The translations under genes were made by a program, and so were the position numbers. Positions 1-64,000 of a DNA stretch of 64,000 bases are shown one piece after another. Under the pieces are notes generated by a model, which ran no database searches, was not told the origin of the DNA, and saw nothing but the letters and a program-made list of their open reading frames with translations. This stretch comes from Betaproteobacteria bacterium HGW-Betaproteobacteria-1 (lineage in GTDB: Bacteria; Pseudomonadota; Gammaproteobacteria; Burkholderiales; Methylophilaceae), in assembly GCA_002842435.1 (NCBI GenBank), contig PHCX01000002.1:186001-250000 (forward strand). The letters run 5' to 3'. The stretch's first letter is position 1. Every line of letters begins with the position of its first letter.

Positions 1-1288
1 CGATGATTTCCATCGGTGCCGCCAGTGCGCCTGCGCGCAGCAGCAGGGCGACATCGGTGGCTTCCTTGATATTGGACATGCCGGAGATCTGCACGCGGCC
101 GCCACCGATCTCCTCGCGGATGACGGGGGCGGTGATGACTTCGGCCTCACCCTTTTCAATCAGCAGGATGGCCATGCGTTTGCCGACGTTTTCACGGGTG
201 ACCTGTTTGAAGATACCGGCGCCGCGACCATCCAGTGTGACATGGACGACAGACTCGCCGGACTGTTGGTCCAGGCCGGGGCCAGCGTCAGTGATGTAAT
301 CGCCAGTCAGCACTACGCTTTTCTTGACCAGCAGCGGCTGGCCGTTACGATCGACAAAGAATTCGTCGCCGAAAGGGACCTGACCCTTGGAGGCATTATC
401 CAGAGTCACGGCATCGCTCTTCTCTTCATCCACCATGCGGATTTCCAGCGTTGCGGTACGGCCGAGAATCTCCTTGGCCTTGGCTGTGTCCTGCACGCCC
501 GGAAGTTGCACGACGACGCGGTTGGCGCCCTGCTGCTGGATGATCGGTTCAGCGACCCCCAGTTCATTGATACGGTTATGTAATGTCTGGATGTTCTGTT
601 TCAGGGCGAAATCCTGAATACGTTTCTGGGCGACAGCGCTCAGTGAGGCGCTGAGGATAATTTCATTGCCTGAGCTGGTTTCCTTGACCGTCAGGTCAGC
701 ATAATCGCGGCTGATGATGCGTTCCGCCTTTTTCACATCTTCCGCCTGATTGAAGCGAATCTGTACGGTCTGCCCTTCGCGGGAAATACCCATATAGTTG
801 ATCTTGTCCTTGCGGAACGCGCTGCGGAAGTCGCCAACATAGCGTTCGGCAGCCTGGGTCAATGCGGAGTCCATATCCACTTCCAGCAGGAAGTGCACGC
901 CGCCACGCAGATCCAGACCCAGGTACATGGGCAATGCGCCGATACTGTTGAGCCAAGCCGGTGATTGCGATAGCAGGTTGAGTGCGATGATGTAGTCGTT
1001 GCCCAGCAACTGATTGAGTGCATCCTTGGCCCGGATCTGGTTGTCCGGATTTGCAAAACGCACCTTGATGCCGCTGGCATCCAGGAAAATGGCGTCATAA
1101 GCGATCTCTTCCTGTTTCAGCCCGGTCTCTACACGTTCAAGTAACTCGGTATCAATTTTCAGGTGGCTCTTGGAAGTGCTGATTTGCACTGCCGGAGATT
1201 CACCGAAAACATTGGGTAGAGAATAAATGACCGCCACGATTAGAGAGATGGCGACCAGCAGGTATTTCCATAAGGGATAACGGTTCAT
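1..1288 (-). CDS. secD: Protein translocase subunit SecD (3' end cut by window edge)
   Basis: SecD, inner-membrane partner of SecF/YajC in the Sec translocon, where it uses proton motive force to help release secreted proteins. Reading leftward from an ATG at 1286-1288, about 429 codons are visible. They begin MNRYPLWKYLLVAISLIVAV, the first transmembrane helix, and continue into the periplasmic part, which contains the family motif LGLDLRGGVHF near residue 125. The C-terminal membrane half lies beyond position 1. It follows yajC with about 90 bp between them and is presumably cotranscribed with tgt-yajC, as in most proteobacteria. Identity is clear; the gene is truncated only by the window. 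Confidence 0.95.
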   Translation of the reverse strand, partial: MNRYPLWKYLLVAISLIVAVIYSLPNVFGESPAVQISTSKSHLKIDTELLERVETGLKQEEIAYDAIFLDASGIKVRFANPDNQIRAKDALNQLLGNDYIIALNLLSQSPAWLNSIGALPMYLGLDLRGGVHFLLEVDMDSALTQAAERYVGDFRSAFRKDKINYMGISREGQTVQIRFNQAEDVKKAERIISRDYADLTVKETSSGNEIILSASLSAVAQKRIQDFALKQNIQTLHNRINELGVAEPIIQQQGANRVVVQLPGVQDTAKAKEILGRTATLEIRMVDEEKSDAVTLDNASKGQVPFGDEFFVDRNGQPLLVKKSVVLTGDYITDAGPGLDQQSGESVVHVTLDGRGAGIFKQVTRENVGKRMAILLIEKGEAEVITAPVIREEIGGGRVQISGMSNIKEATDVALLLRAGALAAPMEII

Positions 1289-1375
1289 GATGCGACTCGT
1301 GTGGGTTCCAAATTAGAACAGCGGGGCTGGATGTTGGTGATGGATGGTGAAAGGGGCACAAACGTGCCCCGAATC

Positions 1376-1696
1376 TTATAACGCCTTGATCGTACCCTTG
1401 GGCAGCAGGGTTTGCACTGCGTGCTTCTGTACATGGATATTGATTTCAGGGGCGATCTCCACATCAACAAAATCATCCGTCACTTTGGTGATCTTGCCGA
1501 TGATGCCGCCCGCAACTGCAACTTCATCGCCTTTTTGCAAGGCGGCGACCATGGCGCGATGCTGTTTGGCCTGCTTCATTTGCGGACGGATCAGCATGAA
1601 CCAGAACAGTACGAAAATGATGATAAGCGGAAGGAAGCTGGTCCAGTCAGGAGCGGCAGCAGCTGCATCGGCAGCAAAAGCGGAACTAATCAACAC
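1376..1696 (-). CDS. yajC: Sec translocon accessory subunit YajC
   Basis: Small single-pass membrane protein of 106 aa associated with SecDF. An N-terminal hydrophobic helix (about residues 18-36, ending FVLFWFMLIRPQ) is followed by the typical RPQMKQAKQH segment and a small cytoplasmic beta domain (GDEVAVAGGIIGKI). Length and the RPQ motif fit the family. It lies between tgt upstream and secD downstream on the same strand, the conserved proteobacterial order. Confidence 0.95.
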   Translation of the reverse strand: MLISSAFAADAAAAAPDWTSFLPLIIIFVLFWFMLIRPQMKQAKQHRAMVAALQKGDEVAVAGGIIGKITKVTDDFVDVEIAPEINIHVQKHAVQTLLPKGTIKAL

Positions 1697-1757
1697 GGTA
1701 AACCTTTCTCAAATGTACTGATTACAAAATGAATGTCAGTAAAACAATCGCAAAATT

Positions 1758-2873
<1,116 letters not shown>

Positions 2874-2986
2874 CTATTGGAAGCCGCGATACTATCACAG
2901 ACCATAAAGCAGTCGTTGCAACTCTGTACATATGGCAGCCTGCAATGATCGCAAGCTGCCATGTGAGTGCACTGATTCAGTGCTGG

Positions 2987-5584
2987 CTAGGCCGCTTCCC
3001 TGGCTAGACTCAGCACATTGACCTTCTGCCACAGGTCCTCAGCCGAGAGTATGGTCAGCATGTCGTTCTGATCGTTGTCCGATGATATGCGGGTAACGCC
3101 GACTGCAGGACTATTGCTTTTGCAGAAGAAGATATCGGAAATGGATTTGATCTTCTCCGGCTCGATCGCCGGTATCTCACCGAGCGCGCTAACCAGAATA
3201 CCGAATTGCGGAGAATTGGCTGTCGATTGAATGATGATGACCTGCCTGCTCTCCGGTAGGGAGTCGGCCCCGGTTTTAAGCATTTCGGCCATATTCATGA
3301 CAGGGATGACATTGCCCTGGTATTGCAGGACGCCTTGCAGGACAGGCGGCGTATCGGGAATCGCCCTGATATTTAAGGGTTCCGTTGCCTGTACTACCTG
3401 CGTGGCAGGTATGCCAAACCAGTTTTGACCGACATAGAAAGTGGCATATTCTCTGGCCTCCTTGCTGGCATTGCCAGTTGAACCTGGCCGGAACTGGTTG
3501 TGCTGGAAGGACTGGTCGGCGTGAATCAATGCATCAATTTCCACGGCATTGCCTAGCGGGATGAAAATCAGTGCCGTGATCTGGTTTTTGTATGCGTCAT
3601 TCCTGCCCTTGTACTCGCGATAACCAGCGGAAGAGCATGCGCCGACCGCATAGTAGCGGCCATCATGGATCGCAATATCGAAGGCATCCTCACCGGCAGC
3701 CATTTTGCAGAGATTGGGGTGTACCGTGAATTCGCTACCCACCTCAAATTCCTTGAGCGTGGACGAGATGATTTTCATGTCGTCATCTACATAAAGCGTG
3801 AAACTTCCCTTGATCGGGTGGCCGTCGGCATCTCTCGGCAGAGAGTCTTGCAACATGGCGGCAAATTGCGGCTGGCTGTCGAACACGATGCCGATTCCTC
3901 CGACTATTCCCATGTCGTCTTCATCGCGAATTGCAGCAGCATATATATAAGTCGGCTTGTCCTTGTAGAGTGGAGAGGGTTCGAATTTTGATACCACGTA
4001 TTCCTGGGTGGTACGGGTGCCTCTCAATCGGCTTATCCATTCACTTTCGATTATCGTGTCGACGCAATCACTGTAATCAGGGTTGGAGACAGCAAGGATT
4101 TTGCCTTGACGGTCAAAAACGACCAGATTGTCATATACGGTATAGAGGCCGTTGATATAACCAAGGACTTTTTCCAGGGAATGAATGTCAGCCGCGGTTC
4201 TTTGCGGTTTTGACAGGATTTTCCTGAAAGATGAGGTCAGTGCCCACCAGCGGCAGTCGTTAGCGCGCTCGTAGAGATTCCGGTCCATGATGTCCACCGC
4301 CAGGAAGGCGAAAAACCTGGAACTCTCAAGCATGATGGAAACCACGGTCTGGTAGAGGTCGGAAACGGTTTTTTCGATCACATTCTGGGTTTTGAAGCCG
4401 GTATTGCTGATTTCCCACAGCAGAACCTTGGAAAAGCTGTTTTGCTGTGAACCGGCGTTGCGGGTTTGCCAGATATTGCCGTTCCATACGGATTGATTCA
4501 ATTTGCTCTGAATTATTGCCGCCTTTTTTGGAATAGTGAGTAGGCTTTGCGAAAACAGCAGCGGGCTACGCATGACCTTGGACAACATGCCGGGGTTAAT
4601 TCCGTTGATCAGTTCTTCGATACAATCGCCGAAAGCGTGTTCGAGCGGAACCATGGCATGGCCCATCCAGCCCGGTCCTATGTAGCCCTGATAGCCTTTG
4701 GTGTGCTTGGTCACGGTCAGGTACTCGCGGCCGGCAAACCGGGTCATTTTCCAGTCCTCGCCGTCCTCCGTGATCTCAAGTTTAGCGCCTAGCGGAACCT
4801 GGTACTGATCACTGGTTGCGATGACTCTCGCGTCCTTGTCCAGCATGATGCCGACGGCCCAGTCGTTTTCAGCAATCAAATCCTTGAACACTCCTTCCAT
4901 TTCATTTTCGAAGCGGAAGCAAAGGCAAAGTATTCCCAATACGTTTTTATTGTCGGGCGAGGTGACTTTATAGGCATAGACCAGGCTTTTGTCCTGATCC
5001 GGCAGCAAGTCGGTTTTTCTATATATTTCCACGTACGCCTGTGAGGTGCTGAAGGCCTCGTTTATCAACTCATCCGCTGAGTGTGCGACAGGGTTGTGTT
5101 CGTCGAGCTGGACCAGCACCCGTCCCTGAGTATCCAGCAGGATAATGTTGGAATAGACGGAGTATTTTTTTACATATTCGCGAAAACGGACTCGGAGATC
5201 ATTTGCATCCTTATCGGAAGATTCACCTTTCAGTTCGTTTGCCAGGAACAGGCGGATATCGTCATCGGTTGCCAGAAACCCGATGTCGGCAGTTCTCTCG
5301 AAAAGATTGCGGATAACGATATCGACAATTACCTGGGCTTTTGCAGTGAGTCCCGTTACGGTTTTATTCAAGGTTTCCTTGGACAGGTTGCTTAGCACGT
5401 CATCGGTTAGCTGGCCGAATGCCGTCCGGGTTTCGGTCATGTCGGTGCCGGTGCCCGATAATTGTGCAAGCAGGGAAAGATTGTCCCAGACGGATTGCAG
5501 CTGATAAATCGACTCGCGATAACGGTTAAGCCCTGACATATGCTTGTCCATGCGGTCTTGTATGTTGTTATTGTTTATTGACAT
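2987..5584 (-). CDS. Soluble double-Cache protein with C-terminal CheW domain
   Basis: A large protein (865 aa from the chosen start) with an unusual layout. Two Cache-type sensor modules are inferred from their alternating beta pattern and motifs such as NIILLDTQGRVLVQLD (about residue 155) and NLVVFDRQGKILAVSNPDYSD (about 490). A CheW-like domain follows from about residue 720 (EYATFYVGQNWFGIPATQVV, then LQGVLQYQGNVIPVMNM). No signal peptide, transmembrane helix, HAMP or methyl-accepting domain is visible, so it appears cytoplasmic. The start at 5584 is preferred over an in-frame ATG at 5650 because GAGAGG lies about 8 nt upstream of it. No chemotaxis genes are nearby. Likely role: coupling small-molecule sensing to a CheA array; the ligand is unknown. 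Confidence 0.8.
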   Translation of the reverse strand: MSINNNNIQDRMDKHMSGLNRYRESIYQLQSVWDNLSLLAQLSGTGTDMTETRTAFGQLTDDVLSNLSKETLNKTVTGLTAKAQVIVDIVIRNLFERTADIGFLATDDDIRLFLANELKGESSDKDANDLRVRFREYVKKYSVYSNIILLDTQGRVLVQLDEHNPVAHSADELINEAFSTSQAYVEIYRKTDLLPDQDKSLVYAYKVTSPDNKNVLGILCLCFRFENEMEGVFKDLIAENDWAVGIMLDKDARVIATSDQYQVPLGAKLEITEDGEDWKMTRFAGREYLTVTKHTKGYQGYIGPGWMGHAMVPLEHAFGDCIEELINGINPGMLSKVMRSPLLFSQSLLTIPKKAAIIQSKLNQSVWNGNIWQTRNAGSQQNSFSKVLLWEISNTGFKTQNVIEKTVSDLYQTVVSIMLESSRFFAFLAVDIMDRNLYERANDCRWWALTSSFRKILSKPQRTAADIHSLEKVLGYINGLYTVYDNLVVFDRQGKILAVSNPDYSDCVDTIIESEWISRLRGTRTTQEYVVSKFEPSPLYKDKPTYIYAAAIRDEDDMGIVGGIGIVFDSQPQFAAMLQDSLPRDADGHPIKGSFTLYVDDDMKIISSTLKEFEVGSEFTVHPNLCKMAAGEDAFDIAIHDGRYYAVGACSSAGYREYKGRNDAYKNQITALIFIPLGNAVEIDALIHADQSFQHNQFRPGSTGNASKEAREYATFYVGQNWFGIPATQVVQATEPLNIRAIPDTPPVLQGVLQYQGNVIPVMNMAEMLKTGADSLPESRQVIIIQSTANSPQFGILVSALGEIPAIEPEKIKSISDIFFCKSNSPAVGVTRISSDNDQNDMLTILSAEDLWQKVNVLSLAREAA

Positions 5585-5758
5585 GGTAGGGTCCTCTCGA
5601 AGCAAATTTGAATTATTTGAGACAGGTGATGCAACAACTATGCCGGGCAAGTTTGATAAAGAATCATGAATCTCTGGAAAGCTGACGGGATGTGAAATTT
5701 TTCGGCGGTCTTTGATGTGGTGGCTGCCCGATGGCGAAGCCTTGAATTCGCCTGTCTT

Positions 5759-5767
5759 TGCTATACT
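5759..5767 (+). promoter_or_regulatory. Extended -10 promoter for pssA
   Basis: TGCTATACT fits an extended -10 element (TGnTATAAT). No good -35 lies 17 bp upstream, which is usual for this promoter type. Transcription would begin near 5774, downstream of the in-frame ATG at 5768, which supports the later ATG at 5795 as the pssA start. Confidence 0.5.
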
Positions 5768-5794
5768 ATGGCCACTTATTCAGGAATCATTTCA

Positions 5795-6595
5795 ATGGCT
5801 GAAACTCCGCAACAAATTCGTCGCAGAAAATCTTTGGTAGAGCCCGGTCTGCGCGAGCGCGGCATCTACTTGCTGCCCAATTTGTTTACCACAGCTGCAC
5901 TGTTTGCCGGCTTCTACGCCATTGTGCAGGCGATGAATGGCAATTATGAGCATTCCGCTGCGGCGATTTTCATTGCCATGGTGCTGGATGGTCTGGATGG
6001 CCGTGTGGCACGCCTGACTAACACACAAAGTGCTTTCGGCGCCGAATACGACAGTCTTTCCGACATGGTGTCCTTTGGTGTGGCGCCAGCGCTGGTAATT
6101 TATGTCTGGGCGCTGAAACCGCTCGGCAAACTGGGCTGGATCGCGGCGTTTATCTACTGTGCCTGTGCTGCGCTTCGACTGGCTCGCTTCAACACCAAAC
6201 TGGATGATAGCGACAAGCGTTACTTCCAGGGCTTGCCCAGCCCTGCCGCTGCAGCATTGCTGGCGGGCCTGGTCTGGATCTCGTTCGATAACAGGATTGC
6301 CGGTACCGGACTGCTGTTCGATTTGATCCATATGAAATGGCTGGCCTGGACACTTACTGTGTTTGCCGGCTTGTCCATGGTCAGCGACCTGAAGTTCTAC
6401 AGCGGCAAGGATATCAATCTGCGCCGCAGCGTGCCTTTCATCGTCATTCTGCTGATCGTCCTGGTGATTGTGCTGATTTCATATAGTCCGCCGGTGATCC
6501 TGTTTGTCGTCTCGTTGGTCTATGCGCTCTCAGGTTATGTGATGTGGGTTAGGGGCCGGCTTCTGAAAGGCCGGGATTCTCCTCTATCGTCTTGA
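5795..6595 (+). CDS. pssA: CDP-diacylglycerol-serine O-phosphatidyltransferase
   Basis: Integral membrane enzyme (266 aa) making phosphatidylserine from CDP-diacylglycerol and serine, the precursor of phosphatidylethanolamine. The CDP-alcohol phosphatidyltransferase signature DG-x2-AR-x8-G-x3-D-x3-D is intact: DGLDGRVAR, eight residues, then GAEYDSLSD. About seven hydrophobic segments follow the N-terminal basic stretch. Start chosen at 5795 (MAETPQQ) because the upstream ATGs at 5717 and 5768 lie before the likely transcription start and lack a ribosome site, while AGGAA precedes 5795. It belongs to the type II (Gram-positive-like/archaeal) PS synthase family. It sits just upstream of leuA, a common arrangement in betaproteobacteria. 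Confidence 0.93.
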   Translation: MAETPQQIRRRKSLVEPGLRERGIYLLPNLFTTAALFAGFYAIVQAMNGNYEHSAAAIFIAMVLDGLDGRVARLTNTQSAFGAEYDSLSDMVSFGVAPALVIYVWALKPLGKLGWIAAFIYCACAALRLARFNTKLDDSDKRYFQGLPSPAAAALLAGLVWISFDNRIAGTGLLFDLIHMKWLAWTLTVFAGLSMVSDLKFYSGKDINLRRSVPFIVILLIVLVIVLISYSPPVILFVVSLVYALSGYVMWVRGRLLKGRDSPLSS

Positions 6596-6620
6596 TAGAA
6601 AAAAACAAAGCGCCATATGG

Positions 6621-6649
6621 TTGTCATCCGGCCATAAAAGCTTTATATT
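6621..6649 (+). promoter_or_regulatory. Strong sigma-70 promoter upstream of leuA leader
   Basis: TTGTCA (6621-6626), a 17-bp spacer, then TATATT (6644-6649). This is one mismatch from the -35 consensus and one from the -10 consensus, at optimal spacing. The predicted start, about 6656-6659, falls at or just before the leader-peptide ATG at 6659. Confidence 0.7.
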
Positions 6650-6658
6650 CCCATCACT

Positions 6659-6781
6659 ATGTTTGCATACCAGAACATTTCAGTTTTTATCCCTGTCAGC
6701 CATCCGGTGGCTGAACATGCCGCACGCCCTCAAGATGCGCTGCGTTTGGCATCCCTGCTGCGCCCCTATCTGCTGCGCTAA
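6659..6781 (+). CDS. Leucine-rich leader peptide ORF upstream of leuA (putative attenuator)
   Basis: A 40-codon ORF whose C-terminus reads LRLASLLRPYLLR: six leucines in the last 13 codons, directly before the stop at 6779-6781. It lies between a strong promoter (6621-6649) and leuA (6905). Leucine-rich leader peptides control leu operons by ribosome-mediated attenuation in enterobacteria, and the layout here matches. The ATG lies at or next to the predicted transcription start, so translation may be leaderless; no Shine-Dalgarno sequence is visible. Downstream hairpins can be drawn at about 6829-6852 (ATCGTC/GACGAT) and 6868-6886 (GGCAAGC/GCTTGTC), but no textbook terminator with a U-run is seen. 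Leader function is inference; the ORF and its leucine clustering are directly visible. Confidence 0.55.
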   Translation: MFAYQNISVFIPVSHPVAEHAARPQDALRLASLLRPYLLR

Positions 6782-6904
6782 GCGCGCGCAGACTATATAC
6801 CCCCCCACTACCAGTTTTACCAATGATCGTCATCTGATGCAGAAGACGATAGAATTTATTGATACAGGCAAGCAGGCGCTTGTCATTAAATTGATGGAAA
6901 AATC

Positions 6905-8443
6905 ATGAAAAAGAACGAATTGATCATTTTTGACACCACTTTGCGCGATGGCGAACAAAGCCCGGGCGCGGCCATGACCAAGGAAGAGAAGCTGCGCATT
7001 GCCCGCCAGCTGGAAAAACTTGGTGTCAACGTGATCGAGGCAGGCTTTGCTGCCGCGAGTCAGGGTGATTTCGAGTCGATTCATGCTATCGCAGAAGTGA
7101 TCAAGAACTCTACGGTCTGTTCATTGGCGCGCGCCAGCGAGAACGATGTGCGCCGTGCAGGCGAGGCCATCAAGCCAGCTGCCAGGGGGCGTATCCATAC
7201 CTTTATCGCCACCTCGCCGATCCACATGGAAAACAAGTTGCGCATGACACCGGACCAGGTCGTCGAGCGCGCCGTGCAGGCCGTGAGGTGGGCGCGGGAA
7301 TATACCGACGATGTGGAATTTTCAGCTGAAGATGCCGTGCGCTCCGACATGGATTTCCTCGTGCGCGTGTTCGATGCCGTCATCAAGGCCGGTGCCAAGA
7401 CCATCAACGTGCCCGATACCGTCGGTTACTCGATTCCCGTGCAGTGGGGCGAGCGCATGCGCCAATTGATTGAGCGCGTGCCCGATTCCGATAAGGTGGT
7501 GTGGTCCACGCATTGTCATAACGACCTCGGCATGGCAGTGGCCAATTCCTTGTCGGCCGTGTTGGGTGGCGCACGTCAGGTCGAGTGTACGATCAATGGC
7601 CTGGGCGAGCGTGCAGGTAACGCCAGCCTTGAGGAAATCGTCATGGCCGTGCGCACGCGCAAGGATGTGTTCAATCTCGAAACCACCATCGATACGACGC
7701 AGATCGTGCCGACATCCAAGCTGGTCTCCAGCATCACCGGCTATCCGGTGCAGCCGAACAAGGCCGTGGTTGGTGCCAATGCCTTTTCGCATGAATCCGG
7801 CATTCACCAGGATGGCGTGCTCAAGCATCGCGAGACCTATGAAATCATGCGTGCCGAAGATGTGGGTTGGGGCGCCAACAAGCTGACCCTGGGCAAGCTC
7901 TCCGGTCGCAATGCCTTCCGTTCACGCTTGAAGGAATTGGGCATCGAGCTGGAGAGTGAGGAGTTGCTCAACGCGGCGTTCTCCAAGTTCAAGGATCTGG
8001 CCGACAAGAAATCGGAAATCTTCGATGAGGATTTGCATGCCCTAGTGAGCGATGAGTTCATCAGCGACGCTTCCGAGACTTTCAAGCTGGTTTACTTGAA
8101 TGTGTGTTCACAGACCGGCGAAGTGCCGCACGCGAACGTGACCATCTCCGAAAACGGCCAGGAGAAAAAAGCCGAAGCAGATGGCGGCGGGCCTGTTGAT
8201 GCGACCTTCAAGGCGATTGAGTCTATTGTGAATAGCGGTGCTGAATTGCAGTTGTATTCGGTCAACAATATCACCAGCGGTACCGACGCCCAGGGCGAGG
8301 TGACCGTGCGTTTCTCCAGGGGCGGTCGCATCGTCAATGGCCAGGGTGCGGATACCGATATTGTCGTCGCTTCAGCCAAGGCGTATTTGAATGGCTTGAA
8401 TAAATTGCACTCGAAATCCGAACGTGCGCATCCGCAAGTATAA
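6905..8443 (+). CDS. leuA: 2-isopropylmalate synthase
   Basis: First committed enzyme of leucine synthesis (512 aa): condenses acetyl-CoA with 2-oxoisovalerate. The N-terminal TIM barrel opens with [16 protein letters not shown] (metal and substrate site), followed by [31 protein letters not shown] and the [12 protein letters not shown] motif. The C-terminal LeuA allosteric (leucine-binding) domain spans about residues 370-505. Length is typical of the long LeuA type 1 form. The upstream leucine-rich leader ORF suggests control by leucine supply in addition to feedback inhibition. Confidence 0.97.
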
Positions 8444-8468
8444 ATAAGCAGTTTAAAGAGATATCAGA

Positions 8469-8900
8469 ATGAAAAATGAAGTATTGCCCAAGGGCAAGAT
8501 ACAGGTCACCAGTTATGACATGAACAGGCTGTTCGCCATGACCGAGCAACTGCGTAAGCGGAGCGGTCCTGAACCGGTCGGTCTTGATCATCTGGAAGAA
8601 GAGCTGGCGCGTTGCGCTGAAGTCAGTCAGGAGACAGTGCCTGCCGATGTCGTCACCATGAACTCAAGAGTGACGCTGAAGGACTTGACCTCCGGCAAGG
8701 AGATTACCTGCACGCTGGTATTCCCGGATGATGCCGATTCGACTCAAGGTCGGGTGTCCATACTGGCGCCGCTGGGCATGGCCATTCTCGGCTATCGGGT
8801 CGGTGACAAGATCAGCTGGCAGATGCCGAGCGGCGTGCATGAACTGCAGATTGAGGCCGTGCATTACCAGCCGGAAGCCGCAGGCGATTTCCAGCTATGA
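8469..8900 (+). CDS. rnk: Rnk-type nucleoside diphosphate kinase regulator
   Basis: 143-aa protein of the Rnk/GreA-C family. A short N-terminal helical part (YDMNRLFAMTEQLRKR, LDHLEEELARC) is followed by a GreA/GreB C-terminal-like beta domain (VTMNSRVTLKDLTSGKEIT, VFPDDAD, SILAPLGMAILGYRVGDKI). Family members bind RNA polymerase and compete with GreA/DksA-type factors. The coiled coil is too short for transcript cleavage. It lies 25 bp after leuA and may be cotranscribed. Confidence 0.85.
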   Translation: MKNEVLPKGKIQVTSYDMNRLFAMTEQLRKRSGPEPVGLDHLEEELARCAEVSQETVPADVVTMNSRVTLKDLTSGKEITCTLVFPDDADSTQGRVSILAPLGMAILGYRVGDKISWQMPSGVHELQIEAVHYQPEAAGDFQL

Positions 8901-8952
8901 ACAATGCCGGGCGCACTGACGTCCGTGCAATCTTCATGTTCTGAGCGCCACC

Positions 8953-9846
8953 ATGTTGATGCGGTTTAATGCAGAAGGACGTCAGCGCGTGCTGGTGTCA
9001 CTATCGTTGCTGGCGCTCTATTTCTTTTGGGGCGCCACTTATCTTGCCATGTTCTTCGCCATCGAGAGCTTCACCCCGTTCATGATGGCGGCGATACGTT
9101 TCAGTCTGGCCGGCGGAATTTTGTACGTCTTTCTGCGCTGGCGCGGTTACCCCGCTCCCGGGCCGAAAGAATGGCTGGGTGCGCTGGTGGTTGGTGTGCT
9201 GTTGCTGTCGATCGGCAATGTTGCCGTTGCGGTTGCGCAAAAGACCGTTTCGACCAGCGCTGCTGCCATGGCGGTCGCTACCGTGCCCTTGTGGATAGGC
9301 CTGTTTTCGACACTATGGGGTGAACCGCACAGCCGTCGCGAGTGGCTCGGTATCCTGCTTGGCATGATCGGCGCAGTCGTGCTGGCCAGTGGTGGCGCGT
9401 TGCGCGCCAGCCCGGAAGGCGCGTTGCTGATTCTGCTGGCGACGGTCAGCTGGGCGTTCGGTTCGGTCTGGGGCAAGCACCTGCCGATGCCTGCGGGTGT
9501 CATGGGCAGTGCTGCGCAAATGCTGATGGGCGGCGCGGTCTTGATCGTGTTATGCCTGGTACAAGGCGAGCCATGGCCTGCCAGTATCAGTCATAAGTCT
9601 TTGTGGTCCATGGTTTTTCTTATATTCTTTGGCTCCATTATTGCTTACAGCGCATACCAGTATCTGTTGAAAACCGTGCGCCCGGCACTGGCCACCAGCA
9701 ATACCTTTGTTAATCCTGTCGTGGCGATGTTTCTCGGTGTCTGGCTGGCGAATGAGGTGGTTGATGCGCAGGAGATCGTGGCATTGGTCATCATCATTAT
9801 CGGCGTGCTGCTGGTGATGCCATTCAGGGCCAAGCCTGAAGTTTGA
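8953..9846 (+). CDS. EamA/DMT-family transporter
   Basis: 297-aa inner-membrane protein with about ten hydrophobic helices in two EamA repeats (first begins LLALYFFWGATYLAMFFAIESF, second about residue 145, LLILLATVSWAFGSVWGKHL). This pattern is typical of drug/metabolite exporters (RhaT/YdcZ-like). The substrate cannot be predicted. An ATG at 8959 is an alternative start. Its stop lies just before the downstream HAD phosphatase, so the two are probably cotranscribed. Confidence 0.85.
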   Translation: MLMRFNAEGRQRVLVSLSLLALYFFWGATYLAMFFAIESFTPFMMAAIRFSLAGGILYVFLRWRGYPAPGPKEWLGALVVGVLLLSIGNVAVAVAQKTVSTSAAAMAVATVPLWIGLFSTLWGEPHSRREWLGILLGMIGAVVLASGGALRASPEGALLILLATVSWAFGSVWGKHLPMPAGVMGSAAQMLMGGAVLIVLCLVQGEPWPASISHKSLWSMVFLIFFGSIIAYSAYQYLLKTVRPALATSNTFVNPVVAMFLGVWLANEVVDAQEIVALVIIIIGVLLVMPFRAKPEV

Positions 9847-9863
9847 GTAGATTGGGGAATAAT

Positions 9864-10526
9864 TTGAATTTAGCGATATTTGATCTTGATAACACCTTGC
9901 TGGCTGGCGACAGCGACTTTCAGTGGGGCCAGTTTCTAATCGAGGAAGGCCTGCTCAAGCGTGAAGAGCATGAGGCCAAAAACATTGAGTTCTATGAAGA
10001 CTACAAGGCGGGCAGGCTGGATATTTATGCCTTTCTCAAGTTTCAGCTGAAGCCTTTGTCCGACCACCCGCGTGCCAGGCTGGATCAGTTCCTGCAGCAG
10101 TACATGGAGCGCAAGGTGCGCCCGATGATGACGGATAAAGCCAAGGCGCTGGTGAACCAGCATAAGGCCAATGGCGACCTCTTGATGATTATCACGGCGA
10201 CCAACAGTTTCGTGACGCGGCCGATTGCCACAGAGTTTGGCGTCGAGCATCTGATCGGCACCGATCCTGAGCAAATCAATGGTGAATTCACCGGCAATGT
10301 TTCCGGCCTGCCGAGCTTTCAGGAAGGTAAAGTGAAGCGCCTGCATGAATGGATGACAGCACGCGGCAAGTCGCTCAATGATTTTGAAACTACCTGGTTC
10401 TACAGCGATTCACACAACGATTTGCCTTTGATGAAGCAAGTGCAGAAGCCGGTAGCGGTTGATCCTGACGATGTGCTGCGCGCCCATGCCGAACAGCAGG
10501 GCTGGCCAATCATCAGTTTGAGGTAG
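9864..10526 (+). CDS. HAD-IB family phosphatase (SerB-like)
   Basis: 220-aa HAD hydrolase starting MNLAIFDLDNTLLAGDSD, which carries motif I DxDxT with both catalytic aspartates. Motif II is in MIITATNSF, and the motif III/IV region is KRLHEWM and FYSDSHNDLPLM. This matches the HAD-IB subfamily near phosphoserine phosphatase. The start is taken as TTG at 9864 because GGGGA sits 5-6 nt upstream; an in-frame TTG at 9843 overlaps the preceding stop. The substrate is probably a small phosphomonoester, but this is not resolved. Confidence 0.83.
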   Translation: MNLAIFDLDNTLLAGDSDFQWGQFLIEEGLLKREEHEAKNIEFYEDYKAGRLDIYAFLKFQLKPLSDHPRARLDQFLQQYMERKVRPMMTDKAKALVNQHKANGDLLMIITATNSFVTRPIATEFGVEHLIGTDPEQINGEFTGNVSGLPSFQEGKVKRLHEWMTARGKSLNDFETTWFYSDSHNDLPLMKQVQKPVAVDPDDVLRAHAEQQGWPIISLR

Positions 10527-10539
10527 TTTTATTAGAGAG

Positions 10540-10558
10540 GCGCTCATTGAATGAGCGC
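10540..10558. terminator. Hairpin between convergent genes
   Basis: GCGCTCA / TGAGCGC inverted repeat with a 5-nt loop lies between the converging HAD phosphatase and ypjD genes. Flanking T-runs are poor on both strands, so it may be a weak bidirectional terminator. Confidence 0.4.
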
Positions 10559-10563
10559 TAACT

Positions 10564-11385
10564 TTAAGGGTGCAGCAGAAACTGCATGACAAACTTGGTG
10601 CCGGCATAAGCCAGTAGCAGCAGCACAAAGCCGCTCAATGTCAGGCGTATGGCCGTCAGGCCGCGCCAGCCGTAGATATAGCGGCCGAGCAGCAGCCCGG
10701 CATAGATCAGCCAGGAGAGCAGGGCAAAGACGTTCTTGTGGTTGAATTTCATTGCCTGGTGAAAGATGTGTTCGGAGAACATCACGCCGCTGATCAATGT
10801 CAGCGTCAGTAGCAGAAAGCCCAGGCCAATCACGCGGAACAGCATTTTTTCCATGACGATCAGCGGCGGGAAATCCGCCAGTTTGATCAGGCTCGGTTTG
10901 TTGTGCATGCTGCGTTCTGCGGCTGCCATCAATAGCGCGTGCAGCGCTGCGAAAGTAAATAAACTGTAGGCCAGCAGTGCAATGATCAGGTGCGCCAGGA
11001 ACAGCGGTTGATCGGTATAGGGCAGTACGTTGTATTCATGAATGCTGCCATGTACCAGTACAAACACGGCTGCCGGTGGCAGCACGAAAGCCTGCAGGCT
11101 GTTGTAGGTCTGGCGGATGTCGGTGATCCAGTAGATCAGCACTGTCAGCCAGAAGATCATCGACAGGGCGTTACCGAAATCCAGGCTGAGGCCAATTTGC
11201 TGACCAGTGCCGACAAAGATCCCCTTGTACAGCAGCCAGGCATGAATCAGCAGGCCGACGGCGATGGCGGCGGAATGCCAGTGCAAAGCTTTCTGGCCCT
11301 GCGGCCTTTTTGTGCTGCGCCAGAAATCAAATGCGACAAAGGCATAGATCAGCGCAACGATCAAATAGGGTAAAAACGCGCTCAT
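10564..11385 (-). CDS. ypjD: CcsA/YpjD-type cytochrome c assembly membrane protein
   Basis: 273-aa polytopic protein with about eight hydrophobic helices and the cytochrome-c-assembly pattern: VLVHGSIHEYNVL and FLAHLIIALLAYSLFTFAAL, then KNVFALLSWLIYAGLLLGRY near the C-terminus. It matches the YpjD/CcsA-related proteins usually encoded divergently from ffh in proteobacteria, as seen here. No other cytochrome c maturation genes are near. In enterobacteria the homologue is often annotated as an inner-membrane protein of uncertain function, possibly linked to CorE/CorC, so a role in haem handling is inference. Confidence 0.85.
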   Translation of the reverse strand: MSAFLPYLIVALIYAFVAFDFWRSTKRPQGQKALHWHSAAIAVGLLIHAWLLYKGIFVGTGQQIGLSLDFGNALSMIFWLTVLIYWITDIRQTYNSLQAFVLPPAAVFVLVHGSIHEYNVLPYTDQPLFLAHLIIALLAYSLFTFAALHALLMAAAERSMHNKPSLIKLADFPPLIVMEKMLFRVIGLGFLLLTLTLISGVMFSEHIFHQAMKFNHKNVFALLSWLIYAGLLLGRYIYGWRGLTAIRLTLSGFVLLLLAYAGTKFVMQFLLHP

Positions 11386-11512
11386 GGAATCATTAGCTTG
11401 AGTGAATGGGTTAAAATCGGGAATTACGTATCACTATAGCATGCGGCACAAGCTAAAGTTAATGCCGCCGCTACACAGAATTGCTTCATGGAATTAATCA
11501 AGAGGTTCCTTA

Positions 11513-12865
11513 ATGTTAGAAAATCTTAGCGGTAGATTACAAGGCGTTATCAAGACCCTGCGTGGTCAGGCGCGCTTGACGGAAGAGAATATCGCAGACG
11601 CCATGCGCGAAGTGCGCATGGCCCTGCTTGAGGCCGACGTTGCCTTGCCGGTGGTCAAGGACTTCATTGCCAAGGTCAAGGAGCGCGCACAGGGCCGTGA
11701 AGTACTGCAAAGCCTGACACCGGGCCAGGCCGTGATCCAGGTCGTGCATGATGAGCTGACCGAGCTGATGGGGGCCAAGGGCGTAGGGCTGGACCTTGCC
11801 GCAGTGCCGCCGGCGATCATCCTGATGGCTGGCCTGCAGGGTTCGGGCAAGACTACGACCTCCGCCAAACTGGCACGACTGCTCAAGGAGCAGAAAAAGA
11901 AGGTGCTGCTGGCCAGTGCCGACGTTTATCGTCCTGCCGCTATCCAGCAATTAAAGACACTGGCGCAAAGTCTGGAAGTGGATTGTTTTGATTCCAACGC
12001 CGGCCAGAAGCCTATGGATATCGCTGCCGCCACGCTGGATTATGCCAAGCGCCATTTCTACGATGTCGTGATCTTCGATACCGCCGGTCGTCTGGGTATC
12101 GACGAAGCGATGATGAACGAGATTCGCGAACTGCATGGCCTGCTCAACCCGGTTGAGACGCTGTTCGTGGTCGATGCCATGCAGGGTCAGGATGCAGTCA
12201 ATACCGCACGTGCCTTCGGCGAAACCCTGCCGTTGACCGGCGTGGTGCTGACCAAGCTGGATGGTGATGCGCGAGGCGGCGCGGCGCTTTCAGTGCGTCA
12301 TGTTACCGGCAAGCCGATCAAGTTCATCGGTGTCAGCGAGAAGGTCGATGGCCTGGAAGCTTTTCACCCGGAGCGCATGGCCTCACGTGTGCTCGGCATG
12401 GGCGACGTGCTGTCGCTGATCGAAGATGCGCAGAAGAAAGTCGATCTGGATGAAGCCAAAAAACTGGCAGACAAGGTCAAGTCCGGCAAGGGTTTCGATC
12501 TGGATGATTTCAAGATGCAGATGCAGCAGATGCGCAACATGGGCGGCATGGGTGCGCTGATGGACAAACTGCCTGCCAATATCGCCGGCATGGCCGGTCA
12601 GATCAGCAGCGATGCCGGCGACAAGGCGATTCGCCGTATCGAAGGCATCATCAATTCCATGACCCCGCTGGAACGCCGCAAGCCGGAAGTCATCAAGGCC
12701 ACCCGCAAACGTCGCATCGCCGATGGTGCCGGCGTGCAGGTGCAGGAAGTCAATCGCATGCTGAAGCAGTTTGAAGAAGCCCAGAAAATGATGAAGATGT
12801 TCTCCAAGGGCGGCATGAGCAAGATGATGCGCGCCATGCAGGGCAGATTTCCCGGCATGCGCTGA
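11513..12865 (+). CDS. ffh: Signal recognition particle protein Ffh
   Basis: SRP GTPase of 450 aa that targets nascent membrane proteins to FtsY and the Sec translocon. The N domain (residues about 1-90) precedes the G domain with P-loop GLQGSGKTTTSAKLA, DTAGRLG (G3), TKLDGDARGG (G4) and the closing GVSEKVDGLEAFHP. The C-terminal M domain is methionine-rich (KMQMQQMRNMGGMGALMDKL, EAQKMMKMFSKGGMSKMM) and binds 4.5S RNA. Full length. Preceded by GAGG about 9 nt before the ATG. Confidence 0.98.
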   Translation: MLENLSGRLQGVIKTLRGQARLTEENIADAMREVRMALLEADVALPVVKDFIAKVKERAQGREVLQSLTPGQAVIQVVHDELTELMGAKGVGLDLAAVPPAIILMAGLQGSGKTTTSAKLARLLKEQKKKVLLASADVYRPAAIQQLKTLAQSLEVDCFDSNAGQKPMDIAAATLDYAKRHFYDVVIFDTAGRLGIDEAMMNEIRELHGLLNPVETLFVVDAMQGQDAVNTARAFGETLPLTGVVLTKLDGDARGGAALSVRHVTGKPIKFIGVSEKVDGLEAFHPERMASRVLGMGDVLSLIEDAQKKVDLDEAKKLADKVKSGKGFDLDDFKMQMQQMRNMGGMGALMDKLPANIAGMAGQISSDAGDKAIRRIEGIINSMTPLERRKPEVIKATRKRRIADGAGVQVQEVNRMLKQFEEAQKMMKMFSKGGMSKMMRAMQGRFPGMR

Positions 12866-12938
12866 TTTTGCATTGACGTAGCGCGTGGTTTTCAGGATAA
12901 TCACGCCCTTTCCGTAGTCTTGTTCCACAAGGCTACAT

Positions 12939-13014
12939 GGGCTGTTAGCTCAGCTGGTAGAGCAGCGGACTTTTAATCCGTTTGTCGTGGGTTCGATCCC
13001 CGCACAGCCCACCA
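12939..13014 (+). tRNA. tRNA-Lys (anticodon UUU)
   Basis: 76-nt cloverleaf: acceptor GGGCTGT pairs with ACAGCCC, D-arm AGCTCAGCTGGTAGAGC, anticodon loop CTTTTAA with anticodon TTT, and T-arm GTGGGTTCGATCCCCGC. The 3' CCA is encoded (13012-13014). It closely resembles other bacterial lysine tRNAs. Confidence 0.97.
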
Positions 13015-13020
13015 ATCATA

Positions 13021-13053
13021 AAAAAGGGTTACGTGAAAACGTAACCCTTTTTT
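13021..13053 (+). terminator. Rho-independent terminator after tRNA-Lys
   Basis: Perfect 13-bp stem (AAAAAGGGTTACG / CGTAACCCTTTTT) with a 6-nt loop, followed by a T-rich tail. It starts 7 nt after the tRNA CCA end and probably ends the tRNA transcript. Confidence 0.9.
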
Positions 13054-13231
13054 CTTTTCTAGTAGCCGTATGTGAGTTTGCATCTAATTTGGTACTAATT
13101 TGTACTTTATTCGGGGTAGCTCTGAGAGCTGCATGAATATTGGACTTTAATTATTTTAGTCTTAAATCAAGTGGGAATTTTACGGTGTGGCAGTAATGCG
13201 GTATCAAATAAAGCGTTAAATCATAGACAGA
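13054..13231. other. AT-rich gene-free stretch
   Basis: No ORF or RNA is recognised between the tRNA terminator and the terminator of the CpxP-like gene. Only a short near-direct repeat (TTTGGTACT / TTTGTACT, about 13089-13107) and a small hairpin (AGCTCTGAGAGCT, about 13119-13131) are visible. Its position downstream of a tRNA 3' end would suit an old integration scar, but no integrase or att duplication is seen. Confidence 0.4.
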
Positions 13232-13270
13232 AGAAAAAAACGGCAACAGCACAGGGGAATGCGGTTGCCG
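13232..13270 (-). terminator. Rho-independent terminator of the CpxP-like gene
   Basis: On the minus strand CGGCAAC / GTTGCCG forms a 7-bp stem around a 16-nt loop, immediately followed by seven T residues. It lies about 90 bp downstream of the stop of the leftward CpxP-like gene. Confidence 0.75.
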
Positions 13271-13363
13271 TGAGGGGAACGCGGCGTATCAGCGCGAATC
13301 AGGGGTGACGATCTGGGGAGATGCTGCGTTGCGCAGCCGATGGTGCCCGATGCGCGCGAATGA

Positions 13364-13900
13364 TCAACTGCGTACCTGAGGAGAGGCTTTGTGATGGCCC
13401 GGCCTGAAGCCGGTGGGTTTGTGCAGGGAAGGGCCGTGTGGTTGATTCATTTTTTGCTGCACTTCAGCACGTTGCTCCGGACTCAGGATGGCAAATATCT
13501 TTGCATCGGTGAGCGTTCGTTGCAGGAGGATTTTCTTTTCCACGTCTGCCAGTTTATCGGCAATTTTCCTGATTTTTGCTTCATCAAAAGGCGTGGCTAT
13601 TGTTGCCTGATGCAATTCAGCCATGAGTTGATGCCGTTGTTTGCTCAAATTTCGCATGACGGGCACTTGCGGGTGCGCGATTTCAAAAATCTTGTCCATT
13701 TGCGTTTCAGTCAACTGGATCCCTTTCAGATAGGGTGGCATTTCTTGCATCGGGCCTTTCATGCCCATTGGGGAATGTGGCGCGCATTTGTCAGCGTGTG
13801 GTTCTCCCTTGCCCATGGGTTCGGCAAGCGCAGCCAGTGGCAGGGTGATGGTGAGTACGCAGATGGTGAGTAACCGTGGGAATTTTGGTGCAATTTTCAT
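13364..13900 (-). CDS. CpxP/Spy-like periplasmic LTxxQ protein
   Basis: 178-aa secreted protein with an N-terminal signal peptide (to about residue 27, ending LPLAALAEP). Two LTxxQ-type motifs are visible, LTETQMDKIF and LSPEQRAEVQ, on either side of a helical segment, as in CpxP/Spy/CnrX-type proteins. Family members are periplasmic chaperones or stress-sensing inhibitors of the CpxA kinase. The start at 13900 is chosen because AGGAG lies 5 nt upstream; an ATG three bases earlier is too close. It is divergent from a CpxR/CpxA-type pair with CpxR-like boxes between them, which supports the CpxP assignment. His/Met-rich ends (about residues 30-50, and PGHHKASP) could bind metal. Confidence 0.8.
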   Translation of the reverse strand: MKIAPKFPRLLTICVLTITLPLAALAEPMGKGEPHADKCAPHSPMGMKGPMQEMPPYLKGIQLTETQMDKIFEIAHPQVPVMRNLSKQRHQLMAELHQATIATPFDEAKIRKIADKLADVEKKILLQRTLTDAKIFAILSPEQRAEVQQKMNQPHGPSLHKPTGFRPGHHKASPQVRS

Positions 13901-13970
13901 CATGACTCCTGAGTGAATGAATGGATGTTTTGATCGATACAGCATGGAGTGCATTTTGCAGGAATGGACT

Positions 13971-14063
13971 GTAAATCGACGTTAAGCATATGTAAAAACT
14001 GGTAAAGGTCTTTCGATATTTCAATGCCTTAACGCCAGGCTTCACGATGTAAAATTTGGTAAA
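13971..14063. promoter_or_regulatory. Three CpxR-type boxes (GTAAA-N5-GTAAA)
   Basis: Two exact copies of the CpxR consensus GTAAA-N5-GTAAA occur at 13992-14006 and 14049-14063. A one-mismatch copy (GTAAA-N5-GTTAA) lies at 13971-13985, 21 bp from the next, about two helical turns. All lie in the 240-bp gap between the divergent cpxP-like and cpxR-like genes. The consensus is known from enterobacterial CpxR; autoregulation here is inferred. Confidence 0.8.
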
Positions 14064-14140
14064 GCCGGGTCTTAACGCTTGTAAAGAAATCATGGTGCTC
14101 GTTATGCTGAACGATATCTGGCGAACATATGCAGGGAAGC

Positions 14141-14821
14141 ATGAATAAAGTCTTGGTGATTGATGATGATGTCGAGTTGGTCGGGATGCTGAAGGAGTAT
14201 CTTGAGCAGGAAGGGTTCCAGGTTAGCTGTGCGTATGATGGAGAGCGCGGAGCGCAATACGCCTTGGCCGGCAAGTTCGATATTATTGTGCTGGATGTCA
14301 TGATGCCAAAGATCGATGGCATTCAGGCCCTGCGCTTGATACGCGCGCAGAGCAAGGTGCCGGTCATCATGCTGACGGCGAAGGGGGATGATGCTGATCG
14401 CATCATGGGGCTGGAGCTGGGTGCGGATGACTATGTGCCGAAACCCTGCACACCCCGTGAACTGGTTGCGCGTATTCGTGCCATTCTGCGCCGGATTCAG
14501 GATGCGGCGAGCCGTGATTCTGAAATTTCGGTGGGGCTTTTGAGTGTCTGGCCGGAACAGCGGCTGGCAGCTTGGGATGGCAAGCCGCTGGAACTGACGA
14601 GCACGGAATTCAACCTGCTGGAGATGCTGGTGCGTAACGCCGGACGTGTGGTCAGCAAGGAGGATCTGTCGTTGCATGCACTCGGGCGGGCAATGACCAA
14701 GTTTGATCGCAGTATTGATGTGCACCTGAGCAGTATTCGACAGAAAATCGGCCCTTTTCCTGATGGGCGGCATTGCATACAGACGGTGTATCGTATGGGT
14801 TACCAGTTGGTCAGGGAATAA
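14141..14821 (+). CDS. cpxR: OmpR/CpxR-type response regulator
   Basis: 226-aa regulator: receiver domain (residues 1-120) with the acidic pair in VIDDD, phospho-acceptor Asp52 in VLDVMMP, Thr80 and Lys101 (YVPKP), then an OmpR-type winged helix (LELTSTEFNLLEMLV, VSKEDLS, SIDVHLSSIRQKIG, IQTVYRMGYQLV). Start 14141 chosen over 14129 because AGGGA lies about 5 nt upstream. Its TAA overlaps the kinase ATG by one base. Three CpxR boxes upstream and the divergent CpxP-like gene support assignment to a Cpx envelope-stress system. Confidence 0.87.
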   Translation: MNKVLVIDDDVELVGMLKEYLEQEGFQVSCAYDGERGAQYALAGKFDIIVLDVMMPKIDGIQALRLIRAQSKVPVIMLTAKGDDADRIMGLELGADDYVPKPCTPRELVARIRAILRRIQDAASRDSEISVGLLSVWPEQRLAAWDGKPLELTSTEFNLLEMLVRNAGRVVSKEDLSLHALGRAMTKFDRSIDVHLSSIRQKIGPFPDGRHCIQTVYRMGYQLVRE

Positions 14822-16203
14822 TGGGCAGACTATTCTGGAAGTTCTTCTTTTTCTTTTTCCTGGCACAACTCACGGCAGTCATCGGGGTTGGCGTCACCAT
14901 CTGGTCGCAGGGGCGCACACATGATGCCAGCCAGAGTTCAGGGATTGAATATAGTCCGCCAGCACGCGCACTGGTGGAGGCCGCCGCTTCCACATTGCAG
15001 TTCGGCGGTGAAGCGGCGCTGAAGAACCTGCTGGAGGGTTGGCAGCAACGCCCAATGCCGCAGGTGCATGTGGTTGATTCCCAAGGCCGCGAGCTGATGC
15101 AGCGTGCTTACACGCAAGCAGCGCTTGATGCGGCTGACAGGCATGCTTCAAGCCAGGTTGCGCATGCATATGCCAAACGTGTCCGCATGACGGGTGGTCT
15201 GGAGTATCTGCTTTTTGTGCCGGAAAATGGACGCCAGCCGCATACAGCCCGAATGCCGCCGTCCAAAGGCCCGCACATGTTCCCGTTCAAGCCCCTGATT
15301 GCCGGTGTGCTGGCCAGTCTTGTCTTTGCGGCAATGCTGGCATGGTATTTTTCCAAACCGATCAAGCAGCTGCGCAATGCATTCAACCAGGCATCTGCCG
15401 GCAAGCTGGACGTCCGGCTCGGCGAGTCGATGGGGCTGCGCAAGGATGAGCTTTCGGATCTCAGTCACGACTTTGATGCGATGGCCACTCGGCTTGGCGC
15501 CTTGATTCAGGGGCAGACCCACCTGTTGCATCATGTTTCGCACGAATTGCGTTCACCGTTGGCGCGGATTCAGATGGCGATTGGTCTTGCGCGACAAAGT
15601 CCGGAAAAGGTGGAGAATTCCCTGAGCCGTATTCAGCTTGAATCCGAACGCATGGATAAGCTGGTGGGCGAGTTATTGCAGCTCTCACGTCTTGAGTCTG
15701 GTGTCATGCGGCTGCATAAGGAAAAAGTTGCTTTCAACGAGGTGCTGGGCGATGTGCTGCAGGATGCCGGTTTCGAGGCGGACGGCAAGGGTATTGCGAT
15801 CCGGCTGCATGCGCCCAGCCGGTTTACCCTGATGGGAGAAGCCGAACTGTTGAACAGGGCTATCGAGAACATTGTCCGGAACGCCATCAAGTATAGTCCG
15901 GAGGGTAGCCAGATCATGGTGGAGTTACGTGCGGAGACGGAAACAGGTCGCATGTTGCTGTCGGTTTGCGATCAGGGTCCGGGCGTTCCGCTGGCGGATA
16001 TGGAGGCCATTTTTCAGCCGTTCGTGCGATCTGGCGCGCAGAATGGAGATGGGCACGGGGTTGGCCTGGCGATTGCGAAACAGGTGATGGAGGCGCACGG
16101 GGGCGAAATTCGAGCCAGGAACCGGACGACAGGGGGGCTGTGTATTGAGATTGCGCTACCTTATCTGGCCACCTGGGTGTCGAATGCGACTGGCGAACAG
16201 TAA
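14821..16203 (+). CDS. cpxA: CpxA-type sensor histidine kinase
   Basis: 460-aa membrane kinase partnered with the preceding regulator. Layout: TM1 (about 5-28, phenylalanine-rich), a periplasmic sensor of about 125 residues, TM2 (about 158-176), HAMP (about 177-230), HisKA with phospho-acceptor His241 in HHVSHELRSPLARIQ, and HATPase_c with N-box NIVRNAIKYSPEG, G1 DQGPGVP and G2 GHGVGLAIAKQVM. It starts inside the regulator's stop codon (TAATG), so translation is probably coupled. Likely senses envelope or metal stress, restrained by the CpxP-like protein. Confidence 0.87.
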   Translation: MGRLFWKFFFFFFLAQLTAVIGVGVTIWSQGRTHDASQSSGIEYSPPARALVEAAASTLQFGGEAALKNLLEGWQQRPMPQVHVVDSQGRELMQRAYTQAALDAADRHASSQVAHAYAKRVRMTGGLEYLLFVPENGRQPHTARMPPSKGPHMFPFKPLIAGVLASLVFAAMLAWYFSKPIKQLRNAFNQASAGKLDVRLGESMGLRKDELSDLSHDFDAMATRLGALIQGQTHLLHHVSHELRSPLARIQMAIGLARQSPEKVENSLSRIQLESERMDKLVGELLQLSRLESGVMRLHKEKVAFNEVLGDVLQDAGFEADGKGIAIRLHAPSRFTLMGEAELLNRAIENIVRNAIKYSPEGSQIMVELRAETETGRMLLSVCDQGPGVPLADMEAIFQPFVRSGAQNGDGHGVGLAIAKQVMEAHGGEIRARNRTTGGLCIEIALPYLATWVSNATGEQ

Positions 16204-16314
16204 GGCATGCCTTTCCTGGTTGGGCACCGACCAATAAAAAAGATCAAAAGAAATCATCAACGCGTCATGCATTACTACGCATAAAACCTTTGCGTATGGT
16301 TTGGGCGTACCAGG

Positions 16315-17163
16315 TTAAGTTTTCATTCCCGATTCAATTGATTTGTTTTCCAGAATCCGTATTTCGTGTTGCGAGAACGGGATGACGATATTCTCGCTAC
16401 GGAAGGATTCGACGATAGCCTTGGTGATCTCACCCTTGGCGAAGATGTAATCAGGTACCTTGATCCAGGGTTTGACCGCGATTTCGATGGAAGATGTCGC
16501 CAGTTTGTTGGTGGTGACGATGGCTTGCGGTTCCTTCAGTACTCGCAGGTTCTTTTGCAGTATCTCGTTGATGATAGCGAGTGCCTTGTCCAGGTCGGTG
16601 TCATAGGCGACGCCGACATTGATGTCGAGCTGACGAATCTCGCCGAAGTTGTGCAGGATCTCGCCGACTATCTTGCGGTTGGGAATCACGACCTGGGATT
16701 GGTCGTAGTGCCCGAGCACGGTTGAGAACAGGCTGATGTTTTCAACCAGGCCTTCTTCTTCTGCAATGGAGATGTATTCACCGACACGGAACGGCTTGGT
16801 GAAGATGATGGTGAGGCCGGCCATGATATTCCCCAGTACACCCTGCATGGCCAATGCGACACCGGCGCCGGCGACGCCGAGACCGGCGATCAGGGGTAGC
16901 AGCTGGATGCCGAGATTCTGCAATGCCATGATGATGAACATGCCCAGCACGATGATGCGGATGATGCGAACCAGCAGTTCCTGTACCGGTAGTTCCAGAT
17001 TGATCTTGCTCAGCGCTTTGTTGCTGATGTTTCCTATCCAGCGACCGATATAGACACCAGCGATGATGATGGCGATGGCGACCAGGACTTTGGGACCGAA
17101 TTGAATCGCCAAATCGACGGCCGTGCTTTTTGCTTGATCCAGAATTTCCAGGTGTTCGCTCAT
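16315..17163 (-). CDS. mscS: Small-conductance mechanosensitive channel (MscS family)
   Basis: 282-aa inner-membrane channel protecting against hypo-osmotic shock. Hydrophobic helices lie at about 27-45, 65-85 and 90-125; the third contains the Gly/Ala-rich pore helix (LIAGLGVAGAGVALAMQGVLGNIMAGL). The MscS beta domain follows (FRVGEYISIAEEEGLVENIS, VVIPNRKIVGEILHN) and then the alpha/beta C-terminal domain. Size matches E. coli MscS. Divergent from the sulfhydrylase gene. Confidence 0.93.
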   Translation of the reverse strand: MSEHLEILDQAKSTAVDLAIQFGPKVLVAIAIIIAGVYIGRWIGNISNKALSKINLELPVQELLVRIIRIIVLGMFIIMALQNLGIQLLPLIAGLGVAGAGVALAMQGVLGNIMAGLTIIFTKPFRVGEYISIAEEEGLVENISLFSTVLGHYDQSQVVIPNRKIVGEILHNFGEIRQLDINVGVAYDTDLDKALAIINEILQKNLRVLKEPQAIVTTNKLATSSIEIAVKPWIKVPDYIFAKGEITKAIVESFRSENIVIPFSQHEIRILENKSIESGMKT

Positions 17164-17269
17164 CAGGTTTCTCTATTGAAGTTTTCACTAAATCGGTCGT
17201 CTTGCCGGCAGTGCCAAAGCTGCACCGATTGTACTATTTTTTTGGTTGGCTTTTGTCGGGTTGTCAGTT

Positions 17270-17298
17270 TTGCGTATCAGGCGTGAAGCCTTTAGAAT
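17270..17298 (+). promoter_or_regulatory. Sigma-70 promoter of the sulfhydrylase gene
   Basis: TTGCGT (17270-17275), 17-bp spacer, TAGAAT (17293-17298). This gives a 5' leader of about 50 nt before the ATG at 17357. No SAM-riboswitch-like structure is recognised in that leader. Confidence 0.45.
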
Positions 17299-17356
17299 CG
17301 ACCGGATACACACAACAATTTGCCGCGTTCATGCGTGCCAATTCAGGAGGAAAGTC

Positions 17357-18628
17357 ATGAAGCTGGATACGATAGCCGTTCACGGGGGTTATTCCCCGGA
17401 CCCCACTACCAAAGCTGTTGCAGTGCCGATCTATCAGACGACATCCTATGCGTTTGACGATACCCAGCATGGTGCCGATCTGTTCGACCTGAAAGTGCAG
17501 GGCAATATTTACACGCGCATCATGAACCCGACGACGGATGTGCTGGAAAAACGCGTGGCCGAGTTGGAGGGCGGTATCGCTGCGCTAGGGCTGGCATCCG
17601 GCATGGCCGCCATCACCTATGCCGTGATGACCATCGCCGAGGCTGGCGACAACATCGTGTCGGCCTCTACGCTTTACGGCGGCACTTATAACCTGTTTGC
17701 ACACACCTTGCCGCAATATGGCATTGATGTGCGCTTTGCCGATTATCGCGACCCGCAGGCTTTCGAAAAGCTGATCGACGACAAGACCAAGGCGATCTTC
17801 TGTGAATCGGTGGGTAACCCGCTCGGCAACATTACCGATTTCGAGAAGCTGGCAGAAGTCGCGCATCGGCATGGCGTGCCACTGATTGTCGACAATACGG
17901 TGCCTTCGCCGTATCTGTGCCGTCCGTTCGAGCATGGCGCCGATATCGTCGTGCATGCGCTGACCAAATACCTTGGCGGTCACGGCAACAGCATCGGCGG
18001 TGCTATCGTCGATTCAGGCAAGTTCCCCTGGGCGGAACACAAGGCACGCTTCCGCCGGCTGAATGAACCGGATGTGTCATATCACGGGGTGGTGTATACC
18101 GAGGCCCTCGGCCCTGCTGCCTACATCGGCCGAGCTCGTGTGGTGCCTTTGCGCAATACCGGTGCGGCGATTTCGCCGTTCAACTCCTTCCTGATCCTGC
18201 AGGGCATCGAGACGCTGGCGCTACGTATGGAGCGTATTTGCGACAACGCGCTGAGGGTGGCGCAGTTCCTCAAGGGGCATGCCAAGGTCAACTGGGTCAA
18301 CTATGCCGGGCTGGACGACCATCCGGACAAAAAGCTGGTGGACAAGTACATGGGTGGCAAGGCTTCCGGTATTCTGACCTTCGGTGTCAAGGGCGACAGT
18401 GCAGGTGGTGCGCGATTCCAGGATGCGCTGCAACTGGTAACCCGTTTGGTGAATATCGGTGACGCCAAGTCGCTGGCTTGTCACCCTGCTTCGACCACGC
18501 ACCGGCAGTTGTCGCCGGATGAGTTGAAAAAGGCCGGGGTTTCTGAGGATATGGTGCGGCTTTCCATCGGTATCGAGCATATTGACGATATTCTGGAAGA
18601 CCTGGATCAGGCGCTGGCAAAAGCCTGA
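17357..18628 (+). CDS. metY: O-acetylhomoserine aminocarboxypropyltransferase (sulfhydrylase)
   Basis: PLP enzyme of 423 aa in the Cys/Met metabolism family that makes homocysteine from O-acetylhomoserine and sulfide. Signatures: YTRIMNPTTDVLEKRVAELE near the N-terminus, GLASGMAAI, VDNTVPSPYLCRPFEHGAD, and the PLP-binding lysine in VHALTKYLGGHG. The closing SLACHPASTTHRQLS and SIGIEHIDDILEDL are typical. The long substrate insertion favours OAH sulfhydrylase over cystathionine synthase. Start 17357 follows a strong AGGAGGAAA. Ends at a clear terminator. Confidence 0.92.
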   Translation: MKLDTIAVHGGYSPDPTTKAVAVPIYQTTSYAFDDTQHGADLFDLKVQGNIYTRIMNPTTDVLEKRVAELEGGIAALGLASGMAAITYAVMTIAEAGDNIVSASTLYGGTYNLFAHTLPQYGIDVRFADYRDPQAFEKLIDDKTKAIFCESVGNPLGNITDFEKLAEVAHRHGVPLIVDNTVPSPYLCRPFEHGADIVVHALTKYLGGHGNSIGGAIVDSGKFPWAEHKARFRRLNEPDVSYHGVVYTEALGPAAYIGRARVVPLRNTGAAISPFNSFLILQGIETLALRMERICDNALRVAQFLKGHAKVNWVNYAGLDDHPDKKLVDKYMGGKASGILTFGVKGDSAGGARFQDALQLVTRLVNIGDAKSLACHPASTTHRQLSPDELKKAGVSEDMVRLSIGIEHIDDILEDLDQALAKA

Positions 18629-18648
18629 TTGCGAAAAAGTCCGGCATA

Positions 18649-18680
18649 GAAGGCCAGCCGCAAGGCTGGCCTTCTTGTTT
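18649..18680 (+). terminator. Rho-independent terminator of metY
   Basis: GAAGGCCAGCC / GGCTGGCCTTC 11-bp perfect stem with GCAA loop followed by TTGTTT, about 20 bp after the stop codon. The stable GNRA tetraloop fits a strong terminator. Confidence 0.9.
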
Positions 18681-18690
18681 CCGGGAAGGG

Positions 18691-18930
18691 CTAGATGGCG
18701 GCCCGCACTACTCTGGGTCTTTTCGTGCGGATTTTCCGCAGCTTCCTGGCAGCGCGCCATTCAGCAATCCGGTGGCGGCGCGCCACAATGGCGACAATCA
18801 TCATGGCCCAGGCGAGTGCCAGCAGGTGAGCGAGTCCTGCGTAAATGCTGACGATCATCAGCTGCGGCAGCGCAGTGGTCAGCATCAATGGCAGCAGGGC
18901 CAGTATCAGGATCAGCAGGATGAGTAACAT
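18691..18930 (-). CDS. Small hydrophobic membrane protein of unknown function
   Basis: 79-aa ORF with two hydrophobic segments (about residues 1-20 and 24-50) and a strongly basic C-terminus (RRHRIAEWRAARKLRKIR...), suggesting an inner-membrane protein with its tail in the cytoplasm. AAGGAA lies about 9 nt upstream of the ATG. I do not recognise a family. It stands alone between the metY terminator and a lipoprotein gene. Support is the ribosome site and the membrane-protein composition. Confidence 0.5.
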   Translation of the reverse strand: MLLILLILILALLPLMLTTALPQLMIVSIYAGLAHLLALAWAMMIVAIVARRHRIAEWRAARKLRKIRTKRPRVVRAAI

Positions 18931-19140
18931 GATGGATTTCCTTTCAATTTACCGTCACCAATTCACCAAATTGATGTTTGTTAAATCTCCATATTGGACT
19001 AGCAGGTATCATGCCAGCGGCTTGTTTAAGCAGGATGACAAAACTGGAGGTTGCAGCTTGTTGTTGCGCTAATTGTTGCGATAGTGTCGTTGATAAGGCC
19101 TTGCCAACCTGATTGGGTGCACGCTGGTCGGTGCCGGAAA

Positions 19141-19170
19141 AAGAAAAAGGCCAACATGTGTTGGCCTTTT
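19141..19170 (-). terminator. Rho-independent terminator of lipoprotein gene
   Basis: On the minus strand AAAAGGCCAAC / GTTGGCCTTTT, with a short ATGT-type loop, runs into CTTTTTC. It lies about 30 bp downstream of the leftward lipoprotein gene. Confidence 0.8.
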
Positions 19171-19198
19171 AGATACTCAGATAATTAAATCAGAGTGA

Positions 19199-19429
19199 TT
19201 AGCTGCCAGCGGATTCTTCTGCTGGAGGCACACGTTCTTCATCGCTAGGTTCATAACCACCAGGCTCATTGGAGGCTGGTGCAGCTTCTTCTGCAGGAGC
19301 GGCATCTTCCATCGGAGCAACTTCTTCCATAGGAGCGGCGTCATCTGCAGGTGCTTCTTCCTTTGGACCGCAGCCAGTGATTAAGGTAAGGGCGAACAGG
19401 GCAGCCAGTGTTGTTGACCAAAATTTCAT
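19199..19429 (-). CDS. Small Ala/Glu/Pro-rich lipoprotein
   Basis: 76-aa protein with a lipoprotein signal peptide ending in lipobox LITGC (Cys about residue 20). A low-complexity acidic tail follows, built on imperfect repeats of the type APxEEVAP-MEDAAPAEEAAP. GGGAG lies about 7 nt before the ATG, and a terminator follows. No family or function recognised; probably an abundant envelope-anchored, disordered protein. The first residues after the Cys (GPK) contain no Asp at +2, so outer-membrane sorting is the default expectation. Confidence 0.75.
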   Translation of the reverse strand: MKFWSTTLAALFALTLITGCGPKEEAPADDAAPMEEVAPMEDAAPAEEAAPASNEPGGYEPSDEERVPPAEESAGS

Positions 19430-19633
19430 TGATATCTCCCAGTAGTTGTGATGGATGGGTCATTACCCAAGAATTTATTCTACTGCAATCTTGGTTGTAG
19501 TGCGAGTGTACTGCAATATTGCTGCGATTTTGTGCAATTTCCGGGGAGAAAAGACATGAAATCGCGAGTAATGGCACTATATTGGAATTTTTAGCTGTAA
19601 CTTATCCGGGATCGCGGGGTCTTGAATTACAAG

Positions 19634-20239
19634 ATGAATACACGAACATTGCCTTTGTTTCCGCTGGATGTGGTGATCTTTCCGCAAGGGCTGTTGCCGC
19701 TCAGGATATTCGAGGCGCGCTATCTGGATATGGTGAAGGAATGCTATCGCAACAACGGTGAATTCGGCGTTGTTGCGGCGCTCGAAGGTGCGAGCAGCCA
19801 TTTCCCCTTCTGTGAGGTTGGCACCGCAGTACGCATTGTGGACTTTGATGTGCCGGAGATCGGCCTGATCAATATCCGCTGTCTTGCGCAGCAGCGCTTT
19901 CGCGTGCACTCTGCCACACAGCAGGAGGATGGATTATGGCTGGGTGAGGTGGCAGAGATAGAGAATGATATGGCCCTCAGCCTGCCGGATGACCTGGTGA
20001 GAACGGCCGATAGTTTGCGACATGTCATCAATGCCCTGCTAAAGCAGGGATTTGACAAGGATACCTTGCCAATCGCGCAGCCTTATCTGTTTGATGATTG
20101 TGCCTGGGTGGCGAACCGCTGGATTGAGTTGTTGAACATTTCCCTCGAGCAGAAACAGCGTTTTCTTGAACTGGACAGTGCTCTGGTAAGGCTGGAACTG
20201 GTGCAGGATATGTTTATGGAGAAAGAGCGGGATAGCTGA
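19634..20239 (+). CDS. Lon N-terminal (LON substrate-binding) domain protein
   Basis: 201-aa stand-alone LON-domain protein: TLPLFPLDVVIFPQGLLPLRIFEARYLDMV is the classic opening, then a beta-rich half (FGVVAALEG, VGTAVRIVDFD, INIRCLAQQRFRV) and a helical C-terminus. It has no AAA or protease domain. Such proteins are common in proteobacteria; their role is unclear, probably substrate recruitment. An upstream in-frame TTG at 19622 is possible; the ATG is preferred but not decided by a ribosome site. Confidence 0.82.
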   Translation: MNTRTLPLFPLDVVIFPQGLLPLRIFEARYLDMVKECYRNNGEFGVVAALEGASSHFPFCEVGTAVRIVDFDVPEIGLINIRCLAQQRFRVHSATQQEDGLWLGEVAEIENDMALSLPDDLVRTADSLRHVINALLKQGFDKDTLPIAQPYLFDDCAWVANRWIELLNISLEQKQRFLELDSALVRLELVQDMFMEKERDS

Positions 20240-20246
20240 GAAGCTT

Positions 20247-20591
20247 TTACAGTCCGCGTAACGGATCATCATCGTCATCACGATCCTTGAAGTCCGGCGG
20301 ATAGTAGGGGTCGGCCACATACGCCGGACCTTTCATGATCATGACGATAAAGGCGGCAAAGCCAACGACAACCATCAATGTCCAGTGCAGGATGACGACG
20401 GCGATGGTGATGATGATGGTCTTGTCCATCACCTTTGGCTCCAGCAATTCGCTCAGATAAAGGACATAGACAAAAGCCGCAGGAATCAGGGTGCCGAGCA
20501 GCAGAATCCAGGGAAGCTTGCGCAGCACCTGCCATTCGAGACCGCTGGCAGAGCGTCTGAAACCCGGCAGTTTTCTGAAATAATCCATCAT
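20247..20591 (-). CDS. Conserved hypothetical membrane protein
   Basis: 114-aa protein with an N-terminal basic part, two or three hydrophobic helices (about 28-48, 58-88) and an acidic C-terminal tail (FKDRDDDDDPLRGL). It resembles small uncharacterised betaproteobacterial inner-membrane proteins; no function can be given. Convergent with the LON gene, with only 7 bp between their stops. Start uncertain by one codon (ATGATG). Confidence 0.65.
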   Translation of the reverse strand: MMDYFRKLPGFRRSASGLEWQVLRKLPWILLLGTLIPAAFVYVLYLSELLEPKVMDKTIIITIAVVILHWTLMVVVGFAAFIVMIMKGPAYVADPYYPPDFKDRDDDDDPLRGL

Positions 20592-20676
20592 CCATTAGAA
20601 TGCTATGCGTTAAGGGTTAGGTTACTCTTGGTAACTTAAGTTCTGCAAACGAAAGCCATGAATCGCTGAAGATCAA

Positions 20677-21984
20677 ATGCACACCATCTCTCAAGAAGCC
20701 CACAAACAAGCCCGGCAATTGCTGGAATTTATCGACGCCAGTCCGAGTCCGTGGCATGCCGTCAGCAGCATCGAATCCCGTTTGCTCGAGCAGGGCTTCA
20801 TTCGATTGCAGGAGCAAGATGCCTGGTCGCTCAAGCCGGGCGGCAGTTATTTCGTCAGCCGCAAGGATGCTTCCATCATCGCTTTTCGAATGGGCGAAAA
20901 GCCCGTTAGTGAGACCGGTTTCCGCATAGTGGGCGCTCACACGGATTCGCCCGGCCTGCGTTTGAAACCGAAGGCGGCCTACGCTACCGATGGTATCGCC
21001 CGCTTGGCGGTAGAAGTCTACGGCGGGCCGATACTGGCGACGTTTACCGACCGCGACCTGAGTCTGGCCGGCCGGGTGAATGTACGCAGCGGGCAGGGTT
21101 TTGAAACCCATCTGGTGCGTTTCGAGCAACCGCTGGTACGCTTGCCGAATCTGGCGATCCACATGAACCGTGAAGTGAATGAGCAGGGGTTGAAACTGCA
21201 CAAGCAGAACGAACTGCCCCTGATATTCGGTTTCGGCAAGGATACTGAAACTGCGGCACAGGCATTCCTGCAGTTGCTGGCGACGCAACTCAAGGTGGAA
21301 CCGGACCGGATACTGAACTGGGAAATGAACGTCTATGACACGCAACCCGGCGTGTTCTGGGGTGCGGATCAGGAATTCATCGCCGATAGCCAGCTCGACA
21401 ACCTGGCCTCCTGCCACGCGGGCATCACGGCACTGCTGCAGGCGCAGACTCTGGAGGCGACCGCCGTTTGCGCGCTGTTCGATCACGAGGAAGTCGGCAG
21501 TGAAAGCGCCAGCGGCGCCGGCGGCAGTTTTATCGCTGATGTGCTGGCACGGATCGCCGCCGCCCAGGGACTGAGCGAGGAAATGCGGCTGGCCGCCCAT
21601 GCCCGCAGTTTCATCATCAGCGCCGACATGGCGCACGCCTATCACCCGAATTTCCCCAATGCCTACGAACCGGGGCATAAGGTCATGGTCAACGGCGGCC
21701 CGGTGATCAAGATCAACGTCAACCAGCGTTACAGCTCGGATGCGAATACCTCAGCACAATTTATGCTGCTGTGCGAAAAGGCCGGTGTGCCGTATCAGCA
21801 ATATGCGCACCGCACCGATCTGGGTTGCGGCAGCACCATCGGGCCTATCGTTTCATCGGCGCTGGGCATGGCCGGCGTCGATGTCGGCTGCCCGATGTGG
21901 GCCATGCACAGCCTGCGCGAGAGTGCCGGCGTGCTCGATCACCATGCCATGATCAAGGTGCTGCAAGCAGCATTCGAGGCTTGA
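20677..21984 (+). CDS. apeB: M18 family aminopeptidase
   Basis: Cytosolic zinc aminopeptidase of 435 aa (aspartyl aminopeptidase family). Metal and catalytic motifs visible: GAHTDSPGLRLKP (His and Asp), DSQLDNLASC, LFDHEEVGSESASGAGG (general base Glu and metal Glu), SADMAHAYHPNFP and the C-terminal MHSLRESAGVLDHHAM (metal His). It is full length for the family. Releases N-terminal residues from peptides; probably a housekeeping peptide-turnover enzyme. Followed after 8 bp by a small DUF2007-type gene. Confidence 0.95.
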   Translation: MHTISQEAHKQARQLLEFIDASPSPWHAVSSIESRLLEQGFIRLQEQDAWSLKPGGSYFVSRKDASIIAFRMGEKPVSETGFRIVGAHTDSPGLRLKPKAAYATDGIARLAVEVYGGPILATFTDRDLSLAGRVNVRSGQGFETHLVRFEQPLVRLPNLAIHMNREVNEQGLKLHKQNELPLIFGFGKDTETAAQAFLQLLATQLKVEPDRILNWEMNVYDTQPGVFWGADQEFIADSQLDNLASCHAGITALLQAQTLEATAVCALFDHEEVGSESASGAGGSFIADVLARIAAAQGLSEEMRLAAHARSFIISADMAHAYHPNFPNAYEPGHKVMVNGGPVIKINVNQRYSSDANTSAQFMLLCEKAGVPYQQYAHRTDLGCGSTIGPIVSSALGMAGVDVGCPMWAMHSLRESAGVLDHHAMIKVLQAAFEA

Positions 21985-21992
21985 ATTTAGTC

Positions 21993-22217
21993 ATGCGTGC
22001 CATCTACGAACCGGCCCACTCAATCGAAGCCAACCTGGTCGTTGGTCTGCTACAGCAGTTCGGCATACAGGCGCACATTGCCGGCGAGTACCTGCAGGGC
22101 GGTGCCGGCGAATTGCCGGCTTTCGGCCTGATGCGCGTCATGGTGGAAGACAAGGATGCGGAAAGCGCCCGGCAGCTGATAGAGGAATGGAACAGTGCCG
22201 AGCCGCTAGTGGAATGA
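21993..22217 (+). CDS. DUF2007 (putative signal-transducing) protein
   Basis: 74-aa protein: YEPAHSIEANLVVGLLQQFGIQAHIAGEYLQGGAGELPAFGL, then VEDKDAESARQLIEEW. This matches the PII-like small DUF2007 fold in which a residue pair binds a partner or ligand; function is unknown. It begins 8 nt after apeB and is probably cotranscribed; its stop nearly abuts the convergent usp gene. Confidence 0.8.
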   Translation: MRAIYEPAHSIEANLVVGLLQQFGIQAHIAGEYLQGGAGELPAFGLMRVMVEDKDAESARQLIEEWNSAEPLVE

Positions 22218-22218
22218 G

Positions 22219-23073
22219 TTAGCGCAGCAGCAATAGCGGCACCTTGCTGGTGTGCTGGATCATTTTGGTTGTGGTGCTGCCGACCAGGAACTGGCGGATT
22301 TTGGAATGTCCGTAAGCACCCATCACCACCATGCCGATGTCGTATTGGTCGCGATAGTCGCACAGTACATGCTTGACTTCACCGGCGATGATCTCGGTTA
22401 CGACGCTGAACCCGGCGACTTCCAGAATCTTGCGCGCCCAGTCCAAGTGAGCATTCATGTCGTTGGTGGCGGTGCCGACCATGACGATGTGGCAGGGCAG
22501 GCCCTTGAACAGCGGACTGCTGGCGACCATCTCGATACCCTTGCGCGTGGTGGCGCTGCCGTCGTAGGCGATCATGAAGCTTTGCGGTTGGCGGAAATCG
22601 TGCGGCGAGACCAGAATCGGCCGGTGCATGGTACGCACCACGCGCTCCAGATTATTGCCGATATGGTCGCCCAGGCTGTCGCCATCCTCGCCCTGTTTGC
22701 CCACGACCAGCAGTCGAATCTCCGGCTCCAGTTCTTTCAGCGTATCGACCAGGTCGCCGCGTCGCTGTTTGCAGGTGATCTGGCTGACGCCGTTGTTGAC
22801 GGCGATTTCCTTGGCGGCTTCCAGCATATGGCGGCCGTGTTCCAGCAAGATCTTGCCGCGTTTTTCGTCCAGTTCCGTCAGCTCGCTGAGCAGGGCCTCG
22901 CGGCTGCCGAGGCCGATACTGCCGCTGAGATTGGCAGGCGCCGGGGTTTCGGTTTTATCCAGCACGTGCAGGAACTGCAGCGGCGCATCCAGCTGTTTGC
23001 TGGCCCAGGCGGCGTATTCGCAGACGGCGGGGGATGTGCTGGAACCATCAATACAGGCAACTACATTAGTCAT
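22219..23073 (-). CDS. Tandem universal stress protein
   Basis: 284 aa with two UspA domains. The first begins VVACIDGSSTSPAVCEYAAW. The second, from about residue 150, begins SFMIAYDGSATTRKGIEMV and ends GAYGHSKIRQFLVGSTTTKM, the G-x2-G-x9-G-S/T ATP-binding motif. The equivalent loop in domain 1 is VVGKQGEDGDSLGDHIGNNLERVV. It lies 12 bp downstream of the SulP gene on the same strand. This SulP-Usp pairing recurs in many bacteria and suggests control of the transporter by nucleotide or stress state. Confidence 0.9.
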   Translation of the reverse strand: MTNVVACIDGSSTSPAVCEYAAWASKQLDAPLQFLHVLDKTETPAPANLSGSIGLGSREALLSELTELDEKRGKILLEHGRHMLEAAKEIAVNNGVSQITCKQRRGDLVDTLKELEPEIRLLVVGKQGEDGDSLGDHIGNNLERVVRTMHRPILVSPHDFRQPQSFMIAYDGSATTRKGIEMVASSPLFKGLPCHIVMVGTATNDMNAHLDWARKILEVAGFSVVTEIIAGEVKHVLCDYRDQYDIGMVVMGAYGHSKIRQFLVGSTTTKMIQHTSKVPLLLLR

Positions 23074-23085
23074 GCTGATCTCCTC

Positions 23086-24576
23086 TTAGTGGCCCATCAG
23101 GCCATCAACTGCTTCGGGCTTGTCATGTACTGCGAATCTGTCGACGATGGTGGCGCTCGCTTCATTGAGGCCGATCAATTCAACTTCGGTACCTTCACGA
23201 CGGAATTTGATCACTACCTTGTCCAATGCGGAGACTGAGGTGATATCCCAGAAATGCGCATGAGTGAGGTCGATGATGATCTTGTCCACAGCCTCCTTGA
23301 AGTCGAAGGAGTTCGTGAACTTGTCAGCCGAGCTGAAGAATACCTGGCCGATGACCTTGTAGGTGCGCAGCGAACCGTCATCATTGATCTCGGACGTGAC
23401 CAACATGAAGTGGCTGACCTTGTTGGCAAAGAACAGCGAGGCGAGCAATACGCCGGCCAGTACGCCAAAGGCCAGGTTGTGCGTGAATACGACGACGATC
23501 ACGGTCATGACCATGACGATATTGGTGCTGAGCGGGTGCTCTTTCAGGTTGGTGATGGAGCTCCAGCTGAAGGTGCCGATCGAGACCATGATCATGACAG
23601 CGACCAGCGCCGCCATCGGGATCTGCGAGACCCAGTCGTCGAGAAAGACGACCATCAGCAACAGGACAAAACCGGCAATGAAGCAGGAAAGTCGGGTGCG
23701 GCCGCCCGACTTCACGTTGATGACGGATTGGCCAATCATCGCGCAACCTGCCATGCCGCCCAACAGGCCGGAGGCGATGTTGGCGACGCCCTGGCCCTTG
23801 CATTCACGGTTCTTGTCGCTGCTGGTGTCGGTCAGGTCGTCGACGATGGTGGCGGTCATCAGCGATTCCAGCAGGCCGACCACGGCGAGTGACAGCGCGT
23901 AAGGGAAGATGATGGCCAGCGTCTCGAAATTGAGCGGCACGTCCGGCCAGAGGAAGACCGGCAGCGTGTCCGGCAGCTCGCCCATGTCGCCGACGGTGCG
24001 GATATCCAGGCCCAGATACATGGCGACGCCGGTCAGCACAATGATGGTCACCAGCGGCGATGGAATCTTCCTGGTGATGTAGGGAAACAGGTAAATGATG
24101 CCGAGACCGGCAGCGGTCATGGCGTAGACATGCCAGGTGACGCCTGGAGTCGACGGGTTCAGCTCCGGCAGTTGCGCCATGAAGATGAGGATGGCCAGCG
24201 CGTTGACGAAGCCGGTGACTACCGAGCGCGAGACAAAGCGCATCAGCGAGCCCAGCTTGAGATAACCGAAGATGATCTGGATGACGCCGGTCAGTAGCGT
24301 GGCGGCCAACAGGTATTCGAGGCCATGGTCGCGTACCAGCGTCACCATGAGCAAAGCCATGGCGCCGGTGGCGGCCGAGATCATGCCGGGTCTGCCGCCG
24401 ACGAAGGCGATGACGACGGCGATACAGAATGAGGCATAAAGGCCGACCTTGGGGTCGACGCCGGCGATGATGGAGAAGGCGATGGCTTCGGGGATGAGCG
24501 CCAGCGCGACGACGAGGCCCGCGAGCACGTCGCCGCGAATATTGGATAGCCAGTCTTGTTTGATGGATTTGAGCAT
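23086..24576 (-). CDS. SulP family anion transporter with STAS domain
   Basis: 496-aa membrane protein: about ten to twelve hydrophobic segments opening with the SulP consensus [20 protein letters not shown] and [14 protein letters not shown], then a C-terminal STAS domain (about 390-490; [32 protein letters not shown]). SulP carriers move sulfate, bicarbonate or other anions. Which one is used here cannot be read from sequence; the linked Usp gene is often seen with bicarbonate-type members. Confidence 0.9.
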
Positions 24577-24964
24577 TTGTCTGCCAGTGTTTGATCAATC
24601 AAAGGTAGCGGGATGGTGGTGCGTGTCGCAAGAGCAGATTGCGTACACCAAGACCGTATTACCTTGATTTGTGTTGTTTCGGAGCTTGGAAGTCGGCTTT
24701 GCCCCAGCTATCAAGGGCAACCGCAGGGAAGGCAGAAATATTTACATTGGAATTCTTTAATTGATTTGATGGTGTTGATTTAATGGCGCGATTATAACGC
24801 CGCAGGGTGGTTTCACCCAAACCGGGTATGGGTTTGCCTGATGACGGGCGCACGCTGCTTTCTTAGTCCATACGGACTATTGGAGCAAGCAGGGGCCTGG
24901 GGTCTAATGATTTCGCAACCATTTTAAGTTGTTGGATTTTTAAACTTGAAAGGAGCGAATCAAT
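24577..24964. other. Divergent intergenic region, includes palindrome at 24864-24879
   Basis: 388-bp gap between sulP and the small secreted-protein gene. No ORF or RNA is recognised. A perfect palindrome TAGTCC-ATAC-GGACTA lies at 24864-24879, about 85 bp before the downstream ATG, and could be an operator. No convincing sigma-54 site was found here. Confidence 0.35.
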
Positions 24965-25327
24965 ATGACTCGCAAGAAAATTCTGGCGATTGCCACAGCG
25001 TTTGCCCTGTGTTCTGCGATTGCTACACAGGCCAACGCCGTTGTTCCGGTAACAGCACATTCCGCAACATTGAATGTGGCCGAAATCAATAACCCGATAG
25101 ACCGACATGTGCAAACAGCGGCTGCCTTCATTGAGGGGTTTGCAATGGAACATTTTCGCAGCCGTTCAGTGCAGGCGAAAGCCGTGGATGTCGAACTGTT
25201 TGCCGGGCCGCACCAGTTGTTTGCCAGTGAGCGCAAGCCATCGTTGGCCGACTCCAGCGCCGGCGGCATGATACTGGCCAGTCTTGGCCTGATGGCATTG
25301 ATCGTACGTCGCCGTATTGGCATGTAG
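24965..25327 (+). CDS. Small secreted protein with PEP-CTERM-like C-terminus
   Basis: 120-aa protein with a Sec signal peptide (to about residue 25, ATQANA). Its C-terminus has the tripartite shape of an exosortase sorting signal: a Ser/Gly-rich stretch (ADSSAGG), a hydrophobic segment (MILASLGLMALIV) and a basic end (RRRIGM). The Pro-Glu-Pro motif is missing, so this is at best a variant signal or a plain membrane anchor. AAGGAG lies 9 nt before the ATG; a strong terminator follows. It sits beside the EPS locus. Function unknown. Confidence 0.65.
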   Translation: MTRKKILAIATAFALCSAIATQANAVVPVTAHSATLNVAEINNPIDRHVQTAAAFIEGFAMEHFRSRSVQAKAVDVELFAGPHQLFASERKPSLADSSAGGMILASLGLMALIVRRRIGM

Positions 25328-25346
25328 CAGTTTGGGTGCACTGCAC

Positions 25347-25387
25347 CTACAAAGAAAAAGGCCCGCAATGGGCCTTTTTCTTTGTAG
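25347..25387. terminator. Bidirectional rho-independent terminator
   Basis: An 18-bp perfect stem (CTACAAAGAAAAAGGCCC and its complement) around a 5-nt loop, with T-rich arms on both strands. It separates the rightward secreted-protein gene from the leftward epsA-epsB-vanZ unit. Confidence 0.92.
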
Positions 25388-25426
25388 TTTATTTCTGGCC
25401 GCTTTCTAGTTAGCCAGAGTTTGGTT

Positions 25427-25846
25427 CTAGTGCTGCCTGTGCAGACGGTGGTCAGGGCTGATGCTGAATTTGCGCAGGCTTGCTACCAGGGGCAGTGCGA
25501 AGAGTGCGCCCAGAATATCGGCAAGAAAATCATCGAAACCGGCTTGGCGGCCTGCCAGGAATGTCTGATGTATCTCGTCAGCGGCACCCAGCGAGACCGC
25601 GAGAATGAATACCAATGGCAGTGATAGTGCCGGGAAGGAGAGGCCGGCCAGCAGGGTAATGGTGCCAAAGACGATCAAGTGTGCCACCTTGTCCCAAGGG
25701 GCGGCAAACAGTTCGCCGGCGCCCGGCATGGTGCCGCCGATGAAAATGCCGGCGAGGGTCAGCACAAAGGCGATCGAAGTGATGGTTCGTATGGTCGTTG
25801 ATTTAGTAAGCATTGATTTAGCAAGCTTTGATTTAATAAGCGCCAT
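25427..25846 (-). CDS. VanZ-like membrane protein at the end of the eps unit
   Basis: 139 aa with about four hydrophobic helices and VanZ-family motifs (PWDKVAHLIVFGTITLLAG, LGAADEIHQTFLAGRQAGFDDFLADILGAL). AAGGA lies 6 nt before the ATG, and the start overlaps the end of epsB by 14 nt, so translation is probably coupled. The N-terminus is encoded by three tandem 15-bp repeats (25798-25845), giving LIKSK-LAKSM-LTKST, a recent in-frame expansion. VanZ proteins often accompany EPS/exosortase loci but have no firm function there. Confidence 0.85.
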   Translation of the reverse strand: MALIKSKLAKSMLTKSTTIRTITSIAFVLTLAGIFIGGTMPGAGELFAAPWDKVAHLIVFGTITLLAGLSFPALSLPLVFILAVSLGAADEIHQTFLAGRQAGFDDFLADILGALFALPLVASLRKFSISPDHRLHRQH

Positions 25847-27239
25847 TCTGTCCTTTCAGTACAACCAGTACAGTCTTGAAAATAATATAGACATCGAGTT
25901 TCGGGCTCCAGTTGCGCAGGTAGTCGATATCATAATCGATGCGCGCCTTCATCTTGTCCAGCGTTTCCGTTTCGCCGCGCAGGCCATTGACCTGCGCCCA
26001 GCCGGTGATGCCGGGCTTGACCTTGTGGCGCACCATGTAGCCCTTGATCAGTTTGCGGTACATCTCATTGTGCGCCACGGCATGCGGGCGCGGCCCGACG
26101 ATACTCATGCGACCCTGCAGCACGTTGATGAATTGCGGCAGCTCATCCAGTGAGGTCTTGCGCAGAAAAGCGCCGAAAGGCGTGATGCGCTGGTCGCCCT
26201 TGGTCGCCTGGGTGACTTTGGCGCCATCCTCGCAGACGCTCATGGAGCGGAACTTGTAAACAAGGATCTCCTCGCCGTACAAGCCGTATCTGCGCTGCTT
26301 GAAGATGACCGGGCCGGGCGAGCTGAGCTTGACGCCGATGGCGATGGCAACCAGTAGCGGCGAGATCGGCACCAGGATGGCCAGCGAGAACAGGATGTCC
26401 GCCAGACGTTTGATCAGACCATTGAAGCCGGTGAACGGTGTTTCACAAACGGCCACCACCGGAATGTCCTCGATCTGGCCTGCACGCGCCTGGATCAGGT
26501 CGGCATGGAAGATATCCGGAACAAAATAGATGGACGCCGTAGTGTCCTTCAGTTCATCCAATAACTGCATGATCTGTTCCTGATTGCTTGCCGGCAGGCA
26601 AAGGTAAATGACATTGACCTTGTGCGTTTTGACGAACTCGGGGATATCCTGCAGCCCGCCCAGCAGCGGGAATTTGCTGTCACTGTCTGTGGCTTCGGCG
26701 TCATCGAAAAAACCGAGCAGGTCTGCCGCGATGTAATGGTTATTTGCCAACCGCTCTGCCAGCGCTTGGCCCTGCTCGTTCTGGCCGACGATAATGGTCT
26801 GCTTGACCGGCCCTTGCAACTTTATCAGTAGCGGGGCGATGAAGCGCAGCGCGAAGTCGGCGGTGAGCAGGCATGCCGGCGTGAGCCAGATCCATAGCAG
26901 TATGGCCTCGACCGCAAAATGTTCGATATAGCCTGAAGCGATACCCAGGGTCAGCAGCAAGGTGCAGATGACTACCCATTGCAGGATGACTTTGCTCACC
27001 ATCTGCCATTTGCCCAGATTGATCTTGGAACTGCTGGGGAAGGTCAGCGAAAACAGGATCAGGGACAGGATCAGGTAAGCCGGGTCGAGCCCGCCTTCGA
27101 CCCAGAAGGCGATGAACCAGAGCACCAGCGTGATGACCAGCGGATCGAGCAGGGATTCGGTGGTGTACAGCAGGTTGTCTCGGGCAATCGCTGCACCCAG
27201 GCCCTTGCGGCCCAATCGGGAGGACTTATAACGATTCAT
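25833..27239 (-). CDS. epsB: Undecaprenyl-phosphate sugar phosphotransferase (EPS priming enzyme)
   Basis: 468-aa polyprenyl-phosphate glycosyl-1-phosphate transferase starting the repeat unit on the lipid carrier. N-terminal membrane part (about four helices, to residue 145), a CoA-binding-like domain (about 150-270), a further helix, then the catalytic bacterial sugar-transferase domain: VIFKQRRYGLYGEEILVYKF, RKTSLDELPQFINVLQGRMS, IVGPRP, VKPGITGWAQVNGLRGET. It is WcaJ/EpsB-like and probably transfers glucose-1-P or galactose-1-P. Overlaps epsA by 14 nt and vanZ by 14 nt: one coupled transcript. Confidence 0.93.
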   Translation of the reverse strand: MNRYKSSRLGRKGLGAAIARDNLLYTTESLLDPLVITLVLWFIAFWVEGGLDPAYLILSLILFSLTFPSSSKINLGKWQMVSKVILQWVVICTLLLTLGIASGYIEHFAVEAILLWIWLTPACLLTADFALRFIAPLLIKLQGPVKQTIIVGQNEQGQALAERLANNHYIAADLLGFFDDAEATDSDSKFPLLGGLQDIPEFVKTHKVNVIYLCLPASNQEQIMQLLDELKDTTASIYFVPDIFHADLIQARAGQIEDIPVVAVCETPFTGFNGLIKRLADILFSLAILVPISPLLVAIAIGVKLSSPGPVIFKQRRYGLYGEEILVYKFRSMSVCEDGAKVTQATKGDQRITPFGAFLRKTSLDELPQFINVLQGRMSIVGPRPHAVAHNEMYRKLIKGYMVRHKVKPGITGWAQVNGLRGETETLDKMKARIDYDIDYLRNWSPKLDVYIIFKTVLVVLKGQNGAY

Positions 27240-28032
27240 TGGATGTAACGGGTGTTGAGAGCTTTGCTGACATTTTAGCTACGGCTTGCGTGCGATTGAG
27301 CACATCAAGTTTCTTGAAGATGCGCTGCAGATGGTTCTTCACGGTGAACGCACTGATGTCGAGAATCATGCCGATCTCGAAATTGGTTTTGCCCTTGCGC
27401 ACCCATTCCATGATTTCCTGTTCGCGCATGGATAAAGCCTCCTGCCCGTCATCAGCCAGTTGCAGAGGCGTTACGGTTGCTTTGTGGGCATGACTGGGCT
27501 GGCCGATCTGCCTGAGCATGCAGTCGATGTATGGCACCAGTGTTTCCAGCATTCTTCTGCTGGCTGGCGCCGGCGTTTCTGATTTGCTCAGCACCAGGTA
27601 GAGGCAATCGTGGTGACCGCGTTTGTCCTTGATGGCATGGACGACGGCGGATTTCATTTGCCTGAAGCTGCCACCCAGCTGCTCGTAGCCGAACGGGTCT
27701 TTTTCCGACAGGCCGTGTTTCATGCTGACGGTAAATGGTGCGCATGAATGCTCGGTCCAGTAGTCGAAAAGGCGCTTCAGCAGTGGGATCAGCTTGGCAT
27801 TCTGTGCCTCGGAACCATGCACATCCGGCAAGGGCGAGACGATATCGACAGAAATGAGCCCCAACGAGAAGTCGCCCCATGCCGCGATCATGATGTCATG
27901 AGGCAGGAACTGCTGCAGGTTGCCTTGCGACCACAGCATGAACTCGAAATGAGAGCGTACCCGTAACGACTCGTGTACGAGGTCGAAAAAATTCGTTTTC
28001 TGAACATCGTCCAGCTCAGTGTGTAGTGACAT
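27226..28032 (-). CDS. epsA: EpsA-type LuxR-family transcriptional regulator
   Basis: 268-aa regulator with a C-terminal LuxR/FixJ helix-turn-helix (LSMREQEIMEWVRKGKTNFE, then GMILDISAFTVKNHLQRIFK). The N-terminal domain of about 190 aa lacks a receiver or autoinducer signature. It fits the EpsA regulators that head eps loci with exosortase-type organisation. Start 28032 (MSLHTELDD) is chosen by homology-like length; upstream in-frame ATGs exist, and the ribosome site is weak (GAAGAT). A sigma-54 promoter lies about 200 bp upstream (28231-28245). Confidence 0.82.
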   Translation of the reverse strand: MSLHTELDDVQKTNFFDLVHESLRVRSHFEFMLWSQGNLQQFLPHDIMIAAWGDFSLGLISVDIVSPLPDVHGSEAQNAKLIPLLKRLFDYWTEHSCAPFTVSMKHGLSEKDPFGYEQLGGSFRQMKSAVVHAIKDKRGHHDCLYLVLSKSETPAPASRRMLETLVPYIDCMLRQIGQPSHAHKATVTPLQLADDGQEALSMREQEIMEWVRKGKTNFEIGMILDISAFTVKNHLQRIFKKLDVLNRTQAVAKMSAKLSTPVTSNESL

Positions 28033-28230
28033 ATCTTCAATCTTCACAATAGTTTTCTTGGATTGTTTGAAATGGGCTGCAGCAAAAGCGTGTTTGCCTT
28101 TTCTGCTCCTCCAGCCCGAAAGCCCGAATGACATGTTTGATTCATCGGTGCGTGACTTGCATGTACGGCCGATGATCGGGTCGGCATCAATCAATGGACT
28201 TGCCCGATGTGCCCGCCCGGGTTGTATATG

Positions 28231-28245
28231 GCAAAGACCGTGCCA
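28231..28245 (-). promoter_or_regulatory. Sigma-54 (-24/-12) promoter for epsA-epsB-vanZ
   Basis: On the minus strand TGGCAC-N5-TTGC, an exact match to the RpoN core consensus with the invariant GG and GC ten bases apart. Transcription would start near 28219, giving an untranslated leader of about 185 nt before epsA. A matching promoter occurs at 43990. Confidence 0.8.
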
Positions 28246-28373
28246 TGTTCTCAAGCTATTGTTTTGTATTGATATTTGTTCTTTTCGCATGAGTCGCCAA
28301 CTGCAGAATCTGTCTGCAAATGACGACAGCAGATATTTCAAAGATGTTAAGTAATTGATTTCAATTGATTAAC

Positions 28374-28395
28374 CATGTCTCAAGTCGCAGACATG
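28374..28395. promoter_or_regulatory. Inverted repeat, probable enhancer site for a sigma-54 activator
   Basis: CATGTCT-N8-AGACATG, a perfect 7-bp inverted repeat. Its core TGTCT-N8-AGACA (28376-28393) is 130 bp upstream of the sigma-54 promoter of epsA. The same core at almost the same distance precedes the sigma-54 promoter at 43990. It also lies upstream of the divergent gene at 28641. Confidence 0.7.
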
Positions 28396-28640
28396 TTTGA
28401 AATGCGTCCGCAGAAAGCCCGACAGCACGGCGTTCCAGGCAAGACGGCATGTTGTATATGAAGTGGAAGGGCGTAGTCCGAACGGCCTATTGTTGGATTG
28501 CGGCCGGATTCCTAAGATGGCTGGCATTGAGAAGTGGGCATTGTGAATTGGCATGGAGGCATAAAAGCCATGCTGGCCAGCCTGAGCAAGTCCGTCTGAT
28601 TCTCAATCATTTATCAACTTTTGGGTTTGCTTGGATTGAG

Positions 28641-29162
28641 ATGGCGATTGAGATGACCGACAGCTTGAAACACAGGTACAGCGACCTTGAGGATCTGGGC
28701 AGTGCTGACCGCTATATGGATGAGATTCTGGAGATCATTCATCAGATCGATCTGTTCGATGACTTGAATGAGGCTGAAGTGCGGCTCGTATGCCAGCACA
28801 TGCGGTGTTATGGCGCACCGCGAAATCACATCATTCTGCAGGAAGGCCTGGCGGGTGACGGGCTGTTGCTGGTGCTGACCGGAGCCGCTCGCGAGATCGG
28901 CCAGGTGGCGGGCGAGCAGGCCGAGATTGAAGTGGAAGTGGGTACGACGCTGGGTGCGACGTCGTTCATCGACGGCAAGCCCCACCTGACGACCTGCATC
29001 AGCAGCGTACCCATGGATTTTGCAGTGTTGAGCCGCGAAGAGTTGAACGCCATTCTGGACGAAGCGCCACGACTGGGTAACAAATTGCTGCTTGCCTTGC
29101 TGAAGATCGTCTCAAGTCACCTGCGTACAGCCAGCCGTCACTCTCTATCCAGTATTGCCTGA
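28641..29162 (+). CDS. Cyclic-nucleotide-binding-domain protein without DNA-binding domain
   Basis: About 173 aa. A single cNMP-binding beta-roll (residues about 30-150: IDLFDDLNEAEVRLVCQHMRC, IILQEGLAGDGLLLVLTGAAR, VEVGTTLGATSFIDGKPHLT). It stops where a Crp/Fnr protein would begin its helix-turn-helix, so it is not a classical transcription factor. The Arg-Ser phosphate-binding motif of cAMP-type pockets is not evident. Start 28641 is tentative (GGATTGAG upstream); 28653 is also possible. First gene of the long rightward eps unit; may sense a nucleotide or act as a protein-interaction module. Confidence 0.7.
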   Translation: MAIEMTDSLKHRYSDLEDLGSADRYMDEILEIIHQIDLFDDLNEAEVRLVCQHMRCYGAPRNHIILQEGLAGDGLLLVLTGAAREIGQVAGEQAEIEVEVGTTLGATSFIDGKPHLTTCISSVPMDFAVLSREELNAILDEAPRLGNKLLLALLKIVSSHLRTASRHSLSSIA

Positions 29163-29232
29163 TGCATTTTGCAAGGCGCTATGCATGGCCATGCCATGGC
29201 TTATGAGCACTATCGTAAAGAGGAGTCTGAAG

Positions 29233-30054
29233 ATGAAAAAACATTTGGAAAGATTGATAAAAGCCTGTTTGCTTATCTGCACCTTGGTCGGCACCCTGGC
29301 ATTTGTTCCGCCACTGCAGGCAGCTTCTTCTGATTACCAACTGGGCGCCGGCGACCTGATTCGTATCAGCGTCTTCCAAAACGCGGACCTGGAACTTGAG
29401 ACACGTATCTCCGAGGACGGCAGCATCAACTATCCGCTGATCGGTACGGTAGAGCTTGCCGGACTTTCAACCGGTGCTGCCGAGCAACTGATCGCGGAAA
29501 AGCTCAGCAGCGGCGGTTTCGTCAAACGCCCGCAGGTCAACATCAATGTAGTGGATGCACGCAGCAGCCAGGTCTCGGTCATCGGCATGGTGAATGAGCC
29601 CGGCCGCTATGCGCTGGAGAGCGGCCGCATGCGTCTTACCGCAGTCATGACCCTGGCCGGCGGTCTCATGCCCGAGGCTTCCGACATCGTCATCGTCACC
29701 GGCCAGCGGGATGGCAAGCCGTTCCGCCAGGAGGTCGATCTGCCGGCACTGTTTCTGGATGAAGGCAGCGAGAACAATATCTTCATTACCGCCGGTGACG
29801 AGATATTCGCCCAGCGTGCGCCAGTGTTCTACATCTATGGCGAGGCGCAAAAGCCCGGCTCCTATCGGGTGGAGCGCAATATGAGCGTGATCCAGGCTCT
29901 GGCCCAAGGCGGCGGCCCGACGGTCAGGGGTACGCAGCGCAATATCAAACTGCTGCGACGCAATGCCGAAGGCGTGACCGAAGAGCTCAAGCCGAAGCTG
30001 ACGGACCTGATCCGCGCGGACGATGTGATCTTTGTCAGTGAGAGTTTGTTCTAG
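29233..30054 (+). CDS. epsE: Polysaccharide export protein (Wza/EpsE type)
   Basis: 273-aa periplasmic/outer-membrane export protein: signal peptide (to about residue 30, FVPPLQAASS), Poly_export domain (YQLGAGDLIRISVFQNADLE) and SLBB repeats (VSVIGMVNEPGRYALESG, VFYIYGEAQKPGSYRVE). No lipobox Cys is visible, unlike Wza. GAGGAG lies about 9 nt before the chosen ATG; an upstream in-frame ATG at 29155 overlaps the previous gene. Forms the outer part of the EPS export channel together with EpsF and EpsL. Confidence 0.9.
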   Translation: MKKHLERLIKACLLICTLVGTLAFVPPLQAASSDYQLGAGDLIRISVFQNADLELETRISEDGSINYPLIGTVELAGLSTGAAEQLIAEKLSSGGFVKRPQVNINVVDARSSQVSVIGMVNEPGRYALESGRMRLTAVMTLAGGLMPEASDIVIVTGQRDGKPFRQEVDLPALFLDEGSENNIFITAGDEIFAQRAPVFYIYGEAQKPGSYRVERNMSVIQALAQGGGPTVRGTQRNIKLLRRNAEGVTEELKPKLTDLIRADDVIFVSESLF

Positions 30055-31467
30055 ATGTTGCCGATGAACCTCACCAGCCTGTTACTGATCGTCAGGGCGC
30101 GCCTGAAGATCGTGTTGTTCACCCTGGTCATGACCGTGCTGGCGGCAGCCGTCATCAGTCTGCTGATGCCGAAATACTACAAGGCCGGCACCCAGCTGGT
30201 GGTGAATTACAAGGGCGCGGATGCGCTGACCGGCCATTCGAATCCATCGCAGCTGATGCCCGGTTACCTGGCGACGCAGGTGGACCTGATCAAGAACCGC
30301 AGGGTGGCGCTGCAGGTCGTCGATGACCTGAAGCTGGTCGAGAGCGAAGCCATGCAGGCGAATTTCATGGAAGCCACGGAAGGGCGTGGCGAAATCCGCC
30401 AGTGGCTGGCCAGCCAGTTGCTCAAGCGGCTGGAAGTTTCGCCCTTGCGTGAGAGCAGTGTGCTGGAGATCGTCTACAGCGGGCGTGACAGGGAGCTGGT
30501 CGCCTACGTTGCCAATGCCTTCGCCGCGGCCTATCAGGATCTGACCCTGCAACTGAAAGTGGAACCTGCGCAGAAGGCGGCGAGCTATTTCAGTGAACAG
30601 GTCTCGGCACTCAGGAGCAACCTGGAACAGGCGCAATCGCGCATTTCGCAATACCAGCAGGAGAAGGGCATCACCAGCGCCGATGAACGGCTGGATATCG
30701 AGACCAGCAAACTCAACGAACTGTCGCAGCAACTGGTGATGGCCCAGACGGCGGCCATTGAGGCGCAATCGCGCCAGAGCAGTGCCATGAGCAGTGCGAA
30801 TGATTCGCCCGATGTGTCCGCCAACCCGGTGATACAGGGACTGCGCGTCGAGGCTGCACGGGCTTCGACCAAGCTGGCCGAGCTGTCTGAACGCCTGGGG
30901 CCGAGCCATCCGCAATATGAGGCGGCGGCGGCAGAGCTGAAGAATATCCAGAGCCAGTTGCGTAACGAGATCAGCAGAACTTCGAACACGATCGCCAGCA
31001 GCGCCAGGATCGAACAGCAGCGCGCTGCAGAACTGCGTGCGCAGGTGGCGGAGCAGAAGCGGAATGTGCTTGAACTGAACCGCATGCGCGATGAACTGGC
31101 GGTGTTGCAGAAGGATGTGGAAACAGCCCAGCGCGCCATGGACAACGTGACCGAGCGTTTCAGCCAGACCACCATTGAGGCACAGTCCAACCACATCGAT
31201 ATCGCCGTGTTGTCTGCAGCGCAGGAGCCGGGTTCTGCCTATACGCCGAAAATCCCCTTGAATATCGCGCTGGCCCTGGTCGTCGGCACGGTGATGGGCA
31301 TCGGCCTTGGGCTCATCGCCGAGATGCTGGACCGCCGTGTGCGCAGCAGTGACGACCTCGCAGAGTTGCTCGGCGTGCCTGTGATTTTCATGACCAACAG
31401 AACGCACCGGGTGACCGGCCCCAAACAGTTGCCGGGCCAGCCCGGAAGATACCTGCCTTCCGTCTAG
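30055..31467 (+). CDS. epsF: Chain-length determinant / Wzz-type protein EpsF
   Basis: 470-aa polysaccharide co-polymerase. Two transmembrane helices near the ends (about 18-38 and 395-417) flank a long periplasmic coiled-coil segment rich in Gln/Ala/Glu (about 160-390, EQAQSRISQYQQEKGITSAD, then the SEQVSALRSNL region). Wzz motif PGSAYTPKIPLNIALAL precedes TM2. The short cytoplasmic tail (DDLAELLGVPVIFM) lacks a kinase domain; that is encoded separately by the next gene. It starts directly after the epsE stop, so the two are coupled. An internal ATG at 30064 is an alternative. Confidence 0.92.
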   Translation: MLPMNLTSLLLIVRARLKIVLFTLVMTVLAAAVISLLMPKYYKAGTQLVVNYKGADALTGHSNPSQLMPGYLATQVDLIKNRRVALQVVDDLKLVESEAMQANFMEATEGRGEIRQWLASQLLKRLEVSPLRESSVLEIVYSGRDRELVAYVANAFAAAYQDLTLQLKVEPAQKAASYFSEQVSALRSNLEQAQSRISQYQQEKGITSADERLDIETSKLNELSQQLVMAQTAAIEAQSRQSSAMSSANDSPDVSANPVIQGLRVEAARASTKLAELSERLGPSHPQYEAAAAELKNIQSQLRNEISRTSNTIASSARIEQQRAAELRAQVAEQKRNVLELNRMRDELAVLQKDVETAQRAMDNVTERFSQTTIEAQSNHIDIAVLSAAQEPGSAYTPKIPLNIALALVVGTVMGIGLGLIAEMLDRRVRSSDDLAELLGVPVIFMTNRTHRVTGPKQLPGQPGRYLPSV

Positions 31468-31489
31468 GGCTGTGATGAATAGGACCAAG

Positions 31490-32365
31490 ATGAATATCAG
31501 CCATATCAATCCCTCGCCCATGACCCCGGATGGCCGCCGGCCGATGATGATCGGCCAGCTGCTGCTGGAAATGGGAAAGCTCACCAGTGATCAACTGGAG
31601 CGTGCGCTGGCCTTGCAGCAGAAATCCGGCATGGCTTTCGGTGAAGCGGCCAAAAAACTCGGGTTCGTCAGTGAATCCGATATTCAGCGCGCCTTGGCTA
31701 TCCAGTTTGAATATTCCTATCTGCCGCGACATGAGGAAACCTTCAGCCGCCGGCTGCAGGCGGCCTATGAGCCGTTCTCGCCGCAGGTCGAAGCCTTGCG
31801 CGCATTGCGCAGCCAGCTGGCGCTGCGCTGGTTCAACCAGGGTTTCAAGACGCTGGCAGTCGTAGCGGCGAATCCCGGCGACGGCTGTAGCGACCTTGCC
31901 GCCAATCTGGCAGTGGTATTTTCGCAGCTGGGTGAGCGCACGCTGCTGATAGATGCCAATCTGCGTACGCCGGAACAGCGCAAAATTTTCAAACTGCAGC
32001 AGCCTCGCGGCCTGTCGGATGTCCTTATCGGCCGTAATGACCTGAGCGTGGTCTGCCGGTTTGACTCGCTGAAAAATCTGTCGGTACTCGGTGCCGGTAC
32101 GGTTCCACCCAATCCGCAGGAGCTGCTGAGTCGGCGTGGCTTTGCCGCGATTCTGGACAAGGCCCGGGAGCAGTACGATGTCGTTATCGTCGACACGCCG
32201 CCGGCCGTAGTGACCTCCGATGCCCAGGCCATTGCCGCCAATTGCGGCGGTGCGCTGCTGGTATCGCAACGCAACCTGACACGCATGGCCGACCTGGCCA
32301 ACGTGCGGGATCAATTGCTGGTGTGTGATGTGCAGATCGTGGCCGCCATTGTCAAGGACAGCTAG
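31490..32365 (+). CDS. epsG: EpsG-type BY-kinase-like ATPase with N-terminal MshEN-like domain
   Basis: About 291 aa. Residues about 20-85 resemble the GspE/PilB N-terminal (MshEN) domain (IGQLLLEMGKLTSDQLERAL, FGEAAKKLGFVSESDIQRAL), which binds c-di-GMP in some ATPases. The rest is a tyrosine-kinase/MinD-like domain with Walker A' (RTLLIDANLR) and Walker B (YDVVIVDTPP). The Walker A position reads NPGDGCSDLAANLA, so the usual GK[ST] lysine is absent. There is no C-terminal tyrosine cluster. Partner of EpsF in length control. Starts at 31475 or GTG 31472 are possible; AGGA precedes 31490 by 5 nt. Confidence 0.83.
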   Translation: MNISHINPSPMTPDGRRPMMIGQLLLEMGKLTSDQLERALALQQKSGMAFGEAAKKLGFVSESDIQRALAIQFEYSYLPRHEETFSRRLQAAYEPFSPQVEALRALRSQLALRWFNQGFKTLAVVAANPGDGCSDLAANLAVVFSQLGERTLLIDANLRTPEQRKIFKLQQPRGLSDVLIGRNDLSVVCRFDSLKNLSVLGAGTVPPNPQELLSRRGFAAILDKAREQYDVVIVDTPPAVVTSDAQAIAANCGGALLVSQRNLTRMADLANVRDQLLVCDVQIVAAIVKDS

Positions 32366-32390
32366 AGCCTCAGTCATGGAGAGCGTTTGA

Positions 32391-33689
32391 ATGGCTGCTG
32401 CCGGCTTGCTTAGATCATCGGGTAACACACTTGCCACGACGGTGGTGATTACTGCCATCGGTTTCATCACTTCGGTCATCACGGCCCGTGTGCTTGGCCC
32501 AGAGGGCCGGGGGCTGCTTTCCGCCGCGCTGCTGATCGCCACGCTGGGCGGCAACATCGCCTTGTTCGGCATGGCCAACAGTTTTATCTACCACAAGGGT
32601 ACCGGCCGTCCATTCAATTACAAATTGTTCATGGTGGCTTCCCTGCTGTTTGCCGCCGGATTCTCGGTCCTCATCGGCTATTTCGGCTTGCAGCTGACGA
32701 GCGAGACGCAACTGCACGGACAGTGGCTGCTGATATTGCTACTGACCAGCATCACGGCGACACAAGGCTATTTTTATGCCCTCAGCCAGCTGCAGGCCAA
32801 GCTGCATTTCTTCAACCTGATGCGCTTTGTGCTGGTGGCCGGCAACCTCATTTTATTGTTGGGTTTGCTGGCGTTCTATGAGGAAGTCGATTTCCGCAAG
32901 ATCCTGCTGACGCAGACCATCGTCAGCGCCGTGCTGACCATCATGGGTCTGGTCTGGGCCGGGCAGAACCGGGTGTGGGAGGGCGCAGACCACAGGAAAC
33001 AGCCGGTTAGCTGGAAAAACATGCTGCGTTACGGCGTCAGCCATCACGGCACCGTGGTGCTGGGTCTTCTGCTGGTGAACTTCGACAAGGTCGCGCTGCT
33101 GAATATCGGCACCATCATCGAATACGGCTTCTATGCCCTGGCCTTTACCACCTCGCGCCTGATCGGCGCCCTGCAGGAGGCGGTGTCTACGGCCCTTTAT
33201 TCGCGCTTTGCCGGCAAGGATGTCGACGAGCTTTCCCGCCATGTGCGCGTGGCATTCCGCCTGACCTTTGTGCCCATGCTGACGCTCGCCGCCATCGGCG
33301 CATTGTTGTCGCCCTGGCTGATCGTCTGGGTCTATGGCGATTCGTTCGCGCCGACCGTGATTCCGTTCGCGGTGCTGTTGTTCGAGTGCGTGATCGCCGG
33401 TGCCAGCTGGACTTTGGCGCAGCGCTTCAATGCCGGCGGCCGGCCCGGCTTGGTGTTCATGCGGCAGTTCATTTCGGTGTTGCCGGTCTTCATGGCGTTG
33501 CCGTTCCTGCCCGCAGAAAACATTCATGTTTACCTAAGTCTGCTGATGCTGGCCGGTGCGGTACTCAGGCTGTCGGTGACGATGGCCATCTATCCGCTGG
33601 TGCTGAAAGAAACGCTGCCCGATGTATTGCCGACTGTAGAAGACTGCAAAGCCGTATTCCGGCTTTTGACCAGGCGCAGTTTCGGCTGA
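32391..33689 (+). CDS. Wzx-type polysaccharide flippase
   Basis: 432-aa oligosaccharide flippase with about 12 hydrophobic segments. It opens with GNTLATTVVITAIGFITSVITARVLGPEGRGLLSAALLI, the usual Wzx/MATE-superfamily pattern, and has the repeated half near residue 205 (NMLRYGVSHHGTVVLGLLLVNFDKVALLN). Moves lipid-linked repeat units across the inner membrane for polymerisation. Lies 25 bp after epsG. With no ABC transporter in the locus, this indicates a Wzx/Wzy-type pathway. Confidence 0.88.
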   Translation: MAAAGLLRSSGNTLATTVVITAIGFITSVITARVLGPEGRGLLSAALLIATLGGNIALFGMANSFIYHKGTGRPFNYKLFMVASLLFAAGFSVLIGYFGLQLTSETQLHGQWLLILLLTSITATQGYFYALSQLQAKLHFFNLMRFVLVAGNLILLLGLLAFYEEVDFRKILLTQTIVSAVLTIMGLVWAGQNRVWEGADHRKQPVSWKNMLRYGVSHHGTVVLGLLLVNFDKVALLNIGTIIEYGFYALAFTTSRLIGALQEAVSTALYSRFAGKDVDELSRHVRVAFRLTFVPMLTLAAIGALLSPWLIVWVYGDSFAPTVIPFAVLLFECVIAGASWTLAQRFNAGGRPGLVFMRQFISVLPVFMALPFLPAENIHVYLSLLMLAGAVLRLSVTMAIYPLVLKETLPDVLPTVEDCKAVFRLLTRRSFG

Positions 33690-33698
33690 GGAACATAG

Positions 33699-34733
33699 AT
33701 GAAAACCATGAGAAGTCAGGTGAATGAGATGAATAGTCCTGTCCAGCAACACGAATTTTTGATGAACACCCTGGCCAGCGAGCATGAGATTTTGCTCGAT
33801 CGGTTGCGCGGGCGGCCGTTTCATTATGTCGATATCCCGGTGCACGGCAATATCGGGGATCTGCTCATCATGCACGGCACGCTGGCGTTTTTCCGCAAGC
33901 ATGGCCTGCGCCCCCGCATCACTGCGCCGGCCTTTGCCTACAACCCCGGCTGGATACGAGATGACGACGTGATCGTGTTCCACGGCGGCGGCAATTTCGG
34001 CGACCTTTATTCCGCCTATGGCATGCAACCCTTGCGTGAGCAGGTGGTGGCGAGCCGGCCGCAAAACAGGATTATCGTGCTGCCGCAGTCCATCCATTTT
34101 TCGTCCGACGCCGAAAGAAAGCGTTCTGCCGCTATCTTCCGCCAGCATCCGGATGTGCATATCTGCGTGCGGGATTTCAACTCGTACAAGATTGCCAGCG
34201 ATTTCACCGACCACATCTATCTGCTGCCCGACATGGCGCATCAGCTCTATCGCATAACCGCCGATTCGGCACTTTCAGCTAAAGGCGCACTGCGCATCAG
34301 CCGCACCGATGATGAAAAGAGCGCGTTGATGGCAGATGAGGAGTTGGACGTGCTGGCGACGACGGACTGGCCGGAGCTGGTCGGCGACGGCGAGAAGTCT
34401 ATCGAACGTTTCCGCAAAACCATGCATATCGCGCACAAGGCCGGATTGAGCCATGCCGGCAATCGCTTGCTGACCGATTCCTGGGTGCGCTACTCGGCCA
34501 AGCTGGTGGACAAGGCCATCGAACTATTTGGCCGTCATGAGCATATTTTCACCGACCGTCTGCACGGACACATTCTGGCCTGCCTCATGGATAAACCCAA
34601 CACCGTCATCGATAACAGTTACGGCAAGAACTCGACGTACGTCAATGCCTGGACGGTGCCCAGCGAGCTGGTATCACAGCAGCATCATTCCCTCCCCCTG
34701 GCAGGGGAGGGAGAGGGTAGAAACCGGACATGA
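33699..34733 (+). CDS. Polysaccharide pyruvyl transferase (3' end altered by a duplication)
   Basis: 344-aa protein of the pyruvyl-transferase family (CsaB/EpsO type), adding ketal pyruvate to EPS sugars. Visible: VPVHGNIGDLLIMHGTLAF-like start (here IPVHGNIGDLLIMHGTLAFF), VIVFHGGGNFGDLY, IVLPQSIHFSS, VCVRDFNSY-like (ICVRDFNSYKIAS), and TDRLHGHILACLMDKPNTVIDNSYGKN. GAGGAAC precedes the start. The last about 20 residues (after SELV) are translated from a G/C palindromic repeat and look acquired; the family normally ends about there. A tandem copy of the 3' end follows (34800-34996). Confidence 0.87.
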   Translation: MKTMRSQVNEMNSPVQQHEFLMNTLASEHEILLDRLRGRPFHYVDIPVHGNIGDLLIMHGTLAFFRKHGLRPRITAPAFAYNPGWIRDDDVIVFHGGGNFGDLYSAYGMQPLREQVVASRPQNRIIVLPQSIHFSSDAERKRSAAIFRQHPDVHICVRDFNSYKIASDFTDHIYLLPDMAHQLYRITADSALSAKGALRISRTDDEKSALMADEELDVLATTDWPELVGDGEKSIERFRKTMHIAHKAGLSHAGNRLLTDSWVRYSAKLVDKAIELFGRHEHIFTDRLHGHILACLMDKPNTVIDNSYGKNSTYVNAWTVPSELVSQQHHSLPLAGEGEGRNRT

Positions 34734-34996
34734 GCACAATCAAGATTTCCACCCCCATCCCATCCTTCCCCCTGATCGGGGGAAGGGGTAAAACCATCGC
34801 CGTCATTGACAACAGTTATGGCAAGAACTCGACGTACGTCAATGCCTGGACGGTGCCCAGCGAGCTGGTATCACAGCAGCATCATTCCCTCCCCCTGGCA
34901 GGGGGAGGGAGAGGGTAGAAACCGGCATGAGCACAATCAAGATTTTCACCCCCATCCCATCCTTCCCCCTGATAGGGGGAGGGGGTAAAACCATCG
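34603..34996 (+). repeat. Tandem 197-bp duplication with GC-rich palindromes
   Basis: Two head-to-tail copies (34603-34799 and 34800-34996) with period 197 bp and few differences. Each begins with the 3' end of the pyruvyltransferase gene (IDNSYGKNSTYVNAW) and holds two REP-like palindromes. The first type is CCTCCCC-N6-GGGGAGG at 34691-34710, and CCCTCCCCC-N5-GGGGGAGGG at 34887-34909 in copy two. The second is CCTTCCCCC-N5-GGGGGAAGG at 34764-34786, with a variant at 34961-34981. The second copy is a non-functional gene fragment. This fills most of the 412-bp gap before the next gene. Confidence 0.93.
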
Positions 34997-35040
34997 CCGC
35001 CATCGTGCGGCTCATGGTTTTATTGGCCCCTTTCACTCAA

Positions 35041-35091
35041 AACAATGTGCTTCAGCACATATATTTTGTGGGGAAGACCCTTGCGGTCTTG
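35041..35091 (+). other. Short hairpins before the glycosyltransferase gene
   Basis: ATGTGC-TTCA-GCACAT (about 35044-35059) followed by ATATTTTG, and AAGACC-N5-GGTCTT (about 35074-35090). The first could be a weak terminator or an attenuator inside the eps unit. No ORF is recognised in 34997-35146. Confidence 0.35.
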
Positions 35092-35146
35092 AGGGTTCGC
35101 CCAGTAAGTCCCGGCTTTGCCGTGGGTAATTTGATCAGGAAAAATT

Positions 35147-36226
35147 ATGGCGACATTTGACGTATTGCTACCGGTGAAGAACGGCATCGATTATCTGGCT
35201 GAATCGATAGAAAGCATCTGCCAGCAGACCTATCGCGACTGGCGCCTGCTGGTGCTCGATCACGGTTCCGACGATGGCAGTTATGAACTGGCGGAAGCCT
35301 ATGCCAGGCGCGACCCGCGCATTGTCGTGCATCACCTGCCTTGGGCCAAGGGGCTCTCCGGCTTGCTGAATGCCGGGCTCGATTTGTGCGATTGCAAATA
35401 TGTCATGCGGCAGGACGCCGATGATGTCTCCTTGCCGCACCGCATGCAGATGCTGGCCAACGCGCTGGATGACGATGACGAACTGGTGTTGGTCGGCTCG
35501 TTGGGCGATGTGGTCGATGCGTCCGGCCGCAAGATCGGCATACTCGACATGCCCACCGGGCAATATGGTGTCCTCATCAGCACGCCGTTCCGCACGCCGG
35601 TGGCGCACCCGACAGTAGCGATGCGCTTCGATGCGATCCAGCTTCTGGGTGCACGTTACGGTGTCGATTTCATTGGTGCGATGCCGGAAGACAATCGCAT
35701 CCAGGTGCCGGGCCTGGCCGAGGATTATTTTCTCTTCGGCCAGCTGGCGCTGGTGGCGCATTGCACGAACATCGGGCAAAGCCTGATCAAGTATCGCTGG
35801 CATGGCGCCAATGTCGGCGCCACCAAATACGTCGATCAGACCCAGGTGGCGCTCAACATCTCGCGCTACCTGACCGAGTCGCTGTCCATCATGCTCGGCA
35901 TCAACAGCTTTGATCCGGCGCCGTTCTGCAACCACGGCGTCAACCTGATCAATTTCAACGGCCGGCTGGATTTCACCGAGGAATACCGGGAAATGCGCCA
36001 GATGCTGACCCGTGCCATGCCGCATAGTGCCGAGCTGCATCGTGAGCTTTCCTACCGCAAGGTGATCGCCAACCGCTCGAAGCCGGTCATGGCCGCAAGG
36101 TATTTCGCCCATACCCAGAGATTCGGCGTACACCATGTGGAATGGCGTACAGTCAGGTCGTGGCTGATCAACGGCCTGAAGAAACAGCCGATATTGACGC
36201 TGACTCCCTCGGGGCTGACCGCCTGA
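35147..36226 (+). CDS. Family 2 glycosyltransferase
   Basis: 359-aa GT-A glycosyltransferase: FDVLLPVKNGIDYLAESIES, SICQQTYRDWRLLVLDHGSDDGS, then the DxD region MRQDADDVSLPHRMQ. Cytoplasmic; adds a sugar to the lipid-linked repeat. The C-terminal third (about 240-355) is a family-specific helical part. AGGAAAAA precedes the ATG. Stop overlaps the start of the polymerase/ligase gene (TGATG). Donor and linkage cannot be predicted. Confidence 0.9.
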   Translation: MATFDVLLPVKNGIDYLAESIESICQQTYRDWRLLVLDHGSDDGSYELAEAYARRDPRIVVHHLPWAKGLSGLLNAGLDLCDCKYVMRQDADDVSLPHRMQMLANALDDDDELVLVGSLGDVVDASGRKIGILDMPTGQYGVLISTPFRTPVAHPTVAMRFDAIQLLGARYGVDFIGAMPEDNRIQVPGLAEDYFLFGQLALVAHCTNIGQSLIKYRWHGANVGATKYVDQTQVALNISRYLTESLSIMLGINSFDPAPFCNHGVNLINFNGRLDFTEEYREMRQMLTRAMPHSAELHRELSYRKVIANRSKPVMAARYFAHTQRFGVHHVEWRTVRSWLINGLKKQPILTLTPSGLTA

Positions 36227-37701
36227 TGCTGGCAAGACTCCAGCAGCGTTACATGGAGAACCTGAAGACCGCTGCAGGCGGTCTGTTCCTGCTGCTGGCC
36301 AGTGTGGCCGGCGGGCTGGGCGTGGTTGCCTATGTCACGTTGGTGGAAGGCAATCTCATGCTGATCTCGGCGCTGCCGTTCGTGCTGGCGATGATGATCC
36401 TGCTGGTGGTCGACAAGCGCATGCTGTTGCTGCTGATCCTGATGTTCCGCGCTTCCGGCGATGTGGTGTTCGAAATGTCCAAGTTCGGTGGCGGCTTCGG
36501 TGTCGGCGCGCTGATCAATGCGCTCATCATCTTCATCGCCATGCTGTTCGTGCTGGAGCGGCCGGGCGGCATCACGCGCAGGGTGGCTTCGATTTGGGGG
36601 CCGGTATTGCTGGTCGCTTGTGTGGCACTCGCCTATGCGCCGGAATTCAGGGACGGTTTACGCATGCTGCTGGCGTTGACCTCCTATTGCGCGGTGTTCG
36701 TCATCGCCTTTTATGTGGTCAGGTCGCGGGCCGATTTCGAGTTGTGCGTCACCACCATCCTGCTTTCTTCGCTGATTCCGGTGCTTTACGCCTTCGTCGA
36801 TATCGCGCAGAACATCAACACATTTTCAGCCGACGGTTTCAGGCTGCAGAGCACCTTCAGTCACCCGAATATCTTCGCGTTCTACATCGTTCTCTGCATC
36901 TCGCTATTGTTCTACCGGCTGAAGACACGACTGGTGCAGGCTTCGGCGGCAACACGCTGGACATTCGTCGCCTACATGCTGTTGCTGTTGGGGCTCTTGG
37001 TGATGACCAAGACGCGCAGTGCCTGGGCGGCCTGCTTCGTCATCTTTGCCGTCTACGGTTTGTTGTTCGAGCGTAAATACCTGTTTTATCTCCTGCTGGC
37101 GCTAGTGGCGGCCTTGCTGATCCCCAGCGTGCGCGACCGCCTGCTCGATCTGGGCAGCGGCAATGAATACGTGCGCAACGCGCAGCTCAACTCCTTTGCC
37201 TGGCGCCTGTTTCTCTGGGAGTCCGCCATCGAATGGATGAGCAAGGCCAAATCCCTGTTCGGCTACGGCCTCAACTCGTTCAAGCATTACTCGCCGGTGT
37301 TCTTCCCCTTGGCAGGCAACACGCATTTCGGTGCGCACAGCACCTATGTCCAGTGGTTCTTCGAGACCGGCGTGGTCGGCATCATGACGGCCATCTGGAT
37401 GTATGCGCGGCTGTTCTTCACGCTCAAGCTCGGCAGCCAACAGGACAAGCTGCGCACAGTGATCGCCATCACGCTGGTGATCGAATACCTGTTCTTCGCC
37501 TTCTCGGACAACATGCTGGATTACCTCGCCTTCAATTGGTATTTCTGGTTCTTCATGGGGGCGGCTTGCGCCATGACCATGGTGCAGCAGCGGGCCGAGC
37601 AGGAAGAGGCTGCAATGACGCAGCGACTAGTAGCACAGCAACGAGCAAGCAATACGTCCAGTTTTTTCAAGAGCAACCGCAGACATGAACCAAGATTCTG
37701 A
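36226..37701 (+). CDS. O-antigen ligase/Wzy-type polymerase
   Basis: 491-aa polytopic membrane protein with about 11-12 hydrophobic helices and the Wzy_C/WaaL signature in the large periplasmic loop: TRSAWAACFVIFAVYGL before it, then LFLWESAIEWMSKAKSLFGYGLNSF, FFPLAGNTHFGAHSTYVQWFFE. In a locus with Wzx, Wzz-like and Wza-like proteins it most likely polymerises EPS repeat units. Start chosen at 36226, coupled to the preceding stop (TGATG); an earlier in-frame ATG at 36142 lies inside the glycosyltransferase gene. Confidence 0.88.
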   Translation: MLARLQQRYMENLKTAAGGLFLLLASVAGGLGVVAYVTLVEGNLMLISALPFVLAMMILLVVDKRMLLLLILMFRASGDVVFEMSKFGGGFGVGALINALIIFIAMLFVLERPGGITRRVASIWGPVLLVACVALAYAPEFRDGLRMLLALTSYCAVFVIAFYVVRSRADFELCVTTILLSSLIPVLYAFVDIAQNINTFSADGFRLQSTFSHPNIFAFYIVLCISLLFYRLKTRLVQASAATRWTFVAYMLLLLGLLVMTKTRSAWAACFVIFAVYGLLFERKYLFYLLLALVAALLIPSVRDRLLDLGSGNEYVRNAQLNSFAWRLFLWESAIEWMSKAKSLFGYGLNSFKHYSPVFFPLAGNTHFGAHSTYVQWFFETGVVGIMTAIWMYARLFFTLKLGSQQDKLRTVIAITLVIEYLFFAFSDNMLDYLAFNWYFWFFMGAACAMTMVQQRAEQEEAAMTQRLVAQQRASNTSSFFKSNRRHEPRF

Positions 37702-38239
37702 CTGGCAGCAAGACCTCCGCCGCTATCCCCATCCCCGGCCGTTTCTCAAGGAGCAATCCATCTGGGCGGTCTGGGTCTATCGCTTCGGCCGTCGGGTCGA
37801 CCGTCGGCCTGATGGCGGCTGGAAGCGTGTGCTGACCATGCTCTACTGGCTGTTGTTTCGCGTGGTCGAGACCTTGCTGGCGACCAGTATCCCCAAATCG
37901 GCCTCGATCGGGCCGGGTTTACGCATCTGGCATTTCGGCGGCGTCTTCATCCACCCGGAGGCCAGCATCGGCAGCAACTGTACGCTGCGGCAGGGCGTGA
38001 CCATCGGCAACCGTAGCGAGGACGGCCCGGTGCCCGTCATCGGCGACAACGTCGATATCGGTGCCTATGCGCAGATACTCGGCGGCATCCGCATCGGCAA
38101 CGATTGCCGGATAGGCGCCATGACCGTGGTGCTGAGCGATGTGCCGGATGGGGCGACGGCGGTCGGCGTGCCTGCGCGCATCATCATGCCGTCCGGAGTT
38201 TCCGAATTGCCGGTGATTCTGGGAGGTGAGCCTGCATGA
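37685..38239 (+). CDS. Serine O-acetyltransferase-like hexapeptide acetyltransferase
   Basis: 184 aa with left-handed beta-helix hexapeptide repeats (about residues 70-170: ASIGPGLRIWHFGGVFIHPE, IGSNCTLRQGVTIGNRSEDG, IGDNVDIGAYAQILGGIRIG). It resembles CysE/SAT-type acetyltransferases but lies in the EPS operon, so an acetyl transfer to a sugar is more likely than cysteine synthesis. Overlaps the ligase gene by 17 nt and the next gene by 4 nt (ATGA). Confidence 0.85.
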   Translation: MNQDSDWQQDLRRYPHPRPFLKEQSIWAVWVYRFGRRVDRRPDGGWKRVLTMLYWLLFRVVETLLATSIPKSASIGPGLRIWHFGGVFIHPEASIGSNCTLRQGVTIGNRSEDGPVPVIGDNVDIGAYAQILGGIRIGNDCRIGAMTVVLSDVPDGATAVGVPARIIMPSGVSELPVILGGEPA

Positions 38240-39474
38240 GCGGATTCAAGGTCGCCTATTTCATCAATCAGTATCCCAAGGTGAGCCACAGCTTTATCCG
38301 CCGGGAGATTCTGGCGCTGGAGCGGCAGGGCTTCGAGGTGCAACGCATCGCCTTGCGCGGCTGGGATGGCGATGCAGTCGATAGCGAAGACCTGCAGGAA
38401 CGCGACAAGACCAGTTATGTGCTGCAGGACGGCATCTGGAGCTTGCTGGCTTCAACCTTCAGCATGCTGTTGAACCGGCCGCGGCAATTTTTGCAGGCAC
38501 TGCGGCAGGCGCTGAAAATGTCGCACCGGACCGACCGGCCCTGGCCGTTTCACCTGGTCTACCTGGCGGAAGCCTGCCGCATCGTGCCCTGGATGCAGTC
38601 CTTCGGTGCATCGCATGTGCACGCGCATTTCGGCACCAACTCGGCCGAGGTGGTCATGCTGGCCAGATTCCTCGGCGGCCCGGCCTACAGTTTCACCGTG
38701 CATGGGCCGGAAGAGTTCGACAAACCGCAGTTTCTCAAGCTGCGCGAAAAAGTCCGGCATGCGGCCTTTGTCGTCGCCATCAGCTCTTATGGGCGCAGCC
38801 AGCTTTACCGCTGGGTGGATTTCGCCGATTGGGACAAGGTCAAGCTGGTGCATTGCGGGCTGGAGCCAGCCTTTCATGAGAATCAGCAGGTGCCGGTTAC
38901 GGATGCGCCGCGTTTGGTCTGTGTCGGCCGCCTGTGCGAGCAGAAAGGGCAGTTGCTGCTGGTGCATGCGGTCAGCCGGTTGATGCTGAGCGGCATTGAT
39001 GTCCAGTTGGTACTGGCCGGTGACGGCGAGATGCGCGGCGAGATCGAGGCCTTGTTGCGGCAGTCTGCCTTGCAGCATTGCGTGCATATCACCGGCTGGA
39101 TCAGCAGCGAACAGGTGCGCGAGCAGATTCTGGCGGCACGGGCGCTGATATTGCCCAGCTTCGCCGAGGGTCTGCCGGTCGTCATCATGGAAGCGATGGC
39201 CTTGCGTCGGCCGGTACTCAGTACCTATGTCGCCGGCATCCCCGAACTGGTTCGGCCGGGCGAGGGCGGTTGGCTGATTCCCGCCGGCGATATCGAGGCG
39301 CTGACCGAGGCACTGAAACAGGTGCTCGCCGCGCCGCGCGAAGAGCTGGAGCGCATGGGCATACTGGCCCATGCCCGGGTGCTGAGAGACCATTCGATCG
39401 ACACCGAGGCGGCCCGTCTGGGGCGCTATTTCATGAACACGGCCGGCGCGGAATTCAGTTTCGCCGAGCCTTGA
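38236..39474 (+). CDS. Family 4 glycosyltransferase
   Basis: 412-aa GT-B enzyme: N-terminal domain begins VAYFINQYPKVSHSFIRREI, a pattern of WcaL/AmsK-type EPS transferases. The C-terminal nucleotide-sugar domain holds LVCVGRLCEQKGQLLLVHAV, VLAGDGEMRGEIEALL and ILPSFAEGLPVVIMEAMALR, the E-x7-E motif. Retaining transfer onto the growing lipid-linked oligosaccharide is expected. Start overlaps the preceding stop (ATGA). Confidence 0.9.
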   Translation: MSGFKVAYFINQYPKVSHSFIRREILALERQGFEVQRIALRGWDGDAVDSEDLQERDKTSYVLQDGIWSLLASTFSMLLNRPRQFLQALRQALKMSHRTDRPWPFHLVYLAEACRIVPWMQSFGASHVHAHFGTNSAEVVMLARFLGGPAYSFTVHGPEEFDKPQFLKLREKVRHAAFVVAISSYGRSQLYRWVDFADWDKVKLVHCGLEPAFHENQQVPVTDAPRLVCVGRLCEQKGQLLLVHAVSRLMLSGIDVQLVLAGDGEMRGEIEALLRQSALQHCVHITGWISSEQVREQILAARALILPSFAEGLPVVIMEAMALRRPVLSTYVAGIPELVRPGEGGWLIPAGDIEALTEALKQVLAAPREELERMGILAHARVLRDHSIDTEAARLGRYFMNTAGAEFSFAEP

Positions 39475-39487
39475 AAGCAGACCAGCC

Positions 39488-40678
39488 ATGATCATTCTTG
39501 AGTCGATTTTCCTGGGGTTGTTGTTGATCCTGTTCTTGCCGGTGCTGCTGTTCAGTCTGCAGGTGCTGCTGACGCTGCCAATATTCGGCAGAAACCCCGC
39601 CGCTATTGCAGCGTCAGCACGGCCTTCCATCGCAGTGCTGGTGCCGGCCCATAACGAATCCATCGGCATCCTGCCGACCCTGCAGGCCATTCGAGCCCAA
39701 TTGCAGCCGGGCGACCGTTTGCTGGTGGTCGCCGACAACTGCACCGACGATACCGCAGAGCTGGCGGCATCGGTTGGCGCCGAGGTGATCGAACGGCATG
39801 ACAGTGCACGCAGGGGCAAGGGTTACGCGCTTGATTACGGCGTGCGCTATCTTGAGTTTTCACCGCCGGATGTGCTCATCATCGTCGATGCGGATTGCAT
39901 GGTGCATGGTGACAGCCTGCAATTACTCGCCAGTCAGTGCCTGCAGACCAATAGCCCGGCGCAGGCCAGGTATTTGATGCAATCACCGGCCGGGGCAGGG
40001 CTCAAAACCCGGGTGGCCGAATTCGCCTGGGCGGTGAAGAACCGTGCAAGGCCGCTTGCCTATCAACGCTGCGGCCTGCCTTGCCAGTTGATGGGCACTG
40101 GCATGGCTTTTCCGTGGGCGTTGATACAGGCTGCAGAACTGGCAAGCGGCCATATTGTTGAAGACCTGAAGTTGGGACTGGATTTTGCCGCAGCCGGTCA
40201 TGCGCCGCAGCTATGCAGTGAGGCGCTGGTGACCAGCGTGTTCCCGGCGAATGCCGACGGCGCACAATCCCAGCGCACACGCTGGGAGCATGGTCATCTT
40301 GGCATGATCCTGACGGACGGCCCACGGCATCTGGCTTTGGCACTGCGCACGATGAACGGGCGGTTGCTGGCGCTGGTGCTGGATATGTGCGTGCCGCCGC
40401 TGGCCTTGCTCACACTGCTGGTCGTTCTGCTGGCCTTGCTCGCTGCAGTGATGTCATGGGTGAGCGGGGCTATCTGGCCCTGGGGTCTGGCGATCCTAAA
40501 CCTGTTGCTGCTCGGCATCGCGGTCCTGCTGGCATGGCTAGTCCATGGCCGGCATATCCTGTCTTTCAGCCATCTGGCCTATGCGCCTTTTTATGCGCTG
40601 GCCAAGGTGCCTCTGTACTTTAAGTTCATCTTCAAGCGTCAGGTCGACTGGGTGAGATCCAGGCGCGATCAGAGTTGA
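39488..40678 (+). CDS. Membrane-bound family 2 glycosyltransferase
   Basis: 396 aa, cellulose-synthase-like layout: N-terminal helix (about 1-25), GT-A domain (IAVLVPAHNESIGILPTLQA, VVADNCTDDTAELA, DVLIIVDADCMV), a downstream Q/R-x-x-R-W-like motif (SQRTRWEHGHLGMI) and two or three C-terminal helices (about 300-365). Typical of transferases that work at the inner membrane. Acceptor unknown. Confidence 0.88.
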   Translation: MIILESIFLGLLLILFLPVLLFSLQVLLTLPIFGRNPAAIAASARPSIAVLVPAHNESIGILPTLQAIRAQLQPGDRLLVVADNCTDDTAELAASVGAEVIERHDSARRGKGYALDYGVRYLEFSPPDVLIIVDADCMVHGDSLQLLASQCLQTNSPAQARYLMQSPAGAGLKTRVAEFAWAVKNRARPLAYQRCGLPCQLMGTGMAFPWALIQAAELASGHIVEDLKLGLDFAAAGHAPQLCSEALVTSVFPANADGAQSQRTRWEHGHLGMILTDGPRHLALALRTMNGRLLALVLDMCVPPLALLTLLVVLLALLAAVMSWVSGAIWPWGLAILNLLLLGIAVLLAWLVHGRHILSFSHLAYAPFYALAKVPLYFKFIFKRQVDWVRSRRDQS

Positions 40679-40691
40679 GCGGGTGTAAGCG

Positions 40692-41756
40692 ATGATTTTC
40701 GTTCTGCTGCAGATACTCAGGGGGGTGGCCGCATCGATGGTGGTGTTCCATCACTATGTCGCCTCCCAGCTTGAGCGGCAGTTTGAGGTGCAGCAGTGGA
40801 TAGAGGATCTGGGCGGTTCGGGCGTTGACATCTTTTTTGTCATCAGCGGTTTCATCATGATGATTACGCAGTCCGATCCCGAGCGTCCTGCTTCTTCCAG
40901 GGATTTTCTCTGGCGTCGCCTGGTGCGTATCGCGCCGCTCTATTGGGCATTGACCATTGCCGCTTTTGCGCTGGCATTGCTTGCGGGCGATGCCGTGCAC
41001 GCCGATTTCAGCCTGCAAAAGGCGCTGAGTTCCATGCTGTTCCTGCCCTTCGGCAGTGGTATCGATATGGAGATGAATGCGCACACGGCCTATGTGATCC
41101 CGATGGCATGGACGCTGACCTATGAATGGTACTTTTACCTGGTGTTCGCCGTGACATTGGCATTCGGACTGCAGCCAGTGGCGCGTCTCGGTGTCATGGC
41201 AGGCTGGTTCGCCATCAGCGTCGCCGCTGCCTTTGTTCTGCAACCGGCGTCCTTGATTTTGCAGATGGCGGGCAATCCTATCGTGTTCGAATTTCTGCTG
41301 GGCTGCCTGGTCGCCATTCTTTATCGCAAGGGTTACCGGCTTGGCGGTTTGCAGGCCGTGGCACTGGCGGCCGCTGCGGTCTTTCTGCTCAGCAATATTT
41401 TCCACCAGACTGCGTTTGAGCGGATCCTGCTGTGGGGTGTGCCTGCCTTCATGCTCATCGCCGCTGCCAGCCTGTATCAGGCCGGACGGCTTGATCTAAT
41501 CATATTGCGCCCGCTGGTCAGGCTGGGCGATATCTCCTATTCGCTCTATCTGTCGCATTTCTTTTGCCTGGCGCTTTTCGTCCGCATGCAGGATCGATCG
41601 AGCCTGCTCAACCAAGGCTTCAGCCCGTTGAGCCTGGCCTTGTTCACGTTACTGGTGTTGCTGGTTGCCGAGCTTTGTTACCGCTGCATCGAAGAACCGG
41701 CACGCAAGTATTTCAGCCGTCGCCATCGTTTGTCGGCGCAGCCGGCCAGAACATGA
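40692..41756 (+). CDS. Acyltransferase 3 family membrane protein (first copy)
   Basis: 354-aa integral membrane O-acyltransferase with about ten helices. Opens LLQILRGVAASMVVFHHYVA, with family motifs GVDIFFVISGFIM and FLWRRLVRIAPLYW, and closes IEEPARKYFSRR. Such enzymes acetylate or succinylate EPS sugars. Second of three acyl-transfer genes in the locus. Confidence 0.9.
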   Translation: MIFVLLQILRGVAASMVVFHHYVASQLERQFEVQQWIEDLGGSGVDIFFVISGFIMMITQSDPERPASSRDFLWRRLVRIAPLYWALTIAAFALALLAGDAVHADFSLQKALSSMLFLPFGSGIDMEMNAHTAYVIPMAWTLTYEWYFYLVFAVTLAFGLQPVARLGVMAGWFAISVAAAFVLQPASLILQMAGNPIVFEFLLGCLVAILYRKGYRLGGLQAVALAAAAVFLLSNIFHQTAFERILLWGVPAFMLIAAASLYQAGRLDLIILRPLVRLGDISYSLYLSHFFCLALFVRMQDRSSLLNQGFSPLSLALFTLLVLLVAELCYRCIEEPARKYFSRRHRLSAQPART

Positions 41757-41769
41757 ACGGCAGGAAAGC

Positions 41770-42816
41770 ATGATGGAGAAGCAGCGTTTTGTGGTGCTCG
41801 ACGGCTGGCGCGGCATCAGCATATTGATGGTGCTGGCGGCGCATTTATTGCCGCTCGGGCCCAAGGTCCTGCAGTTGAACGTTGCCGCAGGCCTGTTCGG
41901 CATGGTGCTGTTTTTCAATCTGTCAGGGTTCCTGATCACCCACTTCCTGCTGCATCGCACCGATGTGCTGGATTTCCTGATTCGGCGGCTGTTTCGCATC
42001 CTGCCGCTGGTCTGGTTGTACATGGCTTTCGTCCTGCTGGTTTATCCTGTTTTCGGCCCTGGTTCCAGCCCGGGCTCTAGTCTGGGCTCTAGTCTAGTAT
42101 CGGGCGAAACATGGTTGGCGCATATGCTGTTTTATGCCAATTACCCGCCCAAGCCTCTTATCCCGGCGACCGACCACCTGTGGTCGATCTGTGTGGAAAT
42201 CCATTTTTACCTGGGCATCGCCCTGCTGGTCGCGCTGTTGAAGAAAAAAGGGCTGATGCTCCTGCCTTTCCTTGGCATCGGCTTCACGCTGTTGCGGGTG
42301 ATGAACGACATGCACTTTTCGGTGATTACGCACTTTCGCATCGACGAGATTCTGGCCGGCGCCATCCTTGCACTCATTTACAACGATAAGTTGGGCAAGG
42401 GCCTGCGCGAGTTTTTCTCGCAAGGCAGCGCGCTTTTGCTGCTGCCCTTGCTGGTGGTCACCTGCCTGCCGGATGCCGGTTTCCTCAACTACCTGAGGCC
42501 GTATGTTGCCGCCGCGCTGATAGGCGTGACGCTGTTTAATCCGCAGTCGCGTCTGGTGCCCCTGCTCAACACCCGTTTTCTTGTCTACGTCGCCTCCATC
42601 TCGTATGCCCTGTATGTCATCCATATGTTCCTGATGACGTCCTGGCTTGGCAGTGGCGAGGGTTTGGAAAAATACGCCAAACGCCCCCTGCTGTTCCTGA
42701 CCCTGTTTTTTGCCGCACACCTATCCACCTTTTATTACGAAAAACGCTGGATAGCGCTGGGCAGGAGAATCTCGGAGAAATTACGACGTCAAGGAGGCAG
42801 TTATGAGTTCAAGTAG
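41770..42816 (+). CDS. Acyltransferase 3 family membrane protein (second copy)
   Basis: 348 aa, about ten helices. FVVLDGWRGISILMVLAAHL is the R-x10-H family motif, followed by VLFFNLSGFLITHFLL, FLIRRLFRILPLVW and, later, TDHLWSICVEIHFYL. AGGAAAG precedes the ATG. It contains an in-frame tandem repeat near residues 96-110 (GSSPGSSLGSSLVSG; DNA 42059-42097) in an external loop. Diverged from the upstream acyltransferase, so probably a different sugar position or acyl group. Confidence 0.9.
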   Translation: MMEKQRFVVLDGWRGISILMVLAAHLLPLGPKVLQLNVAAGLFGMVLFFNLSGFLITHFLLHRTDVLDFLIRRLFRILPLVWLYMAFVLLVYPVFGPGSSPGSSLGSSLVSGETWLAHMLFYANYPPKPLIPATDHLWSICVEIHFYLGIALLVALLKKKGLMLLPFLGIGFTLLRVMNDMHFSVITHFRIDEILAGAILALIYNDKLGKGLREFFSQGSALLLLPLLVVTCLPDAGFLNYLRPYVAAALIGVTLFNPQSRLVPLLNTRFLVYVASISYALYVIHMFLMTSWLGSGEGLEKYAKRPLLFLTLFFAAHLSTFYYEKRWIALGRRISEKLRRQGGSYEFK

Positions 42817-43804
42817 GCAAGGGTTGCTGGTCGCGGTGATGCTTGGGGTTTCAATCCCTATGCCCTTTATTTATTCGGGTGGGGCAAAGGCAGGTGAAGC
42901 CGTGTTCTCCCCCGGCAGCTTCTGGTATCAGGCTATTCCTGCCGATGTTCCGCTGCACCCGCAATCCGCAGACTTCATGAATGAATTCCTGCGGCAGAAA
43001 TCCGCCTATTACGGCACCGTCAATCTCAATACCCGGGAGTATGCCAGCCCGGTCTATACCGTCGGTGCGGGCGTTGCGACGGTCAAGGTGAAAGAGTGGG
43101 ATTGCCAGAAAAAAGGTTTCAGCTCGCCGGAGCTGGCCGCGCAATGGACTGCTGTGCCAATACCGGGCCATGCGCTGCCATCCAAGGGGACGGATGCTGA
43201 AATGACCATCTATCAGCCGTCGACCGATACGGTATGGGAATTCTGGCAGGCCAGAAAAGTGAATGACGGATGGCAGGCCTGCTGGGGAGGGCGCTTGCAG
43301 AACGCCTCGCAAAGCAACGGCGTGTTTCCCGGGCATTACGGGACGACGGCGACCAGCCTGCCTTTTCTCGGTGGCCAGATTACTGCCGAAGAGTTGAGTC
43401 GGGGCGAGATCAACCATGCCATCGGTATTTCACTGGTCGAGGCCGAGGACCACAGCATCTTTTCATGGCCGGCGAATCGATCCGATGGCCTTAACCCCAA
43501 TAATGCCCCCAACCGCATACCGGAAGGCCTCCGCTTCCGGCTCGATCCTACTGTAGATGTGGATAGCCTGAAAATGAGCAAGGCAGGGAAAGCGATTGCC
43601 AAGGCGGCACAGAAGTACGGATTCGTCGTCTGGGACAAGGCCGGTGCCCTTTCAATCCGCATGCAAAACAGCCTGTCCTACACCACGCTCGGCCAAACTG
43701 ACCCATACCCGGCCTTGTTCGAGGGCAAACCAAACTATGCGGTGCTGAATGGCTTTCCCTGGCATCGCCTGCAATTCCTGCCCATGCACTACGGCAGGCC
43801 ATGA
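42803..43804 (+). CDS. Secreted protein of unknown function in the EPS operon
   Basis: 333 aa. N-terminal signal peptide (about 1-30, ending GGAKAGEA). The mature part contains conserved-looking blocks: FWYQAIPADVPLHPQSADF, IYQPSTDTVWEFWQARKVND, GWQACWGGRLQNASQSNGVF, and late in the chain the VVWDKAGALSIRMQN block. I recall similar sequences of unknown function in actinobacteria and other soil bacteria but cannot name a domain. Many aromatic residues and the export signal suit a carbohydrate-binding or polysaccharide-modifying role, which is inference. It overlaps the preceding acyltransferase by 14 nt. Confidence 0.75.
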   Translation: MSSSRQGLLVAVMLGVSIPMPFIYSGGAKAGEAVFSPGSFWYQAIPADVPLHPQSADFMNEFLRQKSAYYGTVNLNTREYASPVYTVGAGVATVKVKEWDCQKKGFSSPELAAQWTAVPIPGHALPSKGTDAEMTIYQPSTDTVWEFWQARKVNDGWQACWGGRLQNASQSNGVFPGHYGTTATSLPFLGGQITAEELSRGEINHAIGISLVEAEDHSIFSWPANRSDGLNPNNAPNRIPEGLRFRLDPTVDVDSLKMSKAGKAIAKAAQKYGFVVWDKAGALSIRMQNSLSYTTLGQTDPYPALFEGKPNYAVLNGFPWHRLQFLPMHYGRP

Positions 43805-43842
43805 GCAGAAAAAAGCGAGTGCCTAGCTGAAAAAAGTCATGT

Positions 43843-43860
43843 TGTCTGTGCTGAGAGACA
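43843..43860. promoter_or_regulatory. Inverted repeat TGTCT-N8-AGACA, probable enhancer site
   Basis: Same half-sites and spacing as the repeat at 28376-28393. It lies 129 bp upstream of the sigma-54 promoter at 43990, compared with 130 bp at the epsA promoter, a typical position for a bacterial enhancer-binding protein. Confidence 0.72.
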
Positions 43861-43989
43861 CATAGAGTTGTTTTATATCAAATAGTTAGTGAAATTCGCG
43901 TGGATACAGTCGTGATATGCCGACAGAGCGACGGCAAAAAATATCGAGATTTTTTGTTTTATTGTATATAAAACAATAACTTGATGTTG

Positions 43990-44004
43990 TGGCACGCTAC
44001 TTGC
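43990..44004 (+). promoter_or_regulatory. Sigma-54 promoter for the wecG-galE-galU-epsL unit
   Basis: TGGCAC-N5-TTGC, identical in core to the epsA promoter. The predicted start is near 44016. Upstream DNA (about 43935-43985) is very AT-rich, which would favour bending between the enhancer and promoter. Confidence 0.82.
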
Positions 44005-44048
44005 GAACCAGTCATTTGGTGTATGACTGAACAGCAAGGAGTTTCAAT

Positions 44049-44168
44049 ATGACGAATCGTCACATCGCCGCAACGGCAGAGCCCCGTCGCTGCATCTTGA
44101 GCGCGGCAATTCATGACACATTTCATGACACATGGACGAGTCCGGATTTTCCGGGGGCGATGCCATGA
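44049..44168 (+). CDS. 39-codon ORF coupled to the wecG-like gene
   Basis: First ORF after the sigma-54 promoter. AAGGAG lies 7-8 nt before its ATG, a much better ribosome site than that of the next gene, and its TGA overlaps the ATG of the glycosyltransferase (ATGA at 44165-44168). The sequence (MTNRHIAATAEPRRCILSAA at its start) has no recognised domain. Most likely a translational-coupling leader rather than a functional protein, but a small protein cannot be excluded. Confidence 0.5.
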   Translation: MTNRHIAATAEPRRCILSAAIHDTFHDTWTSPDFPGAMP

Positions 44169-44920
44169 GCCTGAAGATGGCTGGAAGCAAACTGTCGATC
44201 GCAGGCTTTCCCGTGCAGGAGGGCACGCAAAATGAATTGGCGCAGAGTCTGCTCTCGAATCTGAAAGCACAGGAGAAAGTCACGCTGGTGTATGCCAACA
44301 GCAATTTCATCGTCAAATGCGAACATCTGCTGCCGCTGCTGCATGACGAGCGGGTGATTATCGCCAATGACGGGGTGGGCATGGATATTGTCGCCCGCCT
44401 GCTCTATGGCCGGGCATTCAAGGCGAACCTGAACGGGACGGACTTCACGCCCTATCTGTTTCGTAAATCCGAACGGCCATTGAAGGTCTTCATGTACGGC
44501 GGCAAGCCGGAGGTGGTGCGAAAAGCGGCCACCCATGTCGGCGAACAATTGGGGCAGACCGTCGTCGGCTATTGCGACGGCTATGCAGATATCCATCCTG
44601 GCGATTTGGTAGAGGCCATCAACCGCTCGGGTGCCGAGGTGCTGCTGGTGGCGCTGGGCAACCCGTTGCAGGAGGAATGGATACTGCTCAATCGCGATGC
44701 GCTTGATGTGCCTGTGGTCAGTGGCGTCGGCGCATTGTTCGATTTCTGGGCGGGGGATAAACCGCGTGCGCCGCTCTTCATTCAAAAGCTCAGGCTGGAA
44801 TGGTGCTACCGGCTTTGCCTCGAGCCTAAACGCTTGATGCGCCGCTACACCATCGATTTCCTGGTTTTCCTGCTGACCTGTATCAGGCAGCAGAAGATGC
44901 ATGGCACAAAACAGGCATGA
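44165..44920 (+). CDS. WecG/TagA/CpsF family glycosyltransferase
   Basis: 251-aa GT26 enzyme adding N-acetyl-mannosamine-type or related sugars to lipid-linked intermediates. Motifs: VYANSNFIVKCEHLLPLL, VIIANDGVGMDIVARLLYG, NLNGTDFTPYL, LLVALGNPLQEEWILLN and GALFDFWAGDKPRAP. The start at 44165 is preferred over an ATG at 44132 because it is coupled to the upstream small ORF. The basic C-terminal helix (about 225-245) may bind the membrane. Confidence 0.88.
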   Translation: MSLKMAGSKLSIAGFPVQEGTQNELAQSLLSNLKAQEKVTLVYANSNFIVKCEHLLPLLHDERVIIANDGVGMDIVARLLYGRAFKANLNGTDFTPYLFRKSERPLKVFMYGGKPEVVRKAATHVGEQLGQTVVGYCDGYADIHPGDLVEAINRSGAEVLLVALGNPLQEEWILLNRDALDVPVVSGVGALFDFWAGDKPRAPLFIQKLRLEWCYRLCLEPKRLMRRYTIDFLVFLLTCIRQQKMHGTKQA

Positions 44921-44959
44921 ATCCTGGTCGGTTAAAGATCAATCAATAAAGGTGAACAC

Positions 44960-45967
44960 ATGAGAATTCTAGTGGTTGGTGGTGCCGGATATATCGGTTC
45001 CCATATGGTCAAGATGCTGCTTGAGCAGGGGCATCGCGTCATCGTCTATGACAACCTGTCTTCCGGCTACCGCGATGCGGTGCTCGGCGGCACGTTTGTG
45101 AAAGGTGACCTGGCCGACCGGGAAAAGCTGGATGATGCTTTCGCCCGGTTGCGGCCGGAGGCGGTGATGCACTTCGCCTCGCATATCCAGGTGGGCGAAT
45201 CCGTGCTGCATCCGGGCAAGTATTACTTCAACAACTTCTCGAACACGCTGAATCTGCTCGACACCATGGTCAAGCATGAGGTGCGGCATTTCATTTTCTC
45301 CTCGACCGCGGCGATCTTCGGCGAACCTGAATACACGCCGATTGACGAGTCGCACCCCAAGCGCCCGCTCAATCCCTATGGCAGGTCGAAGCTGATGGTG
45401 GAAGAGGTGCTGGCCGATTACGAACGCGCCTATGGCATCAAATCGGTCTGTTTGCGCTATTTCAATGCTGCCGGTGCAGACCCGGAAGGCATGCTGGGCG
45501 AGCGCCATGAGCCGGAGACTCACCTGATTCCGCTGGTGCTGCAGGCCATATCAGGCAAGCGCGCCAGCATCCAGGTCTTCGGCCGTGACTACGACACGCC
45601 GGACGGCACCTGCATCCGCGACTATGTACATGTCGTAGATCTGTGCTCGGCGCACCTCCTGGCGTTGCACAATCTGGTCACGACCGGCACCAGCAGCCGC
45701 TACAACCTGGGCAATGGCACCGGCTTTTCCGTGCAGGAGGTCATCCGGGCGGCAGAGCGCGTGACCGGCAGTACCGTCAAGGTGGTCGAGGGCGAGCGCC
45801 GTGCCGGAGACCCGGCGGTGCTGGTGGCGGACGCCACACTGGCCAGGTCCGAGCTAGGCTGGCAACCGCAGTATGCCGATCTCGAGCAGATCATCGCCCA
45901 TGCCTGGCAGTGGGAATACGCCACCTCGCAGATTTCGTTGATGGTGAGCCAGGTGGGCTCCCGCTAG
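44960..45967 (+). CDS. galE: UDP-glucose 4-epimerase
   Basis: 335-aa short-chain dehydrogenase/epimerase: NAD-binding VVGGAGYIGSHMVKMLL, catalytic Ser region FIFSSTAAIFGEP, YxxxK as NPYGRSKLMVEE, LRYFNAAGADP, and IRDYVHVVDLC. Supplies UDP-galactose for EPS. AAGGTGA precedes the ATG. Positioned with galU, forming the sugar-nucleotide supply part of this unit. Confidence 0.95.
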   Translation: MRILVVGGAGYIGSHMVKMLLEQGHRVIVYDNLSSGYRDAVLGGTFVKGDLADREKLDDAFARLRPEAVMHFASHIQVGESVLHPGKYYFNNFSNTLNLLDTMVKHEVRHFIFSSTAAIFGEPEYTPIDESHPKRPLNPYGRSKLMVEEVLADYERAYGIKSVCLRYFNAAGADPEGMLGERHEPETHLIPLVLQAISGKRASIQVFGRDYDTPDGTCIRDYVHVVDLCSAHLLALHNLVTTGTSSRYNLGNGTGFSVQEVIRAAERVTGSTVKVVEGERRAGDPAVLVADATLARSELGWQPQYADLEQIIAHAWQWEYATSQISLMVSQVGSR

Positions 45968-46040
45968 AGCGTAAATTTTTCATGCCGGCAGTGAATGTGC
46001 TGCCGGCCCCAATTATTTTTTAGATGAAGTTCAGGAAATC

Positions 46041-46931
46041 ATGAAAAAAGTGACTAAAGCAGTATTCCCGGTTGCCGGTCTCGGCACCCGTTTTCTTCCG
46101 GCGACCAAGGCCAACCCCAAGGAGATGATGCCGGTGGTAGACAAGCCGTTGATCCAGTATGCGGTTGAAGAGGCGGTTGCCGCCGGCATTACCGACCTGA
46201 TTTTCATCACCGGGCGCAACAAGCGTTCCATCTCCGACCATTTCGACATGGCCTATGAGCTGGAAAACGAACTGGAGCGCAGCGGCAAAAAGCAGTTGCT
46301 GTCGCTGGTGCAGAATATCGTGCCCAGCCATGTCAATTGCATCTATATCCGCCAGACCCGTGCTCTGGGGCTGGGGCATGCCGTCATGCTGGCAAAGCCG
46401 GTAGTTAACGATGACGCCTTTGCCGTGCTGCTGGCCGATGACCTGCTCGACGGCAAGACGCCGGTCATGAAGCAGATGACGGATGCCTATGACTATTACC
46501 GCTGTTCCCTGCTGGCGGTGGAAGATGTGCCGCGCGAACAGACCAAGAGTTACGGCATCGTCCAGAGCCGTGCCATCAACCGGGAAGTCGAGCAAGTGTC
46601 GGCCATCGTCGAAAAGCCGAATCCCGAGGATGCCCCTTCCACGCTGGGCGTTGTTGGCCGCTACATCCTGACGCCGAGGATTTTCCATCACCTTGAGAAC
46701 ATCAAGGCCGGTTCGGGCGGCGAGATCCAGCTGACAGATGCCATCTCCGGACTGATCGGCGAGGAGCAGGTGTTGGCTCATCGATTCAATGGCGTGCGTT
46801 ATGACTGCGGCTCCAAATCCGGCTATCTGGAAGCCACCGTCAAGCTGGGCTTGCGGCACCCGGAATGCGGTGCCGAGTTCCGCGCGATGCTGGAATCCTT
46901 GCTGGCGAAGAAGACCAAGCTGGCTGCTTGA
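46041..46931 (+). CDS. galU: UTP-glucose-1-phosphate uridylyltransferase
   Basis: 296-aa nucleotidyltransferase making UDP-glucose. Signatures: [24 protein letters not shown] at the N-terminus (nucleotide loop [11 protein letters not shown]), [26 protein letters not shown], and GEIQLTDAI. Full length. Works with galE to provide UDP-glucose and UDP-galactose for the EPS. About 70 bp after galE. Confidence 0.96.
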
Positions 46932-46939
46932 GGAGTTCC

Positions 46940-48169
46940 ATGTTGTTGACTGACAAGCGGCACTGGCCGGTCCATGTTGTCCGCCTGATCTGCGCCGGCC
47001 CTTTTGTGCTGGCGTCTTCAGGCCATGCGCTGGCAGATGAGGGCGACACCATCAATTTCGCCGTCGGCGCCGATGTGCGTTATGAGGACAACCTGTTCCG
47101 GTTTGAAGATGGCGTCGATACCGACAGCCTGCCGGGCCGCCCGCATAAATCGGACACCATCTACGCCCTGAATGCCGGCATCAAGATCGACAAGCCCTAC
47201 GCCCAGCAGCGCTTCAAACTGGATGTGATGGCGACGCAAAACAAGTTTCAGAGGAACAGTTTTCTCGATTACACCGGCGTGGATTACACGGCGGCCTGGT
47301 TCTGGCACCTGACACCGCGGGTCAGCGGCATCGTGCTGTTGGATCAGCAGCAAAGCCTGGTCGATTTCGGCGATTACCGTACGTTCGACGAGCGCAATAT
47401 CCAGACCAGCCAGTTCCGGCTGTTCTCGATTGATGGTGACCTGGGCGCTGGCTGGCATGCCATCGGCGGCGTCTCTGAAGTGCGCGCGCGCAACAGCCAG
47501 ACCTTTGATGAAGTGGGCGATTACGAGCAGGTCGGCATCGAGCTGGGCGGCAAGTATGTCTCGCGTGCGGACAACTGGGTGTCACTGGTCAGGCGTGAAT
47601 CGAGAGGTAAATACCAGGGCCGCGAGCTGGACCCGCTGGAGCAACTGGACGAAGGTTTTGACCAGAGCGAAACGGAAGCCAAGCTTTACTGGAAGCTGAC
47701 CGGAAAATCCACGGTAGATGCCAAACTCGGCTACCTGGACCGTACCCACGATAATTTTTCTCAACGCGACTACGACGGTGCCGTCGGCAAGCTTGCCTAT
47801 CAGTGGGATGCCACCGGCAAACTGCAGGTCAACGCATCGCTGGGCAGAAACCTGTTCAGCTTTCAGGGTACAACCAACAGCTATTACGTCGCGGATACGC
47901 TATCGATCAGCCCGGTCTGGAAAGTCACGGCCAAAAGCAAATTATGGTTGCGTTACGATCTCAGCGAACGCGACTACCGCGGCCCCATCGTCACCTCAGC
48001 CAAAACTCGCGATGATCTGATGCAAAGCCTAGTATTCGCCGGCGAATGGCGGCCGACCCGGACCGTCACCGTCGGTGCGGCCTTGCAGCGGGATTTGCGT
48101 TCATCCAATATTGATCGCTTTGATTATGATGCCGATTCTGCCAATGTCTATGCCCAGTTGTTGTTCTGA
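46940..48169 (+). CDS. epsL: EpsL-type outer-membrane beta-barrel protein
   Basis: 409 aa with a signal peptide (to about residue 32, SGHALADEG), then a beta-rich protein of alternating polar/hydrophobic strands with many aromatic ends. It ends in a strand with terminal Phe (ANVYAQLLF), a classic outer-membrane barrel insertion signal. It matches the EpsL putative EPS transporters of eps loci. GAGGAG lies before the ATG at 46940. Last gene of the locus, followed by a strong terminator. Confidence 0.83.
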   Translation: MLLTDKRHWPVHVVRLICAGPFVLASSGHALADEGDTINFAVGADVRYEDNLFRFEDGVDTDSLPGRPHKSDTIYALNAGIKIDKPYAQQRFKLDVMATQNKFQRNSFLDYTGVDYTAAWFWHLTPRVSGIVLLDQQQSLVDFGDYRTFDERNIQTSQFRLFSIDGDLGAGWHAIGGVSEVRARNSQTFDEVGDYEQVGIELGGKYVSRADNWVSLVRRESRGKYQGRELDPLEQLDEGFDQSETEAKLYWKLTGKSTVDAKLGYLDRTHDNFSQRDYDGAVGKLAYQWDATGKLQVNASLGRNLFSFQGTTNSYYVADTLSISPVWKVTAKSKLWLRYDLSERDYRGPIVTSAKTRDDLMQSLVFAGEWRPTRTVTVGAALQRDLRSSNIDRFDYDADSANVYAQLLF

Positions 48170-48224
48170 GCTATAGCATCAAGCGATAGCTACAAGGGTT
48201 TTCCCATTTTCTGAAAGATTGAAT

Positions 48225-48251
48225 GGGGGCGGGTCATCCGCCCCGTTTTTT
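48225..48251 (+). terminator. Rho-independent terminator of the EPS locus
   Basis: GGGGCGG / CCGCCCC stem with a 5-nt loop, then GTTTTTT, about 55 bp after the epsL stop. Marks the end of the third eps unit. Confidence 0.9.
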
Positions 48252-48565
48252 ATCGCAAGATTAAGTTAAAAACGTCTTCACATCCTGCGCACCCAAATCT
48301 TTTGGGTGAGTCTTGTCATGAAAGTAGATATAGCGTTTAATCTAATCCACATAGCTTTGATCGGTACGAATCGCATAGTGCTTTACCCGTAACTTGTTGC
48401 GTACTTGGTCAAGCAATTTTGGGGATTGTGTCATGTTGTATTTATCTGAAAATTTAGGGTGTGCGATATTTTTACATCCAATCAATACAAGGCACTACAT
48501 GAATCAATCCCAAATATACATCTTGAAGATGCCTTTTACGGCATTTTTTAGGGTGTCTACTTTAC
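48252..48565. other. AT-rich gene-free stretch before the cassette array
   Basis: No ORF or RNA is recognised. Base composition turns AT-rich here and stays so to about 51.6 kb. A small hairpin ATGCC-N6-GGCAT followed by TTTTT (48529-48549) may be a weak terminator. If an integron platform once lay here, the integrase is gone; an attI site may be present but cannot be identified. Confidence 0.4.
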
Positions 48566-48572
48566 GTTAGGC
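48566..48572 (+). other. Recombination-core-like site GTTAGGC at the array start
   Basis: GTTAGGC matches the integron core site GTTRRRY exactly, 17 nt before the first cassette ORF. It could be the 3' half of an attI or attC site; no clear partner half-site is visible upstream. Confidence 0.45.
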
Positions 48573-48589
48573 TCAAAGCTCACCAGATA

Positions 48590-49276
48590 ATGAATAACGA
48601 GCGCGAATTACTAACTCGCCACTTAAAAGAGCTACTTGAGTTGGTTGAAAACAAAGATTCAGATCTATCACAAGTCCGTCATTGGATTCGATATTGGTGG
48701 TGGGATCATCCAACGGGCGATGAGATAGCCTCTCGCCTTCGTCGTATCGAGCGCCGTTTAGAGTCTCTAGAGCCACAACGCTGTGCACTCGCCGAAGGCG
48801 ACCGCGCAGACCGCATAATGCACCTTGTCACAGGGCTAGAGGGCAAGCACCGTGAAGAAAGGAGGCACATAACAAGCTGGCTTTCTGGCACCAGCCACCT
48901 GACGGTGGTTGATCCATATTTCTTCTCCTTTAGCGGATCCAATAAGATTTACCGAACCCAAGCACAGTACGTTGAGTCTATTATCGAACTTCTACCCAAG
49001 ACGCTCGAATCAATCGAAGTGTTCCATCTACCTGGACCAAACCGAGCAATCTTTTCCAGCATTGAAAAACATTGTCGCAAGAAGAATATTTCTTTGCGTA
49101 ATTGGGGAACAACTGAAGTGCACGACCGTGTTCTCATCAAAAATGAAACTGAAGCCAGAGCACTGGGTACATCATTTGGCGGTCTCGGTAATAAAATAGC
49201 ATTCGTACTCGACCTGCCGCAGGAAGATTTGGAGATATTCCGTCGTGAACTTCATCGCATCAAATCTGTTGCTTAA
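48590..49276 (+). CDS. Cassette ORF 1: PLD-like domain protein
   Basis: 228 aa. N-terminal third is helical and charged (about 1-95); then TSHLTVVDPYFFSF and, near the C-terminus, EVHDRVLIKN (178 onward) followed by ALGTSFGGLGNKIAFVLDLP. The HDR...GTSFxGxGxK arrangement resembles a divergent phospholipase-D-type (HxK...GSxN) site found in some defence-associated proteins. A single HxK-type motif means it would need to dimerise. Its stop lies within an attC-like site. Codon use and base content are more AT-rich than in flanking genes. Function not established. Confidence 0.65.
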   Translation: MNNERELLTRHLKELLELVENKDSDLSQVRHWIRYWWWDHPTGDEIASRLRRIERRLESLEPQRCALAEGDRADRIMHLVTGLEGKHREERRHITSWLSGTSHLTVVDPYFFSFSGSNKIYRTQAQYVESIIELLPKTLESIEVFHLPGPNRAIFSSIEKHCRKKNISLRNWGTTEVHDRVLIKNETEARALGTSFGGLGNKIAFVLDLPQEDLEIFRRELHRIKSVA

Positions 49277-49331
49277 CCCATCCATCAAGCGGGACGCGCT
49301 AAAGCGCGCCCCTTATGTACAACGCTAGGGC
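49271..49331 (+). other. attC-like integron site A
   Basis: GCTTAAC (49271-49277) opens and GCTAGGGC (49324-49331) closes the site. Between them AAGCGGGACGCG and CGCGCCCCTT form the imperfect central stem typical of attC, with an unpaired A/C. About 61 bp, as in short attC sites. The closing core deviates from GTTRRRY at two positions. Confidence 0.65.
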
Positions 49332-49335
49332 TCAA

Positions 49336-49878
49336 GTGGACATTAATCCAAACTGGTCATTGCTGATTTCATGTTTCGCATTGGCAGTTAGTTTCTCGGG
49401 ACTATATTTCCAGCACCTGAGACGAACGCGGAAGGCTTTCGCGTCAACGCTGTGGTGCAAATGCGAGGGCGACAATATGGTCTTAGAAGCTTCGATAAGT
49501 AATCAAGGAAATCGGCCGATTACTATTTCAAGAATATGGTTGCTGTCTCCACTCAATGGCAACATTAGAACCCGGTATGAGTGTCAGTCCATCAATCAAG
49601 CCGCTACCCTGAAGGTGCAACCGATGTCCGCTGAGTTTCTACGCCTACTCTTTCCCTCATTGGATGACATAAGACTGCATGGCATGTATCCGACTATGGA
49701 ACACGATTCGATGACTTACGAACTTTTGTTCTACGTAACTGACGACCGTGGAGTCGAACACTATGCGCAGATGCCAGTGGCTAGGTTGGTTAAGAACGGT
49801 GGAGGCGTTGAGGTCTTGCGAAATTCGGTTCGACTTGTTCCGGGCGCAAAGAATTCTCAACAAGATAAGCGGGGTTAG
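49336..49878 (+). CDS. Cassette ORF 2: single-pass membrane protein, unknown
   Basis: About 180 aa. N-terminal transmembrane helix (about residues 6-27, SLLISCFALAVSFSGLYF) with a soluble domain of mixed beta content after it (MVLEASISNQGNRPITISRIW, VTDDRGVEHYAQMPVARLV). An ATG at 49315 exists but lies inside the attC-like site; GTG at 49336 with AGGG 5 nt upstream is a better start. I recognise no family. The immunoglobulin-like look of the soluble part is only an impression. Confidence 0.55.
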   Translation: MDINPNWSLLISCFALAVSFSGLYFQHLRRTRKAFASTLWCKCEGDNMVLEASISNQGNRPITISRIWLLSPLNGNIRTRYECQSINQAATLKVQPMSAEFLRLLFPSLDDIRLHGMYPTMEHDSMTYELLFYVTDDRGVEHYAQMPVARLVKNGGGVEVLRNSVRLVPGAKNSQQDKRG

Positions 49879-49902
49879 CTCTGATAATCATGGTAGGACA
49901 AG

Positions 49903-50712
49903 ATGATCGGCTCTAGGACTTGTTACTCGCTTGCTCAGTTTCTGGGGCTTCACGAAACTGATTTTGTTGTTGTCTTGCTGGGCAAACATCAACTACATAG
50001 TTCTCTTAGCCATAACCAAATACTTATTGATATCCTCCGTTCCCTCCGCAACGCATCAGATGATCAGCTTCTTTCTCTTCTCGAAGAGGTAGCGCGAACT
50101 GGCGGCGATCTACGGGCCAGAATTAACCCGAAGTATCGTTATGATGAAAGATTCTACGACCTCTCTCGCTGCCTTCAACTAGATGGGTATGTTATTGAGG
50201 ATAAGAAACTAAAGCAGGCCGACCCATCCATCAGTGATGCTCCGCTACTTGAAGATGATCTCATTGAGGCACTAAAAGCGTCAGGCTTATCCGAGGCTAA
50301 AACAGTTGCCAAGAAAATCAATGACTCTTCAGAGTCCTTTCGATCCTCTCCGCCAAATTATAATGCTTGTCTCAATGACATACGTGTCTCGCTAGAAACA
50401 TTGGCTCGCTCAATTGCCTTCACTCGGCAAGCTGCCAATACACCGTCATACGACCAAACCAAATGGGGGGCGATTGTGAGATTTTTGAGGCAAGTCGAGT
50501 TCATCTCGCATGAGGAAGAAAAAGGTCTCGTGGGTGTTTACGGTTTTGTGAGCCCTGGTTCACATCGCTCGCTTGGCATCTCCGAGGAACAAATGGCCCG
50601 CTTGGGAAGATCGCTTGCTCTTGGTATGTGCTGGTTCCTCATTAAGAGCTACCAAAGTGGTCAAAACGCGACGCCCAACAGTCGCTTCGAGCGCCACTCA
50701 CCTTTATGTTAG
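49903..50712 (+). CDS. Cassette ORF 3: abortive-infection-like protein
   Basis: 269 aa, soluble. The second half (about 150-250: YNACLNDIRVSLETLARSIA, GVYGFVSPGSHRSLGISEEQ, LALGMCWFLIKSY) resembles the C-terminal domain of abortive infection (Abi_C) proteins, where a helical bundle ends near a GxH-like motif. The N-terminal half is not recognised. The tail NATPNSRFERHSPLC is read from the attC-like site, a common feature of cassette genes. AGGA precedes the ATG by 5 nt. Family placement is tentative. Confidence 0.58.
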   Translation: MIGSRTCYSLAQFLGLHETDFVVVLLGKHQLHSSLSHNQILIDILRSLRNASDDQLLSLLEEVARTGGDLRARINPKYRYDERFYDLSRCLQLDGYVIEDKKLKQADPSISDAPLLEDDLIEALKASGLSEAKTVAKKINDSSESFRSSPPNYNACLNDIRVSLETLARSIAFTRQAANTPSYDQTKWGAIVRFLRQVEFISHEEEKGLVGVYGFVSPGSHRSLGISEEQMARLGRSLALGMCWFLIKSYQSGQNATPNSRFERHSPLC

Positions 50713-50714
50713 CC
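50673..50714 (+). other. attC-like integron site C (short, degenerate)
   Basis: GCCCAAC (50673-50679) to GTTAGCC (50708-50714), with a small inner hairpin CGCT-TCG-AGCG. Short for an attC and with imperfect outer arms. It lies exactly at the junction of two ORFs, overlapping the end of ORF 3 and ending 5 nt before the ATG of ORF 4. Confidence 0.45.
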
Positions 50715-50719
50715 CAGCA

Positions 50720-51571
50720 ATGAAGCGATACCGCATCCTCCCATTCTTTGATTTCGACACCAGAGTACACACGCTTGTCGATCCCATTGATGAAAAATGG
50801 GAAGAACGCATCAAGGCACAGCACTACAAGAACAGAGAGAACACCATTCTTCGACTCAAAGCGGAATTTGGTGAGCTTCACTTTGAGGTGAAGGTCCAAA
50901 ACTTTATCGATCTTGAAGCAAAACCGATCTCCGTCATCGCATTCCACAATGAGTTCTTTGCTCAAGTGCGAACAGCTTTCGTTATGGGTGCTTACTACCC
51001 AGCTCTTACTGGCGCTTGTGCTCTGGGTGAAAGAATCTTGAACCATCTCATTCTCTCGCTACGGGAGAACTACCGATCTACGCCTGAATACAAAGCCGTC
51101 TATCGCAAAGATTCATTTGATGATTGGAGCCTTGCCATCAATACGCTGCAAGCATGGGATGTGTTGTTGCCTCAGGCCGTTCAGGACTTCCGTGCATTAA
51201 TGCAGCAACGACATAAGGCGATTCATTTCAGTCCGGAGACTGACCACAATGCAAGAGAACTTGCCCTAGAAGCGATCAAGAGTTTGCAAGCCATTATCGG
51301 AGAGCAGTTCTCTGGTTGGGGCCCCCAGCCGTGGTTTATCACTACTATTCCGGGTGAGATATATATCAAGAAGGAATGGGAAACACGGCCGTTCATTGCC
51401 AAGGTATACCTTCCGAACGCATCCTTTGTCGGATACAAACACCGTATTGAGGCAATTCGCCCTCAGGTGCACATTGTCGATCCCGATCACAACACAGATA
51501 CACCGGAGGTGTCGGATGATGAATTTTCCAATTTGCGGCAAGCCTTTAATCAAGGTGGCCAGACGGGCTAA
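50720..51571 (+). CDS. Cassette ORF 4: HEPN-like protein
   Basis: 283 aa. A helical central region (about 80-190) contains MGAYYPALTGACALGERIL and then FRALMQQRHKAIHF, where R164-x4-H169 fits the R-x4-6-H motif of HEPN ribonuclease domains. Many HEPN proteins are RNA-cleaving toxins or defence effectors. The C-terminal part (about 195-260) is beta-like and unrecognised. Its stop lies in the next attC-like site. No antitoxin-like partner (for example a MNT nucleotidyltransferase) is adjacent. Confidence 0.6.
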   Translation: MKRYRILPFFDFDTRVHTLVDPIDEKWEERIKAQHYKNRENTILRLKAEFGELHFEVKVQNFIDLEAKPISVIAFHNEFFAQVRTAFVMGAYYPALTGACALGERILNHLILSLRENYRSTPEYKAVYRKDSFDDWSLAINTLQAWDVLLPQAVQDFRALMQQRHKAIHFSPETDHNARELALEAIKSLQAIIGEQFSGWGPQPWFITTIPGEIYIKKEWETRPFIAKVYLPNASFVGYKHRIEAIRPQVHIVDPDHNTDTPEVSDDEFSNLRQAFNQGGQTG

Positions 51572-51622
51572 CTCATCATTGCACTAGAACTCGTGCTAGT
51601 CTGGTGAATTCAGTCGTTAGGC
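51566..51622 (+). other. attC-like integron site D
   Basis: 57 bp from GGCTAAC (51566-51572) to GTTAGGC (51616-51622), which is an exact GTTRRRY core. Inside, CACTAGA and TCTGGTG pair (one G-T wobble). This is the best-formed attC-like site of the array. Confidence 0.65.
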
Positions 51623-51663
51623 AATAACATCAAAATCAGGTAACACTAGAATCAGTCAGTGCT

Positions 51664-51823
51664 TAATCAAACCGCCCCTTGAAAATCATTTTGCCGCCAA
51701 GCTTCATAAATTACAGCCGTGACCGAATTCGAGAGGTTGAGGCTGCGGCTTTCTGGCAGCATGGGTAATCTCAACCTGTGACTGGCGTCGAATTCGGCGC
51801 GGATTTCTTCCGGCAGGCCGCGC
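51664..51823 (-). pseudogene. Duplicated 3' fragment of trmL
   Basis: 160 bp with only about nine substitutions and no indel relative to 52022-52181, the end of the intact trmL gene 360 bp away. It includes the stop codon (51667-51669) and about 52 codons, still open in frame, but has no start. It lies between two attC-like sites, so it may be carried in a cassette or mark the insertion of the island. Confidence 0.88.
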
Positions 51824-51824
51824 A

Positions 51825-51851
51825 GATCAATGGGGTCAGACTCCATTGATC
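51825..51851. repeat. REP-like palindrome at the end of the trmL fragment
   Basis: GATCAATGG-N9-CCATTGATC, a perfect 9-bp inverted repeat whose loop reads GGTCAGACT. The GGGGTCAGACTCC core resembles REP elements mobilised by REP-associated tyrosine transposases. It sits exactly at the break of similarity with trmL. Confidence 0.6.
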
Positions 51852-51926
51852 GCGTGGTTTGAAGGAGGCAGCCAGATAGTAATCCAGATGTTGGAGGAGC
51901 TTAGTCAAATAATTGGGCTCAGAGTA

Positions 51927-51981
51927 AATTAACATGCAGCGGGCAGGAACTGTGCTCCACCGCTGGTACTAAGTGTTAGGT
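51927..51981 (+). other. attC-like integron site E
   Basis: AATTAAC (51927-51933) to GTTAGGT (51975-51981, exact GTTRRRY), with an inner stem CAGCGG / CCGCTG. Would close a fifth, apparently non-coding cassette (51623-51981) that holds the trmL fragment. It ends about 45 bp before intact trmL. Confidence 0.5.
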
Positions 51982-52025
51982 CATACATCAGAACCGCGTA
52001 GCGCTGGTGTCAGCCAGCACTTTAA

Positions 52026-52490
52026 TCAAACCGCCCCCTGAAAATCATTCTGCCGCCATGCTTCATACAATACAGCCGTGACCGAATTTGAGAGGTTGAG
52101 GCTGCGGCTTTCCGGCAGCATGGGTAATCTCAGCCTGTGGCTGGCGTCGAATTCGGCGCGGATTTCTTCCGGCAGGCCGCGTGTCTCGGGGCCAAAGACA
52201 AACACATCCTCGGCCTGGAAACTATGTTCGGTGTGCCGCGTGCTGCCCTTGGTCGTCAGCGCGAACATGCGTTTGCCGGCCAGTGCCTGCTTGCACGCCT
52301 GCCAGTTCTCATGCACCTGCATGGTGGCGTATTCGTGGTAATCCAGCCCCGCACGTTTCAACTGTGCGTCCTCCAGACTGAAGCCCAGCGGCTTGACCAG
52401 ATGCAGATGGGCGCCGGTGTTGGCGCAGAGGCGGATGATGTTGCCGGTGTTGGGCGGGATTTCGGGTTCGAACAATACGATGTGGAACAT
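52026..52490 (-). CDS. trmL: tRNA (cytidine(34)-2'-O)-methyltransferase TrmL
   Basis: 154-aa SPOUT methyltransferase that 2'-O-methylates the wobble base of tRNA-Leu. MFHIVLFEPEIPPNTGNIIRLCAN at the start, then VFVFGPETRGLPEEIR and RLPMLPESRSLNLSNSV form the trefoil knot. The start at 52490 overlaps the comF stop (TAATG), so translation is coupled; an upstream in-frame ATG lies inside comF. Its 3' 160 bp are duplicated at 51664-51823. Confidence 0.94.
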   Translation of the reverse strand: MFHIVLFEPEIPPNTGNIIRLCANTGAHLHLVKPLGFSLEDAQLKRAGLDYHEYATMQVHENWQACKQALAGKRMFALTTKGSTRHTEHSFQAEDVFVFGPETRGLPEEIRAEFDASHRLRLPMLPESRSLNLSNSVTAVLYEAWRQNDFQGAV

Positions 52491-53185
52491 TATGCGGTCA
52501 GTGTGCGTGCGATAACCCAGCATTCTACATGGGAAGCACCGGCGGCTTTAACGGTTGCAGCCAGTTCATGCAGGCTTGCGCCGGTGGTCATGACGTCGTC
52601 CAGCAGGATGACGCGCTGGCCGGCCAGCGATGTGCCGCATTGAAAAGCGCCGCGCATGTTCTTGATCCGCGCCTTGTGCGGCAGGCTGGCTTGCGGCGGT
52701 GAGAATTTGATGCGGCTGCAGGAATCGACATCCAGCTCAATATTCAGGTTCTTTGCCAGCTGCCGGGCGATCTCCAGCGACTGGTTGAAGCCTCTTTCTG
52801 CCAGGCGTTTCGGATGCAGCGGCATGGGGATGATGCGATGGAACGGCGACAAGTCCTTGAATTTTTCCTGCATCAGCGCGCTGAAGGTCTTGGCGATGTT
52901 CAGGTTTTGTTGATATTTGTAGCGTTGCAGCATGGCATCCAGCGGATAGGCATAGCGAAACAGCGCGCGTGTGCTGTCGAAGGCCGGGGTGGAATTGAGA
53001 CAGTGGCCGCAGATTTGGTTGTGGTGTGAGGGCAGGGCGCATTGCGGACATGCGCCATCCTGATGCCAGGGCAGGTCGATCAGGCATTGCGGGCACAGTG
53101 CGAGCTCGCCGCCATTGCTGCCGGAGCAGAGCATGCAATGCTGTGGAAATAACAATTGATTAAAAATTAATCTATAGTCAATCAA
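52490..53185 (-). CDS. comF: ComF family phosphoribosyltransferase-like protein
   Basis: 231 aa. N-terminal double zinc-finger (CMLCSGSNGGELALCPQC; CPQCALPSHHNQICGHC) and a C-terminal PRPP-binding domain with the signature RVILLDDVMTTGASLHELA. ComF proteins assist DNA uptake in naturally competent bacteria but are also widespread in others. The start appears to be TTG at 53185 with AGAGGAAA about 10 nt upstream. Forms a two-gene unit with trmL, divergent from the biotin operon. Confidence 0.9.
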   Translation of the reverse strand: MIDYRLIFNQLLFPQHCMLCSGSNGGELALCPQCLIDLPWHQDGACPQCALPSHHNQICGHCLNSTPAFDSTRALFRYAYPLDAMLQRYKYQQNLNIAKTFSALMQEKFKDLSPFHRIIPMPLHPKRLAERGFNQSLEIARQLAKNLNIELDVDSCSRIKFSPPQASLPHKARIKNMRGAFQCGTSLAGQRVILLDDVMTTGASLHELAATVKAAGASHVECWVIARTLTA

Positions 53186-53187
53186 TA

Positions 53188-53215
53188 TTGGTATTTCCTC
53201 TTAACAAGTTATAAT
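53188..53215 (+). promoter_or_regulatory. Sigma-70 promoter of the biotin operon
   Basis: TTGGTA (53188-53193), 16-bp spacer, TATAAT (53210-53215), about 20 bp before the first ORF. No clear BirA operator (paired TTGTAAAC-type half-sites) is visible; only a TTAACAAG half-site overlaps the spacer. Confidence 0.6.
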
Positions 53216-53236
53216 TGCGCAAAACCGGAGAATGCC

Positions 53237-53638
53237 ATGTCTACCAAAATTTGCACTGCCAAGCAGCAAATGCGTGCTGCGCAGACCTTTACTTTCTTTT
53301 CGATCATTGCCGTGCTGTTATTGCCGGCCATCATCCCGATGCTGCTGTGGATCGCGGCTTCGATCTTTGTTTACGCAGCCGCGGCACATCACCCCAATCC
53401 CAAGGTCTGCGATTTTCTCAGGTATTCCGGCTACCGTTTCTATGGCGTGGTCGGCGCCCTGGTCGTGTTACTCAATTTTAGCCCACAAATGTCCAAAGCG
53501 CTGGGTGGCTGGCTGCCGCTGTCGCTGACCATTTGGGCGGCATGCATTCTGGTCGTGGTGCCGCTGGGCATTCGCGATCTGCTGCGCGCGAATAACGAGC
53601 CGTGGCAGGATATTGAATATGAATCAGACGAACATTAA
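53237..53638 (+). CDS. Small conserved membrane protein leading the biotin operon
   Basis: 133 aa with three to four hydrophobic helices (about 15-50, 68-82, 95-112) and an acidic tail (DIEYESDEH). CCGGAGAATGCC precedes the ATG with GGAG. No function recognised. It is the first gene after the promoter; bioB begins 10 nt after its stop, so the two are cotranscribed. Whether it takes part in biotin metabolism is unknown. Confidence 0.7.
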
Positions 53639-53648
53639 GGAACCCGTA

Positions 53649-54647
53649 ATGAGCATGCTTGAATCCGTCGTAGACGCCAATACCATCAAGAAGAACACCC
53701 CGGTTCCGCAGGCACCGCAGCGCTGGACAGTGGCGCAGATTGTGGAACTGTTTGAGCTGCCCTTCAGTGACCTGATTCACCGTGCGCAGACCGTGCACCG
53801 TGAGAATTTCGACCCCAATGCGGTGCAGGTCAGCACGCTGCTCTCGATCAAGACCGGCGGCTGTTCCGAGGATTGCGGCTATTGTCCGCAGGCGGCGCGT
53901 TATCACACCGATGTCGAGAACGAGGACTTGCTGCAACTTGACGAAGTGCTGGCTGCCGCCAGGGCCGCCAAGGAAAGCGGCGCCAGCCGTTTCTGCATGG
54001 GTGCCGCCTGGCGCGGCCCCAAGCAACGTGACCTGGAACCCGTGCTGAAGATGGTGCAGGAAGTCAAAGCCATGGGCCTGGAGACCTGCGCGACGCTGGG
54101 CATGCTGAAGGAAGGCCAGGCTGAACAGTTGAAAGAGGCTGGCCTCGATTACTACAACCACAATCTGGATACCGCGCCCGAATTCTACGGCGACGTGATC
54201 ACCACGCGCACTTACCTGGATCGTCTGGAAACGCTGGAACGCGTGCGCGATGCCGATATCAATGTCTGCTGCGGCGGCATCATCGGCATGGGCGAGTCGC
54301 GCAACCAGCGCGCAGGCCTGATCGCCCAGCTGGCGAATATGGATCGTCCACCGGAAAGCGTGCCGATCAATATGCTGACGCAGGTCGAAGGTACGCCGCT
54401 GCATGGCACCGATGAACTGGACCCGATCGAGTTCGTGCGCACCATCGCCGCAGCCCGCATCACCATGCCGAAGAGTTATGTGCGCCTCTCCGCAGGGCGC
54501 CAGAGCATGCACGAAGGCATACAGGCCTTGTGTTTCATCGCCGGTGCAAATTCCATCTTCTACGGCGAAAAACTGCTGACTACCGGTAATCCGGAAGCCG
54601 AAGCGGACAAGCAGCTGTTTGCCAAGCTTGGCCTGCATCCGGCCTGA
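53649..54647 (+). CDS. bioB: Biotin synthase
   Basis: Radical SAM enzyme (332 aa) inserting sulfur into dethiobiotin. The C-x3-C-x2-C iron-sulfur motif is visible in [20 protein letters not shown]; others are [43 protein letters not shown] and [20 protein letters not shown] lies 7 nt before the ATG at 53649; an in-frame ATG at 53613 lies inside the previous gene. Catalyses the last step of biotin synthesis. Confidence 0.97.
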
Positions 54648-54692
54648 TTCCTTCAGACTGCTGCAAGACATCGTTAATCAGGGGTTGTCATC

Positions 54693-55865
54693 GTGACTGC
54701 ACAGCTGTTTGCCGAATTGCAGGCTGAACTGGATGAGCGCGCGCGGCAGGGTCTGCGGCGCAGGCGCCGTTTGCTGCAAAGCCCGCAAGGCGCCAATATC
54801 AAGGCCGACGGTGCCGAAGTGCTGTCGTTCTGCAGCAATGATTATCTTGGCCTCGCCAATCATCCTGCCCTGATTGCCGCCATGCAGAAAGCGATTGCCA
54901 CAGCCGGTGTCGGCAGCGGCGCCTCGCACCTGGTCACCGGCCATCACCAGATGCACCATGCGCTGGAGCAGACTTTGGCCGGGTTTGTCGGGTTGCCGGC
55001 AGCTCTGTGTTTTTCCTCCGGCTATATGGCGAATCTCGGCGTGGTGACTGCAATGATGCGTCGCGGCGATGCCATTTTCGCTGACAAGCTCAATCACGCT
55101 TCACTGAACGATGCTGCCGTACTGGCACGTGCCGACCTGCAACGCTACCAGCACAATGACCTCGTGCAACTTGAAGGCCAGTTGAGTGCAAGCAAGGCGC
55201 CAAGGAAGCTGGTGCTGGCGGATGCCGTATTCAGCATGGATGGCGACATGGCGCCGGTGCCTGAATTGCTGGCCCTGTGTGAACGCTATGACGCTTGGCT
55301 GATGCTGGACGATGCACACGGCTTCGGCGTCCTCGGTGAGCAGGGGCAGGGTGCGCTGAGTCATTTCGGCGTCAAGTCGCCACGCATCATCTATATGGCG
55401 ACTTTGGGCAAGGCTGCCGGCGTGTCCGGTGCCTTTGTCGCCGCAGAGCAGGTCGTTATCGATTACCTGCTGCAACAGGCCAGAACCTATATCTATACGA
55501 CAGCAACACCGCCTGCACTGGCAGCGACGACGCTGGCGGCGATTGATGTCATGCGTTTTGATAGCGCGCGCAGAACCCATCTGCACACACTGATCGCTTA
55601 TTTGAAAGAGCATCTGCATCTGGACAGATGGCAGCTCATGCCGTCCGATACCGCCATACAGCCCGTACTGGTGGGTGGCAATGAGGATGCCGTCCGGCTA
55701 AGTGAGCATTTGCTGACCAAGGGTATACTTGTCCCCGCAATACGTCCGCCCACCGTGCCCAAGGATACGGCGCGTTTGCGGATTTCCCTGTCGGCGGCGC
55801 ACAGCATTGCCGATGTGCAGCGACTGGTTGATGTCCTGCAGCAGGCAGAAAAGGAATGGGGATGA
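54693..55865 (+). CDS. bioF: 8-amino-7-oxononanoate synthase
   Basis: PLP enzyme (390 aa) joining pimeloyl-ACP/CoA and alanine. Motifs: FCSNDYLGLANHPALI, GSGASHLVTGHHQMHHALE, FADKLNHASLNDAAV, DDAHGFGVLGEQG, and the PLP lysine in MATLGKAAGVSGAF. GTG start at 54693 with AGGGG upstream. Its TGA overlaps the bioH start (ATGA). Confidence 0.96.
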   Translation: MTAQLFAELQAELDERARQGLRRRRRLLQSPQGANIKADGAEVLSFCSNDYLGLANHPALIAAMQKAIATAGVGSGASHLVTGHHQMHHALEQTLAGFVGLPAALCFSSGYMANLGVVTAMMRRGDAIFADKLNHASLNDAAVLARADLQRYQHNDLVQLEGQLSASKAPRKLVLADAVFSMDGDMAPVPELLALCERYDAWLMLDDAHGFGVLGEQGQGALSHFGVKSPRIIYMATLGKAAGVSGAFVAAEQVVIDYLLQQARTYIYTTATPPALAATTLAAIDVMRFDSARRTHLHTLIAYLKEHLHLDRWQLMPSDTAIQPVLVGGNEDAVRLSEHLLTKGILVPAIRPPTVPKDTARLRISLSAAHSIADVQRLVDVLQQAEKEWG

Positions 55866-56689
55866 GTCAGCCTTTGCATATCGAGACTTTTGGTTCATAT
55901 GAGACTACACCGCAGCACCTGGTCCTGATTCACGGCTGGGGTATGCATGGTGCGGTCTGGCACCCGCTGGTGAAGAGTCTGTCCAGGCACTTCTATCTGC
56001 ATGTCGTCGACCTGCCCGGCATGGGCCTGAGTCAGCCGATGGCGTCGCATGAACTGGAATCGGTCGCGGCCAGGCTGCTTGAAGCGCTGCCGGCAGAAGC
56101 CGATATCTGTGGCTGGTCGCTGGGTGGCCTGATCAGCATGCGCATGGCGCTGATGCAGCCCGAGCGGGTAAAACGCCTGGTGCTGGTCGGCAGCACGCCT
56201 TGCTTCGTCAATCAGGCTGGCAAGGTCAATCAGGCCGGCAAGCTTAACCAGGCTGATAAGACAGCATGGCAGGATGGCATCAATGCCGATGTGTTCCGTG
56301 ACTTTGCCCTGCAGGTCAGTGTCGATTACGAATCGACCATGCTGAAATTCCTCACCCTGCAATGCATGGGTTCGCGTGACACGCGCAGCATCATCAAGCA
56401 GTTGCGCGTCAGTTTCGCCGAGCGCCCCAGTCCTTCGGTCGCGGCTTTGCAGGATGCGCTCGATATGCTGCTGGAGAATGACTTGCGTCCGGAGGTCCCC
56501 ATGTTGCAGACGCCGACTTTGTTGATTCACGGCGACCGCGACACACTGGCGCCGGTGCAGGCCGCCAACTGGATGTCGCAACACTTGCCGCAATCGAGCC
56601 TGCGGGTGATTGCCGGTGCATCGCATGCGCCTTTCCTTTCCCATACCGAGCAGTTTACCGAGACGCTGCTGCAATTCCTGGAACAATAA
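55862..56689 (+). CDS. bioH: Pimeloyl-ACP methyl ester carboxylesterase
   Basis: Alpha/beta hydrolase (275 aa) that frees pimeloyl-ACP from its methyl ester. Oxyanion region VLIHGWGMHGAVW, nucleophile Ser86 in CGWSLGGL, acid in IHGDRDTLAP and base in GASHAPFLSH. Start 55862 has AAGGA 7 nt upstream; the ATG at 55856 is too close to it. An unusual insertion at about residues 116-133 consists of three 18-bp tandem repeats (VNQAGK-VNQAGK-LNQADK; DNA 56207-56260) in the cap region. Confidence 0.93.
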   Translation: MSQPLHIETFGSYETTPQHLVLIHGWGMHGAVWHPLVKSLSRHFYLHVVDLPGMGLSQPMASHELESVAARLLEALPAEADICGWSLGGLISMRMALMQPERVKRLVLVGSTPCFVNQAGKVNQAGKLNQADKTAWQDGINADVFRDFALQVSVDYESTMLKFLTLQCMGSRDTRSIIKQLRVSFAERPSPSVAALQDALDMLLENDLRPEVPMLQTPTLLIHGDRDTLAPVQAANWMSQHLPQSSLRVIAGASHAPFLSHTEQFTETLLQFLEQ

Positions 56690-56696
56690 GCACCTG

Positions 56697-57593
56697 ATGC
56701 AAGACGTTTACAAAATCGACAAGGCCCGAGTCAGGGCCTCATTTGACCGCGCAGCCAGCACCTATGATGCTGCCGCCGTACTGCAGGCGGAAGTCAGGCA
56801 GCGCATGCTGGACCGGCTGGACCTGGTCCGGATATCGCCGGAACTGATACTGGATGCAGGCTGCGGTACCGGTCATGCCAGCCGGGCACTGGGCAGGCGC
56901 TTCAAGCAAAGCCGGATCATCGCGCTAGATATAGCGCTCGGCATGCTCCGGCAGACTGCCCAGCAGCAAGGCCTGATGCGTCGGCTGCTGGGGCTCGGCA
57001 GGCAGGCCGGCATCTGTGCCGATATCGAACAACTGCCGCTGGCAGCGCAGTCGGTTGATCTGCTCTGGTCCAATCTGGCGATCCAGTGGTGCAACGACCT
57101 GGATACCGCTTTTGCCGAGATGCATCGCGTATTGCGGCCGGAAGGCCTGCTGATGTTCAGCACTTTCGGCCCCGATACCTTGAAGGAGCTGCGTCAGGCG
57201 GCTGCCGCCGATCCGGACCATGTGCATGTCAGCCGTTTCATCGATATGCATGATATTGGCGATGCCATCGTGCGTGCCGGTTTCAGTGCGCCGGTGCTGG
57301 ATGTGGAGCATTTCACGCTGACCTATGACGATGTCATGGCGGTCATGCGCGACCTCAAGGCCATAGGCGCGCACAATGCGGCGGATGGCCGTCCGCGCGG
57401 CTTGCTGGGCAGGGGTTTCTTGCGTCAGCTGACGGAAAACTACGAGCAGTTCCGCAAGGCGGGCAAACTGCCGGCGACCTTTGAAGTGGTCTACGGCCAT
57501 GCATGGAAACCCGAGGCCAAGCCGCAGCTGGATGATGGTCTGTCGCCTGTCATGTTCAAACCCAGAGCCCGGTCATCCCAAAATCCATCATGA
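56697..57593 (+). CDS. bioC: Malonyl-ACP O-methyltransferase
   Basis: SAM-dependent methyltransferase (298 aa) starting the pimeloyl route by methylating malonyl-ACP. Opens DKARVRASFDRAASTYDAAA (typical of BioC), motif I LILDAGCGTGHASRALG, then VDLLWSNLAIQWCND and LLMFSTFGPDTLKELR. Start at 56697, 7 nt after bioH. With BioH it makes the pair found in E. coli-type pimelate synthesis. Confidence 0.95.
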   Translation: MQDVYKIDKARVRASFDRAASTYDAAAVLQAEVRQRMLDRLDLVRISPELILDAGCGTGHASRALGRRFKQSRIIALDIALGMLRQTAQQQGLMRRLLGLGRQAGICADIEQLPLAAQSVDLLWSNLAIQWCNDLDTAFAEMHRVLRPEGLLMFSTFGPDTLKELRQAAAADPDHVHVSRFIDMHDIGDAIVRAGFSAPVLDVEHFTLTYDDVMAVMRDLKAIGAHNAADGRPRGLLGRGFLRQLTENYEQFRKAGKLPATFEVVYGHAWKPEAKPQLDDGLSPVMFKPRARSSQNPS

Positions 57594-58273
57594 AGCGAGG
57601 CTATTTCATTACCGGCACGGATACCGGCGTCGGCAAGACGCTGATCGCAGCAGCCTTGATCCATGGTTTTGCTTCCGCAGGCAGACGGGTGGTCGGCATG
57701 AAGCCGGTAGCTGCCGGTGCCGAATTCACCGATGGTCAATGGCTGAACGAGGATGTCTTGCAGTTACGCGCGGCAGCCAATGTGGATGCGCCGCTGGCAT
57801 CAGTGAATCCCTATGTCTTCGCACCGCCGTTTGCGCCGCATATCGCCGCCAGTCAAGCCGGTATCACGATTTCGCTCGACAAGATAAAAGCTGCATTTGC
57901 AGATCTGGCTGAACTGGCGGATGTGGTTGTCGTGGAGGGGGCTGGTGGTTTTCTGGTACCGCTGAACGACAGGCAGGACATGGGCGATCTGGCAGCGGAG
58001 CTGGGCTTGCCGGTGATTCTGGTGGTCGGCATGCGGCTCGGCTGTATCAACCATGCCTTGCTGACCGTTGCGGCCATCGAGGCCAGGGGCTTGCCGTTGG
58101 CAGGCTGGGTAGCCAATGTGGTTGATGCGGAAATGCTGTATCTTGAAGAGAATCTGACTGCTCTGCAGCAGAGAATCGCGGCACCGCATCTCGGCACGGT
58201 GCCGCGTCTGGCCGATGCCGATTTCAGGCAGGCTGCCAATTATTTGCAACCGCCTCTGCAACTGCCCGGCTGA
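57590..58273 (+). CDS. bioD: Dethiobiotin synthetase
   Basis: 227-aa ATP-dependent carboxylase. P-loop GTDTGVGKTLIAAAL, substrate region GMKPVAAGAEF, and VVVEGAGGFLVPLNDRQDMG. Start overlaps the bioC stop (ATGA). With bioB, F, H and C this gives a complete late biotin pathway; only bioA is missing from the cluster and must lie elsewhere. Confidence 0.96.
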   Translation: MKRGYFITGTDTGVGKTLIAAALIHGFASAGRRVVGMKPVAAGAEFTDGQWLNEDVLQLRAAANVDAPLASVNPYVFAPPFAPHIAASQAGITISLDKIKAAFADLAELADVVVVEGAGGFLVPLNDRQDMGDLAAELGLPVILVVGMRLGCINHALLTVAAIEARGLPLAGWVANVVDAEMLYLEENLTALQQRIAAPHLGTVPRLADADFRQAANYLQPPLQLPG

Positions 58274-58295
58274 TCTGCCGGTATCCGGTCAATCC

Positions 58296-59855
58296 CTAGT
58301 CGACGACGCGCGCACTTTCAATGACGACGCGATAGAGCTTGAGCTCGTCCTGTGACTTCAAACGTACGCCCGGCACCTGTAGGCTGCCCTGTTGATTGCT
58401 TGCGAGTGTCCGGTTCAACAGTAGCGGATTGCTTTGCTGCTCGGCGCGGCCGGATTTCGCATCGAAACGCACGACACGCAGTTGCACGCGGCTGACGCTG
58501 ACGGACGTCGGGTTTTGCACGACGGCATAGAGATTGCCGCGATTGTCGACCTGAACCATTCCTTTCAGGTAGCGCCCGGCGTTTCGCGGCAGGTCCAGAC
58601 GCGTGAAGCGCTGGGCAGAGGCTTTGCCGATCTCTGAATTGGAACCGGCTGCCATCTGGTAATGTGACATGGCGCCGTTCATGTCGCCGCGAGCTTCGGC
58701 CAGGTCACCGAGGAAATAGTGGCCGGGCGCGGTCGGTAGCAGTTCGACGCTGCGCTTGAAGTAGGATTCGGCCTCTTTTTTGCGCCCGCTGTTGTAGAGC
58801 GCGATGCCGCTCTGAATGTGCGGCTTGAAATAGTCCGGTTGCATTTTGATGGCTGCCGCGTAGTACTTGAGCGCCTCGTCGTATTTTTTTTGCGATAGTG
58901 CGATATCGCCCAGCAGGTCCTGGAATCTCGGTTCGCGTGGTTCAATGGCGATCGCCTGTTTGGCCAGTGTCAGGGCCTTGGCCGTATCTCCCTTGCTCAG
59001 CGCCGCTACGCCTTCGTCGTGCGCCTTGTAGGCCGACTTGGTCGCCTTCAGTTTGCCGACTTTCTGCGCATAGACTTCCTTGCCCCATTCGCCGCCGGCA
59101 CCTATCTCTTCCAAAGCCTTGCGGTTGGCATCGACACGCGCCTGGGAAGGTGGATGGCTGGCAAACAGGCCTTCGAGAAAATTGGTTTGTTTGCTTTCAT
59201 TCAGCCGCACGAAGGTTTCCTGCAGGCTGACAGCCGCCGCCGGGTCGTAGCCTGCCTTCTTCATGTAAAGCATGCCGTAATAGTCGGATTCGGATTCGGC
59301 ATCGCGACCGTATTTGGATGAAATCAGCTGGGCGCCCAGCTGGGAGCCGCCAACGATCAGGTTGCCGTAGTCGCTGTTTTGCGCACCGATGCCGATGGCC
59401 ATGACGGCACCTTGCAGCAATACGCCGCGTTCCATGTTCTGCGCACCGTGGCGGGCGGCAGAGTGCACGATCTCGTGACCCATGACCGCGGCCAGTTCTG
59501 CTTCGCTGTTCAGTTCATAGAGCAGGCCGCGGTTGAAGGCGATCTTGCCGCCGGGCATGGCCCAGGCATTCGGTACGGAGTTGTTGATGACGATGAATTC
59601 ATAAGGTAGCGGCCGGTCGGATACGGCAGCCAGGCGCTGGCCGACACTTTGCACATAGGCTGTCAGTTCGGGGTCGATGACGTAATCGCCGCCCTGTGAT
59701 TGCCGTGCTGGTGCGTAGTTCTGCTGACCGATGGCGATTTCCTTCTGCTCGGAAATCAGCTGGAGTTCACGTTTTTTGGTAACCGGGTTGATGCCGCAAC
59801 CGGAGAGTATGCTGGCGGCAAGAATGGCATATAAAAGCAGACGGGCTTTGTACAT
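58296..59855 (-). CDS. Periplasmic M48 metalloprotease, lipoprotein (BepA-like)
   Basis: 519-aa protein: lipoprotein signal with lipobox ILSGC (about residue 20), M48 peptidase domain with HEIVHSAARH zinc motif (HExxH) and the third ligand in AESESDYYGMLYMKKAGYDP (ExxxD), followed by TPR-like repeats (about 290-420; EALKYYAAAIKMQPDYFKPH). A C-terminal beta domain ends the protein. Resembles BepA/YfgC-type quality-control proteases of the outer membrane but is longer at the C-terminus. Start 59855 taken for the signal peptide; AGGAG lies about 12 nt upstream, a long spacing. Confidence 0.88.
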   Translation of the reverse strand: MYKARLLLYAILAASILSGCGINPVTKKRELQLISEQKEIAIGQQNYAPARQSQGGDYVIDPELTAYVQSVGQRLAAVSDRPLPYEFIVINNSVPNAWAMPGGKIAFNRGLLYELNSEAELAAVMGHEIVHSAARHGAQNMERGVLLQGAVMAIGIGAQNSDYGNLIVGGSQLGAQLISSKYGRDAESESDYYGMLYMKKAGYDPAAAVSLQETFVRLNESKQTNFLEGLFASHPPSQARVDANRKALEEIGAGGEWGKEVYAQKVGKLKATKSAYKAHDEGVAALSKGDTAKALTLAKQAIAIEPREPRFQDLLGDIALSQKKYDEALKYYAAAIKMQPDYFKPHIQSGIALYNSGRKKEAESYFKRSVELLPTAPGHYFLGDLAEARGDMNGAMSHYQMAAGSNSEIGKASAQRFTRLDLPRNAGRYLKGMVQVDNRGNLYAVVQNPTSVSVSRVQLRVVRFDAKSGRAEQQSNPLLLNRTLASNQQGSLQVPGVRLKSQDELKLYRVVIESARVVD

Positions 59856-59896
59856 TGTTGTTCTGGCTCCTGGGTTTTCCAATCTACTCAAGCATG

Positions 59897-60574
59897 TCAG
59901 CGATAGAGCTGATGACCTTGAATGAAGTCTACTACGGAATCCGGCAACAGATATCGGGGGCTGCGTTGCGTTCTGAAGTCTTCGCGAATCGCGGTTGCCG
60001 AAATGTCCAGTGCAGTGATGCGTTGAATCATGATGCGACCTGCTGTCTTCTCTGCCAGTTCAGCTGGCTGGTCCGTATAACGCTCGCGCAACAGCGACTG
60101 CAATGCCGGGCGCAGGGCTTCCGACATCTGGACATTCGGACGTTCGACCAGTAGCAGATGGCACAGTTCTGGTATTACATCCCAGCGGTGCCAGCTGTCA
60201 AACTCGATGAAAGCATCACTGCCCATGATCAGGCAGAGTGCAGTGTTGTTTCCCAGTTCTGCCCGCAGTGAAAGCAGGGTATCTATCGTGTAGGATGCGC
60301 CGGCCCTCAACAATTCGCGGTCGTCCAGCACAAAACGAGGGTTGCCGGCAATTGCCAGCCTGACCATTTCACAGCGGTCAGCGGCTGATGTTTGCGGCGA
60401 CTGCCTGTGTGGCGGGTTGGCGGACGGGATGAAGCGTATCTCGTCCAGTTTCAGCGTATCTGCCAGCTGTTCTGCCATGCGCAGATGCCCGTAGTGGATC
60501 GGGTCGAAGGTGCCGCCCAGCAGACCGACCAGCCGCCGGCCGGTCCGGGTTTGATCAGCTGCGGACTTCGCCAT
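59897..60574 (-). CDS. nadD: Nicotinate-nucleotide adenylyltransferase
   Basis: 225-aa NAD synthesis enzyme. The nucleotidyltransferase signature is [20 protein letters not shown], with [11 protein letters not shown] (substrate site) and [20 protein letters not shown] (ISSTxIR). Overlaps the end of proA by 20 nt and follows it on the same transcript, consistent with the leuS-lptE-holA-proA-nadD order of betaproteobacteria. Confidence 0.95.
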
Positions 60575-61811
60575 TGCCCAGCACGATATATTTGAGCGAG
60601 GTCAGGCCTTCCAGGCCGACCGGACCACGGGCGTGCAGTTTGTCGGTGGAGATGCCGATCTCGGCACCCAGGCCGTATTCAAAGCCGTCGGCAAATCGGG
60701 TCGAGGCGTTGACCATGACACTGCTGGAGTCGACCTCACGCAGGAACTGCCGTGCCGTGGTGTAGTTCTCGGTGACGATGGCTTCGGTATGCTGTGAGGA
60801 GTACTGGTTGATGTGGGCGATCGCTTCATCGATGCCGCTCACCACCTTGCAGGAGATGATGGCATCCAGATATTCGGTGTAGTAGTCCTCTTCAGTCGCG
60901 GCTTTGGCGGCAGGTATCAGCGCGCGCGTTTCTTCGCACCCCCTGATCTCGATGCCTTTGCCGATCAGCATCTGAGCCAGTTTCGGCAACGCTACTGCCG
61001 CAATGCTGCGTGCAACCAGCAGGGATTCTGCCGTATTGCAGGTGCCAAGACGCTGGGTTTTGGAGTTCTCGACGATGCGCAGGGCTTTTTCCAGGTCGGC
61101 TGCATCGTCCACGTAAACGTGACAATTGCCGTCCAGGTGCTTGATGACAGGGATGCGTGCCTCGTTCGAGATGCGCTCGATCAGCCCCTTGCCGCCGCGC
61201 GGTACGATGACATCGACATATTGCTTCATGGTAATCAACTCGCCGACCGCAGCCCGGTCGATAGTATCTACCACCTGCACCGCCGCGGCAGGCAGCCCGG
61301 CAGCCTGCAGGCCTTCCTGTACCAGCGCTGCCAGTGCCTGATTGCATTGAATCGCTTCGGAACCGCCGCGCAGGATCGCGGCGTTGCCGGATTTGATGCA
61401 AAGGCCTGCGGCATCGACGGTGACGTTGGGCCGCGCTTCATAAATGATGCCGATGACGCCCAGCGGCACGCGCATTTTGCCGACCTGGATGCCGGAAGGG
61501 CGGTACTTGAAATCCGTCATTTCGCCGATGGGGTCTGGCAGGGCAGCGATCTGCTCCAGCCCTTCGGCCATGGTGGCGATGGATTTTTCGCTCAGGGCCA
61601 AACGGTCGAGCATCGCAGGTTCAAGGCCGTTGGCGCGAGCCCGTTCAAGGTCCGCGTGATTGGCGGCGATCAGCGTCTCCTTTTCGCGGCGGATGGCGGC
61701 GGCGATTGTGGTCAGCGCCAGATTCTTGGTGTTGGTAGAGGCTTTGGCCATGGCGCGCGATGCCTTGCGTGCTTCGGCACCCAGCTCAGCCATGTATTGT
61801 TTGATATCCAT
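60555..61811 (-). CDS. proA: Gamma-glutamyl phosphate reductase
   Basis: Proline synthesis enzyme (418 aa), NADPH-dependent aldehyde-dehydrogenase fold. Motifs: [51 protein letters not shown], and the catalytic Cys in [13 protein letters not shown]. Start placed at 61811 because AGG lies 6 nt upstream; an ATG two codons earlier at 61817 has no spacer from it. Only a few bases separate it from holA. Confidence 0.96.
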
Positions 61812-61818
61812 ATTCATC

Positions 61819-62841
61819 CTATCTGCTGCTTTTTCTTGCTACCCGTGCCAGACCGAAGCACAGGCGCGAAATCTCCAGCCAGGCATCGCCCCGGATCAGG
61901 CCCTTGGCTGTCCTGTCAATTTCAGCCAGTTTGAACAGGGCGGCCTGCAACTGTCGCAAGCTCAGGCGCGCCAGTGCGCGTTGAAACAATGCCTGCTGAT
62001 TGTAGCGGACTTTTGCCTGTTGCATGGCAGTGGAGACATTTTCGCCGCGCGCTTCCGCCTGCTTGATCCTGACTAGTGGGCGCAGTACCCACATCAACGG
62101 GTTCATGACGGCGATCGGTTGTACGCCTTCATCCTGCAGACCCTGCAATATCCTGGCGGTTCGCTCGGCATCACCTGCCAGTACCGCTTCGCCGAGTTGG
62201 AATGCGTCATAGCGTGATACGTTCAGTACCGAGGCGCGTACATCCTCATTGCTCAACTTGCCGGCCGGGTACAGCAGGCCAAGTTTCTGAATCTCCTGAT
62301 GGGCTGCCAGCAGGTTGCCCTCGACCTGATGTGCAATGAATTCAAGGGTCTCGTTATCCGTTTGCTGCTGTTGCAGTGCCAGGCGGTTGGCAATCCACTT
62401 CGGCAGTTGCGCCGATGGCACCTCTTCCAGGAGCAGCAGCACGCAGGACTGTTCAAGAGCCGTGTACCAGGCACTTTTCTGGTCCTTCCAGTCGACCTTC
62501 GGCAGGATGATGATGGTGACCGTGTCGGCCAGTGGCTGAGCCGCCAGTTCCTGCAGCACCTTGCCGCCTTCGATGCCGGGTTTGCCCGTAGGGATGTTGA
62601 TCTCAAGGATGCGCTGGCTGGCAAACAGTGAACTGGACTGGCCGAAGGCGGTAATTTGCTGCCAGTTGAAATAACGGTCGACCGTCAGGCTGGTCCGCTC
62701 CTCATAACCGTGCTTCCGTGCAGTCTGGCGGATGGCATCCAGGCACTCGCGTTGCGCCAGCGGTTCATCCCCCGTCAGTACGTAGCATGGCTGGAGGCCT
62801 TCTGCCAGGTGCCGACTCAGTTGCTGGGGAGGTAAACGCAT
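61819..62841 (-). CDS. holA: DNA polymerase III subunit delta
   Basis: 340-aa clamp-loader subunit that opens the beta clamp. Begins [20 protein letters not shown] with the clamp-contact region [18 protein letters not shown]; the AAA-like fold lacks Walker motifs as expected. The later helical domain has [20 protein letters not shown] and [19 protein letters not shown]. Follows lptE by 18 nt. Confidence 0.94.
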
Positions 62842-62859
62842 CAGTTGAGAAGTGGTTTG

Positions 62860-63357
62860 TCAGAGCTTCTTCGGTTTTTGCGCGACCAGCAGGCGCATGA
62901 TCTCGCGCACCGCATCATTGCGCATGTCCTCGTACAGGCGATCTTGCTCGAACTGCTTGGCCAGCAGTTGCGTATCGTCGTAAGAGTAGTCGCGACGCCC
63001 TTCGATCTTTTGCGCCGGCCCCCAGACTTCACTATCCGGGCTGCGCAGGCGGAAATCGACGAAATAGACCAGTTCGTATTCCCGCACCAGACCGCCGCCG
63101 CTCAGGGAAAGAATGTTCTGCTGACGGCGTTCCCTGATCAGTTCGAGGAACAGTTCTGCTTTCTGCGGATCATCAACGACCGTAACGCCATTGACCTTGA
63201 GCGAGCGGATCAGGTCTTTCTTGATTGTCAGATTGCCGCCCTGGATGTAGAGGGTCTGAAAAGCCAGGTCCGCCGTGCCGCGCATCTGGAAACCGCAGGC
63301 GCTCAGGGCCAGGATTGATGCCAGCATCAGGATGTGTGACAGTCGGAACAGGTTCAT
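62860..63357 (-). CDS. lptE: LPS-assembly lipoprotein LptE
   Basis: 165-aa outer-membrane lipoprotein that plugs LptD and helps place lipopolysaccharide in the outer leaflet. Signal peptide with lipobox LSACGFQMRG (Cys21, then GFxxRG, a family hallmark), LFLELIRERRQQNILSLSGG, and YELVYFVDFRL. Four bases after leuS; the leuS-lptE-holA order is conserved. Confidence 0.95.
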   Translation of the reverse strand: MNLFRLSHILMLASILALSACGFQMRGTADLAFQTLYIQGGNLTIKKDLIRSLKVNGVTVVDDPQKAELFLELIRERRQQNILSLSGGGLVREYELVYFVDFRLRSPDSEVWGPAQKIEGRRDYSYDDTQLLAKQFEQDRLYEDMRNDAVREIMRLLVAQKPKKL

Positions 63358-63361
63358 GAGC

Positions 63362-64000
63362 TTATCCTACGACGATATTGACGAGTTTGTTCGGCACTAC
63401 AATCACCTTGCGTACGCTGACACCTTCCAAGTATTTCTGGATGGAAGGATGGGCGACTGCCATCGATTCTATCGCAGATTTGTCGGCAGTGCGGGCTACA
63501 GTCATGCTGCCACGCAGCTTGCCGTTGACTTGGATCACCAGTTCGATCTCGTCTTGCACCAGCGCGGATTCTTCTGGCTGTGGCCAGGCGGCTAGCAGGA
63601 TGTCATCGCCGTAGCCAAGCTCTTTCCACAAGGTTTGCGTGATGTGTGGTGCGATCGGCGACAGCATGCGCAGCAGGATGGAGAAACCTTCGCGCGCCAC
63701 GCCCAGCCAGTTGGCTTCTGCATCTTTCTGGACCTTTTCCAGTGCGTTCAGCATCTTCATTGCAGCAGAGGCGACGGTGTTGAACTGCTGGCGATCAAGG
63801 TCGTAATTGGCCTGTTTCAATGTGCTGTGAATCTCGCGACGGGCGCTGGCCAGACTGCCGCTCAGCTTGGCAGGCAGTTCCGCCGGGGCTTCGGTCGAAA
63901 GCGCGTGGCCGAAATTCCAAACGCGCTTGAGGAAGCGGTGCGAGCCTTCGACACCGCTGTCCGACCATTCCAGCGTCTGTTCCGGCGGTGCGGCGAACAT
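63362..64000 (-). CDS. leuS: Leucyl-tRNA synthetase, C-terminal part (cut by window edge)
   Basis: The last 212 codons of LeuS: LEWSDSGVEGSHRFLKRVWN begins the anticodon-binding (DALR-like) domain, then MLSPIAPHITQTLWKELGYG and VIQVNGKLRGSMTV, and it ends KVIVVPNKLVNIVVG. The catalytic domain lies beyond 64000. It heads the leftward leuS-lptE-holA-proA-nadD unit. Confidence 0.96.
   Translation of the reverse strand: MFAAPPEQTLEWSDSGVEGSHRFLKRVWNFGHALSTEAPAELPAKLSGSLASARREIHSTLKQANYDLDRQQFNTVASAAMKMLNALEKVQKDAEANWLGVAREGFSILLRMLSPIAPHITQTLWKELGYGDDILLAAWPQPEESALVQDEIELVIQVNGKLRGSMTVARTADKSAIESMAVAHPSIQKYLEGVSVRKVIVVPNKLVNIVVG

Follow-up and report, generated by a model that had tools for sequence, protein, structure and literature searches.

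The closest described relatives of the promoters studied here are those of glmY (and glmZ) in enterobacteria, at which GlrR (QseF), IHF and sigma-54 act together through TGTC-N10-GACA sites, IHF matches and a sigma-54 box. Published studies give TGTC-N10-GACA as the GlrR (QseF) consensus, report IHF-assisted QseF binding at glmY, describe a sigma-70 promoter that overlaps the one at E. coli glmY, and name glmY (and glmZ) and rpoE as enterobacterial targets; the QseF-dependent P2 of E. coli rpoE, described in PMC6075780, likewise joins a sigma-54 promoter and a similar UAS to an envelope function. A second system is the PEP-CTERM box of PrsK/PrsR, where, according to Haft 2006 (PMC1569441), EPS-linked NtrC-type sites lie about 63 nt before a sigma-54 box. 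PMC9850573, PMC8745638, PMC6075780, PMC3844500 and PMC1569441 supplied our background. For the genes themselves, the nearest described counterpart is the Methylobacillus 12S methanolan (eps) cluster, which is of the XrtB type.

The window, the whole stretch of 64,000 nucleotides that was analysed, comes from a host that probably belongs to a methylotroph family. Like the 12S cluster, its EPS locus contains the EpsA, EpsE, EpsF, EpsG and EpsL families above their cut-offs, and these family models presumably derive from that very cluster. Unlike the 12S cluster, it gave no match to exosortase models when 29 distinct ORFs of the window were compared with NCBIfam. The genes around the two promoters are as follows:

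25833..27239, minus strand: wcaJ/epsB-like undecaprenyl-phosphate glucose phosphotransferase (TIGR03023, above cut-off)
27226..28032, minus strand: epsA, LuxR-type regulator of XrtB/EPS clusters (TIGR03020, 263.5 bits, cut-off 170); start codon ATG 28032 picked by eye
28449..43804, plus strand: central eps genes between two enhancer elements, a single transcription unit being assumed
44132..44920, plus strand: wecG-like glycosyltransferase (TIGR00696, above cut-off), starting at ATG 44132 or 44165
44960..45967, plus strand: galE (TIGR01179, above cut-off)
46041..46931, plus strand: galU (TIGR01099, above cut-off)
46865..48169, plus strand: epsL (TIGR03014, above cut-off)

The wcaJ/epsB-like gene overlaps the end of epsA and probably belongs to the same transcription unit. 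The central genes encode a cNMP-binding protein, EpsE, EpsF, EpsG, a pyruvyl transferase, a Wzy-like protein, and glycosyl- and acyltransferases.

Each of the two outer units is preceded by a sigma-54-type box, TGGCAC-N5-TTGC, and by a TGTCT-N8-AGACA palindrome (TGTCTCAAGTCGCAGACA at 28376-28393 and TGTCTGTGCTGAGAGACA at 43843-43860) that lies 130 bp (epsA unit) or 129 bp (wecG unit) from the box. A preliminary description of the locus had given these box coordinates, strands and gaps, all of which are exact, and had rightly recognised that both EPS units place an activator-type site at a fixed distance from a sigma-54-type promoter, an arrangement kept in some relatives. It had also called the palindromes identical, which is true of the half-sites alone, as the 8-bp middles differ, and had assigned one palindrome to each promoter. 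The palindrome is real, but that picture was incomplete: at each promoter there is a pair of TGTC-N10-GACA sites at a distance of 65 bp, the second nearer the promoter, with a perfect match to the IHF consensus WATCAANNNNTTR between them and the sigma-54 box after them:

28376..28393, minus strand: distal candidate GlrR site (UAS1) of the epsA unit, TGTCTGCGACTTGAGACA, matching TGTCN10GACA
28348..28360, minus strand: IHF match between the sites, epsA unit, AATCAATTACTTA, 9/9 specified bases of WATCAANNNNTTR
28311..28328, minus strand: proximal candidate GlrR site (UAS2) of the epsA unit, TGTCGTCATTTGCAGACA, 65 bp from UAS1
28252..28264, minus strand: weak IHF-like match before the epsA-unit promoter, 8/9 specified bases
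28231..28245, minus strand: sigma-54 box of the epsA unit, TGGCACGGTCTTTGC, exact pattern match
43843..43860, plus strand: distal candidate GlrR site (UAS1) of the wecG unit, TGTCTGTGCTGAGAGACA, matching TGTCN10GACA
43876..43888, plus strand: IHF match between the sites, wecG unit, TATCAAATAGTTA, 9/9 specified bases
43908..43925, plus strand: proximal candidate GlrR site (UAS2) of the wecG unit, AGTCGTGATATGCCGACA, one mismatch, 65 bp from UAS1
43971..43983, plus strand: weak IHF-like match before the wecG-unit promoter, 8/9 specified bases
43990..44004, plus strand: sigma-54 box of the wecG unit, TGGCACGCTACTTGC, exact pattern match

Three of the four sites fit TGTC-N10-GACA exactly, and in the fourth, UAS2 of the wecG unit, a single base departs from the pattern. 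The between-site IHF match is 9/9 at the same place in both promoters, a score reached by 0.2% of the Markov-shuffled spacers of the wider set described below. The promoter-proximal IHF-like match (8/9 in both) is weak on its own because about 10% of shuffled spacers reach 8/9, and in both window promoters it is reported on a strand that differs from that typical of the wider set. In glmY of E. coli K-12, as here, a perfect IHF match sits between the last two sites, whose distance is 63 bp (65 bp here). The E. coli promoter differs in having three sites rather than two, 107 bp rather than 82–83 bp from the last site to the box, and its IHF match on the other strand; moreover, the product of glmY is an sRNA and the target of rpoE P2 a sigma factor, whereas protein-coding EPS genes follow the promoters here.

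Taken alone, the exact TGGCAC-N5-TTGC box is not rare: the window has two copies and the genome 15. TGTCT-N8-AGACA is found at two places in the whole 2.5 Mb genome, precisely these two, and its backward reading at none. TGTC-N10-GACA alone is not enriched (28 occurrences vs 30 for the reversed control), but an exact copy lies at most 400 bp upstream of 2 of the 15 sigma-54-like sites, again these two; a copy with one mismatch precedes two further sites within the same distance. The excess over chance is a property of the combination and not of single motifs, and the earlier judgement that a chance match is unlikely is borne out. Short motifs do recur, as the TGTC-N10-GACA count illustrates, and the shared layout could in principle be a coincidence or a duplicated promoter sequence with no regulatory role. 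We consider this extremely improbable: the whole element was found at 21 places in 15 of 187 genomes of the family against 0 for the reversed-pattern control in each, and sites, IHF match and box are kept though much of the sequence that separates them differs.

The eight strong activator genes found in the genome all lie outside the coordinates of the window, in line with the earlier statement that no PrsK/PrsR-type activator is encoded there. Among them is GlrR, which has 58% identity to E. coli GlrR over 444 aa, has the recognition-helix stretch NRTEFYKLL in common with it, and reaches 619.7 bits against the NCBIfam GlrR model, whose cut-off of 763 it does not attain. Its gene lies in a putative glrK-lipoprotein-glrR cluster elsewhere in the genome, next to a kinase fragment with 36% identity over 295 aa to E. 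coli GlrK and a lipoprotein-like gene in the place of QseG, of which just 24 aa align to QseG (E 0.026). A third copy of the element is found directly downstream of glrR and upstream of a BON/EF-hand gene, with spacings of 64/83 vs 65/83 and 65/82 at the EPS promoters. By eye, the site after glrR can also be read as an 8-bp hairpin with T-rich DNA behind it, and it may thus be a terminator. We nevertheless kept it as an element copy, since the spacing of its second site and box repeats that of the EPS promoters. Judged from sequence, the probability that both EPS promoters are GlrR (QseF)-dependent sigma-54 promoters is roughly 85%.

Fis-type activators often use TGT-containing inverted repeats, and P. 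aeruginosa PilR sites contain TGTC. With eight strong activator matches in the genome, another resident protein (PilR, NtrC, NifA, the MSHA-linked activator or the orphan L019) might bind the sites, but we think this quite unlikely. Seven other activators of this genome, the partial activator-like protein L026/L048 being left out, were compared with E. coli GlrR; they showed 32–46% identity to it, and none had the GlrR recognition-helix stretch; PilR, considered for its TGTC sites, was rejected on its recognition helix. Furthermore, glrR accompanies the element in 45 of the 118 loci listed from public genomes and at 13 of the 21 family places, linkage being counted for glrR alone.

The activator type proposed earlier was PrsK/PrsR. 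Haft 2006 (PMC1569441) links PrsR, an NtrC-like activator, to EPS/exosortase systems and places its sites on average 62.8 nt before the sigma-54 box, close to the proximal-site gap of 64–65 bp here; an RpoN-dependent pepA promoter is also known in Aquincola. However, a genome search for a PrsR-like activator gave none above the TIGR02915 cut-off (0 of 28 matches), the best, with 385.7 of 502.6 bits, being GlrR. The PrsR-linked motif 1, known from its description in the text of Haft 2006 (PMC1569441), is 17 nt long and ends in TTTACA, whereas both proximal sites here end in GACA and fit the GlrR/QseF consensus; by the same account the activator family differs too, and the targets there are PEP-CTERM genes. 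The receiver most like that of PrsR by eye belongs to L021, which we rejected as a candidate: its gene adjoins an MSHA-type pilus cluster, and its helix is not that of GlrR. That a PrsR/PrsK-type activator drives both EPS units is thus highly improbable, and the earlier proposal is not upheld.

A scan of public-genome contigs, in which both spacings were free over 31 values and glrR was not used, found the layout at at least 118 loci (at least 120 matches). Among the matches listed, glrR is linked to 46 of the 88 without GGACA-type half-sites vs 1 of the 32 with them (p 1.5e-7). Because of this 1/32 figure the GGACA-type matches were set apart, and the TGTCC...GGACA half-sites probably belong to another activator. 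In the 88 others listed, site spacing is 63–69 in 85, where 19.9 would be expected if it were uniform, and promoter spacings peak at 81–84, 92–94 and 102, in steps of roughly one helix turn (Rayleigh R 0.76; maximum of 2000 uniform draws 0.31); the 82–83 bp seen here fall within the main peak. An IHF match of at least 8/9 lies between the sites in 42 of 85 of the listed matches (Markov background 7%), centred 2–3 bp before the spacer middle in 33 of those 42, and between the second site and the box in 50 of 85 (background 10%). Composite scores from the weight matrix are to some extent circular, since the matrix derives from matches to a pattern that the window sites themselves suggested; this does not affect the spacing peaks, the IHF matches or the linkage to glrR. 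DctP accounts for 11 of 104 downstream ORFs in the whole set of matches listed, GGACA-type and others pooled, where 16 of 120 matches without an ORF of at least 90 aa were dropped and the longest ORF was taken rather than a checked gene.

Within the family, 13 of the 21 places adjoin glrR, 5 are at EPS genes and 3 elsewhere. A GlrR ortholog is present in 14 of the 15 element-bearing genomes vs 57 of 187 overall (p 2e-7), a count inflated by relatedness, by small genomes without both, and by the 13 places beside glrR itself; the genome in which none was found, G331, is 85% complete. The element stands at both EPS units in G000, G475, G330 and G349, with three relatives keeping it there, and at epsA also in G477 and in G011, a member of another family in which GlrR (60% identity) was found after its element. 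One of the elements in G349 is letter for letter that of a Methylobacillus sp. MM3 record, and G349 is probably this strain. The proposed check on the relatives' intergenic regions came out mixed: a whole-locus matrix scan of the 56 best-scoring EpsA loci fetched found the element in 6 and not in 50. It is absent upstream of wecG in 5 of 9 genomes scanned, and G435, G436, G437 and G452 have glrR yet lack the element at the EPS loci scanned. The EPS circuit is lineage-specific.

This distribution also bears on a further reading, in which a regulator independent of sigma-54 uses the sites as operators. EpsA is itself of the LuxR type, the distal site of the epsA unit sits in the divergent region before the gene for the adjoining cNMP-binding protein, and a TGTN12ACA consensus is reported for repressors of the PpsR/CrtJ type. 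We judge this very unlikely, as 50 of 56 epsA loci have no such sites, the element is found beside glrR without epsA in the stretch, and among the matches listed the sites are in helical phase with the sigma-54 box. For PpsR-CrtJ (TIGR02040) nothing in the genome exceeds the cut-off, the best score being 25.4 of 275.4 bits. A CRP-like protein beside the divergent genes was dropped as well, the spacing being wrong for a CRP site.

Returning to GlrR, we take sigma-54-dependent activation of epsA-wcaJ and wecG-galE-galU-epsL by GlrR~P, together with IHF, as the most likely explanation. The kinase GlrK would phosphorylate GlrR, whose dimers would bind the two TGTC-N10-GACA sites 65 bp apart, and IHF would bend the DNA between them, possibly with a second bend ahead of the promoter. 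The GlrR oligomer could then reach the sigma-54 polymerase at the -24/-12 box and open it. In this way epsA-wcaJ, for a LuxR-type regulator and a priming enzyme, would be switched on together with wecG-galE-galU-epsL, for precursor supply and an outer-membrane protein. No match to the strict element pattern faces the central eps genes (28449..43804), and EpsA may then act on these in a feed-forward manner, which is a guess. We give about even odds to a broader view, namely that GlrK-GlrR governs an old beta- and gammaproteobacterial envelope regulon with a five-part enhancer (site, IHF, site, IHF, sigma-54), that its usual target in the family is the gene just after glrR (mostly for a BON-domain protein), and that it was recruited to surface-polysaccharide genes in some lineages, here in a feed-forward circuit that turns on EpsA and precursor genes together.

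Our literature search found no report of GlrR control of the Methylobacillus 12S cluster or of any EPS cluster, subscription journals lying mostly outside that search. The EPS promoters here are a new target of a known promoter type. Because the promoter switch matches the known GlrR (QseF) switch, a regulator known from gut bacteria is probably a switch for slime genes in this host as well. The element layout recurs in many beta- and gammaproteobacterial records and offers a searchable sequence code for the GlrR regulon, and a single gene, glrR, can be named whose loss should lower expression of two EPS units. If true, GlrR would gain a wider role at the cell surface, through an EPS-cluster switch in a probable methylotroph family.

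Both sigma-54 boxes and both TGTCT-N8-AGACA palindromes, with gaps of 130 and 129 bp, were confirmed at the stated positions on the window sequence. The preliminary description had assigned each EPS unit one palindrome and one promoter, and both are present, but the picture was incomplete, as each promoter carries a second site downstream of the first:

28231-28245, minus strand: sigma-54 box TGGCAC-N5-TTGC, epsA-wcaJ unit
28311-28328, epsA unit: second (proximal) site, 65 bp downstream of the first site
43908-43925, wecG unit: second (proximal) site, one mismatch, 65 bp downstream of the first site
43990-44004, plus strand: sigma-54 box TGGCAC-N5-TTGC, wecG-galE-galU-epsL unit

Both EPS promoters thus have two TGTC-N10-GACA sites 65 bp apart and 82–83 bp from the start of the second site to the box. 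Between the sites lies a perfect match to the IHF consensus, placed and oriented alike in the two promoters; the IHF match ahead of the box reaches only 8/9 and is weak taken alone. As the preliminary description had suggested, the genome (2.5 Mb, with the window at C7:186001-250000) was searched for TGTCT-N8-AGACA, and we found it in only two places, both at the EPS promoters, and the reversed pattern in none. The box occurs in 15 places, of which only the two at the EPS units are preceded within 400 bp by an exact TGTC-N10-GACA. By itself TGTC-N10-GACA is not enriched in the genome (28 places versus 30 for the reversed control), and composite scores do not by themselves count as independent evidence, the weight matrix being trained on pattern matches.

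When the window ORFs were compared with family models, the minus unit comprised epsA (TIGR03020, over cut-off) and a WcaJ-type phosphotransferase, and the plus unit wecG-like, galE, galU and epsL genes, each above its own family cut-off; how far each operon extends is assumed from the gene order. The units point outward from a region encoding a cNMP-binding protein, EpsE, EpsF, EpsG, a pyruvyl transferase, a Wzy-like protein, glycosyltransferases and acyltransferases, and the pattern scan found no strict element facing these central genes. The small cNMP-binding-domain protein that heads them (window 28629-29162) has no DNA-binding domain in Pfam at E 1e-5. The EpsG tyrosine kinase (31472-32365) scores above the cut-off of NF053729, an MshE-type c-di-GMP-binding motif, which hints that c-di-GMP may regulate chain length or export.

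A PrsR-type activator had been suggested, but none of the 11 sigma-54 activator-domain matches in the genome (8 strong, >200 bits; 3 weak, ≤29 bits) exceeds the PrsR cut-off. One strong activator has GlrR (QseF) as its best NCBIfam model, at 619.7 bits and so below the model cut-off of 763. Its identity to E. coli GlrR is 58% over 444 aa, and the two share the recognition-helix stretch NRTEFYKLL, which is absent from the other seven strong activators. Upstream of glrR, in the same direction, lie a kinase gene, whose product matches GlrK at 36% identity over 295 aa, and a lipoprotein-like gene. The QseF/GlrR consensus is printed as TGTCN10GACA (PMC8745638) or, alternatively, as TGTN12ACA, IHF-assisted and with three sites at glmY (PMC6075780). 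In E. coli K-12 glmY, our yardstick, 63 bp separate the last two sites, and the interval contains a perfect IHF match on the other strand; from the last site to the box it is 107 bp, versus 82–83 bp here. The prediction that the EPS pair are real GlrR/IHF/sigma-54 enhancers is well supported at the level of sequence.

Other activators of the genome have settings of their own. An NtrC-type activator with a receiver that looks PrsR-like by eye adjoins an MSHA-type pilus cluster (L021/L049, C6:180500-200400), a stretch that also encodes an ATPase related to the XrtA-associated ATPase. NifA, over cut-off, has nif-looking genes close by (L025, C10:46623-50549; L023, L005, L008), and in the same group of loci a large activator adjoins a GroEL-like gene, an arrangement reminiscent of MmoR/MmoG.

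A third copy of the element lies directly 3′ of glrR (L018:2851-3012, C9:89424-89585), with sites 64 bp apart, the box 83 bp further and an 8/9 IHF match in the same place as in the EPS promoters; a BON/EF-hand gene follows. Read by eye, its first site also makes a hairpin, with T-rich DNA after it, and may at the same time serve as a terminator. Across the host's family, the strict element was found in 21 places in 15 of 187 genomes (reversed control, 0 in each). Thirteen places adjoin glrR, 11 of them with a BON gene within the stretch; five are at epsA or wecG and three elsewhere. GlrR orthologs (best E <1e-150) occur in 57 of the 187 genomes; of the 15 element-bearing genomes, 14 have one (exception, G331; Fisher p 2e-7), a co-occurrence inflated by relatedness, by small genomes lacking both and by elements beside glrR.

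Public genome contigs were also scanned for two sites and a box without using glrR, both spacings being free over 31 values. This gave at least 118 loci and at least 120 matches, treated as a sample; the listed matches divide into 32 of GGACA type and 88 without that half-site. Among these 88, site spacing is 63–69 bp in 85, and promoter spacings peak at 81–84, 92–94 and 102, one helix turn apart. Called at ≥50% identity over ≥200 aa within the retrieved sequence (mostly 8 kb), glrR accompanies 46 of the 88 versus 1 of the 32 GGACA-type matches listed (45 of the 118 loci listed overall); 33 of the 46 have the gene upstream and on the strand of the element, and in 29 of these 33 it ends ≤132 bp from the first site. 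Of 85 listed matches, 42 carry an IHF match of ≥8/9 between the sites (Markov background 7%), placed in 33 cases at the same two positions, and 50 carry one in the interval from second site to box (background 10%).

Taking the longest ORF, 104 of the 120 listed matches had a downstream ORF and 16 had none. Counts from 25 of the 52 families give 11 DctP, 10 bactofilin, 9 BON, 8 glycine-zipper, 7 HisKA-domain, 5 MdoG, 5 Peripla_BP_6, 3 FeeM, 3 glycosyltransferase 2 and 2 MlaC; the products are envelope proteins in many cases, though not in all. The GGACA-type loci, with paired TGTCC/GGACA sites before sigma-54-like boxes, form a second class in Marinobacter, Halomonas and others (including L104, L114, L132, L134, L136, L144 and L148). 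Because of the DctP-type ORFs, counted over all classes, this class perhaps uses a DctD-like activator with similar geometry.

Conservation of the EPS promoters in relatives, by which the preliminary description proposed to judge the palindrome, proved partial. Among 56 epsA loci (30 drawn from the order sample and 26 added by the family scan; the best-scoring ones, not all), the element is present in six (G000, G475, G330, G349, G477 and, from another family, G011) and absent from the rest, with bimodal scores (≥44.6 versus ≤6.2). The GlrR of G011, 60% identical, was found after the element had been detected there. Upstream of wecG the element is present in four of nine genomes (G000, the host, and G475, G330 and G349; spacings 65 and 82–83) and absent from G415, G435, G436, G437 and G452. 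In G452, G436, G435 and G437 the stretches upstream of epsA (L275, L277, L278 and L279, respectively) keep a sigma-54-like box ~200 bp upstream and lack GlrR sites despite the presence of glrR, and the activator may have been exchanged. Given its presence at some epsA and wecG loci and absence from others, the proposed GlrR–EPS circuit occurs in a few genera and has been gained or lost. The EPS genes here would be a new target set for an already known promoter type.
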